DNA of 41,825 nt from an uncultured Prevotellaceae bacterium (GTDB lineage Bacteria; Bacteroidota; Bacteroidia; Bacteroidales; Bacteroidaceae). Shown piece after piece: positions 1-41,825 of this stretch. The notes under the pieces are model-generated. The model saw only the letters and a list, made by a program, of their open reading frames with translations. It made no database searches and was not told the origin of the DNA. Position 1 is the first letter of the stretch. Each line of letters begins with the position of its first letter. The stretch lies in the NCBI GenBank assembly GCA_900318885.1, contig ONMN01000015.1:1-41825 (forward strand), read 5' to 3'. The position numbers and the translations under genes are program-made.

Positions 1-186
1 TTACGAGAGGAATATAAATGGAATCCTCATGGTATATTGAACTTGATAGGTTCGATTGGCATTATCCCCGCAATCTTCGTAGGGCGGTATGTGGACAGCT
101 TCTTAGGTTGTCTGGGATTTATCCTTCTATGGTATGCCATCGTCTGCCTGACCTTCCTTACTTTTCGTTATTTCAAAAACAAATAG
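1..186 (+). CDS. C-terminal end of an integral membrane protein (partial)
   Basis: The frame beginning at base 1 is open to a TAG at 184-186 and gives 61 residues with no start, so this is the 3' end of a gene that begins outside the window. The sequence is membrane-like: a hydrophobic stretch with a Gly-Ser-Ile-Gly turn, a short polar loop (GRYVDS), a second hydrophobic helix and a basic tail (RYFKNK). This would fit the last two helices of a multi-pass transporter, for example of the MFS type, but the family cannot be named from so little. An overlapping open frame at 18-200 gives non-hydrophobic, Cys/His-rich protein and is a shadow. Confidence 0.6.
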   Translation, partial: LREEYKWNPHGILNLIGSIGIIPAIFVGRYVDSFLGCLGFILLWYAIVCLTFLTFRYFKNK

Positions 187-216
187 CATTCAATGATTAA
201 CAAAATATCGAAGTAA

Positions 217-1824
217 ATGATGAACAAGAAACTATTATCAATCATCCTAATGGCCGTGCTCTTAGCACCTGTTAGCCTGGAAGCAAAAAAGAAAGAAAAG
301 AAGGCCGAGGTGCCCCAGTTGCAGAACTATCCCAGTGCAGCACTTGACGAATACCGTTTGCATGGTGGCAATGTGGTCGTACAAGGGCACATTGTTTTTC
401 CAGAAGAAGCGAAAGGCGAGAAAATGCCTCAGGAAGTTCTCAATCAGTTGAATGGCCGCTTTACTATCATCATGCGTGACTATATCGTCCGCAAGGAGAA
501 GACCTCGGTCATCGAGTTTAAGGATGACGGCACGTTCTCCATGAACGTCTATGTGCCTTACCCCATGCAGGTGCTCATCTACCCAATGGGAACGGCGTAT
601 GCTTGTCCTGGCGATACCATCAACGTCACCATTGACCCAACAAAACGTACTAAAGAGGAGGGTATAAAGTTTGATGGCACTGGCCTTGGTGGTGAGGTCA
701 CCAGACTGTGGAAGCAGATAGATGAGAAGTACTGCAAGTTCGACTGGTCGAATAAGGTATATGAAAAGGGCCCCGACTCGCTGATGATGTGGAAGGATGA
801 GCAGGTGAAGCAATTGGACGAACTGGTGCGACAGATGAACAACGGACTGCCCGAATTGGCAGGTTGTTCCCTTTTGGCTTCCGACATCCTACGCACCCAC
901 ATCGTTGCTGAACGCTTGCAGCAAATCAACGACTACTATATGCGTGGGGAAGATTTGCTGCGTAAGGATAGTACATTCAACTTTGAGGCCTATTGGCAAC
1001 AGTTCTTCAGTTTTGTGGGGCCACGTGCTAAATACCTGACAGACAATCTGCTGCTGATGATTGCTGGCGACGAATTTTTCTTCAACAGGATAGAATTCCA
1101 GCAGTTCCGCCCGTTGCAAAGGAGAGTGATGGTTTTCATGCCCTTCGATTATGATCCTAAGACAGCTGAGATGATAGCGCAGGAAAAGCAGGTTTATTCC
1201 CGCGAATTTAATAGGAGTGCGATGAACGAGTTGCACGACAAGCTACACATCAGTCCTACTGATTTCAGCGCCCAGGTGTGCAAGTTGCGTGACTTCTTCA
1301 GCACGATAAAATGGCACAAGGATGAACATGATACTATTGCCGACGACTTTGCCGCCACGATGACCGTCATTACTCATCCCGAACTGATACGCCGTGCCGT
1401 ACTCGCTTATCGCGACTTCATCAAGGAGAACGAGATAAAGGTAGTTGAAGACAAACCATTGACCAAAGGCGATAGCATTTTCCAGCGCATCATCGAACCC
1501 TACAAAGGCAACGTGCTCTACATTGATTTCTGGGAAATGTCGTGTGGCCCTTGCCGAGCTGGCATGCTCAACATGCGCGACGAGGTAGAGGCCAACAAGG
1601 ACAAGCCCGTGAAGTATCTCTACATTACCGATGATACACCAGAGCAATGCAAATCATTCCTCGAGCCTAATAATATCAAGGGCGAGCATATCCACATCAC
1701 CCGCTCCGAATGGGGCTATCTGCAAGAGAAGTTCCAGTTCACTGCCATTCCCTTCGTAGTAATCCTCGACAAAAATGGCAAGCAACGCAAAGATGTAACG
1801 GTAGAGCAACTGCTGAACGAGTAA
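217..1824 (+). CDS. Secreted TlpA-like thioredoxin-fold protein
   Basis: A 535-residue protein with a signal peptide (Met-Met-Asn-Lys-Lys, then a hydrophobic core ending near Leu-Glu-Ala). After it come a beta-rich N-terminal domain (about residues 45-150), a long helical middle region, and a C-terminal TlpA/ResA-type thioredoxin domain. The redox motif CGPC is at residues 443-446 after a YIDFWEMS strand, and the cis-proline region (AIPFVVIL) follows near the C-terminus. Proteins of this layout in Bacteroidales are exported thiol-disulfide oxidoreductases or structural relatives; the substrate is unknown. The start may be at 217 or at the adjacent ATG at 220. The next gene begins 14 bp downstream, so the two are probably co-transcribed paralogues. 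Confidence 0.85.
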   Translation: MMNKKLLSIILMAVLLAPVSLEAKKKEKKAEVPQLQNYPSAALDEYRLHGGNVVVQGHIVFPEEAKGEKMPQEVLNQLNGRFTIIMRDYIVRKEKTSVIEFKDDGTFSMNVYVPYPMQVLIYPMGTAYACPGDTINVTIDPTKRTKEEGIKFDGTGLGGEVTRLWKQIDEKYCKFDWSNKVYEKGPDSLMMWKDEQVKQLDELVRQMNNGLPELAGCSLLASDILRTHIVAERLQQINDYYMRGEDLLRKDSTFNFEAYWQQFFSFVGPRAKYLTDNLLLMIAGDEFFFNRIEFQQFRPLQRRVMVFMPFDYDPKTAEMIAQEKQVYSREFNRSAMNELHDKLHISPTDFSAQVCKLRDFFSTIKWHKDEHDTIADDFAATMTVITHPELIRRAVLAYRDFIKENEIKVVEDKPLTKGDSIFQRIIEPYKGNVLYIDFWEMSCGPCRAGMLNMRDEVEANKDKPVKYLYITDDTPEQCKSFLEPNNIKGEHIHITRSEWGYLQEKFQFTAIPFVVILDKNGKQRKDVTVEQLLNE

Positions 1825-1838
1825 AACAAAACACAAAT

Positions 1839-3881
1839 ATGAAGAAACTATTATTATCAACTATGATGCTGGTCCTTGTCGCAATGACGGGGCAGGCGAA
1901 AGATGTGGTGTGGGAACAGCCCACTACCGAATATGGAATCTACGGTGACGGATTCTTCAACCTTGCCCTCGATGTGAAGAAGGTCGAGCTGAAGGATAAC
2001 GAGACCGTGGTGTATATCACGGCGTATCAGCGGTCGGACTATCCTGAATTTAGCTTTCAGTTTGTTGGCGATACCTATCTGAAAGTGGGCGAGCAGCGCT
2101 ATACCCTCACTTCTGCCGATGGCATAGAACTCAACAAGTTTGTACAGACTGATAAGGACTACAAACGGGATATGGCGTTCCACTTCCCGGCACTGCCTAA
2201 GGATACCAAGGCGTTCGACTTCATCGAAGGTGACGGCGAACGTGCTTTCCAAATCAAGGGCATCAAGCCGGTGGAGGAACGCTGGAAGCAGATCTTCCCT
2301 TCCTACTGGCGCGACGACCAGGGTGACTGGAAAATTGCCTTCTTTGACGACTGCGCCATCTACGACTGTAAGTTCTGGAACTACAAGCAATGCGATGTGA
2401 ACCAGAAGACGGGTGAGGCCGCTATCGTCATGACGAATGGTAATGACGAGCTGAAGGTCGCCATCGGCAAGGACAAGAAAGGACAGCGTCCGATACAGAT
2501 TGGCAGCGATAAGGCTGTGTATTCAATGATTACCAGTCGTTTCATGCCTGACTATCCCACGAAGGATACACGCACGGAGTTCGTTGACAATGGTTATAAG
2601 ACGGATACCGTGACCGTCATTGGCTGGATCAAGGACATGCCGGAGCATTACAAGCAACTGAAGACCTTCCAGTTCGGCTATCAAGACCTCTATACGGGCG
2701 AACAAAAGTCTGCCTATGCCGACTTGGACGAACAGGGACGCTTCTGCGTAAAAATTCCCGTTGTGAATAGTACAGAGTTTGCCATCGATTGGCGCCGTTG
2801 CTTCATCCGCACGATGTTCGAGCCGGGTAAGACCTACTTCATGCTTTACGACTTCAAAGAGGGACGCCGTTTCGTTATGGGTGAGGACTGTCGCCTGCAA
2901 AACGAACTCTTCAAGTATCCGCTCGACTGGAAAACCGTAGATTTGTATGACGGGGCGGAGAGTGCCGGCAAAGGCGGTGAGGAACTCTTTGAACCCTACA
3001 TCACCTCGGTCGATAGTCTCCTCAAGGCACAATACGCCAACATCGATGCACTCTGTGAGCAGCATCCTACGCTCTCCACTCGCTTCAACATTTATAGAAA
3101 AGGTAACACGCTGGCGCAGCAGGCACGTGCCTTCGGACAGGCTCGCTTCCGTGGGAAAGGTATGCAACTCTCTGACCATGCCCGCCGCTATGCCTACGAC
3201 ACGTTCTGGACGAAGATGGAGAAACCCTATACGCTGCACCGCGACTTCAGCACATTCCTGCGCGACTATCTGGACGATGCCGGACGGGCACGCAATGCCG
3301 TGTTCTCTTTCAGTCTCCGTGACCACTACAAGGAATTTGCCTCCAACGACGAGGAACTGGCATTGCTCACGCATTGGAAAGAATGGTATGATGAAGTATC
3401 TTTGCTCATCGCGGCAGAACCTACCGTCGAGGCGAAGATACGCAAATCACATGAACTCGACTCGCTGAATGCCGACTTGTTGAAAGAGGTGGATAAGATC
3501 GTCAACTCTCCGAAATCCTCGAAAATCGTCAATGGCGGACTTCTCATAAGCACCTTGAAACAACACGTCCAGACACTCGACTCGCTCGGTGCTGACCCGT
3601 TTATCAAGGACATTTGGCTCGGTCGACAGACCCTCAACCATATTGACCATCAGCGCACCTCGCTACTGCCTAACGTCATGGACACAATAAAGGCGATGAT
3701 TAGCAATCCCACTTACATTGCGATGATTGAAAAGCAGAACGACCACTATCTCGCCATTGAGAACCGCGAGTTTGACAAGTTAGTACTCAAGTCGTCCGAC
3801 AATCTTGCCAACATCTCTGAGGGTGAGGCATTGCTGAAGAAACTCGTCGAACCCACTCTACCGAGGAATACGCCCGACTGA
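1839..3881 (+). CDS. TlpA-like protein truncated before its redox site
   Basis: A 680-residue reading frame starting with MKKLLLSTMMLVLVAM, a clear signal peptide. The frame is open upstream to 1710, but that would overlap the previous gene, so the signal-peptide Met at 1839 is preferred. It has an extra N-terminal beta-rich region, a carboxypeptidase-like domain and a helical middle region, and runs as far as KKLVEP, the point where its upstream neighbour continues with YKGN and its thioredoxin strand. Here the frame instead ends in eight unrelated residues (TLPRNTPD) and a TGA. No CxxC is present at the expected place. The rest of the thioredoxin domain lies downstream in another frame (see 3854-4147), so the encoded product lacks the redox centre. 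Confidence 0.75.
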   Translation: MKKLLLSTMMLVLVAMTGQAKDVVWEQPTTEYGIYGDGFFNLALDVKKVELKDNETVVYITAYQRSDYPEFSFQFVGDTYLKVGEQRYTLTSADGIELNKFVQTDKDYKRDMAFHFPALPKDTKAFDFIEGDGERAFQIKGIKPVEERWKQIFPSYWRDDQGDWKIAFFDDCAIYDCKFWNYKQCDVNQKTGEAAIVMTNGNDELKVAIGKDKKGQRPIQIGSDKAVYSMITSRFMPDYPTKDTRTEFVDNGYKTDTVTVIGWIKDMPEHYKQLKTFQFGYQDLYTGEQKSAYADLDEQGRFCVKIPVVNSTEFAIDWRRCFIRTMFEPGKTYFMLYDFKEGRRFVMGEDCRLQNELFKYPLDWKTVDLYDGAESAGKGGEELFEPYITSVDSLLKAQYANIDALCEQHPTLSTRFNIYRKGNTLAQQARAFGQARFRGKGMQLSDHARRYAYDTFWTKMEKPYTLHRDFSTFLRDYLDDAGRARNAVFSFSLRDHYKEFASNDEELALLTHWKEWYDEVSLLIAAEPTVEAKIRKSHELDSLNADLLKEVDKIVNSPKSSKIVNGGLLISTLKQHVQTLDSLGADPFIKDIWLGRQTLNHIDHQRTSLLPNVMDTIKAMISNPTYIAMIEKQNDHYLAIENREFDKLVLKSSDNLANISEGEALLKKLVEPTLPRNTPD

Positions 3882-4147
3882 AGGACTACGACATCCAGTA
3901 TCTCTACCTCGCCAACCGCAGTCCGCAGGATTCTTGGCAGAACGTCATCAAGGAGTATAACGTCAGTGGTCCGAACGTGGCTCACTACAACCTGCCAGAT
4001 GCCCAGCAGGCCGCCATTGAGCGCCACCTGAACGTCCACAGCTGGCCTACGTACAAGCTCTTCAATCGCAATGGTGATTTAATGGATCTCAACGTTGACC
4101 CACGCAACCTCGAAGAGCTTGCCCGACTGTTAGAACAAATGAAATAG
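3854..4147 (+). pseudogene. Out-of-frame C-terminal half of the thioredoxin domain
   Basis: This frame is shifted relative to the preceding coding sequence and is open from before 3854 to the TAG at 4145-4147. It reads HSTEEYARLKDYDIQYLYLANR, broken here as HSTEEYARLKDY then DIQYLYLANR, followed by about 75 more residues with a typical C-terminal thioredoxin half: SWPTYKLF with the cis-proline, then an NGDL turn and a final helix. It has no early start codon. Aligned to the intact neighbour (KYLYITDD against QYLYLANR), about 23 residues are missing between KKLVEP and this segment, and they include the CxxC. The simplest reading is one deletion of about 70 bp (not a multiple of three) in the upstream gene. 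An assembly error is the main alternative. Confidence 0.75.
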
Positions 4148-4148
4148 T

Positions 4149-5501
4149 TTACTGCTGCGGAGTGATGATGCGGTAGTTGCCGCTGAGGTGCATGAAAGCA
4201 AAGAGACGGAGAAGTCCGTCGTAGTAAGCATCGAAATAGCCATCGTCAAAGGGTTCGTGTTTGGCGCGCCAGAAAGCGTCCACGAACTCTTTGCTTTTCT
4301 GATGGCTGCACATCATGGAGGCGGCAGCAACGGTGGCGACAAGGCCTATGCTGTGACGTAATTTGCGAAATCCGCCTGCCTGCAGTATCTCGTTGCCTTC
4401 TGGTAAAGAGCCATCGGTGCGATACTGGTCAACGAAGGTATCGACGCCCTGCGAATAGAAGAAATTCTGGATGGTCTCAGCATAGTGGCGCTGCCACTCA
4501 CCGTCGGCACAGCTCCATTCGTAGTCGAGCGTGATATTCATAGGCACACGCCAAGAGTCGTAGCGGAAGTTATTGTTGCCGTTTCTGCGAGGTGCTGCAC
4601 CCTCAGGACGCTGTGGCATACCCGGGAAGCGTGGCATCTGCATCTCACTGCCGTCGTACTGACACTGGTCACCGTTCAAGCCCGTCTTTTCGTTAATGCA
4701 CTTATGCAGAAATTCGCGGCTCTTTTGTGCACACTGGTTCCAATAGTCGCTGCGTCCATCGTCAGCCCAACGAGCCCATACTTCATAGAAAGCGGGAATG
4801 TGGTAGCTGGGGTCGGTAAAACGCTGTCCGAAACCATCAGGCGTAAAGGTGATGAGCTGTGTCTCGGGATCAATCAGATACATCTTCTGAGGACCCGTCT
4901 GTTGAGGACCGAAGCCAGGGAATCCTCCCTGACGAGGTTCGGGGGTATATTCTTTGGGTTGGATGCAGTTTAGGATGTTCTGTGCTTCGGCCTTGTAGTT
5001 AATGCCCGTGTTGTCGCCCCAGCGGTTGGAGGCGAAGATGAGGGCAGTAATGAAATACAGCTCGCCATCGCTGGCAGCACCTTCAGCATTACGCGTGCCG
5101 TCCGTCTTGCAACTCCAGGCAAAATAACCTTTGCGCGGGCCATCTTGATGTTGCATATATTTCTTGCTCCAACGCCATAGGCGGTCGAAGATGTCCTTCT
5201 CACCAAACTGCACGGCAATCATCATGCCATACGACATACCCTCTGTACGGGCATCGTGGTTTTTGACGTCGGAAACGTAACCCATAGTATCGCCAACTTC
5301 GAAATACACTTTGTTGGGACCTCGGAAGACGTCGTTGAATACTTCCTTCAACTTGGCGTCGACATCGGCTTGCGAGTAGCCCATGTCAACAAGAAGGTTA
5401 CGATACTGTCCGGTTTCGAACGCACCTTTTTTCAAAGGCGAGAAGGCCATTGCATTGATGGCCAATAGCATCAGTGATGCCAGAAAAATTGTCTGCTTCA
5501 T
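4149..5501 (-). CDS. GH8 reducing-end xylose-releasing exo-oligoxylanase-like
   Basis: 450 residues with a signal peptide (MKQTIFLASLMLLAINAMA). The core is glycoside hydrolase family 8. DARTEGMSYGMM carries the predicted catalytic acid Glu87. GYFAWSCKTDGT and GAASDGELYF (Asp145) match the Rex-type exo-oligoxylanase pattern, and YDSWRVPMN holds the likely general base Asp315. Rex enzymes trim xylose from the reducing end of xylo-oligosaccharides; a broader GH8 endoglucanase role is less likely from these motifs. Two Pro/Gly/Gln/Arg-rich inserts (about 188-205 and 286-311) interrupt the core and look like surface loops. Its stop is 1 bp from the end of the convergent broken thioredoxin gene. 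A promoter lies just upstream at 5525-5556. Confidence 0.85.
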   Translation of the reverse strand: MKQTIFLASLMLLAINAMAFSPLKKGAFETGQYRNLLVDMGYSQADVDAKLKEVFNDVFRGPNKVYFEVGDTMGYVSDVKNHDARTEGMSYGMMIAVQFGEKDIFDRLWRWSKKYMQHQDGPRKGYFAWSCKTDGTRNAEGAASDGELYFITALIFASNRWGDNTGINYKAEAQNILNCIQPKEYTPEPRQGGFPGFGPQQTGPQKMYLIDPETQLITFTPDGFGQRFTDPSYHIPAFYEVWARWADDGRSDYWNQCAQKSREFLHKCINEKTGLNGDQCQYDGSEMQMPRFPGMPQRPEGAAPRRNGNNNFRYDSWRVPMNITLDYEWSCADGEWQRHYAETIQNFFYSQGVDTFVDQYRTDGSLPEGNEILQAGGFRKLRHSIGLVATVAAASMMCSHQKSKEFVDAFWRAKHEPFDDGYFDAYYDGLLRLFAFMHLSGNYRIITPQQ

Positions 5502-5524
5502 ACTTTGAGTTGGATTTCTGTTTG

Positions 5525-5556
5525 CAAAGATACATTTTTTCGCGTAACTTCACAAG
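5525..5556 (-). promoter_or_regulatory. Bacteroidota-type promoter of the GH8 gene
   Basis: On the minus strand the -7 element TATCTTTG lies at 5532-5525, a perfect TAnnTTTG. A partial -33 element (CTTG, 5556-5553) lies 20 bp upstream. Transcription would start near 5518, giving a leader of about 17 nt before the ATG at 5501. Confidence 0.6.
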
Positions 5557-5572
5557 AAAACCCCAAATAAAT

Positions 5573-5603
5573 TTTGTTTTTCGCTGAAATCTTCGTAACT
5601 TTG
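5573..5603 (+). promoter_or_regulatory. Bacteroidota-type promoter of purB
   Basis: TTTG at 5573-5576 and TAACTTTG at 5596-5603 are separated by 19 bp, a full match to the Bacteroidota -33/-7 consensus. It would give purB a leader of about 75 nt. It sits back to back with the GH8 promoter. Confidence 0.75.
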
Positions 5604-5684
5604 CAGCCTATTTGAGAAAACTATTTGAGAAAATATAGCTATATTATAAAGACAAAGAACATTTTAAGGTAATTAGAGAAAGTC

Positions 5685-7034
5685 ATGGAATTAGACGTGC
5701 TGACCGCCATCTCGCCTATTGATGGCCGTTACAGAAACAAAACACAGGAACTGGCAGGATATTTTTCGGAGTATGCGCTGATTCGCTATCGCGTGAGGGT
5801 GGAGATAGAATACTTCATCACGCTGTGTGAGTTGCCCCTGCCGCAATTGGAGAGCTTCGACCACAAACTGTTTGAGCCGTTACGCGACATCTATCGTAAC
5901 TTCTCGGAGCAGGATGCTGCCCGCGTGAAGGAGATAGAGCAGACCACGAATCACGACGTGAAGGCCGTAGAGTATTTCATCAAGGAAAAGATTGATGTGA
6001 TTGGCGGTTTCCCTGCCAATGCCAAAGAGTTTATCCACTTCGGACTAACTTCGCAGGACATCAACAACACCAGTGTACCTCTTTCTATTAAAGAGGCTCT
6101 GGAACAGGTGTACTATCCTATGGTGGAGGAACTCATCGAGCAGTTGAACGACTATGCCGAGCAGTGGAAGAACATCCCTATGTTGGCCAAGACACACGGT
6201 CAGCCTGCCTCCCCCACCCGTCTGGGTAAAGAGATTATGGTATTCGTGTATCGCTTGGAAGAACAACTGCGTGCACTGAAGGACACGCCGATTACCGCAA
6301 AGTTCGGTGGTGCTACAGGTAACTATAATGCCCATCATGTGGCTTATCCCCAGTACGACTGGCGCGAGTTTGGCAATAAATTCGTTAGCGAGAAACTCGG
6401 ACTGGAGCGTGAACAGTGGACCACACAGATTTCGAACTACGACTGGCTGGGTGCTATCTTTGATGCTATGCGTCGCATCAACACCATCATCATCGATTTG
6501 GATCGCGACTTCTGGATGTATATCTCGATGGAGTATTTCAAACAGAAGATTAAGAAGGGCGAGGTTGGTTCGAGCGCAATGCCTCACAAAGTGAACCCCA
6601 TCGACTTCGAGAATTCTGAAGGTAATATGGGTATCGCCAATGCCGTACTTGGTTTCCTGGCACAGAAACTGCCCGTAAGCCGTTTGCAGCGCGACCTGAC
6701 CGACTCAACGGTATTACGTAACGTGGGTGTTCCTATGGGGCATGCCGTCATTGCCGTCCAGAGCACGCTGAAGGGACTGCGCAAACTCATCCTCAACGAA
6801 GAGAAACTGCAGGAAGACCTCGACAATACGTGGGCCGTAGTGGCTGAAGCCATTCAGACCATCCTGCGCCGTGAGGCCTACCCCAACCCCTACGAGGCAC
6901 TGAAGGCGCTGACACGCACCAATCAGAAGATGACCGAGGAAACCATTCATGAGTTTATTCAGGGTCTGGATGTCAGCAACGACATCAAGGAAGAACTGAT
7001 GGCTATTACGCCAAGCAATTACACAGGAATGTAA
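5685..7034 (+). CDS. purB: Adenylosuccinate lyase
   Basis: 449 residues, the usual length of the E. coli-type enzyme. It cleaves SAICAR to AICAR plus fumarate and adenylosuccinate to AMP plus fumarate in purine synthesis. The fumarase/aspartase-superfamily signature GSSAMPHKVNPIDFEN is present, as are the substrate-binding HFGLTSQDINNT and KTHGQPASPT segments with their conserved His residues. The N-terminal LTAISPIDGRY is characteristic of PurB. It is cytoplasmic. The gene has its own promoter (5573-5603) and is followed after 94 bp by a pseudouridine synthase gene on the same strand. Nothing about it is unusual. Confidence 0.96.
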   Translation: MELDVLTAISPIDGRYRNKTQELAGYFSEYALIRYRVRVEIEYFITLCELPLPQLESFDHKLFEPLRDIYRNFSEQDAARVKEIEQTTNHDVKAVEYFIKEKIDVIGGFPANAKEFIHFGLTSQDINNTSVPLSIKEALEQVYYPMVEELIEQLNDYAEQWKNIPMLAKTHGQPASPTRLGKEIMVFVYRLEEQLRALKDTPITAKFGGATGNYNAHHVAYPQYDWREFGNKFVSEKLGLEREQWTTQISNYDWLGAIFDAMRRINTIIIDLDRDFWMYISMEYFKQKIKKGEVGSSAMPHKVNPIDFENSEGNMGIANAVLGFLAQKLPVSRLQRDLTDSTVLRNVGVPMGHAVIAVQSTLKGLRKLILNEEKLQEDLDNTWAVVAEAIQTILRREAYPNPYEALKALTRTNQKMTEETIHEFIQGLDVSNDIKEELMAITPSNYTGM

Positions 7035-7128
7035 GAATAGTTTAGAGTTTAGAGATAATAGATTATAGTTATAACAACACAAAGGAGGACCGGGAGGTTC
7101 TCGGCTAAAAACAAAAAGAAAAAACATT

Positions 7129-8622
7129 ATGGAATTCGAAAACGAAAAGAAACAAGAAGAGCAGACTGCCCAAGAGCAGCAGAAGTCTACAAGTCAGGCT
7201 CAGGAGCAACCACAAACTGGCTATCAGTATCGTCAGGGACGTTCACCACGTCCGCGTATTCACCAGCAGACACGTCCCTATAATCAGGGCGGCTACAATC
7301 GTAATGACAGTCAAGAAGAGGGCGGTTTCCGTCCTGAGGGATTCGGCGCTGGTCTGACCAGTAGCACTCCTCAGCATGAACACGGCTACCAGCCACGTCG
7401 TCAATATGGTCAGCAGCCCCGTGGCGGCTACCAGCCTCGCGGAGGTTATCAGCCACGCGGCGGTTACCAACCACGTCCCCGTCAGCAGTATGGCGAGGGT
7501 GGTTATCAGCCACAAGGTGAGGGCGGCTACCAGCCACGTAGTGAAGGTGGTTATCAGCCACGCGGAGGCTACCAGCCTCGCGGAGGTTATCAGCCACGTG
7601 GCAATTACCAGCCTCGTCCCCGCCAACAGTATGGTGAGGGAGGTTATCAGCCACAAGGTGAAGAGTATGGTCAGCAGCCGCATAGCGGCTACCAGCCACG
7701 TAGTGAATATGGTCAGCAGCCTCGCGGTGGCTACCAGCCTCGTGGTGGTTATCAGCCACGTGGCGGCTATCAGCCCGGCGGTTACCAAGGTCGCCCTCAA
7801 GGCGGTTTCGGTCCCAAAAAGAAGAAGCAGAAGCCATACGATCCCAATGCAAAATACTCGATGAAGAAGCGTATCGAGTATAAGGAAGATAACATCGATC
7901 CCAATGAGCCCATCCGTCTGAACAAGTTCTTGGCTAATGCCGGCGTATGCAGCCGTCGTGAGGCCGACGAGTTCATCCAGGCTGGTGTAGTGAAGGTAAA
8001 CGGGGAGGTTATCACCGAATTGGGTTCTAAGGTATTGCGCACGGATGAGGTAATGTTCCACGATCAGCCCGTAACCCTGGAGAAGAAGGTCTACGTGCTG
8101 TTGAACAAGCCCAAGGACTATGTGACCACCAGCGACGATCCTCAGCAGCGCAAGACGGTGATGGACCTCGTGAAGGGTGCCTGCCCGGAGCGTATCTATC
8201 CTGTTGGTCGTCTGGACCGCAACACCACGGGTGTGCTGTTGCTGACGAACGATGGTGACCTGGCATCGAAACTGACTCATCCGAAGTTCCTGAAGAAGAA
8301 GATTTACCACGTTCACCTCGACCACAACGTGACCGCACATGACATGCAGCAGATTGCCGAAGGTATTCAGTTGGAGGATGGCGAAATCAAGGCCGACGCT
8401 ATTGAGTACGCCAGCGAAACCGATAAGAAGCAGGTAGGCATCGAGATTCACTCTGGTAAGAACCGCATCGTGCGCCGTATCTTCGAGAGTCTGGGTTACA
8501 AGGTGACCAAGCTCGACCGCGTACAATTTGCCGGTCTGACCAAGAAGAACGTGAAGCGTGGTGACTGGCGCTATCTCACTGAAGAGGAAGTTGACCGCCT
8601 GCGTATGGGTGCTTACGAATAA
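7129..8622 (+). CDS. rluB: RluB/RsuA-family rRNA pseudouridine synthase with RGG-like tail
   Basis: 497 residues, about twice the size of a usual RluB. The conserved part begins near residue 262 with an S4 RNA-binding domain (IRLNKFLANAGVCSRREADE), followed by the catalytic domain with PVGRLDRNTTGVLLLTNDG, where Asp363 is the predicted nucleophile, and KNRIVRRIFE near the end. It should isomerise a uridine in large-subunit rRNA, by analogy position 2605; RsuA- or RluE-type specificity cannot be excluded. Residues 1 to about 240 are a disordered, low-complexity extension made of GGYQPR-type repeats. This resembles RGG/YG RNA-binding tails and probably increases RNA affinity. It is followed closely by asnS on the same strand. 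Confidence 0.88.
   Translation: MEFENEKKQEEQTAQEQQKSTSQAQEQPQTGYQYRQGRSPRPRIHQQTRPYNQGGYNRNDSQEEGGFRPEGFGAGLTSSTPQHEHGYQPRRQYGQQPRGGYQPRGGYQPRGGYQPRPRQQYGEGGYQPQGEGGYQPRSEGGYQPRGGYQPRGGYQPRGNYQPRPRQQYGEGGYQPQGEEYGQQPHSGYQPRSEYGQQPRGGYQPRGGYQPRGGYQPGGYQGRPQGGFGPKKKKQKPYDPNAKYSMKKRIEYKEDNIDPNEPIRLNKFLANAGVCSRREADEFIQAGVVKVNGEVITELGSKVLRTDEVMFHDQPVTLEKKVYVLLNKPKDYVTTSDDPQQRKTVMDLVKGACPERIYPVGRLDRNTTGVLLLTNDGDLASKLTHPKFLKKKIYHVHLDHNVTAHDMQQIAEGIQLEDGEIKADAIEYASETDKKQVGIEIHSGKNRIVRRIFESLGYKVTKLDRVQFAGLTKKNVKRGDWRYLTEEEVDRLRMGAYE
7384..7806 (+). repeat. Tandem coding repeat (GGYQPR units) in the pseudouridine synthase gene
   Basis: About 140 codons consist of GGYQPR and related units (GEGGYQPQ, EYGQQPRS). 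A larger block ending in PRQQYGEGGYQPQGE occurs twice, around 7480-7520 and 7615-7665, which indicates duplication of several units at once. Synonymous codons vary between units, so the peptide pattern is kept although the DNA copies have diverged. Confidence 0.9.
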
Positions 8623-8632
8623 AGTTCCGTGG

Positions 8633-8651
8633 GCCGAGGTTCAGCCTCGGC
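8633..8651 (+). other. Intercistronic hairpin between the pseudouridine synthase gene and asnS
   Basis: GCCGAGG (8633-8639) and CCTCGGC (8645-8651) form a perfect 7-bp GC-rich stem with the loop TTCAG, 10 bp after the upstream stop and 19 bp before the asnS ATG. No T-run follows, so it is not a standard terminator. It could stabilise the upstream message 3' end or attenuate read-through into asnS. Confidence 0.55.
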
Positions 8652-8670
8652 TTACATAACAATAATAACA

Positions 8671-10122
8671 ATGAAAAGAACAAAGATAATTGATGTGCTG
8701 AAAAGCACAGAATATGGTAAGGAGGTTTGTGTGAAGGGCTGGGTGCGCACGCACCGCAGTTCGAAGGCCGTTGACTTCATTGCGCTGAACGATGGTTCTA
8801 CCATCAAGAACGTGCAGGTGGTTGTTTACCCCACGAAGTTTGACGAGCAGTTGCTGAAGGACATCACCACGGGTGCCTGCATCTGTGCTGAGGGTACGCT
8901 GGTCGAGAGCCAGGGTGCTGGTCAGTCTTCAGAGATCCAGGCTACCAAGTTGGAGGTTTATGGTCTCTGTGGCAACGACTACCCCATGCAGAAGAAGGGT
9001 CAGTCATTCGAGGCTATGCGCAAGAACGCCCACATGCGTCTGCGTACCAATACTTTTGGTGCCGTGATGCGCATCCGTCACAACATGGCGATGGCCATCC
9101 ACACCTATTTCCACGAGCATGGCTTCTTCTATTTCCATACCCCGCTGATTACCGCCAGCGACTGTGAAGGTGCAGGAAACATGTTCCAGGTAACCACCAA
9201 GAACCTCTACGACCTGAAAAAGGATGAGCAGGGTAAGATTATCTACGACGACGACTTCTTTGGCGAGCAGACCTCGCTGACCGTCTCTGGTCAGTTGGAG
9301 GGCGAGCTGGGTGCTACGGCCCTGGGTGCTATTTACACCTTCGGTCCTACGTTCCGCGCTGAGAATTCGAACACCCCTCGCCACTTGGCTGAGTTCTGGA
9401 TGGTAGAGCCTGAGGTGGCTTTCCTCGATCAGGAAGAGTTGATGGACCTCGAAGAGGACTTCATCAAGTACTGCGTAAAGTGGGCTCTGGATAATTGCAA
9501 GGATGACCTCGCATTCCTGAACCAGATGATTGACAAGACACTGATTGAACGTCTGGAGGGTGTCCTCAAAGAGACTTTCGTGCGCCTGCCTTATACTGAA
9601 GGAATAAATATCCTGCAGGAGGCTATCAAGAATGGTAAGAAGTTTGAATTCCCCTGCAACTGGGGCGACGATCTGGCTTCAGAGCACGAGCGCTACCTGG
9701 TGGAAGAGCACTTCAAGAAGCCCGTTATCATGACCGACTATCCTACGGCTATCAAGTCGTTTTATATGAAGCAGAACGAGGAGGCCCCCACGGGTGCAAC
9801 GTTAGGTTCCAGCATCGGCTATAAGGGTACTATTGCTCCTGGTCCAACTATGCAGGGTACCGACGTGCTATTCCCACAGATTGGTGAAATCATTGGTGGT
9901 TCCGTCCGTGAGGAAAGTTACGACAAACTGATGGGTGAGATTAAGCGCCGCGATATGGATATGACCCATCTGTGGTGGTATATCGACACCCGCAAGTGGG
10001 GCTCATGTCCTCACGCTGGTTTCGGACTCGGTTTCGAGCGTCTTATCCTGTTCGTCACCGGTATGCAGAACATCCGTGACGTCATCCCGTTCCCACGTAC
10101 GCCGAAGTCTGCAGAGTTCTAA
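8671..10122 (+). CDS. asnS: Asparaginyl-tRNA synthetase
   Basis: 483 residues from the Met at 8671 ([12 protein letters not shown]). An in-frame ATG at 8629 would run through the intercistronic hairpin and is rejected. The N-terminal OB-fold anticodon-binding domain ([20 protein letters not shown]) precedes a class II catalytic core: motif 2 with [20 protein letters not shown], and motif 3 with [16 protein letters not shown]. The C-terminal [15 protein letters not shown] is typical of AsnRS rather than AspRS. The enzyme charges tRNA-Asn in the cytoplasm. The gene ends in a strong terminator (10150-10197). Confidence 0.96.
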
Positions 10123-10143
10123 AATTGCCATTTTTCGGCAATT
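10123..10143 (+). other. Short hairpin after asnS
   Basis: AATTGCC (10123-10129) pairs with GGCAATT (10137-10143) around a T-rich 7-nt loop, directly after the asnS stop. Only two T residues follow, so the main terminator is probably the larger hairpin just downstream. Confidence 0.5.
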
Positions 10144-10149
10144 CTTAAA

Positions 10150-10197
10150 ATATGTTCCAAATTTCTCGATAAAAAATTTGGAACATATATTTTTTTT
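10150..10197 (+). terminator. Strong intrinsic terminator of asnS
   Basis: ATATGTTCCAAATTT (10150-10164) and its exact complement (10174-10188) form a perfect 15-bp stem with a 9-nt loop, followed by eight T residues (10190-10197). Its right arm contains the TTTG used as -33 element by the next gene's promoter. Confidence 0.85.
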
Positions 10198-10208
10198 ATT
10201 TATCTTTG
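10177..10208 (+). promoter_or_regulatory. Promoter of the outer-membrane protein gene, embedded in the asnS terminator
   Basis: TTTG at 10177-10180, inside the right arm of the terminator stem, and TATCTTTG at 10201-10208 are separated by 20 bp, a full consensus match. Transcription would start near 10215, giving a leader of about 35 nt. Confidence 0.75.
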
Positions 10209-10250
10209 TGCCGACAAATAATTATTAACATTCAAGACTATAAATTACTT

Positions 10251-11024
10251 ATGAAAAAATTACTATTCGTATGCGGAATTATGTTGCTCGGTTTACAGCA
10301 TGTTTCTGCACAAAAGATTGATGATTTTGGCGTGTTTCAGCACTTTGGCGCTAATCTCGGTGTCGGTACAGAGGGTATCAGCGTTGGAGTCGCAACTCCT
10401 ATTACAAACTATCTTGAAGCCAGCTTTGGCGTGAATTTCATGCCTGGTTTTAAAATTAAAGGAGATGTTAGTCTTAACGTAGGGTCGGTAACTATTGGAC
10501 CAGATACTTACAGATTTGACAAACTGAAACTTGAAGGGTCACTAGCTCGTACTACCTTTGATTTTAAGTTAAGTGCTTATCCATTTGGGGTATCAAATGA
10601 TTTCTTCATCACCGCCGGACTCTCGTTTGGAGGAAAAGAGATTGCCAAACTTTCTGGCCATAATGATGAAGTAGCTCGATTATATAGAGAGCACCCAGAG
10701 TATTCAGAGGAAATTACAGCTATCGTTGACGAATATGAAGTCAAGATTGACAGACAGGGTAATGCAGAGGGCGAAATCCGCGTCAACGCTGTTCGACCTT
10801 ACGTTGGCTTAGGTTACGGACGTCTTGTTCCCAAAGGGCGTGTCGGTTTCCGTGTCGAGTTGGGATGTCAGTTTATGGGCAAGATGAAAGTCTACCAGAA
10901 TGACCAGCAACTGGATGTAGATAAAGCCCTGAAAGATAAAGGCAATGATGATATATCAAAGATTATCGACAAGTTGACCGTTTATCCCGTCTTGAAATTC
11001 ACTCTGACAGGGCGCATTCTCTGA
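10251..11024 (+). CDS. Outer-membrane beta-barrel protein of unknown function
   Basis: 257 residues from the Met at 10251. The frame is open from 10206, but that is inside the promoter, and a signal peptide ([21 protein letters not shown]) begins exactly at 10251. The mature protein has alternating hydrophobic/polar strands with Gly-rich turns ([39 protein letters not shown]), as in small outer-membrane barrels. A charged helical loop lies in the middle (about residues 140-175). I do not recognise a named family or function. The last 69 bp overlap the 3' end of the convergent LolD-like gene, and the TGA lies in the first copy of a 33-bp tandem repeat. Confidence 0.75.
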
Positions 11025-11732
11025 CCGTTGGTCAGAGTGTGGCGTTGCAATCTCTGACCGTTGGTCAGAGTGTGGCGTTGCAATCTCTAACAATCCGTCA
11101 CGCATGTGAATAGTGCGGTCGGTGATATTCGCTAGACCTTCGTCGTGGGTAACAATGACGAAGGTCTGGTTGTATTTATCCCTCAGGTCGAAAAACAACT
11201 GGTGCAGTTCTTCCTTATTCTTGGAATCGAGTGAACCACTGGGTTCGTCGGCAAGAATGACGGCAGGATTGTTGATGAGTGCACGGGCTACTGCCACACG
11301 CTGTTTCTCACCACCGCTGAGTTCATTGGGCTTATGGTGGGCACGGTCTGATAGTCCCATAAACTGCAACAACTCCTCAGCCCTCTGACGGGCTGCCTTC
11401 TGGGAAGTGCCTGCGATATAGGCAGGAATCATAATGTTTTCCAACGCCGTGAATTCAGGCAGCAACTGGTGGAACTGAAACACAAAACCAATATGCTTGT
11501 TGCGGAAATCCGAGAGCTTCTTTTGCGACAGGGAGGTCACATCGACAGAATCGACACACACCGTTCCGGCATCCGGACGATCCAGCGTTCCTATAATCTG
11601 CAGGAGCGTCGTCTTACCAGCGCCACTGGGGCCGACGATACTTACCACCTCACCCTTATTGATTGTGAGGTCGATACCTTTCAAAACTTCCAGTGAGCCA
11701 AAGCTCTTTTTAATGCCTTTGATTTCTATCAT
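10956..11732 (-). CDS. lolD: LolD/MacB-type ABC transporter ATP-binding protein
   Basis: 258 residues. It has Walker [13 protein letters not shown]-loop [20 protein letters not shown] signature [15 protein letters not shown], Walker [13 protein letters not shown] and H-loop [15 protein letters not shown] and ALENIM fit the LolCDE/MacB group, which extracts lipoproteins or peptides from the inner membrane. The membrane partner is not next to it, so LolD is the best guess rather than certain. Such ATPases usually end near residue 220. This one continues with an 11-residue unit, [11 protein letters not shown], present twice in tandem, then a tail that overlaps the convergent outer-membrane protein gene by 69 bp. 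It begins 6 bp after the antiporter gene and is probably in the same operon. Confidence 0.85.
11018..11083. repeat. 33-bp tandem duplication carrying a palindrome
   Basis: Two identical 33-bp units, 11018-11050 and 11051-11083, each contain the perfect inverted repeat CTCTGACC-GTT-GGTCAGAG; a degenerate start of a third unit follows. On the minus strand each unit encodes 11 residues of the LolD tail. On the plus strand the first unit contains the stop codon of the convergent gene. The hairpins lie between two convergent genes and could act on both transcripts, but no T-runs follow. Confidence 0.9.
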
Positions 11733-11738
11733 AATAAC

Positions 11739-13871
11739 TTACAGCTTCCTTCTTTTATTAATCCACCGTGAAATACTGTCATAGATACTGCTCTCCTCCT
11801 GATGCTGTGCAGCGGTAAAGGTCATACTCTCCTCCTTGGCATCTCCGTACTGGTCTGGGAAGAGTATCATAAGGTTCTTGCCACTGAAGTGCTGCATCAG
11901 TTCGTTGGGCAGACGTTCCAGCGCATTCTTATACGAGATGGTACCCTTACGGGCCGTGATAACCACGAACATGTGGTCTTCGTTGATGTTGGCAGCAAGC
12001 TTAGGCAACTCGTTCCAATGAGCCATATAGGTATATTCTGCCCTCACGCTGGAATGACGGTTATTGATGTATTCGCGGATGAGTTCCAACGACTCGTTAC
12101 GCCCGTGGAACTGAATACGACAGTCCAGATTACCTGCCATGCGTGCCAGTCGTTCCAACCAGCGGTGGAAGCCCGGCTCGAATTCTGCTCTTGAGGGTAC
12201 TGCCACCTGTATTCTGCGTAACGTGTTCAAGGGTTGGACGAATCGTGTCAGCACGATCTGACGGTTCAGACCATTATAAAGACTCTGGATGAATTCACCC
12301 CAGAACTTCGGATTGACATCTGTATGGACGTGCATACCCATGATAATCTCCGAGGCTCCAAACTCACGGAAGGCGTGTTTGATGCCGTTGGCAATGTTGG
12401 TGGCCAGTCGCACCTGTGTCTGCATCTGTATATCACTGGCTGAAGCCCGCTGCTCCAAACGTTCCAACAGGCGCAAACCATCCTCACGATGTTTGCTCGC
12501 TTGGACGTCGTCATACACTACGTTCAGTGCCACTAGTCCACGATTCAACTTCTGGTTTCTCACCATGATAGCCAGTTCCAACAGCTGGGGGGCAATCTCG
12601 GGGTACTTCACGCAGAGCATAATTTTCTCGTCGTCCTTCGACTGTGACCCCTGTTCAGCGGGTTGCAACCTATTAGCCAGTGTAATCTGTTGTGCAGCAT
12701 GCTCTGTCATCATCGTCGAAATGATGCATGTGATGAGAATCATGATGACAACACCATTCATCATCTCGTCGTTCACCAGATACACCCCTGGGGTCACTTC
12801 CAATTTCATACCCACCATCACCATGGCAATAGCGCCGGCAGCATGGGCACAGGTCAGTCCGAACATCATATTACCTGCCGACTTCGGTAGCCGGAACAAT
12901 AGGCTCGACAGGTAGGCTGCCACGGCCTTGCCGAAAGTTCCAAAGAAGACTATCAGTCCAACGATAAACAACATGTGGACACCCTCAAACAGTGTCCTTA
13001 CGTTGATTAGCATTCCCACACCGATAAGGAAATAAGGAATAAAAATCGCATTACCGATAAACTCTATCCGGTTCATCAAAGGTGACACGTGAGGTATATA
13101 CCTATTTAAAATCAGTCCTGACAGGAAAGCTCCGACGATACCCTCTACGCCTATGAATTCGGAAATGGCAGCCGACAGGAACATCACGCAGAGCACAAAG
13201 ATGAACTGCATGATGGCATCAGAGTAACGTCGCAGGAAATAACGCGACAGTTTCGGAATGCCCCATGACAACAGGACACAGAAAGCTGTGAATTTCAGCA
13301 GGAACATAATCCAGAACACAAAACCCACGTCTTCACCGTACGATGCTGCCAATGCGGCTAGCATCAACAGAGCGAGGAACAACGAAATCATCGACGACCC
13401 GACGCTCAGCATGACACTCGAGTCACGTCCTAGACCGTAGCGCGAAATAATTGGGTAGGCTATCAACGTGTTCGAAGCCATGATACATCCCAACAGAAAT
13501 GACGCCTGTCCGGAATACCCCAACAACCAAATGGCCATGAAATAGGTAATAAGCAAAGGCGTCAGACACGTCAGCAGTCCGAATATCAGAAACCGTCGTG
13601 AGTTTCTCTTAACGCTCTCCAAGTCCATCTCCAATCCTGCCAGAAACATGATATAGAGCAGACCGACCTTTCCAAATAGTTCAAATGAGGAGTCGCGTTC
13701 CAGGATGTTCAAGCCATATCTTCCCACCAGTACGCCTGCCAACACCATACCAATGATGTGGGGAATACGCAGTTTACCCATGATGATAGGTGCTGACAAT
13801 ATAATCAGCAGCACGACAAAGAAGATCACTGTCGGGCTCGTGATGGGGAAATATGACGACAATATCAGCAT
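11739..13871 (-). CDS. CPA2-type cation:proton antiporter with C-terminal stress domains
   Basis: 710 residues from the Met at 13871 (MLILSSYFPITSP). The frame is open to 13910, but that would include the promoter. The N-terminal half (about 1-400) is a KefB/NhaA-fold antiporter with many membrane helices and conserved segments such as PHIIGMVLAGVLVGRYGL and FLAGLEMDLE. The C-terminal half (about 420-700) is soluble and resembles two universal-stress-protein domains, with no visible TrkA-N. The expected role is K+ or Na+ exchange for protons in pH or ion homeostasis; the ion cannot be read from the sequence. Its own promoter is at 13880-13911, and lolD follows 6 bp later. Confidence 0.85.
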   Translation of the reverse strand: MLILSSYFPITSPTVIFFVVLLIILSAPIIMGKLRIPHIIGMVLAGVLVGRYGLNILERDSSFELFGKVGLLYIMFLAGLEMDLESVKRNSRRFLIFGLLTCLTPLLITYFMAIWLLGYSGQASFLLGCIMASNTLIAYPIISRYGLGRDSSVMLSVGSSMISLFLALLMLAALAASYGEDVGFVFWIMFLLKFTAFCVLLSWGIPKLSRYFLRRYSDAIMQFIFVLCVMFLSAAISEFIGVEGIVGAFLSGLILNRYIPHVSPLMNRIEFIGNAIFIPYFLIGVGMLINVRTLFEGVHMLFIVGLIVFFGTFGKAVAAYLSSLLFRLPKSAGNMMFGLTCAHAAGAIAMVMVGMKLEVTPGVYLVNDEMMNGVVIMILITCIISTMMTEHAAQQITLANRLQPAEQGSQSKDDEKIMLCVKYPEIAPQLLELAIMVRNQKLNRGLVALNVVYDDVQASKHREDGLRLLERLEQRASASDIQMQTQVRLATNIANGIKHAFREFGASEIIMGMHVHTDVNPKFWGEFIQSLYNGLNRQIVLTRFVQPLNTLRRIQVAVPSRAEFEPGFHRWLERLARMAGNLDCRIQFHGRNESLELIREYINNRHSSVRAEYTYMAHWNELPKLAANINEDHMFVVITARKGTISYKNALERLPNELMQHFSGKNLMILFPDQYGDAKEESMTFTAAQHQEESSIYDSISRWINKRRKL

Positions 13872-13879
13872 TTCGTTGG

Positions 13880-13911
13880 CAAAGGTACGAATAAGTGAGC
13901 AAAAAGCCAAA
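13880..13911 (-). promoter_or_regulatory. Promoter of the antiporter gene, nearly leaderless
   Basis: On the minus strand TTTG (13911-13908) and TACCTTTG (13887-13880) are separated by 20 bp, a full consensus match. Only 8 bp separate the -7 element from the ATG at 13871, so the mRNA would have almost no 5' leader. Confidence 0.7.
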
Positions 13912-13953
13912 TTTTTAAGCAGTGAATGCTAGAAAAAATGGAAAATATCGTAT

Positions 13954-15504
13954 CTATGCTTTTTTCTCTTCGAAATATCCCCAGATAGTCAGTTCTTTGT
14001 CGGCAAGTGGCGTCTTGAACAGGTAGCTGGCCAGATAACCCACTACGAGGACAATGAGGTGGCTATAGACGCCCAGCATGTATTTGTGATGGGTGAAGTT
14101 CCAGTCGCCTAAGTCAAGTAGGGTTTCCTTGACACCTGTGCCGTGAATGTCGATCTTGGTAGAAGTCAGCACGGCATAAGCAGTAAACATGACTGCAGCA
14201 GCAATGCCGATGTAAAGGCCTTGCTTGTTGGCGCGACGGCTGAACAAGCCCAGTACAAAGATGCCCACAATGCCTGCCGAGAAGATGGCATAGAGCGAGA
14301 AGAGTGCACCAAGAACGCCTTCCCCACCCCACGAGATGTAGAGACAGGCGACGCCAATGGCTCCCAAGCCTGCGGCAACGACCATCCACTTGCCGAAGGT
14401 AAGCTGTTGCTTGTCGGTGGCTGAGGGACAGAATCGCTTGTAGTAGTCTTGTACGGCAATGGCTGAGAGGCAGTTCAGGTCGCTGTCGAGCGACGAGATG
14501 GCTGCAGCTGCCAAGGCGGCAATGATGAGTCCGCGGATGCCCACTGGCAACTCGTGGGCGATGAAGTATGGAAATACTTCGTCGGCCTTCAGTCCCTCAG
14601 GCAACAAGGGTGCGCCCTGAGCATGGTAGTATGCAAAGAGTGCTGTACCGATAAACATAAACAACGCCCAAATGGGAACAGACATCAGCACACCGATATA
14701 GGCCGCCTTCTTGGCCTCACGGTCGTTTTTGGCAGCCAGATAACGTTGCACGATGGTTTGGTCGGTACCGTATTTTTGTAGTGCATAGAAGATACCATTG
14801 AGCACCATCACGATAAAGGTCAGCTGCGTCAGGTCCCAATCGTAAGGGCCGAACGATATCTTGTTGTATTCGGAGGCTATGCGGAAGGTCTCGGCAGGAC
14901 CGCCCTCGATGCCGAACATCAGAATCAATATGCAGATGATGCCTCCGCCAATGAGCAGTAGTCCCTGAGCCACATCCATCCAGATAATGGCTTCCATGCC
15001 GCCAAACAGCGTCAGGATGATGATGGTAATACCCAACACCAATACAATACTATATATATTAATGTCGAGGAAGGTTGCCAGCGCCATCGATACCAGGAAG
15101 AAGACTGTGCCTGCCTTGGAGAAGTGGCCCAGCGTAAAGGCAAATGAGCTGTACAGGCGTGCAAAGAGTCCGAACCGGCGCTCGAAATACTCATAGGTAG
15201 ACAGACGGATGACCTTGCGGAACAGGGGTACGATGATACCGATGAGTGCCACGAGCACGACGGGCACCATAAGTCCTTGTACCAGCAGGATCCAGTTGTC
15301 GGCATACGCTGCACCTGGATAAGCCAGGAAGGTGACGCTCGATATCAGCGTGGCAAATATCGAGATGCCTACTGCCCATGCTGGCACCTTGCCGCCTCCT
15401 GCGAAATACTGTGACGTGTCTTTCTGCTTATGTGCAAACCAGACGCCTACGCCGATGGCAGCCAGTATCGATAACAGGACGATGATATAGTCAATCCAAT
15501 GCAT
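13954..15504 (-). CDS. Sodium:solute symporter (SSS family)
   Basis: 516 residues with about 13 predicted membrane helices. The N-terminus MHWIDYIIVLLSILAAIGVGVWF is followed by the SSS-family region DTSQYFAGGGKVPAWAVG and a first half rich in small residues (FATLISSVTFLAYPGA). Later segments include AAISSLDSDLNCLSAIAVQDYY, which matches the Na+-site helix of this family. It should import a small solute with Na+. Its start overlaps the end of the DapA/NanA-family lyase gene by 14 bp, so translation is probably coupled and the substrate is probably the lyase's sugar acid, such as sialic acid. This is inference; SSS members also move glucose, proline and pantothenate. Confidence 0.88.
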   Translation of the reverse strand: MHWIDYIIVLLSILAAIGVGVWFAHKQKDTSQYFAGGGKVPAWAVGISIFATLISSVTFLAYPGAAYADNWILLVQGLMVPVVLVALIGIIVPLFRKVIRLSTYEYFERRFGLFARLYSSFAFTLGHFSKAGTVFFLVSMALATFLDINIYSIVLVLGITIIILTLFGGMEAIIWMDVAQGLLLIGGGIICILILMFGIEGGPAETFRIASEYNKISFGPYDWDLTQLTFIVMVLNGIFYALQKYGTDQTIVQRYLAAKNDREAKKAAYIGVLMSVPIWALFMFIGTALFAYYHAQGAPLLPEGLKADEVFPYFIAHELPVGIRGLIIAALAAAAISSLDSDLNCLSAIAVQDYYKRFCPSATDKQQLTFGKWMVVAAGLGAIGVACLYISWGGEGVLGALFSLYAIFSAGIVGIFVLGLFSRRANKQGLYIGIAAAVMFTAYAVLTSTKIDIHGTGVKETLLDLGDWNFTHHKYMLGVYSHLIVLVVGYLASYLFKTPLADKELTIWGYFEEKKA

Positions 15505-16387
15505 TTACCTTATCTATTATCGTTTGTTCTTCGTCAGCAGAAAGTCTCGTCAGGGGCATGAGCATCCAGGGTTCACAGAGTCCTTTCGTGCTCATCATTA
15601 CCTTTAAAGCTGTTAAGCTCTGCCCCAGCGTGCGGTCCTTCTGATAGATTTTGGCTATCTCGTTGGTCTCATCCTGCAGCCGGTTGGCCGTTGCCATATC
15701 ACCAGCCACAGCAGCATCAAATAATTGTTGGAACATCTCTGGCACAAAGTTGCCCGTTGAGGGGACAATGCCATTGCCGCCGAGTTCCAAAGCGTGAGCC
15801 GACTGTGCCGCCCAACCACAGAAATAAGCAAACTCCGGATGACTCTTGGTAATCTCAATACACTGTGCCATACGTTCCAGATCGCGCTCCGAGTCTTTCA
15901 ATCCCACAATATTGGGATGATCAGCCAAACGACGAATCACATCGACCGGAATAGACATGTGTGTCGTAGCCAGAATATTGTAAAGCATCAACGGCCCCGT
16001 GATGCAATCGGCCAGCGTCTTGTAATAGTCATACATCTGCTCTGGCGTCAAAGCATAATAGGTCGGCAGGGTGGCTACAATGACATCTGCCCCCAAGGCA
16101 CTATAAATCTCTGCCTGACGGACTTGTTCACTAAAACAGTTACCAGTAAGCCCTGCATAAATCAATATCCTGCCGTTGGCTACCTTTACTGCCGTCTCCA
16201 CAAAAAGTTGCCCGTCAGCCTGACTCACACTATTGCCTTCTCCCGTTGTTCCCATCAGAAGAGGAGAGACTTTGTTTTCAGCAAAGAAATCAATTATTCG
16301 CTCAACGGCCTTGATGTCAAGCTGTCCATCTTGCGTTACCGGAGTCACCATCGGCACCACCACACCACGATACTTACTGTTGTTCAT
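15491..16387 (-). CDS. DapA/N-acetylneuraminate lyase-family aldolase
   Basis: 298 residues, the normal length for this TIM-barrel class I aldolase family. GTTGEGNS (46-53) forms the carboxylate-binding loop, Tyr136 in LMLYN is the catalytic Tyr, and Lys164 in VGLKDSE is the Schiff-base lysine. The family includes dihydrodipicolinate synthase, sialic acid lyase and keto-deoxy sugar acid aldolases. The neighbouring co-translated sodium symporter argues for a catabolic lyase, for example acting on N-acetylneuraminate, rather than lysine synthesis. No nanE, nagB or sialidase is nearby, so the substrate is not settled. Confidence 0.8.
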   Translation of the reverse strand: MNNSKYRGVVVPMVTPVTQDGQLDIKAVERIIDFFAENKVSPLLMGTTGEGNSVSQADGQLFVETAVKVANGRILIYAGLTGNCFSEQVRQAEIYSALGADVIVATLPTYYALTPEQMYDYYKTLADCITGPLMLYNILATTHMSIPVDVIRRLADHPNIVGLKDSERDLERMAQCIEITKSHPEFAYFCGWAAQSAHALELGGNGIVPSTGNFVPEMFQQLFDAAVAGDMATANRLQDETNEIAKIYQKDRTLGQSLTALKVMMSTKGLCEPWMLMPLTRLSADEEQTIIDKVNALD

Positions 16388-16497
16388 ACACTTTAAGTTT
16401 TTCGATTTATCTTATTATATATTAATGACGTACGAGTTTTTGATTAGTAATCAGTTTCGACGAGCCACTTGGTATTAACATTTTTTTATAAAAAAAG

Positions 16498-16613
16498 TAG
16501 CGTTTAATGATAACTATTTGGGCGAATTTTTGTACCTTTGCAGACGATTAGCGTTTACCAAAACGGAAAACTTTTTGCAGAAAGAAAAATGAAAAGTTGT
16601 CCAAAACGGAAAA
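16498..16613. repeat. Paired direct repeats upstream of nrdD
   Basis: TAGCGTTTA occurs at 16498-16506 and 16549-16557, and CCAAAACGGAAAA at 16558-16570 and 16601-16613, around the predicted -7 element of nrdD. The second TAGCGTTTA and the first CCAAAACGG also form a CGTTT/AAACG dyad. They could be binding sites for a regulator of the anaerobic reductase. They do not resemble the NrdR box as I know it. Confidence 0.5.
16533..16540 (+). promoter_or_regulatory. -7 element of the nrdD promoter
   Basis: TACCTTTG fits TAnnTTTG. No TTTG is found at the usual 19-21 bp; the nearest (16517-16520) is only 12 bp away. The leader would be about 125 nt long. Confidence 0.5.
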
Positions 16614-16670
16614 TTTCGCTAGCATAAAGAGACTTGAAATAACTAAATATATATAGAGAATAATAAACCC

Positions 16671-18773
16671 ATGATGGAGATTAAAAACTTTACTATTACA
16701 AAGCGTGACGGAACAAAAGATCGCTTTTCATTAGACAAAATCATGAATGCCATCGTCAAGGCATTCGAGAGTGTGGACGAACCTGCTGACCTCGGAACTG
16801 TATCAAAGATCCTGAGTCATTTGGACATGCACGACGACATTAAGGTAGAAGACATTCAGAACCAGGTAGAGGAGGCTCTGATGCGCGAAGGATTCTACAA
16901 GGTCGCCAAGTCGTTTATCCTTTATCGTCAGGAACACACCGAAGACCGTGACACATTGGAGAAGATGATGTTCCTCTCTGAGTACACCGAATCGGTCAAC
17001 GCTGCTACTGGTTCGAAGTACGATGCCAATGCCAATGTGGAACACAAGAACATTGCCACGTTGATTGGCGAGTTACCCAAATCGAATTTCATCCGCCTGA
17101 ACCGTCGCCTGCTGGTGGACCGTATCAAGAAAATGTATGGCAAAGATCTGGCCAATGAATATATCGACAAATTAACCCATCATTTTATATATAAGAACGA
17201 CGAGACGTCGCTGGCTAACTACTGCGCCTCTATCACCATGTATCCTTGGCTGATTGGTGGCACGACAGCCATTGGCGGTAACTCTACGGCTCCCACTAAT
17301 CTGAAGTCATTTGCCGGTGGCTTCGTCAACATGGTATTCATGGTAAGTTCGATGCTTTCTGGTGCCTGTGCTACCCCCGAGTTCCTGATGTACATGAACT
17401 ACTTCATCGGAAACGAGTATGGCAAGGACTACTGGCAGCATCCTGACAAGCAGGCCGACCTTTCGCTGAAGAAGCGTACCATCGACAAAGTCATCACCGA
17501 CTACTTCGAGCAGATTGTCTACACGCTGAACCAGCCTACTGGTGCCCGCAACTATCAGGCAGTGTTCTGGAATGTGGCTTACTACGACAAGTATTATTTC
17601 CAAAGCATCTTCGGTGAGTTCTACTTCCCCGATGGCTCACAGCCAGATTGGGAGGGTCTCTCTTGGTTGCAGAAGCGTTTCATGAAGTGGTTCAACCAGG
17701 AGCGTACCAAAACACTGCTGACCTTCCCTGTAGAGACTATGGCACTGCTCGTCGACGAGAATGGCGAGTGCAAGGATAAGGAATGGGGCGACTTCACCGC
17801 TGAGATGTATGCTGAGGGACACTCGTTCTTTACTTACATGAGCGACAATGCGGACTCTTTGAGTTCCTGCTGCCGCCTGCGTAACGAGATTACCGACAAC
17901 GGCTTCAGCTACACCCTTGGTGCCGGTGGTGTGTCCACAGGTTCGAAGTCAGTGCTGACCATCAATCTGAACCGTTGCATCCAGTATGCTGTCAACCACA
18001 AGATAGACTACCTCGAGTATCTCAGTGGCATTATTGACCTGTGTCATAAAGTCCAATTGGCTTACAACGAGAACCTGAAGGAACTGCAGGCTCATGGCAT
18101 GCTGCCGCTGTTTGATGCCGGCTACATCAACATCAACCGCCAGTATCTCACCATCGGTATCAACGGTCTCGTGGAGGCTGCCGAGTTCATGGGACTCAAG
18201 ATTACACCTAACGACGACTATAAGAAGTTCGTACAGGGCATCCTCGGACTCATCGAGAAGTACAACAAGCAATACCGTTCGAAGGAGGTGATGTTCAACT
18301 GCGAGATGATTCCTGCCGAGAACGTCGGTGTGAAGCACGCCAAATGGGATCGCGAAGACGGCTATTTCGTACCTCGCGACTGCTACAACAGCTATTTCTA
18401 TGTAGTAGAGGATGATTCACTCACCGTACTTGACAAATTCAAACTGCATGGCGCACCATATATCGAACACCTCACTGGTGGTTCGGCACTCCACATGAAC
18501 CTCGACGAGCACCTCTCGAAACAGCAGTATCTGCACCTGCTGAAGGTCGCTGCACAGGAGGGTTGTAACTACTTCACATTCAACATACCCAACACCGTCT
18601 GCAACGACTGTGGACATATCGACAAGCGATACCTGAAAGAGTGCCCGCATTGCCATTCAAAGAATGTCGATTATATGACCCGTATCATCGGTTATCTGAA
18701 GCGCGTATCGAACTTCTCACAGGCTCGTCAGGAAGAGGCTGCCCGCCGTTTCTATGCGCATACGGAGGCTTAA
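16671..18773 (+). CDS. nrdD: Anaerobic ribonucleoside-triphosphate reductase
   Basis: 700 residues. The N-terminal ATP-cone (about 5-95; TKRDGTKDRFSLDKIMNAIV) is the allosteric dATP/ATP sensor. The catalytic barrel follows. Near the C-terminus are the zinc cysteines C644, C647, C658 and C661, and the glycyl radical site RIIGYL with Gly674. It reduces NTPs to dNTPs without oxygen, using a radical made by NrdG. ATGs at 16671 and 16674 are both possible starts. nrdG begins 3 bp after the stop. The gene shows strict or facultative anaerobic growth, as expected in gut Bacteroidales. Confidence 0.95.
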   Translation: MMEIKNFTITKRDGTKDRFSLDKIMNAIVKAFESVDEPADLGTVSKILSHLDMHDDIKVEDIQNQVEEALMREGFYKVAKSFILYRQEHTEDRDTLEKMMFLSEYTESVNAATGSKYDANANVEHKNIATLIGELPKSNFIRLNRRLLVDRIKKMYGKDLANEYIDKLTHHFIYKNDETSLANYCASITMYPWLIGGTTAIGGNSTAPTNLKSFAGGFVNMVFMVSSMLSGACATPEFLMYMNYFIGNEYGKDYWQHPDKQADLSLKKRTIDKVITDYFEQIVYTLNQPTGARNYQAVFWNVAYYDKYYFQSIFGEFYFPDGSQPDWEGLSWLQKRFMKWFNQERTKTLLTFPVETMALLVDENGECKDKEWGDFTAEMYAEGHSFFTYMSDNADSLSSCCRLRNEITDNGFSYTLGAGGVSTGSKSVLTINLNRCIQYAVNHKIDYLEYLSGIIDLCHKVQLAYNENLKELQAHGMLPLFDAGYININRQYLTIGINGLVEAAEFMGLKITPNDDYKKFVQGILGLIEKYNKQYRSKEVMFNCEMIPAENVGVKHAKWDREDGYFVPRDCYNSYFYVVEDDSLTVLDKFKLHGAPYIEHLTGGSALHMNLDEHLSKQQYLHLLKVAAQEGCNYFTFNIPNTVCNDCGHIDKRYLKECPHCHSKNVDYMTRIIGYLKRVSNFSQARQEEAARRFYAHTEA

Positions 18774-18776
18774 ACC

Positions 18777-19259
18777 ATGCTGAAATACGTTAACACAGGA
18801 ATCGTTTTTCAAGAGATACCCGACGAAGTGACACTGGCAATTAATATCAGTAATTGCCCGTGTCACTGTCCTGGGTGTCATAGTCATTACCTTTGGGAAG
18901 ATGTGGGTATGCCGCTGAATACTGACGCTATCGACGACTTCGTCAGCCAGTATGGGACCGATATCACCTGCATCTCGTTCATGGGAGGCGATGCAGACCC
19001 TCGTAGCATCAACATGTTGGCACAGTATATCCACGAATATCATCCGCAGTTCCACGTGGCGTGGTATAGCGGACGTATCCGTATTCCCTCTGTCGTCAAC
19101 AAACAGGATTTCGATTACATTAAGGTGGGACCCTATATCAAACATCTTGGGCCCTTGAAATCAGCAACCACCAACCAGCGGCTTTATCGTCGCACGCTGG
19201 ATGGTGATTTCGAAGATATTACTTACCGCTTCTGGCGGCAGCAGGATATCGCAGTATAA
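18777..19259 (+). CDS. nrdG: Anaerobic ribonucleotide reductase activating protein (radical SAM)
   Basis: 160 residues, normal for NrdG. The radical SAM motif CX3CX2C is at C27, C31 and C34 (NCPCHCPGCHS), followed by SFMGGDAD, the SAM-binding Gly-rich strand. It uses a 4Fe-4S cluster and S-adenosylmethionine to place the glycyl radical on Gly674 of NrdD. It lies 3 bp after nrdD and is clearly co-transcribed with it. The stop is 11 bp from the convergent ftsZ stop, with no visible terminator between them. Confidence 0.93.
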   Translation: MLKYVNTGIVFQEIPDEVTLAINISNCPCHCPGCHSHYLWEDVGMPLNTDAIDDFVSQYGTDITCISFMGGDADPRSINMLAQYIHEYHPQFHVAWYSGRIRIPSVVNKQDFDYIKVGPYIKHLGPLKSATTNQRLYRRTLDGDFEDITYRFWRQQDIAV

Positions 19260-19270
19260 AAACAAATTAA

Positions 19271-20605
19271 CTATCCGAACTTGATTGTACCCTGAACAGC
19301 ATCGGACTGTGGCTGGTGAGTGGATTCCTCCTTCTGGGAGATATCCTCACCACTAGCCTGACTATAGATGCTATCAAGAATCTCACGGGTGCGCTTGTAG
19401 GTCGGTGTCTGCTCCACAGCAGAGATAACATCGTCGTTATCCAAATCCTCAGGACGGAACAGGTAGATATGAGGACGACGCTTGTAGCGCTTACTCTGTC
19501 CGTCACCACCATAGTAGCGGTTACGACGATCCTGACGCTGGGCTTCCTTCTCCTGCTCGGCAGCAATACGGGTAGCCTCCTCCTGCGTGTTACGATGCTG
19601 ACGGTGACTGGACATACCGTCGACACGGTCGATACCAAAACCGGTAGCCAAAATGGTAACCTTCACCTTCTTACCCAATTCGGGGTCAGTGGCCAAACCC
19701 CACTTGATTTCGAAGTCGTTACCGAACTTGCCCATGAAGTCATTGACATCGTTCATCTCCTCCATCATCAAAGAACCAGTGCCATCCTTATTGCCAGCAA
19801 ACGAGATGCTGAGCAGAATCTTCTTCGAATTGAAGACGTCATTCTCGTTGAGGAGCGGTGAGTTGAGGGCATCATCGATAGCCTTTTTCACACGACCTTC
19901 ACCCTCACCGTAACCCGTCGACATGATAGCAACACCACCATCCTTCAACACGGTCTTAACATCATTGAAGTCGAGGTTGATGAGTCCATGAACAGTGATA
20001 ATCTCAGCAATAGACTTGGCAGCGACACTCAATGTATCGTCAGCCTTACCAAAAGCGTCAAGCACGGTGAGCTCAGGATATATTTCGCGCAGGCGTTCAT
20101 TATTGATGACGAGCAAAGCATCGACATGTTTCGACATTTCTTCAACACCATCCAGCGCCTGGTCAATCTTACGGTCACCCTCAAAACGGAAAGGAATAGT
20201 GACGATACCTACCGTCAGAATACCCATCTCCTTCGACACACGGGCAATGACAGGAGCAGCACCAGTACCCGTACCACCACCCATTCCGGCAGTGATGAAA
20301 GCCATACGGGTGCCGTCGTTAAACAGGTTCTTGATATCATCCAGACTCTCCTCCGCAGCAGCACGGGCCTTCTCAGGACGGTTACCGGCTCCAAGACCTT
20401 CCTTGCCCAACTGCAGATGGACGGGGACTGGCGAATCGTTCAGCGCCTGATTATCCGTATTACACAATACGAAGGTCACATCGTGGATACCCTCGCGATA
20501 CATGTGGTTGACGGCATTACCACCACCTCCACCAACACCAATCACCTTGATGATGCTATTCTCTTTCTCGGGCTCGCCAAAATCGAGCAGTATGTTATTA
20601 TCCAT
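19271..20605 (-). CDS. ftsZ: Cell division protein FtsZ
   Basis: 444 residues. It is the tubulin-like GTPase that forms the Z ring. The nucleotide-binding segments are VIGVGGGGGNAVNHM (21-35) and the tubulin signature GGGTGTG at 109-115; the T7-loop region NLDFNDVKTVLKDGG is present. After about residue 320 comes a charged linker rich in Arg, Gln and Glu, then DLDNDDVISAVEQTPTYKR and a tail ending in TIKFG. I do not see the canonical proteobacterial C-terminal peptide (D-x-PxFLR), so FtsA or other partners may bind a lineage-specific sequence. It is the last gene of the dcw cluster, 48 bp after ftsA. Confidence 0.96.
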   Translation of the reverse strand: MDNNILLDFGEPEKENSIIKVIGVGGGGGNAVNHMYREGIHDVTFVLCNTDNQALNDSPVPVHLQLGKEGLGAGNRPEKARAAAEESLDDIKNLFNDGTRMAFITAGMGGGTGTGAAPVIARVSKEMGILTVGIVTIPFRFEGDRKIDQALDGVEEMSKHVDALLVINNERLREIYPELTVLDAFGKADDTLSVAAKSIAEIITVHGLINLDFNDVKTVLKDGGVAIMSTGYGEGEGRVKKAIDDALNSPLLNENDVFNSKKILLSISFAGNKDGTGSLMMEEMNDVNDFMGKFGNDFEIKWGLATDPELGKKVKVTILATGFGIDRVDGMSSHRQHRNTQEEATRIAAEQEKEAQRQDRRNRYYGGDGQSKRYKRRPHIYLFRPEDLDNDDVISAVEQTPTYKRTREILDSIYSQASGEDISQKEESTHQPQSDAVQGTIKFG

Positions 20606-20617
20606 AATTCTATTCTT

Positions 20618-20653
20618 TTTAGGGTTAATAGGGATGTTAGGGGAAATTAGGGG
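20618..20653. repeat. TTAGGG-type short tandem repeat between ftsA and ftsZ
   Basis: On the plus strand TTAGGG or ATAGGG recurs at 20619, 20628, 20637 and 20647, spacings of 9, 9 and 10 bp. The tract ends exactly at the ftsA stop codon (20654-20656) and fills most of the ftsA-ftsZ spacer. Confidence 0.7.
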
Positions 20654-22111
20654 TTATTCTTCTTCAGGACCAAGAATGGTCTCACCAAGGTTCTTGAGTT
20701 TCTTCCAGCCCTTGTTCCAGAAACTGTTCTCCTTGCGGATACGTTCTTCCTCACGAGCTTCCTCCTCAGCCTTCTCTCGAGCCTGACGCTCCTCTTCTTC
20801 CTTCTTGCGCAAAGCCTCTTCTTCAGCACGACGAACCTCCTCAGCCGTACGTATCACGCCGGCAGGAGTCTCCGAAGCCTGACGGGCTCGACGCTGTTCG
20901 AGAGTCTCAGGCGTTATAACGGTACGCTGCTGACTGGCAAAGAGATCATTACTCAAAGGCAGCTCACTGCCTGCACAGTTGATATCGCCCTTAGCCAACA
21001 GTCCCAACACAGTATTCATCATGGCATCGTGAGCATTAATCTCTGCAATAGTCGATGTGATGGTCTGCGTCACAAATTTGGCGATGCGAATCTTGTCAAT
21101 ATGCGTATAGTTCTGGAAGGCTTTCTCGATATCTCTCAGATTAGAGCCGCCACCAGTGAGGATAATACCGCCCAGCAACTTGTCGCAGAACTCCTCGGGA
21201 ACCTGACACCACACGTTAGCAATGATTTCCTCCAGACGACCCTCGACAATCTCTATAAATTTACGCGTTTCCACCTGACGATCCTGGTCGATGGAGTATT
21301 TCATATTGTTGTCAATGTCGTTGTTTTCCGTAAAGGCCGAAGCATACTTGAGCTTCATCTTCTCAGCGTCACTCTCCTCCATCTGCAACGAGGCAATATC
21401 CTTCGTGATATTGTTGGCACCGAGAGGAATGACGGCCAGATGGCGCAGGATATTCTTCGAATACACGCTCACCGTCGTCGTGTCAGCGCCCAAGTCTACC
21501 AATGCACAGCCCGAACGGCGCTCAGCCTCGGTGAGCACGCTATCGGCCAAAGCCAACGGGGCGAGATAAAGCTCGGCAATATTAATGCCCGCGGTCTCGA
21601 AACACTTGTTGAGGTTGGCGTAGAAAGACTTGCGCTGCAAGATATTCAGGAAGTTACCCTCAATACGATTACACTGAATACCCACAGGATCGAGCTGGAA
21701 CTGCGAATCCACCTTATACTCCTGAGCTGCAGCATCAATAATCTGCTGGTCAGGGTATTTCATGTTACGGTTCTCATCCATCAGTTCAATCACCATGTCC
21801 TGCGTGACCTGCATACCATTGGGCAGGTCCTTGGCAATTAGATTGCGAATAGAGCGAATAGACTGTCCACCCACACCAACATACACCTGAGTGATACCCG
21901 TCTTGAGCTGTTTCTCCAGACGATTGATGATGTTGGTCAGGCACTGGGCTGTCTTGTCGATGTTGTAAACCACACCTTTGCGGATGCACGACGAGGAATC
22001 CTCCTTGACACAAGCCAGCACCTGAATGCTGCCGTCAAGGTTTTTCTTTCCCGCAATACCGGTAATCTTGGATGATCCCAGTTCAATAGCTACGATAAAG
22101 TCCTTTGCCAT
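20654..22111 (-). CDS. ftsA: Cell division protein FtsA
   Basis: 485 residues; an actin-like ATPase that ties FtsZ to the membrane. N-terminal VAIELGSSKITGIAGKK is the phosphate-1 loop, ALVDLGADTTTVSVY is phosphate-2, and GGIILTGGGSNLRDIEKAF is the adenosine motif. After the core there is a highly charged Glu/Arg/Lys region (about 424-461) that should form a single helix or coiled coil, then a C-terminal amphipathic helix (NSFWNKGWKKLKNLGETILG, 462-481), the membrane-targeting sequence. The charged spacer makes the membrane anchor unusually far from the core. It lies between ftsQ and ftsZ in the usual order. Confidence 0.94.
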   Translation of the reverse strand: MAKDFIVAIELGSSKITGIAGKKNLDGSIQVLACVKEDSSSCIRKGVVYNIDKTAQCLTNIINRLEKQLKTGITQVYVGVGGQSIRSIRNLIAKDLPNGMQVTQDMVIELMDENRNMKYPDQQIIDAAAQEYKVDSQFQLDPVGIQCNRIEGNFLNILQRKSFYANLNKCFETAGINIAELYLAPLALADSVLTEAERRSGCALVDLGADTTTVSVYSKNILRHLAVIPLGANNITKDIASLQMEESDAEKMKLKYASAFTENNDIDNNMKYSIDQDRQVETRKFIEIVEGRLEEIIANVWCQVPEEFCDKLLGGIILTGGGSNLRDIEKAFQNYTHIDKIRIAKFVTQTITSTIAEINAHDAMMNTVLGLLAKGDINCAGSELPLSNDLFASQQRTVITPETLEQRRARQASETPAGVIRTAEEVRRAEEEALRKKEEEERQAREKAEEEAREEERIRKENSFWNKGWKKLKNLGETILGPEEE

Positions 22112-22156
22112 ATACTTAACTTCTTAAACTTCTCTTACTTCTTTAACTTCTTCTCT
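22112..22156. repeat. 9-bp tandem repeat between ftsQ and ftsA
   Basis: Five successive 9-bp units (from 22112, 22121, 22130, 22139 and 22148) fit the minus-strand pattern GTTAAAGAA with variations. They run from the base before the ftsA ATG into the end of ftsQ, whose TAA (22145-22143) is in the fourth unit. The AAGAAG purine runs may also serve as the ribosome-binding region of ftsA. Confidence 0.8.
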
Positions 22157-22892
22157 TCTTACAAATAATCTGATTGTCAAATTCCAGACTGATATACGAA
22201 TACTTGTTCCAACCAGCTTTGCTTAGCCCATACTTATAAAACTTCTCCAAACGGTCCAGTTTTCTGGCAATATCTGTTGGCTGACCCAGATAAATGATAT
22301 GTTCACCAACACGGGGAATCATTTCAATAGAACCATCAGCCAACACGTTGAGCTGCTCAGCCTGCGAACGCCACATCTTGTTTTTAATAAGATAGTTGCC
22401 AACATTAGCTAACACCTTCTTGGCATACTGCTTGGTTACATGGCCTGTCACAATGACTAAATCACTGGTAAACTGGGTATTTGGCATGATATTACCATGC
22501 GTGTCGACATAGTAGTCTTCACCATTGTCGGCCTTGACACGAGCCACAGGAAGACGTTGCTTCAAATGAATAAATACACGTCCTGACTGCGTCTTATAAC
22601 ACTGGGCACTTTCTACAAAGGGATTTTTAAGCAGCGACTCCTCAATACGTCGGGCCGACACTTGACTCATCGGGTCACCCAACGGATAAAGACGTGCGTG
22701 CTGCAATTCATGCTTGATCTCGTCTGGAGTCAGAAATCCTTTCACCACCCCTTCTTCAATGTCGATTTTTACCTCGGTACACACATCGGAAAGCTCGTCA
22801 GGACGGTTGAAAGCCGTGATGGCGAGAACCAGATAGACTGCCAGAGCCATATCTATCAGGATGATGAACGATTTCTTCCAGTTGATGCTCAT
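22143..22892 (-). CDS. ftsQ: Cell division protein FtsQ/DivIB
   Basis: 249 residues. A short cytoplasmic tail (MSINWKKS) precedes one membrane helix (about 9-26) and a periplasmic part with a POTRA-like region (about 45-110; YPLGDPMSQVSARRIEESL, FVESAQCYKTQSGRVFIHLKQRLP with a break) and a beta domain. FtsQ links early and late divisome proteins through FtsL/FtsB. Sequence conservation is low, and the call rests on topology, the KNPFVESAQ-type POTRA signature and its position between murC and ftsA. It starts 10 bp after the murC stop. Confidence 0.88.
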   Translation of the reverse strand: MSINWKKSFIILIDMALAVYLVLAITAFNRPDELSDVCTEVKIDIEEGVVKGFLTPDEIKHELQHARLYPLGDPMSQVSARRIEESLLKNPFVESAQCYKTQSGRVFIHLKQRLPVARVKADNGEDYYVDTHGNIMPNTQFTSDLVIVTGHVTKQYAKKVLANVGNYLIKNKMWRSQAEQLNVLADGSIEMIPRVGEHIIYLGQPTDIARKLDRLEKFYKYGLSKAGWNKYSYISLEFDNQIICKKRRS

Positions 22893-22902
22893 ATATTATT
22901 GT

Positions 22903-24279
22903 TTACTTCTTATTGTTTAAAATCCTGGTAATATCAGGAACCATATTGTCAAGGTCACCGGCTCCCAACACGATAAGGACATCGAAATCACGGGACTTGA
23001 CGAGCGGCAACACCTGATCTTTCTGAATGATTTGCTTCTCAATGCCAGGACGCAGGTTGTCGTAGATCAACTGCGAGGTAACACCCTCAATAGGGAGTTC
23101 GCGAGCCGGATAAATCTCCGTGAGGATAACCTCATCCAACAGACTCAGCGCATCCGCAAAATCTTTATAGAAATCACGGGTACGGGTATAGAGGTGAGGC
23201 TGGAAAATGGCCGTAATCTTACGATCTTGATACAATTCACGGATGCTACGCGCACTCTGATAGATTTCCTTCGGGTGGTGAGCATAGTCTGAAAGGAAGA
23301 CGTGACGGTCGTTCTTGATCTTGAAATCGAAACGACGCTCAACACCGGCATAGGTCTTCATACCAATACGTAACTCCTCTGCCGTACAACCGGCAAGCTG
23401 AGCCATTGCCATTGCCGCAATGCCGTTCTCAATATTGATGGGAACAGGCTGACCTAACTGGATATTTTTTATCGACTCAATAGGCGAGATGAAGTCAAAA
23501 GTGATTTCACCATTGGCAATACGAATGTTCTCTGCATGGAAATCGCCCTCATTCAGAGCATAGTCATAGCGATGTACACCTGAAGGTAAATTCTCTTGCA
23601 TCTCCAAACCACGGTGGATAATCAGCGCACCCTGAGGCTGAATCAATTCCGTATAATGACGGAAACTATCCAGATAAGCCTCCTTGGTACCATAGATATC
23701 CAAATGGTCTGGGTCTGTCGATGTTATCACTGTCATATAAGGCGACAGCCAATGGAATGAGCGGTCGAACTCGTCAGCTTCTATCACAACATAATCTGAG
23801 TCGGAAAGGATGTAGTTCGTGCCATAATTCTTGGAGATACCCCCGAGGAAAGCGTTACAGTCCAGATGACTCTGGTGCATGATATGTGCACACATCGTCG
23901 ACGTGGTCGTCTTACCATGAGTGCCTGCCACACATAATCCTTTATGCTTACGGGTCAAGGTTCCTAACACCTGGGCACGCTTCTGAATCTCAAAACCATG
24001 CTCACGGAAATATTTCAATTCCTGATGGCTTTCGGGAATGGCTGGAGTATAGATAATCAGACTGGACTCCGGTCTGCGACAAGCATGGGGAATATCCTCC
24101 ACATTCTCTTCATAATGAATCAATGCACCTTCTTTCTCCAACTGACGTGTCAGGGTGCTTGGCGTCTTGTCATAACCGCCCACCACAACGCCACAATGGA
24201 TAAAGTAGCGTGCAATGGCACTCATGCCAATACCGCCTACCCCAATGAAATATACTGCTTTAATATCTTTTATTTCCAT
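22903..24279 (-). CDS. murC: UDP-N-acetylmuramate--L-alanine ligase
   Basis: 458 residues. It adds L-Ala to UDP-MurNAc, the first amino acid step of the peptidoglycan stem. The N-terminal Rossmann loop YFIGVGGIGMSAIARYF, the ATP-binding P-loop AGTHGKTTTSTM, and the C-terminal FQPHLYTRTRDF are all typical of MurC. ERRFDFK and YAHHPKEI are the MurC-specific central motifs. A direct repeat of AAACAATAA on the coding strand spans its stop codon and the spacer to ftsQ. Confidence 0.96.
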   Translation of the reverse strand: MEIKDIKAVYFIGVGGIGMSAIARYFIHCGVVVGGYDKTPSTLTRQLEKEGALIHYEENVEDIPHACRRPESSLIIYTPAIPESHQELKYFREHGFEIQKRAQVLGTLTRKHKGLCVAGTHGKTTTSTMCAHIMHQSHLDCNAFLGGISKNYGTNYILSDSDYVVIEADEFDRSFHWLSPYMTVITSTDPDHLDIYGTKEAYLDSFRHYTELIQPQGALIIHRGLEMQENLPSGVHRYDYALNEGDFHAENIRIANGEITFDFISPIESIKNIQLGQPVPINIENGIAAMAMAQLAGCTAEELRIGMKTYAGVERRFDFKIKNDRHVFLSDYAHHPKEIYQSARSIRELYQDRKITAIFQPHLYTRTRDFYKDFADALSLLDEVILTEIYPARELPIEGVTSQLIYDNLRPGIEKQIIQKDQVLPLVKSRDFDVLIVLGAGDLDNMVPDITRILNNKK

Positions 24280-24304
24280 ATATTATTTCTCTTTATTGAG
24301 AGGA

Positions 24305-25420
24305 TTATCTATTTTGATTTGCAAGTGATACAACCTCCTTGGCAATGATTTCTGCCGAAGCGGGCAGCGCCATCTTCAAAATGTTCTCACTGAGAGTCTG
24401 CAACTTTGCATCGTCCTTCACCGTATCAATAGCCAACGGCATCAATAATGCCGGAGCCTCAACATCCTTGACGTAGAGTGCAGCATCCTTATTGACCAAT
24501 GCCAGCGCATTCTTTGTCTGGTGGTCTTCTGCCACATTGGGCGAAGGAACAAGGATGACTGGTTTGCCGAGCAGACAGAATTCACTGATAGAACCAGCAC
24601 CCGCACGGCTGACAACCAAATCTGCTGCTTTATAAGCGGCACCCATATCACTGATAAAGTCTGTCACGACCAGATTCTCCAACTTTTCTTCCTTGGCGAG
24701 CTGCTCTTTAATCTGCTCATAATAATATTTACCTGTCTGCCAGATAAACTGTACACCACTCTGACGGATGACGTCAAGGTGTTTCAGCACACTCTCGTTA
24801 ACGGTACGGGCACCCAGGCTTCCACCTACGATGAGCACCGTCTTCTTCGACGCATCAAGACCAAAGGAACGAAGGGCCTCGGCTTTGCTCTGCGTATTCT
24901 CCAACAGTTGCTGACGCACGGGATTACCCGTTAACATGATCTTCTCTGCAGGGAAGAAACGCTCCATACCTTCATAGGCCACACAAATCTTTGCCGCCTT
25001 CTTGGCAAGCAGCTTGTTGGTAACGCCAGCATAGGAATTCTGTTCCTGAATCAGACAAGGAATACCCATGGCTGCTGCCTTGTTCAGCGTCGGACCACTG
25101 GCATAGCCGCCTACACCGACGGCCACCTGCGGACGAAACTCCTTGATGATTTGCTTGGCCATACGCTGACTCTTCCAAATCTTATAGAGCACCTTGACAT
25201 TCTTCAGCAGGTTCTTACGGTCGAAACCCTGGATAGGCAAACCTTTTATCTCGTAGCCGGCAGCAGGCACACGTTGCATTTCCATGCGTCCTAAAGCACC
25301 CACAAACAATATCTTGACTTCAGGATGCATCGCCTTGATAGCATTGGCAATAGATACAGCCGGGAAGATATGTCCACCCGTACCACCACCGCTGATTATT
25401 ACTCTTAATTCGTCATTCAT
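24305..25420 (-). CDS. murG: Lipid II synthase MurG (GlcNAc transferase)
   Basis: 371 residues; a GT28 enzyme at the inner face of the membrane that transfers GlcNAc to lipid I, making lipid II. The N-terminal donor/acceptor loop SGGGTGGHIFPAVSIANAI and the second Gly-rich loop GVGGYASGP are diagnostic. The C-terminal UDP-GlcNAc site is VVSRAGAGSISEFCLLGKP. It is between ftsW and murC as usual. A possible internal -7 element (TACTTTTG) is upstream at 25452-25445. Confidence 0.96.
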   Translation of the reverse strand: MNDELRVIISGGGTGGHIFPAVSIANAIKAMHPEVKILFVGALGRMEMQRVPAAGYEIKGLPIQGFDRKNLLKNVKVLYKIWKSQRMAKQIIKEFRPQVAVGVGGYASGPTLNKAAAMGIPCLIQEQNSYAGVTNKLLAKKAAKICVAYEGMERFFPAEKIMLTGNPVRQQLLENTQSKAEALRSFGLDASKKTVLIVGGSLGARTVNESVLKHLDVIRQSGVQFIWQTGKYYYEQIKEQLAKEEKLENLVVTDFISDMGAAYKAADLVVSRAGAGSISEFCLLGKPVILVPSPNVAEDHQTKNALALVNKDAALYVKDVEAPALLMPLAIDTVKDDAKLQTLSENILKMALPASAEIIAKEVVSLANQNR

Positions 25421-25444
25421 AAGTGTTCTATCTCTAATACGCTA

Positions 25445-25452
25445 CAAAAGTA
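25445..25452 (-). promoter_or_regulatory. Possible internal promoter -7 element before murG
   Basis: TACTTTTG on the minus strand fits TAnnTTTG and is 24 bp upstream of the murG ATG, in the 48-bp ftsW-murG gap. No clear TTTG lies 19-21 bp upstream; the nearest partial match (CTTG) is 17 bp away. Confidence 0.35.
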
Positions 25453-25468
25453 CAAATTTTCTATCAAT

Positions 25469-26728
25469 TCAAGCCCTATTTGGCTCATTTTCTTTCACTT
25501 TCTTCATTTTTGCTGACCTACTGACACTCAAAATGGCTCCAATATAGGCACAGTTGATAATTGTCGACGTACCACCTTTGGAAATGAGTGGCAACGGCTG
25601 TCCCGTGACTGGAGCCAATCCGACGGCAACCATCATGTTGAAAGTGGCCTGTATGACCAACAACAGTCCGAGACCCATCGCCAGAAATGCCGGAAAATTA
25701 TTCTCACACCGACTGGCAATACGGGCACAACGGTAAAGCAGGACAACATAGAGGAACATAACCGCGAAAGCCCCCACGATTCCCAATTCCTCAATGACGA
25801 TGGCATAGATGAAATCCGAGAAGGCTTGCGACAGGAAATCACGCTCTGTGCTCTTACCGGGTCCCTTACCGATAATACCGCTCGACACAATGGCAATATT
25901 TGCATGAGCCACCTGGGCATCTTTGTCAAGATCGTACTCCTGAGGGGTCGGTTTGGGTTTGCCAAACTTCATGATACGACTTTTCCACGTGTCTGCACGG
26001 TGGAACATCTTTTCCACGAAGTTCTTTTCTTTCTTGGGCTGATTGGCCTGATCAACCTGCTCCGTCTTGGTCAGCGTCTTTTCTTCATCACTGATATCGT
26101 GACCGACCAACATGACCATCGAAACAACCACAACGACAAAAATTATGATGACACCCGCCAGTTTACCCAACTGCTTCAAGGAAACCAGACCGATAAACAT
26201 CATCAGGAAGACAACCGCAAAGAGCATCGCTGCCGTAGAGAGGTTCTCCAAGCCTATCAGCAAACAGGCTGGAAGGGTAATCGAAAGAATCCATTTAAAG
26301 GCTTTTTTGTCTGCCCCGTTCTCACGCTGCATGGCGGCAAGAATCTGCGCTACAGCCAATACAATCGTTCCCTTGGCAATCTCTGAAGGCTGGAACGTGA
26401 AACCAAACAGGTTAATCCAACGTCCGGCATCACCGACCTTCGTTCCTGCCAGCAATACCCAGAGCAGGGTAATTACTGAAATCAGCATCAGGAAGGGTGT
26501 CATCAACTTAAAATACCGACATGGTATATTCAGCGTGAGGATAGCCACCACAACACCTGCCATAATAGTGAAGGCATGATAGGCTATAGGCCCTACGTAG
26601 TTCTGGCTCTTATACGTCAGTCCGCTGGAAGCTGAGAATACTTCCACAACACTGATCATACAGAGGAAGAAGAACACCATCCAGATGACCTTGTCGCCTT
26701 TGAAGAGATTACCTATTCGATTGTTCAT
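25469..26728 (-). CDS. ftsW: SEDS peptidoglycan glycosyltransferase FtsW
   Basis: 419 residues with about 10 membrane helices. As a SEDS glycosyltransferase it polymerises lipid II at the septum together with FtsI. The first helix segment is KVIWMVFFFLCMISVVEVFS. The conserved GKGPGKSTERDFLSQAFSDF and IYAIVIEELGIVG resemble the FtsW/RodA extracellular signature, and GLAPVTGQPLPLISKGGTS is the C-terminal SEDS motif. A hydrophilic, Lys-rich loop (about residues 210-265) in the middle is longer than in E. coli FtsW. Position in dcw favours FtsW over RodA. Confidence 0.94.
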   Translation of the reverse strand: MNNRIGNLFKGDKVIWMVFFFLCMISVVEVFSASSGLTYKSQNYVGPIAYHAFTIMAGVVVAILTLNIPCRYFKLMTPFLMLISVITLLWVLLAGTKVGDAGRWINLFGFTFQPSEIAKGTIVLAVAQILAAMQRENGADKKAFKWILSITLPACLLIGLENLSTAAMLFAVVFLMMFIGLVSLKQLGKLAGVIIIFVVVVVSMVMLVGHDISDEEKTLTKTEQVDQANQPKKEKNFVEKMFHRADTWKSRIMKFGKPKPTPQEYDLDKDAQVAHANIAIVSSGIIGKGPGKSTERDFLSQAFSDFIYAIVIEELGIVGAFAVMFLYVVLLYRCARIASRCENNFPAFLAMGLGLLLVIQATFNMMVAVGLAPVTGQPLPLISKGGTSTIINCAYIGAILSVSRSAKMKKVKENEPNRA

Positions 26729-26742
26729 ATTATTCTTGTATT

Positions 26743-26769
26743 TCTAGAGATTCTAGATCGTCTAGAGAC
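26743..26769. repeat. TCTAGANNN 9-bp tandem repeat between murD and ftsW
   Basis: Three contiguous 9-bp units (TCTAGAGAT, TCTAGATCG, TCTAGAGAC) start at 26743, 26752 and 26761. The murD stop TAG (26764-26762) is formed by the CTAGA of the third unit. Confidence 0.85.
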
Positions 26770-28093
26770 TTCTTGCTAATTCCTTAAACTGTTCACCACG
26801 GTCTTCCATATTCTTGAAGAGGTCGAACGATGCGCAACAGGGTGACAGCAACACCGTCATGCCGGGCTCGGCCATCTCGTAACAAGCTGCCACACAGTCT
26901 TTCATGGAGTGGGTGTCACGAACGGGAATACCCAGTGAGTCGAAGTTATCGTGCAGCTTCTGATTGTCAGCACCCAGATAGACCAGTCCGGCACACTTCT
27001 CCTTCACCAGCGGTATGATCGGCTCGTAGTCGTTGCCTTTATCCTTACCACCGATGATGAGGATAGTCTTGGTCTTCATCGACTCCAGCGCATACCAGCA
27101 GGCGTCGACATTGGTAGCCTTCGAATCGTTGATATACTGGACGCCACGAACGGTGCACACCTTCTCCAAACGGTGCTCCACACCGGGGAAATCACTCAAC
27201 GACTTACGAATATTCTCTTTCTTAATACCTGCAACATCTGAGGCAATACCTGCAGCCAGCGAGTTGTAGATATTATGCTTACCTGTCAGACTCAGCGATT
27301 CCTGTTCCATATTGAACGGCTCGGGCTTCTCTATCTTATACTGGCCCTCCTCGATATAACCAATACTGCCGTTCTCCTTCAGTTCGGAGAAAGGGTATTG
27401 GATAGCCTTGATGTCATACTTCTCCAACTCCCTCTTGATGATAGGGTCATCATTCCAATAGATGAAGGCATCCTGTGGCGTCTGGTTTTGGATGATACGC
27501 ATCTTAGCGTCCACATAGTTCTGCATCTTGAAATCATAGCGGTCCAGATGGTCAGGCGTGATATTGAGCAGAATGGCAACATTGGCACGGAAATCGTACA
27601 TATTATCGAGTTGGAAAGAGGACAACTCAATGATGTAATACTCATGTGGATCCTCAGCAACCTGCAGGGCCAGCGAATTACCAATATTACCAGCCAGACC
27701 GGCATCGTAGCCTGCCTCCTTGAAGATATGATAGATAAGACTCGTCGTCGTCGTCTTACCATTCGAACCTGTAATACAGATCATCTTCGAATGGGTATAA
27801 CGACCGGCAAACTCAATCTCACTGATGATATGAATGCCTTTCTCCTTGATCTTTACAATCATCGGGGCCGTATCGGGAATACCCGGACTCTTGATGATTT
27901 CGTCGGCATCCAGAATCTTTTCGTCTGTATGGTGACCTTCTTCCCAACATATCTGGTGGTCATCCATCAACTTCTTATACTTATCATTGATCTTCGACAT
28001 GTCGCTGACAAACACGTCGAAACCTTGTTTCTTGGCCAGAACGGCAGCTCCTGCTCCGCTCTCTCCGGCTCCTAATATGACTATCTTACTCAT
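26762..28093 (-). CDS. murD: UDP-N-acetylmuramoylalanine--D-glutamate ligase
   Basis: 443 residues. It adds D-Glu to UDP-MurNAc-L-Ala. The N-terminal KIVILGAGESGAGAAVLAKK is the uracil-binding domain, CITGSNGKTTTTSLI the P-loop, GVEHRLEKV the conserved central motif and INDSKATNVDA the Mur-ligase C-terminal link. LLSPCCASFDLFKNMEDRG is the MurD-specific end. It starts 2 bp after mraY ends, so translation may be coupled. Its TAG stop is inside a TCTAGANNN repeat. Confidence 0.96.
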   Translation of the reverse strand: MSKIVILGAGESGAGAAVLAKKQGFDVFVSDMSKINDKYKKLMDDHQICWEEGHHTDEKILDADEIIKSPGIPDTAPMIVKIKEKGIHIISEIEFAGRYTHSKMICITGSNGKTTTTSLIYHIFKEAGYDAGLAGNIGNSLALQVAEDPHEYYIIELSSFQLDNMYDFRANVAILLNITPDHLDRYDFKMQNYVDAKMRIIQNQTPQDAFIYWNDDPIIKRELEKYDIKAIQYPFSELKENGSIGYIEEGQYKIEKPEPFNMEQESLSLTGKHNIYNSLAAGIASDVAGIKKENIRKSLSDFPGVEHRLEKVCTVRGVQYINDSKATNVDACWYALESMKTKTILIIGGKDKGNDYEPIIPLVKEKCAGLVYLGADNQKLHDNFDSLGIPVRDTHSMKDCVAACYEMAEPGMTVLLSPCCASFDLFKNMEDRGEQFKELARSL

Positions 28094-28095
28094 CT

Positions 28096-29367
28096 TTATC
28101 TAATCTTCAAAGTAATAATCGTTAATGCTGCTAATATAATCGTGGTAATCCAGAAACGAATGGTAATCTTCGACTCATGGAACGGACGGTGGGGCCAGCT
28201 CTTCAAAATATACGTACTAGTCTGGTCCAACTGGGAGTCAAGTTTACGGAAGGTATCGTGGATAGGGGTAGCACGGAATACTCTCACACGCTTTCCCTTA
28301 CGCTTCTGCAGTTTAAACCACTGGGTCTGGATGATGACACTGAGACTTTCAATAAAGAAAATGCCGCAAAGGATGGGAAGCATCAGTTCCTTATGGATAA
28401 TGACAGCACAGACACCGATGATACCACCAATGGTCAACGAGCCCGTATCGCCCATAAATATCTGGGCGGGGAAGGCATTGTACCAAAGGAAACCCACCAT
28501 CGCACCGATGAAGGCAGAAAGGAACACCACCAGTTCCTGTGAACCAGGGATATACATAATATCGAAATAGGCGGCATAGATGATGTGGGACGAGATATAG
28601 GAGAATATCAGCAATGCCGCACCGATAATGGCCGAATTTCCTGCACACATACCGTCCATGCCATCATTCAGGTTTGCTCCGTTCGATACAGCCGTCACAA
28701 CGATAATCGTCATGATGACAAACAATATCCAACCTGCTGCTACCTTATACTCACCCAAGAACGACATAATACTGGAGTAGTTCAGATTATGATTCTTGAT
28801 AAAAGGAATAGTTGTTTGCAGCGACTTCACGGCCTCTGTCTTGTGCTTTACCACTATTTCTTGATTCTGCTTGACCTCAGACACATTCTCACGGACTACA
28901 GCGTCAGGACTGAGCCAGAGTGTCAGACCGACGATGAAACCGATTGACACCTGTCCCACAATCTTATAGATACCTTTAAGACCCTCCTTGTTCTTGCGGA
29001 AAATCTTGATGTAGTCATCCATAAAACCAAGGAATCCAAGCCATACGGTAGTGCCTATCATCAGCAACAGATAGATGTTACGCATACGTCCCAACAGCAG
29101 TACAGGAATCAGAATACTGACAATGATGATGATACCACCCATCGTGGGAACGCCTTTCTTCTCTACACCGAACGGGTCGATACTGGGATCGCGGGCGGTT
29201 TCCGAAATATTGCGACGCTTCATCCACTTGATGAAATACTCACCAAACCACGCTGAGATAACAAGCGACAGAATGAGTGCCAACAGCGAACGGAACGAGA
29301 TATACGACCAGAGGTGCGCACCCGGGATGTCATACTGCTCTAAGAATCTGAAAATATAGTATAGCAT
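28096..29367 (-). CDS. mraY: Phospho-N-acetylmuramoyl-pentapeptide transferase
   Basis: 423 residues from the Met at 29367 (MLYYIFRFLEQY). A longer frame to 29409 would overlap murE, and an AAAGAAAGAG ribosome-binding region fits the 29367 start. MraY moves phospho-MurNAc-pentapeptide to undecaprenyl phosphate, making lipid I. Multiple membrane helices carry GVPTMGGI, the Asp pair in FLGFMDDYIKI, and NLNDGMDGMCAG. FRATPIHDTFRK near the end includes the HHH-equivalent loop. A hydrophilic segment of about 45 residues (near 165-215) enlarges an external loop relative to E. coli. murF, commonly next to mraY, is not here. Confidence 0.95.
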   Translation of the reverse strand: MLYYIFRFLEQYDIPGAHLWSYISFRSLLALILSLVISAWFGEYFIKWMKRRNISETARDPSIDPFGVEKKGVPTMGGIIIIVSILIPVLLLGRMRNIYLLLMIGTTVWLGFLGFMDDYIKIFRKNKEGLKGIYKIVGQVSIGFIVGLTLWLSPDAVVRENVSEVKQNQEIVVKHKTEAVKSLQTTIPFIKNHNLNYSSIMSFLGEYKVAAGWILFVIMTIIVVTAVSNGANLNDGMDGMCAGNSAIIGAALLIFSYISSHIIYAAYFDIMYIPGSQELVVFLSAFIGAMVGFLWYNAFPAQIFMGDTGSLTIGGIIGVCAVIIHKELMLPILCGIFFIESLSVIIQTQWFKLQKRKGKRVRVFRATPIHDTFRKLDSQLDQTSTYILKSWPHRPFHESKITIRFWITTIILAALTIITLKIR

Positions 29368-29395
29368 AACTCTTTCTTTTTTCGTTATTCCGTTA

Positions 29396-30874
29396 TTACG
29401 AGAGACCAAAAATTTCTCTCACAATCTCCCTGTCATCAAAATGATGCTTCACACCCTTGACTTCCTGATAGTCCTCATGACCCTTGCCGGCAATGAGGAT
29501 GACATCACCCTTTTGGGCCAGCATACTGGCCGTACGGATAGCTTCCTTGCGGTCTACAATACTCACTACCTTTTTCATCTGTTTAGCGTCGAGACCTGCC
29601 AACATATCATTGATGATATCCTGAGGTTCTTCAAAACGTGGATTATCAGAAGTGATAATGACCTTGTCACTCTGCTTGACGGCCTCCTGAGCCATCAGCG
29701 GACGCTTGCCCTTGTCGCGATTGCCACCGGCACCACAAACGGTAATGACTTGTCCGCCCTTACCGTCCAGCACCTCATGAATGGCATTGAGCACATTCTC
29801 CAAGGCATCGGGCGTATGGGCATAGTCTACAATAGCGGTCACGCCTTCCTGTGAACGGATAGGTTCCAGTCGACCTGCCACACTCTTTAACGTGCTGAGC
29901 ACCAAGAGGATATCCTCTGGTTTCTTTCCTAACATCACAGCAGCACCATAGACTGCCAACAGGTTGGAAACATTGAACTTTCCAATAAACTGAACACCTA
30001 CTTCGCGACCGTCAATCTCCAGATACATACCTTCGAAATGACACTCGATGATACGGGCACGGAAATCGGCCATCGAACGGGTGCTATAGGTCTTCACCTG
30101 CGCCTTCGTATTCTGAACCATCACACGACCATTCTTGTCGTCGGCATTGGTAATGGCGAAAGCATCCTTTGACAGTCCGTCGAAGAAGGCTTTCTTGGCA
30201 TCACGGTAGTTCTCGAAGGTCTTGTGGTAATCCAGATGATCACGGGTGAGGTTGGTAAAGAGACCACCGGCAAATTTCAGTCCGCCAATACGCTTCTGAG
30301 CAATTGCATGACTGGAACACTCCATAAAGGCATACTCACAGCCTGCCTCCACCATCTTGGCCAACAGTCGGTTGAGTTCGATGGGATCAGGAGTGGTATG
30401 GTCGGCAGGAATTACCTCGTCCTCAATATAGTTGCTGACAGTAGAAAGCAGACCGCACTTGTGACCAAACTTACGGAACATATTATATAATAAGGTGGCA
30501 ATAGTGGTCTTGCCATTGGTTCCTGTCACACCGACCAGCTTCAGCTTCTGCGAAGGCTCACCATAGAAGACGGTGGCAACCTTTCCAACAGCATCTTCCG
30601 TCGAAGCAACCTGCACATAGGTCACACCGCCCGCGTGCTCAGCGGTTCTCCCGCTGAGATTCTCGGGCAAATCCTCACACAGCACAGCCTTCGCTCCCAA
30701 CTCGATAGCCTTGGGAATAAAGCGGTGACCGTCTGTCTGCGTACCTTTCATTGCCACGAAAAGATGACCATTCTCTACCTTGCGGGAGTCAATATTCACC
30801 CCCGTGATGTCCACCTCTGCATCACCCACGATAGCCAGAGGGGTTACATGCTTCAATAGTTCTGTCAGCTTCAT
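29396..30874 (-). CDS. murE: UDP-MurNAc-tripeptide ligase (meso-diaminopimelate adding)
   Basis: 492 residues. It adds the third stem amino acid to UDP-MurNAc-L-Ala-D-Glu. The P-loop is [29 protein letters not shown] is the Mur-ligase motif, and SDNPRFEEP contains the DNPR signature typical of enzymes that select meso-diaminopimelate rather than lysine. The final [10 protein letters not shown] matches the end of the family. The stop lies in an 8-bp direct repeat (CGTTATT copies at 29383 and 29391) within the short murE-mraY gap. Confidence 0.95.
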
Positions 30875-30892
30875 ATATACCTTATTATATTA

Positions 30893-33025
30893 TTAATGTA
30901 ACGTCAAAACACATTCCCCACCCTTGACAATTTCCTTGCCGGCAGGATAACTCTGCGACTTCACCTTGCCACGACCTTGTATCTTCACCTTCAGACCTCG
31001 GCTCTCCAACACATAGACGGCATCCTTGGCACCCATGCCTGTCACGTCTGGGGTCACTGTCTCACCATAGACCTTGGCGGGCTGACTGACACGCTTGTTG
31101 ACACCTAACTCACCCAAAATGAAATTGGCCGATGCGGCATCACCATTCTTCACGTCTGGAATGACTACCGAATGCTCATCATGGGCATCGTCCACACTCA
31201 TCTTCAGATGACGTGCCATCACTCCCTCCGCGATATGATGGAACACAACACCACTCATACCACCACCTGAGGCGGGCAGTCCGGACTTCTTGATACAAAC
31301 GATACAGGAGTAGCGGGGGTTGTCGGCAGGGAAATAGCCCGCAAACGAGAGCCAGTATTGTACTATACCACTCTTATAACCTGACTTACCCTGTGAAACT
31401 TGGGCTGTACCAGTCTTACCGGCCACTTTGAACAACGGTGAACCAGCCTTTCGACCCAGTCCCTGACTGACAACATGTTCCAGAATGGTCTGAATAGTCT
31501 TCAGCGCCTCAGGTCTTGCAATGCGCTCCTTGATGACCTCTGGCTCGAACTCCTTGATGGTCTCGCCATTCTTGACGATCTTCTTGACGAAACGCGGCCT
31601 CATCATCTTACCGTTATTGGCAATGGCATTATAGAACGTCACTGTATTGATGGGGGCTATCTGCGTCTCATAGCCTATCGACATCCAAGGCAATGTCGTG
31701 GCATACCAGTTGTCATCATAACGCCCATTCTTCTTGCGCTGCGGCATACGGATAAGGGGAGGACGGTAACCGGGAAGGATATTCTGCAACTTCAGATCCT
31801 GACCGATACCGACTCTGTAAAGGCCTTTGACATAGCGCTCGGCCTCGTTATGGTAGAACTTGTCTATCACATGACTCACACCGATATTCGAACTGACCTC
31901 CAGTGTTCTGGCAACATTGATATCACCATAGCCGCCACGACGCCAGTTGTGGTCTTTCATCTCACGGCCATACATCGGCATGACACCACCTCCAGTATGG
32001 ATGATATAACTGGTATCTCGGGGATTCTCTCCCAACACCTTATCGTCCAACGCAACGAGTATAGAGGCGGTCTTAAACACAGAACCTGGTTCACAACGGT
32101 AACTCATGGCCGAGTTGACAGCTTCGATGTAGTTACCGTTTTCGTTCCTCATCAGATTAACGATAGCCTTCACGTCGCCGGTCTCTACTTCCATGAGGAT
32201 AGCCACGCCTAACTCACCATTGACCTCCGGGCGCTTCAGCATATCCAACAACGAACGCTCTGCCAAGTCCTGCATATTGACATCAATGGTCGTCACGATA
32301 TCACAACCGTCTTCAGGCAGTGTCACAGGGATATTCATATACTTATTCAGCACCTTGCGACGACCTGTAATACCAGGAACACCGCGAAGGACGGAATCGT
32401 TGGAGAGTTCCAAACCATAATAGGCGGAGTCTTTGGCACCATACAGACCACCAATAGTACGCATGGCTAGAGAACCAAACGGACGACGGCGGGAATTGAA
32501 AGCCTCATCATGGAAACCGCTCTTATAACGGGGCATATTAAAGAATGGCAACTGACTGACCTCGACAAAGGTGTTATAGTCGATGCGGCGTTTCCAAATG
32601 GGCCAGTGACGGGCACCAACGGTACCGTTCTTGTTGACCTTATGGCGTCCCTCCTCCAAATCGTGCTTGAACTCTGCCGCAGATTTCGACGGGAAAATCT
32701 TGTTCAGACCATTACAAACAGAATCCAACTTGTCAAGCCACAGCGAGTCGCCTTTCTCAAAGGCTGCTGCCTGGAAGTCCATAAAGATCTTGTATTCCGG
32801 GATAGAAGTAGCCATCAACTGTCCGTCACAGCTGAGGATATTGCCTCGGTTGGGCTTCACGCTGACACTGTCACGCTTCAAGCGGTCGGCAACCTCCGTC
32901 CAATACTGCTTCTTGGCAGTCATGATATAGAGGGCCTTGCCTATGACAGCAAGCCCGATGACTGTCAGCAATACGGCAATCATCATGTATCGGGGCATGA
33001 CCTTATCGTTATCAAACTTACTCAT
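30893..33025 (-). CDS. ftsI: Septal penicillin-binding protein FtsI (PBP3) with PASTA domain
   Basis: 710 residues. A cytoplasmic tail and one membrane helix (about 13-35) lead to a pedestal domain and a transpeptidase domain. The catalytic Ser315 is in GSVFK (315-318), SSN is in LEVSSNIGVSH, and KTGT begins at Lys537. It cross-links septal peptidoglycan. The C-terminal part (about 650-710; VTPDVTGMGAKDAVYVLESR) is a PASTA domain, which E. coli FtsI lacks and which is common in Bacteroidota and Gram-positive homologues. It begins 6 bp after ftsL. Confidence 0.95.
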   Translation of the reverse strand: MSKFDNDKVMPRYMMIAVLLTVIGLAVIGKALYIMTAKKQYWTEVADRLKRDSVSVKPNRGNILSCDGQLMATSIPEYKIFMDFQAAAFEKGDSLWLDKLDSVCNGLNKIFPSKSAAEFKHDLEEGRHKVNKNGTVGARHWPIWKRRIDYNTFVEVSQLPFFNMPRYKSGFHDEAFNSRRRPFGSLAMRTIGGLYGAKDSAYYGLELSNDSVLRGVPGITGRRKVLNKYMNIPVTLPEDGCDIVTTIDVNMQDLAERSLLDMLKRPEVNGELGVAILMEVETGDVKAIVNLMRNENGNYIEAVNSAMSYRCEPGSVFKTASILVALDDKVLGENPRDTSYIIHTGGGVMPMYGREMKDHNWRRGGYGDINVARTLEVSSNIGVSHVIDKFYHNEAERYVKGLYRVGIGQDLKLQNILPGYRPPLIRMPQRKKNGRYDDNWYATTLPWMSIGYETQIAPINTVTFYNAIANNGKMMRPRFVKKIVKNGETIKEFEPEVIKERIARPEALKTIQTILEHVVSQGLGRKAGSPLFKVAGKTGTAQVSQGKSGYKSGIVQYWLSFAGYFPADNPRYSCIVCIKKSGLPASGGGMSGVVFHHIAEGVMARHLKMSVDDAHDEHSVVIPDVKNGDAASANFILGELGVNKRVSQPAKVYGETVTPDVTGMGAKDAVYVLESRGLKVKIQGRGKVKSQSYPAGKEIVKGGECVLTLH

Positions 33026-33031
33026 CTCTTC

Positions 33032-33520
33032 TTATTCTGGCACTTCTATGATGTAGGGCGGCTGGTCGGCTTGATGCAACAGCGAGTCCTGGTTTTGTTT
33101 CAATATATCTAAGACGTGACTCTCACGGCATTTCTCCGTCAATGTACTCGACGAGGAGAGGGCCTTGTATTTGGCGTCTGTCAGTTTCTGCTCGAGCTTG
33201 TCAATGGCAATCATGTCCTGCTGACACTGGTAACGGAAGGCTACATAGACAATAGAGAAGGCTACAATCAACACAAACAGCCATATCTGCGAACGGACTA
33301 CTTCCGTCGTCAGCAGGTCACCACCCAGTATGGTACGCAGGTTCAGCTGGCCGGAAGGTTTCGGATCTTCCTCGCTAGCCGACTCCTTAATCATCTGAAT
33401 CGTCTCCTTCAGTGTTGACTCCTTGGCTTTGCCCTCTTCCTCGGCTTCGGAAACCTTTTCCTCGCTCTGGGGCTCCTCTATCACCAAGGGTACCTCGTCT
33501 TGTTTTTTGTCTTCTGCCAT
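33032..33520 (-). CDS. ftsL: FtsL-like divisome protein
   Basis: 162 residues. The first 55 are acidic and probably disordered (EEPQSEEKVSEAEEEGKAKE). One membrane helix follows (about 79-96, IWLFVLIVAFSIVYVAFR). The C-terminal part is a short periplasmic coiled-coil-like region (AIDKLEQKLTDAKYKALSSS). No strong sequence signature exists for FtsL; the call rests on the bitopic topology, coiled coil and position between rsmH and ftsI. It starts 2 bp after rsmH ends and ends 6 bp before ftsI. Confidence 0.8.
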   Translation of the reverse strand: MAEDKKQDEVPLVIEEPQSEEKVSEAEEEGKAKESTLKETIQMIKESASEEDPKPSGQLNLRTILGGDLLTTEVVRSQIWLFVLIVAFSIVYVAFRYQCQQDMIAIDKLEQKLTDAKYKALSSSSTLTEKCRESHVLDILKQNQDSLLHQADQPPYIIEVPE

Positions 33521-33522
33521 TA

Positions 33523-34434
33523 TTATATTTTCTCTGCTATTCTCAATTTTGCACTTCTACTACGCGGATTACGCTGCTGCTCATCCTCCGTGGGAGTAAT
33601 CATCTTCTCAACCAACCGATAAGGTGACGAGATACGGCCATAAAAGTCCTGCTCAACCTTACCTTCCGCATTGCCGGCCTTCATGACATTCTTGACGATA
33701 CGGTCTTCCAGCGAATGATAGGTAATGATACTCAGTCTTCCACCCTCACGGAGCAGGTCCGTAGCACCTTTAAGCATATCACGTAAGGCATCCATCTCGT
33801 GGTTCACCTCTATACGCAGCGCCTGATACAACTTGGCCATATCTTTCTTCTCACGCTCAGAACGCATCAGGGGCTCAACAGCCTCAGCCAACTGACCCGT
33901 AGTCGTTATCTCATGCTGCCGACGACAATCGCATATCGCTTTGGCGATGCGACGGGCATTCTTCAACTCTCCGTAGAGATAGAACACATCGGCCAACTGC
34001 TCCTCACTATAGTTGTTCAAGATGTCAGCGGCCGTCTGTCCGGCACGTTTGTTCATCCTCATGTCCAACGGAGCGTCAAAGCGGAAAGAGAAACCTCGCG
34101 TCTCGTCGTCGAAATGGTGACTTGACACACCCAAATCTCCTAACAGACCATCAATCTTCTCTACTTCATAGTAGCGCATCCACTGACTGATATATCTAAA
34201 GTTGCTGCGAACGAAGGTAAATCTATCATCATCGACAATATTTTTCTCCGCATCAGCATCCTGGTCGAAGCTATACAGATGGCCTTTCTTACCCAAACGG
34301 GACAGAATCTCTTTCGAATGACCACCACCACCGAAAGTTACATCCACGTAAATGCCGTCGGGCTGGATATCCAGCCCGTCGACGCTCTCTTTTAATAGAA
34401 CAGGAACGTGATATGTCTCTGCGGTCGTTATCAT
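33523..34434 (-). CDS. rsmH: 16S rRNA (cytosine1402-N4)-methyltransferase
   Basis: 303 residues. The SAM-binding motif VDVTFGGGGHSKEIL opens the Rossmann domain; GLLGDLGVSSHHFDD and GFSFRFDAPLDMRMN are typical of RsmH (formerly MraW). SIITYHSLEDRIVKN is the C-terminal signature, and the end NPRSRSAKLRIAEK is conserved. It methylates C1402 of 16S rRNA in the decoding centre. It lies 21 bp after mraZ, as in most dcw clusters. Confidence 0.96.
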   Translation of the reverse strand: MITTAETYHVPVLLKESVDGLDIQPDGIYVDVTFGGGGHSKEILSRLGKKGHLYSFDQDADAEKNIVDDDRFTFVRSNFRYISQWMRYYEVEKIDGLLGDLGVSSHHFDDETRGFSFRFDAPLDMRMNKRAGQTAADILNNYSEEQLADVFYLYGELKNARRIAKAICDCRRQHEITTTGQLAEAVEPLMRSEREKKDMAKLYQALRIEVNHEMDALRDMLKGATDLLREGGRLSIITYHSLEDRIVKNVMKAGNAEGKVEQDFYGRISSPYRLVEKMITPTEDEQQRNPRSRSAKLRIAEKI

Positions 34435-34455
34435 TATTTTCTATCGCTTTCAGGG

Positions 34456-34908
34456 TCATTCTTGCTCTACCATCATCAACTGTTCAAGGGCATTGCCGAA
34501 GTCCTCTGGCTTCATTTGCTGTTCTTCGGCCTTACGACTGCTCCATATCTCAATGGTGTCATCCATGCCGACAAACTTAATGTCCTGGTCTATCTCGGCC
34601 ATACGCAGATAGCGTTTCGGTATCAGGAAACGTCCGTTACCGTCAAGGGTCACCAGTTCTACTTCCGACACAAACTGACGGAATACCTGCTGTTCCTGAC
34701 GGTTCCATCTGTTGAGACGGGCCCTCAACAAATCCATCTGCTCATTCCACACGCTTTCAGGATACAATACCAGACAGGCTTGGAACACATCCTTGCGCAA
34801 CACAAGGCGTTCCTCACCACCAGCCTGCAAAACCTTGCGGAAGGTGGCGGGAAGGAATGCACGTCCCTTCACGTCAATCTTGGCTTCTATATTACCTAAA
34901 AAACGCAT
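34456..34908 (-). CDS. mraZ: Transcriptional regulator MraZ
   Basis: 150 residues from the Met at 34908 (MRFLGNIEAKIDVKGRAFLP). The frame is open to 35052, but that would run through the operator and promoter. Two SpoVT/AbrB-type domains are seen, with DVKGRAFLPATFRK and LDGNGRFLIPKRYL as the two conserved DXXGR-type loops. MraZ forms a ring-shaped oligomer, binds TGGG repeats in front of dcw and represses it. A matching three-repeat site lies upstream (34961-34990). A purine-rich AAAGAGG precedes the start. Confidence 0.95.
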   Translation of the reverse strand: MRFLGNIEAKIDVKGRAFLPATFRKVLQAGGEERLVLRKDVFQACLVLYPESVWNEQMDLLRARLNRWNRQEQQVFRQFVSEVELVTLDGNGRFLIPKRYLRMAEIDQDIKFVGMDDTIEIWSSRKAEEQQMKPEDFGNALEQLMMVEQE

Positions 34909-34948
34909 GCGTACCTCTTTTATATATTTTTTTATACGAGTTTGGCTG

Positions 34949-34956
34949 CAAAGGTA
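34949..34956 (-). promoter_or_regulatory. -7 element of the mraZ/dcw promoter
   Basis: TACCTTTG on the minus strand fits TAnnTTTG and lies 40 bp upstream of the mraZ ATG. The usual -33 TTTG position is taken by the TGGGG repeats of the MraZ site. Confidence 0.65.
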
Positions 34957-34960
34957 ATCA

Positions 34961-34990
34961 TTTTCCCCCACATTCCCCCACTTTTCTCCA
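34961..34990 (-). promoter_or_regulatory. MraZ-binding repeats (operator of the dcw cluster)
   Basis: On the minus strand three 10-bp direct repeats run toward mraZ: TGGAGAAAAG, TGGGGGAATG and TGGGGGAAAA. This matches the known MraZ site, TGGGN repeats separated by 5 bp. The site begins 4 bp upstream of the -7 element, where bound protein would block RNA polymerase. Confidence 0.8.
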
Positions 34991-35025
34991 CTTTTTTTAG
35001 TGAATAAACTATAAAAAGTTACTTT

Positions 35026-35053
35026 ATTGCACATTTTTCTAAAAAAGTGCAAT
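35026..35053. promoter_or_regulatory. Palindrome between the mraZ and glsA-like promoters
   Basis: ATTGCACATTTTT (35026-35038) and AAAAAAGTGCAAT (35041-35053) are inverted repeats of 13 bp with one mismatch and a 2-bp centre. The right arm reaches the -33 region of the plus-strand promoter, whose own TTTG is missing, so it may be an operator. Confidence 0.5.
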
Positions 35054-35073
35054 CATTTTCTAAATAAAATCAC

Positions 35074-35081
35074 TATCTTTG
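35074..35081 (+). promoter_or_regulatory. -7 element of the glsA-like gene promoter
   Basis: TATCTTTG fits TAnnTTTG and lies 26 bp before the ATG at 35108. No TTTG is seen 19-21 bp upstream. Confidence 0.6.
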
Positions 35082-35107
35082 CATCCTGTTAGGGACAATA
35101 TAGAGAA

Positions 35108-35932
35108 ATGGGACAGATAACGGAGAAAACCATTGACATTGATCAGATACTAAAAAACAAAATGGGGTCCAAGGCAAAATGGATTCCAGGTTTCTTAGTA
35201 TCGTGGCTCAAACGTATTGCCCATCAGGATCAGGTGAATGCATTCCTTTGGGAGTCACGCGATAAGGTGGGGACTCCGTGGCTCGAAGCCTGCGTAGAAT
35301 ATCTGCAGATGACTCTTAAGATAGAAGGAACAGAAAACCTACCGGCCAAAGATGACGGACGGCTATATACCTTCGTGTCAAACCATCCTCTGGGGGGCGC
35401 TGATGGTGTAGCACTCGGAGCCATCATCGGAAAGCATTATGATTCCCGGTTCCGCTATCTGGTCAACGACCTCCTGATGTACCTGCCCGGACTGGCACCA
35501 CTCTGTATCCCCATCAACAAAACCGGTCACCAAAGTCGTAACTTCCCGGCTATGGTCAAGGCGGGATTCGAAAGCGACAACCACATGCTGATGTACCCGG
35601 CAGGCATCTGCTCACGCCGCAAGAACAAGGTCATCAGAGATATCCCTTGGTCGAAGACGTTTATATCAAAGAGCGTGGAATACCAGCGCGACGTCGTACC
35701 CATCCATTTCAGCGGCCAGAACTCCAATTTCTTCTACCGTTTGGCAAATTTCTCCGACCGTTTCCTACCCTTCAACCTCGCCATGCTTTTCCTCGTTGAC
35801 GAGATGTACAAAAACGTCGGCAAGACATTCGAGGTGAGAATTGGAAAACCTATCCCCTGGCAGACCTTCGACAAAAGCAAAAGTCCATCGGAATGGGCAC
35901 AATATGTGCAAGATCTGGTCTATAATCTCTAG
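35108..35932 (+). CDS. glsA: PlsC-family O-acyltransferase, probable glycine-lipid GlsA
   Basis: 274 residues. The lysophospholipid-acyltransferase core has VSNHPLGGADG as the His/Asp active-site motif (His followed by Asp after five residues, a spacing seen in this subfamily) and LMYPAGICSRRK as the phosphate-binding motif that corresponds to PEGTRS. With the next gene it forms a pair like Bacteroides GlsA/GlsB, where GlsB N-acylates glycine and GlsA adds a second acyl chain on the 3-hydroxyl, giving glycine lipids. The pairing is strong, but the substrate (glycine or ornithine) is inferred from lineage. Its TAG stop is inside a TCTAGANNN repeat. Confidence 0.78.
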   Translation: MGQITEKTIDIDQILKNKMGSKAKWIPGFLVSWLKRIAHQDQVNAFLWESRDKVGTPWLEACVEYLQMTLKIEGTENLPAKDDGRLYTFVSNHPLGGADGVALGAIIGKHYDSRFRYLVNDLLMYLPGLAPLCIPINKTGHQSRNFPAMVKAGFESDNHMLMYPAGICSRRKNKVIRDIPWSKTFISKSVEYQRDVVPIHFSGQNSNFFYRLANFSDRFLPFNLAMLFLVDEMYKNVGKTFEVRIGKPIPWQTFDKSKSPSEWAQYVQDLVYNL

Positions 35933-35954
35933 GATATCTAGATTATCTAGAACA
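35928..35954. repeat. TCTAGANNN 9-bp tandem repeat between the glsA- and glsB-like genes
   Basis: Units TCTAGGATA (35928), TCTAGATTA (35937) and TCTAGAACA (35946), then a decayed TCTCGTTAA. The upstream stop TAG (35930-35932) is part of the first unit. Confidence 0.85.
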
Positions 35955-35984
35955 TCTCGTTAACAACTATAATAACTTCAGACA

Positions 35985-36977
35985 ATGGAACAACCTATCA
36001 TCTCTCCCATCAGCAAGGAAGTCCTCAAGAGTGAGTTGACGCCCGACAAGCAGTTGCGAATGACCAACAAGAGCAACAACGAAATCTACATCATTACGGC
36101 GCATAATGCTCCGAATGTGATGCAGGAGATTGGTCGTCTGCGCGAAATCGTATTCCGCGAGGCTGGCGGTGGAACGGGCAAAGAGGTCGATATCGACGAG
36201 TTCGATATCTGCGACAACTGCTACAAACAACTCATCGTCTGGAATCCGGAGGAGGAGGAGATTATAGGAGGTTACCGCTACCTGTTAGGTTCCGATTGGG
36301 AGTACGACGAGAAGGGACAACCCATCCTTGCTACCAGTCATATGTTCCATTTCTCTGAGAAATTCTTGAAGGAATATGCCCCTTGGACGGTAGAGCTGGG
36401 ACGCTCCTTCGTCTCACTACCCTACCAGTCATCCAAGATGGGTGCGAAGAGCATGTTCGCCCTTGACAACCTGTGGGATGGTCTGGGAGCACTGACCGTC
36501 ATCCGTCCTTCCATCAAATACTATTTTGGCAAGATGACCATGTATCCCTCTTATATCCGCAAGGGACGCGACATGATACTCTTCTTCCTCAAAAAGCACT
36601 TTGACGACAAGGAACGGCTCATCATTCCGATGAAACCACTGGAAATTGAGACAAATCCGACGGAATTGGAAGCGCTCTTCTGCGGCACAAACTTCAAGGA
36701 GGATTACATGATTCTGAATCGTGAAATCCGTAAACTGGGCTATAACATCCCGCCATTGGTCAATGCCTATATGGGACTTTCACCAACGATGAAACTCTTT
36801 GGCACCGCCATCAACTATGGTTTCGGCGATGTGGAGGAAACGGGTATCCTCATTGCCATCGACGAGATTTTTGAATTCAAGCGCAAGCGCCATATCGACT
36901 CATTCATTGAGGCTCACCGCGACGAACTCGAACTGACCTCTGGCGCCAACAAGCTGATTTACAAGGACAAAGACTAA
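35985..36977 (+). CDS. glsB: GNAT-type N-acyltransferase, probable glycine-lipid GlsB
   Basis: 330 residues. A GNAT-like N-acyltransferase of the OlsB/putative-hemolysin group (COG3176). The fold signature is LREIVFREAGGGTGKEVDIDEFD, here split as LREIVFREAGGG and TGKEVDIDEFD, followed by IIGGYRYLLG and VELGRSFVSLPYQ, where acyl-ACP and the amino acid bind. It should attach a 3-hydroxy acyl chain to the amino group of glycine, giving commendamide-type molecules. The partner acyltransferase is 52 bp upstream. Ornithine is the alternative substrate. It converges on dgt with a 3-bp gap. Confidence 0.78.
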   Translation: MEQPIISPISKEVLKSELTPDKQLRMTNKSNNEIYIITAHNAPNVMQEIGRLREIVFREAGGGTGKEVDIDEFDICDNCYKQLIVWNPEEEEIIGGYRYLLGSDWEYDEKGQPILATSHMFHFSEKFLKEYAPWTVELGRSFVSLPYQSSKMGAKSMFALDNLWDGLGALTVIRPSIKYYFGKMTMYPSYIRKGRDMILFFLKKHFDDKERLIIPMKPLEIETNPTELEALFCGTNFKEDYMILNREIRKLGYNIPPLVNAYMGLSPTMKLFGTAINYGFGDVEETGILIAIDEIFEFKRKRHIDSFIEAHRDELELTSGANKLIYKDKD

Positions 36978-36980
36978 TTG

Positions 36981-38324
36981 TCAGATAATCGGCAACGAAA
37001 TACCGTTAATCTTCTGATAGACATCCAAGGCATAGACATCCGTCATGCCTGAGATATAGTCGATGATAGCCATCAGGCGCGTTTCCAAATCATCGGCATT
37101 GATGTCATACTGCGACGAAACACGCCCTATCAACTGCTGTGAATAATAACGTTCCGGATTCATCACCGCCTCGGTCATCTTGTCCATCAGCGTAGCCATA
37201 ATCTGGTAACCCGACAACTCCACATCCAGTACAGGACGGCTCTTATAGATTTTCTGCACGGAGAGCTTGGCACACCGTTTATAGGCCTCACACTGTTTAG
37301 GACTGATATGGTCTATCAGACTGCCCTCAAAAGTGCCATTCAGTATCTCCTCCTCATGGTCCACAAAGGTCTTGACGCACTCATTCTCCAGCTTACCAAT
37401 GACACAAGCACGCAGATAGACCACCATCTCGTTCTCATCGGTTAACTGCTCGTCAACAATACGTTGCTTGATACGTTCTTGCGTCTCTTCATCAAAGAAA
37501 TCAAGGAACAACTTCGACACCGTTTCATACGACAGGATCTTCAATTTATGGGCATCCTCCAAGTCCATAATCTCATAGCAGATATCATCAGCTGCCTCCA
37601 CCAAGTACACCAACGGATGACGCACATAACGGAGGGGTTCACCGGGCTTCGACGTACAAAAAATACCCATTTCATCGGCTAATCGCTGATAAATCTCTTT
37701 CTCGCTATCGAAGAATCCGAACTTCCCCTTCTTGCTGGGGGCCATCGAGGAATAGGGATACTTCACGATACTGGCAATGGTGGAATAGGTCATCACAAAA
37801 CCGCCCGGACGGCGCCCCCTGAACTGATGCGTCAACAGGCGGAAAGCATTGGCATTACCTTCAAAATGAGTGATGTCCGACCAGAATGCCGGCGATACCT
37901 TCTCTTTCAAAAACCGTCCTGCACCTTCCGTAAAGAATGTCTGGATGGCTTTCTCACCGGAATGACCGAAAGGGGGATTACCCAAGTCGTGTGCCAGACA
38001 AGCGGTGGCCACAATCTGTCCAATCTCCTCAAACAGGGTGCCACGCAATTCCGGATGACGGTCTTTCGTCAACAACCGGGTGACATCATTACCCAATGAC
38101 ATACCCACACTGGCCACCTCTAATGAGTGTGTCAGTCGGTTATGCACAAACACACTGCCCGGCAACGGGAATACCTGAGTCTTGTTCTGCAGGCGTCGGA
38201 ACGGGGCCGAGAAAATCAACCTGTCATAATCACGCTTAAACTCCGTACGGTCGTCGTGCCGTTCCACATGGCGGTGCTCCTGCCCCAACCGCTTGTTAGA
38301 TATCAATTGTTTCCAGTCCATCAT
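36981..38324 (-). CDS. dgt: dGTP triphosphohydrolase (HD superfamily)
   Basis: 447 residues. It hydrolyses dGTP, and perhaps other dNTPs, to the nucleoside plus triphosphate and so controls dNTP pools. The HD metal ligands are seen in RLTHSLEVASVG (first His) and ATACLAHDLGNPPFGHSGE (His-Asp, then His). The N-terminal DRLIFSAPFRRLQNKTQV and the DDICYEIMDLEDAH helix are typical of the family. It is the last gene of a set NSS transporter - HhH protein - dgt, separated from the HhH gene by 41 bp of 9-bp repeats. Confidence 0.93.
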   Translation of the reverse strand: MMDWKQLISNKRLGQEHRHVERHDDRTEFKRDYDRLIFSAPFRRLQNKTQVFPLPGSVFVHNRLTHSLEVASVGMSLGNDVTRLLTKDRHPELRGTLFEEIGQIVATACLAHDLGNPPFGHSGEKAIQTFFTEGAGRFLKEKVSPAFWSDITHFEGNANAFRLLTHQFRGRRPGGFVMTYSTIASIVKYPYSSMAPSKKGKFGFFDSEKEIYQRLADEMGIFCTSKPGEPLRYVRHPLVYLVEAADDICYEIMDLEDAHKLKILSYETVSKLFLDFFDEETQERIKQRIVDEQLTDENEMVVYLRACVIGKLENECVKTFVDHEEEILNGTFEGSLIDHISPKQCEAYKRCAKLSVQKIYKSRPVLDVELSGYQIMATLMDKMTEAVMNPERYYSQQLIGRVSSQYDINADDLETRLMAIIDYISGMTDVYALDVYQKINGISLPII

Positions 38325-38333
38325 ATCATTTAT

Positions 38334-38372
38334 AACTTCTTTAACTCCTCTAACTTCTTAACTCCTTAAAAC
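38334..38372. repeat. 9-bp tandem repeat between the HhH gene and dgt
   Basis: Units AACTTCTTT (38334), AACTCCTCT (38343), AACTTCTTA (38352) and ACTCCTTAA (38361) continue into AACTCC (38370). The HhH gene's stop (38368-38366) is inside the fourth unit. The motif is the same type as at ftsQ-ftsA. Confidence 0.8.
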
Positions 38373-39271
38373 TCCACATACGGCTCCAACCGGCGAATAG
38401 CCTCCGGTGGGAAGTCCTTCGATAGGCGCAAATCATCCAAACTGGTAATCTTCCCATGCAACCGACGATAGTCCAGAATGGTCTTGGCCTGATAATAATT
38501 TATATATGGATGCTTGCGTAACTGTTGTAAGCCCAACTTATTGACATTCAGCTTCTTAGGCGAAGCACCCTGAATCACAAAATATTTCTTCGACTCCTGT
38601 GGAAAACCCTCTATCTCGTCCAATTGGTCGACACTGACATAACCTCCCAACCATTGTCCGTGACGTACTATCTCCTTGGCATAATAGGTGCCAATACCTG
38701 GCACCGTCCGCAACTGCGTGGTATCAGCAGTATTCAGCACAACATGCTCGTTTTCCTTAATCTTAACGGGATACCGCAAACTAGAATCTCTAGACTCTCT
38801 AGTATCTCTAGATTCTCTAGCACCCCCTACCAGCATCGCCGCCGGCTGATAATCGCTGGAAATCCGGATATACGGTTCCAACTCCCGATACTGCTTGACA
38901 GTCAGTCCATAGAGCTTTGCAAAATCTTCTTTCTGCCGGTAGATGCCCCCTTTCGCTCGGTATTTATAAATGTTCCTTACTTGCCACGGCTGCAGTCCCA
39001 GTCGCAGCAACTGCGTACTATCTGCCGTATTCGGGTCAAACGGAAACCGCTCCACCGCACGGCCCTCCACCGCATAATAGCTGTTACTAGAATCTTTAGT
39101 CTCTCTAGAATTTCTAGAAAATCTAGATTCTCTAGAATAACTAGAATCTATAGTTTCTTCATCTCCTTGCGTCGACGTCGGCGGGTTCTCCCCGCCAATC
39201 CATATCCCCACCAGCGCCAATACCCCGACACATACCGCGGCAATCGCTACCCTTCGGTCATTCCGGTTCAT
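38366..39271 (-). CDS. Membrane-anchored helix-hairpin-helix (ComEA-like) protein
   Basis: 301 residues from the Met at 39271. It overlaps the transporter stop as ATGA; the longer frame from 39319 is rejected. One N-terminal membrane helix (about 8-26) is followed by three helix-hairpin-helix modules: about 79-136, 178-223 (TVPGIGTYYAKEIV) and 241-296. ComEA-type proteins bind DNA outside the membrane during uptake; whether this one does is not shown. The linkers before and after the first module are unusual: 40-62 (SYSRESRFSRNSRETKDSS) and 151-164 (ARESRDTRESRDSS) are Ser/Arg-rich, encoded by TCTAGANNN repeats also found in intergenic spacers. Confidence 0.85.
   Translation of the reverse strand: MNRNDRRVAIAAVCVGVLALVGIWIGGENPPTSTQGDEETIDSSYSRESRFSRNSRETKDSSNSYYAVEGRAVERFPFDPNTADSTQLLRLGLQPWQVRNIYKYRAKGGIYRQKEDFAKLYGLTVKQYRELEPYIRISSDYQPAAMLVGGARESRDTRESRDSSLRYPVKIKENEHVVLNTADTTQLRTVPGIGTYYAKEIVRHGQWLGGYVSVDQLDEIEGFPQESKKYFVIQGASPKKLNVNKLGLQQLRKHPYINYYQAKTILDYRRLHGKITSLDDLRLSKDFPPEAIRRLEPYVEF
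38781..38825. repeat. In-frame TCTAGANNN repeat, second linker of the HhH protein
   Basis: Five 9-bp units starting CTAG at 38781, 38790, 38799, 38808 and 38817 encode the ARESRDTRESRDSS linker. The motif matches the repeats at 26743, 35928 and 39086. Confidence 0.85.
39086..39157. repeat. In-frame TCTAGANNN repeat, first linker of the HhH protein
   Basis: Eight contiguous 9-bp units from 39086, four of them exact TCTAGA at 39104, 39113, 39122 and 39131, the others one or two bases different. They encode Ser-Arg-x triplets on the minus strand in frame with the gene. Confidence 0.88.
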
Positions 39272-40644
39272 ATCAGACCAAATTGGTGCAGGAAAATAAA
39301 CAGTATCGCCAACGGACAAACGTACTTCACCAAGAATAAATACAGGTGGAAGAATCGTCCGCGCAGCGTTCCCCAGTTGGTAAATTCGTCGCGCACCAAC
39401 TTATGAGGCACGAACCATCCGATAAAGATACATGTCAGGAATCCGACGACAGGTAGGAATATCTGTCCCGTCACGAAGTCAAAGATGTCAAACAGCGTCT
39501 TCTCCCATACCGTCATAAAATCTACCGCACCCAGCGAGAGCGAACAAAGACAACCAATGATTATCGTCGTAACGGTCACGATGAGCGCCGCCTTCTTACG
39601 GGTAATGACGAGCTCCTCATGAAGGAAAGCCGTCGACACCTCATGCAGCGATATCAGCGACGTCAGTGCTGCCAGCGTCAACAGTGCAAAAAACACCAGC
39701 GAGATAACGTAGCCCAGTACGGGAATGCCCGCAAAGGCCTGCTGGAACACGTTCGGCAGGGTGATAAACACCAACGAGGCACCCGAGTCCGGACTCACGC
39801 CCACGGCAAAGGCCGCAGGGAATATCATCAGTCCTGCCAGAATGGCCACGATACAGTCTATCACTGCTATCTGCGTGGCAGAACCCGTCAGGTTGGTCTC
39901 TTTCGAGAAATAGCTGGCATACGTGCAAAGACACCCCATGGCAATACTCAGCGAATAGAACGCCTGTCCCAAGGCACTCAGGAAGACGTCGCTATTGATT
40001 TTCGTAAAGTCGGGCTTAAACAGGAAGTCGATACCCTTCTCGGCACCCGGCAACATACACGACGCCACCACGATGACCAATAATAATATAAATAAGGTGG
40101 GCATCATCACCTTCGAGGCACGTTCGATACCGTCGCGCACACCCTTTTCGATGATCAGATACGTCAGTCCCAACATGATGACCGTCCACAGTACGGGTTT
40201 CACGGGGTCGGTACTCAACGACGCAAAATACTGCTTGAAATACTCCGGCGACCCCGACATATGTCCTACCAGCGACGCCCAGATATACTGTCCGCACCAG
40301 CCCGCCACCACAGCATAGTAGCCCGTAATAAGGAATCCCGTCAGCACACCCATATAGCCGATGAGCGACCACGGTCCGCCTCCGGCCAATTTCCGGTAAG
40401 CCCCCGCTGTATTGGCCCGTCCGTGACGACCCACGATAAACTCACTGACCATACAGGGAATACCCAACAGCAGCACACAAATTACATAGATGATGATAAA
40501 CACCGCACCACCGTTCTCGCCGGTCATATAAGGGAACCGCCACACGTTACCCAGTCCCACGGCAGAACCTGCCGTAGCCAAGATAACACCTAAATGGCTC
40601 CCGAAGTTAGCCCTTTTCAGCTTTGCCATCTCATGTTTCTCCAT
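39268..40644 (-). CDS. Sodium-dependent transporter (NSS, LeuT-like)
   Basis: 458 residues from the Met at 40644 (MEKHEMAKLKRANFG); Met at 40629 is an equally plausible start with GGAG upstream. A frame open to 40872 would cross the divergent promoter and is rejected. The first helix segment GVILATAGSAVGLGNVWRFP is the NSS signature with the unwound Na+/substrate site, followed by NGGAVFIIIYVICVLLLGIP. About 11-12 membrane helices follow. It probably imports an amino acid or related amine with Na+; the substrate is unknown. It ends in an ATGA overlap with the HhH gene, so the two are translationally coupled. Confidence 0.9.
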   Translation of the reverse strand: MEKHEMAKLKRANFGSHLGVILATAGSAVGLGNVWRFPYMTGENGGAVFIIIYVICVLLLGIPCMVSEFIVGRHGRANTAGAYRKLAGGGPWSLIGYMGVLTGFLITGYYAVVAGWCGQYIWASLVGHMSGSPEYFKQYFASLSTDPVKPVLWTVIMLGLTYLIIEKGVRDGIERASKVMMPTLFILLLVIVVASCMLPGAEKGIDFLFKPDFTKINSDVFLSALGQAFYSLSIAMGCLCTYASYFSKETNLTGSATQIAVIDCIVAILAGLMIFPAAFAVGVSPDSGASLVFITLPNVFQQAFAGIPVLGYVISLVFFALLTLAALTSLISLHEVSTAFLHEELVITRKKAALIVTVTTIIIGCLCSLSLGAVDFMTVWEKTLFDIFDFVTGQIFLPVVGFLTCIFIGWFVPHKLVRDEFTNWGTLRGRFFHLYLFLVKYVCPLAILFIFLHQFGLI

Positions 40645-40650
40645 ATTCGC

Positions 40651-40684
40651 TTGCAAAAGTACGAAATATTTTGTACTTTTGCAA
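40651..40684. promoter_or_regulatory. Palindromic divergent promoter
   Basis: TTGCAAAAGTAC (40651-40662) and GTACTTTTGCAA (40673-40684) are perfect 12-bp inverted repeats around a 10-bp AT-rich centre. Each arm supplies the -7 element TACTTTTG for one direction (plus: 40674-40681; minus: 40661-40654), and its outer TTG is placed 20 bp from the opposite -7 element, where -33 is expected. Both genes would start from one shared site. Confidence 0.75.
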
Positions 40685-40702
40685 CCAAAACAGCAAATAA
40701 AT

Positions 40703-41104
40703 ATGCAGAAACTGATTCCTTCATTAAAAAGATATCCACTTTCTTGGTGCTGCATCGCACTCATCTGGATACTGTCGCTCACTCCCATCTTCCCGGAGAC
40801 ACCGTTCGACGACGTGGCATTCATCGACAAATGGACACACCTCGTCATGTATGGAGGCACCTGCTCCGTCATCTGGTTCGAATACCTCCGCCACCACAGT
40901 CGCCTCGACTACGAGAAGCTGTTCTTCTACGCCTTCCTGCTGCCCATCCTCATGAGCGGACTCCTCGAACTCCTGCAAGAGTATTGCACCGGCGGTCACC
41001 GCAATGGCGACTGGCTCGACTTCGCCGCCAATTCCCTCGGTGTCCTCCTCGGCAACCTTCTCGGTTGGCTGTTACACCATTTTTTTCACTTTTCTGTCTC
41101 ATAA
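40703..41104 (+). CDS. VanZ-like membrane protein
   Basis: 133 residues from the Met at 40703 (MQKLIPSLKRYPL). The frame is open from 40679, but that lies in the -7 element. Four predicted membrane helices with the VanZ-type pattern: WILSLTPIFPETPF near the first helix, DKWTHLVMYGGT (conserved Asp-Lys-x-x-His), LELLQEYCTGGHRNGDWLD with GRxxDxxD-like acidic residues, and LGVLLGNLLGWLL. VanZ relatives occur in glycopeptide resistance and in wall or surface polymer metabolism, but most are of unknown function. It is transcribed from the shared palindromic promoter. Confidence 0.8.
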   Translation: MQKLIPSLKRYPLSWCCIALIWILSLTPIFPETPFDDVAFIDKWTHLVMYGGTCSVIWFEYLRHHSRLDYEKLFFYAFLLPILMSGLLELLQEYCTGGHRNGDWLDFAANSLGVLLGNLLGWLLHHFFHFSVS

Positions 41105-41176
41105 TAAACATATTACAAATATTGTTTGTTACTTTGCAGCCAAAAATATAATGAATAAGGTTTATAAATCACTATA

Positions 41177-41825
41177 ATGAAGCAAAAAACAATTACATTG
41201 TTGGCCCTTCTACTGATAACAGTTCAGTACATGTGGGCATGGGACGGCAGCGGAACGCAGACCGATCCCTACAAGATTCAGAACAGTGCCGACTGGCGAG
41301 AATTTGCCCGTCAGGTGTCAGACGATTTCACCTTCCAAGGCATTTTCTTTAAGATGACAGACGACATCGATGCCGAGGGCGTCAGTGCCGGTTCTAGCAC
41401 GTTTGCCTTCAGAGGAACCTTCGACGGAGGCGGTCACACGCTGACCTACAACCGGGGTGAGAACAATGCGCAGGGCGTACAGGCTGTTGACGACTACTGC
41501 GCCCCATTCGTTTTGCTCAATGGCGCTACAATCCGCCACCTTAGGGTGACGGGTACCATCTACAGCAAACACATGCATGCTGCCGGTATTGCCTCTTTGA
41601 TAACCGGTGCTAACCCAACTACCATCGATGGGTAACCAGCAGCAGCGGCATGGTGGCCTTCACCAGCAGGCAAGGCATCACTTTTGAGCACTGCATCTTC
41701 GATCCGAAGTCAACAACGTCAGTAGGAGGAACACCTGCCACCTATGTCCGCATGGCACCAGGTGTGGTGAGTTCGTTCAAGGAATGCTACTTCACTCAGA
41801 CCATGGGCACGTCACAAGGCGTAGC
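41177..41825 (+). pseudogene. Exported GLUG-like surface protein, frameshifted and cut by the window end
   Basis: It starts with a signal peptide (MKQKTITLLALLLITVQYMWA), then WDGSGTQTDPYKIQNSADW and GTFDGGGHTLTYN, as in Bacteroidales surface or adhesin-like proteins with GLUG-type repeats. The first frame stops at TAA 41633-41635 after TTIDG (152 residues). The next frame (from 41632) is open to the window end and continues in the same style: VTSSSGMVAFTSRQGITFEHC, split as VTSSSGMVAFT and SRQGITFEHC. The expected sequence at the joint (ID, then a Cys/Trp motif, then VTSS) suggests a loss of about seven bases. The frames belong to one gene; whether it is mutation or an assembly error is open. 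Confidence 0.7.

Follow-up and report, generated by a model that had tools for sequence, protein, structure and literature searches.

Two things are mixed among the short tandem repeats of the window, the whole 41,825-nucleotide stretch of Prevotellaceae DNA analyzed here. One is a general class of 7- to 9-bp arrays that turns over at tolerant sites, namely downstream of stop codons and within protein linkers; the other is a single coherent family, (TCTAGA-N3)n, which is dispersed genome-wide and in which the palindromic hexamer is largely kept and the linker is nearly free. The repeat loci of the window are as follows.

11014..11088, + strand: 2.3 copies of a 33-bp unit with no sequence relation to the CTAG family
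20606..20655, − strand: ftsA-ftsZ junction, CCCTAA-type units (TAGGG) 9 to 10 bp apart
22112..22152, − strand: ftsQ-ftsA junction, four AGAAGTTAA-type units including the ftsQ stop; linker not free
22896..22919, − strand: murC-ftsQ, 14-bp unit, 1.7 copies
26742..26773, − strand: murD-ftsW junction, three TCTAGA-N3 units with the murD TAG stop within the first
29381..29401, − strand: murE-mraY, two to three 8-bp units of TTCGTTAT type
35919..35957, + strand: glsA-glsB junction, three CTAG units in 9-bp phase with the glsA TAG stop within the first
38330..38373, − strand: HhH-dgt junction, irregular AGAAGTTAA/GGAGTTAA array with mixed spacing; dGTPase family match
38780..38821, − strand: CTAG array of five units inside an ORF, (Ser-Arg-X)n between HhH motifs (PF12836)
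39086..39153, − strand: CTAG array of six CTAG units inside an ORF, (Ser-Arg-X)n within the N-terminal portion of an HhH protein

The two arrays inside ORFs belong to one HhH protein. Of the family names at murD-ftsW, murD was supported, and the ftsW match lay below its cut-off; glsA also had a family match. Repeats were present at all five junctions for which the original prediction gave 9-bp tandem units, although the HhH-dgt array has mixed periods and the ftsA-ftsZ units are spaced at 9 to 10 bp; the predicted 8-bp, 14-bp, and 33-bp repeats (murE-mraY, murC-ftsQ, and 11014-11088) all exist. Tandem Repeats Finder (score 30) reported period 9 at 22116-22152, 26742-26773, and 35919-35957 and a mixed array with periods of 17, 8, and 18 at 38330-38373; the ftsA-ftsZ repeat at 20618 was not reported at this score. 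The upstream stop codon, said to lie in or next to each repeat, was inside the array at murD-ftsW, glsA-glsB, and ftsQ-ftsA. The CTAG array at glsA-glsB was absent from all nine relatives in which the junction was found (10 tried), and 8-mers similar to the murE-mraY type recur in sampled relatives.

An excess of 9-bp periodicity over shuffled spacers held within the window, where autocorrelation of 20 spacers (2,720 bp) against dinucleotide shuffles gave a z of 7.0 at lag 9 and at most 3.3 at the remaining lags from 3 to 15. As a common property, the 9-bp period did not survive a wider sample: across 420 kb with 189 spacers, z was 6.2, 5.9, and 5.7 at lags 7, 8, and 9 (10.9, 6.0, and 9.1 in a 20-shuffle run), and since these excesses are similar, 9 bp is not what the arrays share. 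Lags 3, 4, and 11 gave z values of 9.3, 5.2, and 4.5, and lag 9 retained 5.2 after removal of the three CTAG spacers. The contigs making up the 420-kb sample were already known to contain arrays, and stretch boundaries were in some cases placed at an array; array densities in the sample are therefore on the high side. The proposal of a general process rather than one repeat family is partly supported: it fits the different motifs found at the same site between species, but the one CTAG family accounts for 11 of the 16 period-9 arrays sampled. That TCTAGA-N3 forms a single genome-wide family, found within ORFs as well, had been overlooked.

Across the window genome, 43 TCTAGA-N3 triple units were counted against none in a reversed control, and they group into 24 strict arrays. 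Where a further TCTAGA followed within 60 bp in the 420-kb sample, the distance was 9 bp in 31 cases and 18 bp in three, with no other value seen; 47 of the 58 TCTAGA hexamers stood in arrays, and CTAG overall was scarce (222 seen versus 1,135 expected from dinucleotides and 683 from a higher-order model). The pitch of the family is nearly always 9 bp, with steps of 8 or 10 bp rare. Middle units flanked by TCTAGA 18 bp apart were exact in 19 of 22 cases (129/132 bases) in this sample. Counts that include loci fetched for their arrays (46/51 in the window genome, 31/39 in G007, and 33/35 in G033) are inflated, because those loci were picked for exact triple (for GTDB, quadruple) units; the 420-kb counts repeat the same test without picked loci. 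On that basis 17 of 18 middle units inside ORFs were kept, and outside ORFs only four were available (two exact, 22/24 bases), so constraint there is carried mainly by the picked loci. Linkers were nearly free, with 57 of the 64 possible triplets present among 390. Neighboring linkers were identical in 3 of 95 pairs in the window genome, where about 4% is expected, and in 2 of 46 pairs in the 420-kb sample. With no trace of duplication in these linkers, slippage, one of the suggested processes, does not by itself make the family.

Other 9-bp cores (AGAAGT, ACGAAT, and TCCCAT) are non-palindromic. AGAAGT-N3 was considered as a family member and set aside, as most of its linkers read TAA, TAG, or TAT, which marks a separate, more ordinary repeat. 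A universal rule of six fixed bases plus a variable remainder for 7-, 8-, and 9-mers was likewise rejected, the contiguity of variable columns being clearly above chance only at period 9.

Stop codons are involved in the arrays because TCTAGA contains TAG. One frame of a CTAG array ends the gene and the other two read Ser-Arg-X or Leu-Glu/Asp-X; arrays at coding positions use the stop-free frames only. Outside ORFs lay 11 of 29 window-genome arrays, and the gap was 3 bp or less to the upstream stop in 12/13 and to the downstream start in 3/9, gene calls being longest ORFs with correspondingly rough start positions. The essential genes prfB and murF carry arrays within their coding sequence. 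For prfB and kdtA, comparison with an array-less relative shows the array arising at unchanged length, by substitutions or by same-length replacement.

The preferred hexamer differs between species, as a form of dialect. TCTAGA triple units numbered 43 in the window genome and 172 in G009, G050 had 28 of ACTAGT, and G036 had 24 of TCCGGA, with reversed controls at zero except for one in G009. These dialects overlap, since the window genome also holds three TCCGGA triples and G007 uses both TCTAGA and ACTAGT. Single MAGs may be contaminated; three genomes titled with a strain or isolate name and lacking a MAG tag, chosen for having a match, also carry triple units (14 in Prevotella sp. tc2-28, 6 in Prevotellamassilia timonensis, and 40 in Prevotellaceae MN60). 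A phage origin was considered and not favored; four stretches were found in viral contigs versus one for an AGATCT control.

Array positions are often shared between relatives. At least three phased CTAG units were present at 13 of the 27 window-genome array sites found in G007 and at 8 of the 26 found in G033, a genome that agrees with the window genome at only 0.59 of synonymous third positions. Where both species have arrays, cross-species identity was 276/292 in the hexamer and 64/125 in the linker. One window-genome array without an orthologue in any of four relatives and another without one in either G007 or G033 were dropped; G055, covered for some of the sites, yielded 15 of 29. At window-genome array sites where G007 lacks three exact units in a row, none of six middle units was exact (30/36 bases). 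Ten window-genome arrays faced one phased CTAG or none in both G007 and G033, and their linker identity (0.33 per base, composition about 0.30) was the same as that of shared arrays. At a few of these 10 sites, a relative seems to retain the remains of a decayed array.

The predicted gain and loss of units was seen in the closest pair, G055 and G068, two species 85% alike, in which two of four shared CTAG arrays differ by exactly one 9-bp unit; the identical tract lengths named as a refutation of the proposal were thus not seen. Across the four arrays there were no linker differences where aligned and two hexamer differences, and the pair also shows a concerted heptamer change (TGTTCAA versus TGGTCAA). 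Entire motifs change as well. The murD-ftsW site carries TCTAGA 9-mers, TCGAAAC 8-mers, or GTCCCATAG 9-mers in different species, and the aroB linker holds arrays of differing motifs. At in-ORF sites lacking the CTAG array in a relative, a periodic tract was found in 11/41 versus 3/444 control ORF windows at threshold 18 (4 versus 2 at threshold 19 and 2 versus 0 at 20), windows of 80 bases or less being left out; at junction sites, 6/24 against 29/209 controls gave no clear excess. Three of the 11 resemble decayed CTAG or undefined repeats, and eight have a clearly different motif. Together with the motif changes at the same sites, the in-ORF tracts look like the work of a general process at particular sites. 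Among GTDB loci, neighboring linkers were identical in 108/590 pairs against 3.4% expected, and some arrays resemble young perfect 9-mers. A non-palindromic variant unit was followed by an identical unit in 21/146 cases (3.7 expected) and by its reverse complement in 5/146 (3.5 expected).

The genome thus holds dispersed arrays of one architecture, in which the hexamer is kept beside random-looking linkers, with often-shared positions, species dialects, and whole-unit copy differences. From these features we infer a protein that reads the arrays, its cooperativity, and a purpose for them: tentatively, and at somewhat less than even chances, the TCTAGA hexamers are tandem sites of a putative sequence-specific, cooperatively binding factor. 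The arrays occupy places that tolerate added or changed sequence: gene ends, where the TAG within the unit provides or borders the stop codon, and loops of proteins, where Ser-Arg-X or Leu-Glu/Asp-X is read from the open frames. The factor would bind one symmetric, dimer-sized site per 9 bp, with a preferred word that varies by species (TCTAGA, ACTAGT, or TCCGGA). The fixed pitch and conserved core match a cooperative operator or centromere array of the RHH type. No binding protein was found: TrpR (PF01371), the sole family searched for as a cognate binder, with tandem CTAG as its operator, gave 0/60 genomes over the cut-off and four weak matches below it, with Escherichia coli and Bacillus subtilis controls positive, and was rejected. 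Several features sit awkwardly with a binding factor: arrays abut gene 3′ ends and not promoters, which is odd for a regulator; the non-picked G007 sites had no exact middle unit; shared arrays of G055 and G068 differ in hexamers and not in linkers; and dialects overlap and non-palindromic 9-bp cores exist. Relatives also often have unrelated 7- to 8-mers at the same sites, as if the site merely tolerates arrays. The main rival, which we regard as a real possibility though probably not the answer, is functionless turnover at such permissive sites. On this view, 7- to 9-bp arrays form by slippage, gain or lose copies, degenerate, and give way to others; TCTAGA is simply the commonest word in the lineage, and ORFs often carry 9-mers since a 9-bp step preserves the reading frame. 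In its favor are the exchange of motifs at fixed sites, the one-unit differences and concerted heptamer change of G055 and G068, and the repeated GTDB linkers and variant units. It does not readily account for window-genome linkers without a duplication trace beside a nearly kept hexamer, for linkers already near random in lineage-restricted arrays, for arrays that persist where synonymous sites are scrambled, or for the same-length recoding of prfB and kdtA.

A biased process could instead favor the arrays, for example uptake or recombination of array DNA or a unit-rewriting enzyme, leaving each array without function at its own locus and dialects following the specificity of the machinery. 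We consider this unlikely, and to our knowledge no uptake specificity is known in Prevotella, which counts against it. Per-species dialects, the confinement of coding arrays to stop-free frames, and random linkers even in lineage-restricted arrays would suit such a drive; the available part of a study on DNA uptake sequences (DUS) describes similar dialects and positions limited by in-frame stops, but also thousands of DUS per genome (PMC3630211), far more than the 24 strict arrays here. An RNA-level role, in which units pair with their neighbors as 6-bp stems with 3-nucleotide loops at mRNA ends or in translation coupling, appears highly improbable. All three words are self-complementary and arrays abut stop codons, yet variant units are followed by identical units and show no reverse-complement excess, hence no compensatory pairing, and hairpin pairing between units is disfavored by this neighbor test; hexamers are also kept inside ORFs. 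Returning to the binding factor, a bolder extension is that a recognition system of fast-changing specificity (TCTAGA, ACTAGT, or TCCGGA) selects 9-bp-pitch arrays of its word into operon stops and even into coding sequence of essential genes as a chromosome-wide addressing or marking code, which we hold to be doubtful. With similar reserve, such a code might span Bacteroidales and some Victivallales and Kiritimatiellae and be absent from searchable papers.

Should a factor read the hexamer, its sites are carried by dozens of genes, some of them housekeeping, in common gut and rumen bacteria, many in coding sequence, and the dialects amount to a natural experiment on how DNA specificity changes. 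If turnover alone is at work, a repeat process keeps part of the unit and randomizes the rest, an outcome not expected from simple slippage. Either reading explains the co-occurrence of stop codons and Ser-Arg or Leu-Glu repeats in these genomes.

No description of TCTAGA-N3 arrays was found in open-licence PMC literature. The original prediction knew of no description of its repeats; the broader kind, including overlap of upstream stop codons, has been described as TAACTGA heptamer direct repeats in Beggiatoaceae, cyanobacteria, and some Bacteroidetes (MacGregor 2015, PMC4679880). According to the available part of that report, these too form many short intergenic arrays per genome, are patchy among species, differ in length by whole units, overlap upstream stops, and occur in part inside ORFs; their 7-bp oriented unit, however, has no free linker and lies mostly just upstream of starts. 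The present arrays likewise repeat one word at gene junctions (43 triples; 11/29 arrays outside ORFs) but are not contiguous heptamers: each palindromic hexamer is joined to 3 bp that vary almost freely (57/64 linkers), and the arrays stand after stop codons and within protein linkers. Simple minisatellites or VNTRs share the whole 9-bp unit differences (2/4 shared arrays of G055 and G068), but neighboring units are not alike throughout in the window genome and only partly so elsewhere (108/590), and random-looking linkers, a kept hexamer, and one hexamer common to many unlinked loci set the family apart. Neisseriaceae DUS resemble it in the species dialects of one short word and in coding positions within frame limits, and differ in their numbers per genome and in that the accessible portion of PMC3630211 mentions no 9-bp tandem phase. 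A precedent for fixed-pitch short tandem sites is pSM19035 parS, where, in the sections available of PMC9499535, WATCACW heptads are bound by the RHH protein omega at 7 bp per dimer and at least four contiguous repeats are needed; unlike the present family, it comprises six sites on one plasmid, with a 7-bp non-palindromic unit and a known protein.

The tandem repeats originally predicted at gene junctions were confirmed in the window sequence. Autocorrelation across the 20 window spacers, scored against dinucleotide shuffles, placed lag 9 (z = 7.0) alone above all others, with lag 3 next (z = 3.3). The prominence of lag 9 did not extend to a 420-kb sample of the same Prevotellaceae genome, in which 189 spacers gave z-scores of 6.2, 5.9 and 5.7 at lags 7, 8 and 9, and lags 3, 4 and 11 were likewise elevated (9.3, 5.2 and 4.5). 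As lags 7, 8 and 9 were similar over the sample and lag 9 stood out only in the window, short periodicity is in excess over a broad range in this genome, of which the window is by chance a stretch rich in 9-mers. A census requiring four units, on sample contigs chosen since arrays were already known on them, identified 12, 8 and 16 arrays of period 7, 8 and 9, respectively; one CTAG motif family accounted for 11 of the 16. Further repeats were found at two places in the window:

7383-7775: repeated units 18, 42 and 141 bp long within the first half of ORF 7129-8622; the 18-bp unit codes for Gln-Pro-Arg-Gly-Gly-Tyr
34963-34981: direct repeat of 10 bp, TTCCCCCACA, inside or just 5′ of ORF 34456-35052

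CTAG arrays consist of the palindromic hexamer TCTAGA and a 3-bp linker. Triples (three hexamers in 9-bp phase) numbered 43 at 24 places in the genome, and none were found in its reversed control. In the sample, neighboring hexamers within 60 bp lay 9 bp (31 times) or 18 bp (3 times) apart and at no other distance, and 47 of 58 TCTAGA were clustered in such steps, although CTAG overall was depleted (222 observed, 1,135 expected from dinucleotides). Linkers were nearly free, with 57 of the 64 possible triplets among 390 and identical neighbors in only 2/46 sample cases. Where two TCTAGA were separated by 18 bp, the unit in the middle was exact in 19/22 sample cases (129/132 bases; 17/18 inside ORFs, 2/4 outside). 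Larger sets, which include loci picked for exact units, agreed with this, giving 46/51 in this genome, 31/39 and 33/35 in the same-genus relatives G007 and G033, and 389/426 at GTDB loci; at G007 sites lacking three consecutive exact units, 0/6 middle units and 30/36 bases were exact.

Eighteen of 29 arrays examined in the genome lay inside ORFs, nine read as Ser-Arg-X and nine as Leu-Glu/Asp-X, and 11 lay outside. Hosts included prfB, murF, aroB, rpoN and a kdtA-like protein, the last below the family cut-off. The gap to the upstream gene 3′ end was ≤3 bp in 12/13 cases, and seven gaps were negative, the stop codon then lying inside the array; the downstream start was within 3 bp in 3/9. Among GTDB loci, selected by pattern, the corresponding counts were 25/94 (15 negative) and 1/63. 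TCTAGA contains TAG, and the stop codons originally noted in the repeats thus correspond to the third frame of an array whose other two frames read Ser-Arg-X or Leu-Glu/Asp-X.

Across 60 same-genus genomes, this one included, TCTAGA triples occurred in 18 (G009, 172; this genome, 43; G033, 33; G007, 31), ACTAGT triples in five (G050, 28; G007, 7; G059, 7; G040, 5; G018, 2) and TCCGGA triples in five (G036, 24; this genome, 3; G040, 2; G059, 2; G027, 1). Reversed controls held none, except for one triple in G009. Since counts per word overlap between genomes, the words are preferred by species and not exclusive. A GTDB scan recovered at least 116 stretches with arrays; among the 80 matches listed, 12 titles named Victivallales, Lentisphaeria, Kiritimatiellae or Proteobacteria, and Bacteroidales-type or unspecified names made up the remainder. 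Ten genomes taken from these matches held 2 to 285 triples each (controls, 0). Non-palindromic words were also seen: TCCCAT-N3-like 9-mers, a further dialect, at several junctions of G022 (stretches L069, L070, L328 and L330), and adjacent ACGAAT-N3 and ACGGAT-N3 arrays twice within ∼1.1 kb (L017:2183-2245 and 3247-3310).

Unit gain and loss, a comparison proposed with the original prediction, was followed between G055 and G068, genomes with 85.2% identity across 141 kb. Two of their four shared CTAG arrays differed by one 9-bp unit; alignable linkers were identical and two hexamer bases differed. Two more CTAG-type arrays of G055 were missing or decayed in G068. Heptamer arrays changed more than CTAG arrays, with one-sided presence and concerted unit changes, and one, between inverted flanks GTTACGAAAAA ... 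TTTTTCGTAAC, has opposite orientations in the two genomes (L415:9772-9805; L416:10575-10605) and looks as if flipped. Slippage probably creates young arrays, because 108/590 neighboring linkers at GTDB loci were identical. No trace of duplication was found in the linkers of the Prevotellaceae genome's arrays, including 10 for which G007 and G033 show no more than one phased CTAG (per-base identity, 0.33; 0.30 from composition); a few of these sites resemble decayed arrays in a relative.

When the 29 arrays were placed in four relatives by a flank composite, at least three phased CTAG were present at 13/27 located sites in G007, 8/26 in G033, 3/25 in G040 and 2/15 in G055. Third positions of unchanged amino acids in array-bearing genes agreed at only 0.59 (2,677/4,551), so neutral arrays would not be expected to survive such divergence. 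Where both species had the array, as this count required, hexamer bases agreed in 276/292 cases versus 64/125 for linker bases. The prfB array was shared with G007 without length change relative to relatives and was absent from 19 others; kdtA of G040 is equal in length without an array, and many further in-ORF arrays sit in loops of variable length.

Other words can occupy the same sites. At murD-ftsW, phased TCTAGA units are found in this genome and G033, and three CTAG units, one of the steps being 10 bp, in G007. At the same junction G040 carries TCGAAAC 8-mers and G022 GTCCCATAG 9-mers; the genes overlap in G055, and spacers measure 3 to 5 bp in G037, G035 and G054, 41 bp without CTAG units in G024 and 855 bp in G016. 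At TCTAGA sites of this genome, ACTAGT-N3 was present three times in G007 and once in G040, and TCCGGA-N3 twice in G040. The aroB (3-dehydroquinate synthase) loop held short repeats in 5/5 species (L242, L218, L351, L383 and L389): TCTAGA in this genome and G033, differing heptamers in both G040 and G055, and an apparent inverted repeat made of short units in G007. Where a CTAG array was missing from an in-ORF site, the relative had a periodic tract in 11/41 cases versus 3/444 control ORF windows at threshold 18 (4 versus 2 at 19; 2 versus 0 at 20); junction sites had no clear excess (6/24 versus 29/209). Long inverted heptamer repeats directly 3′ of stop codons in G033 and G040 (L365 and L385), at sites of CTAG arrays in this genome, may be terminators.

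We lean towards the arrays being tandem sites of a putative cooperative DNA-binding factor, which would read the hexamers and whose preferred word would vary by species; this reading agrees with the pitch, the symmetric core and the free linker as well as with the dialects. A process producing arrays at permissive sites fits nearly as well with regard to placement at gene 3′ ends and motif replacement at fixed sites, and RNA pairing between units is disfavored. The search for the DNA-binding factor, with TrpR as the candidate family, found none; TrpR was excluded across the 60 genomes.

For TAACTGA, short intergenic direct repeats are described that may extend over the stop codon of the gene upstream and also occur within ORFs (PMC4679880). 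The general phenomenon is therefore already described; no description of the hexamer and free-linker architecture, the palindromic dialects or the recoding of conserved genes was found in the literature searched. For binding to tandem short sites, the 7-bp heptad array of pSM19035, a working system requiring at least four contiguous units (PMC9499535), provides a functioning precedent.
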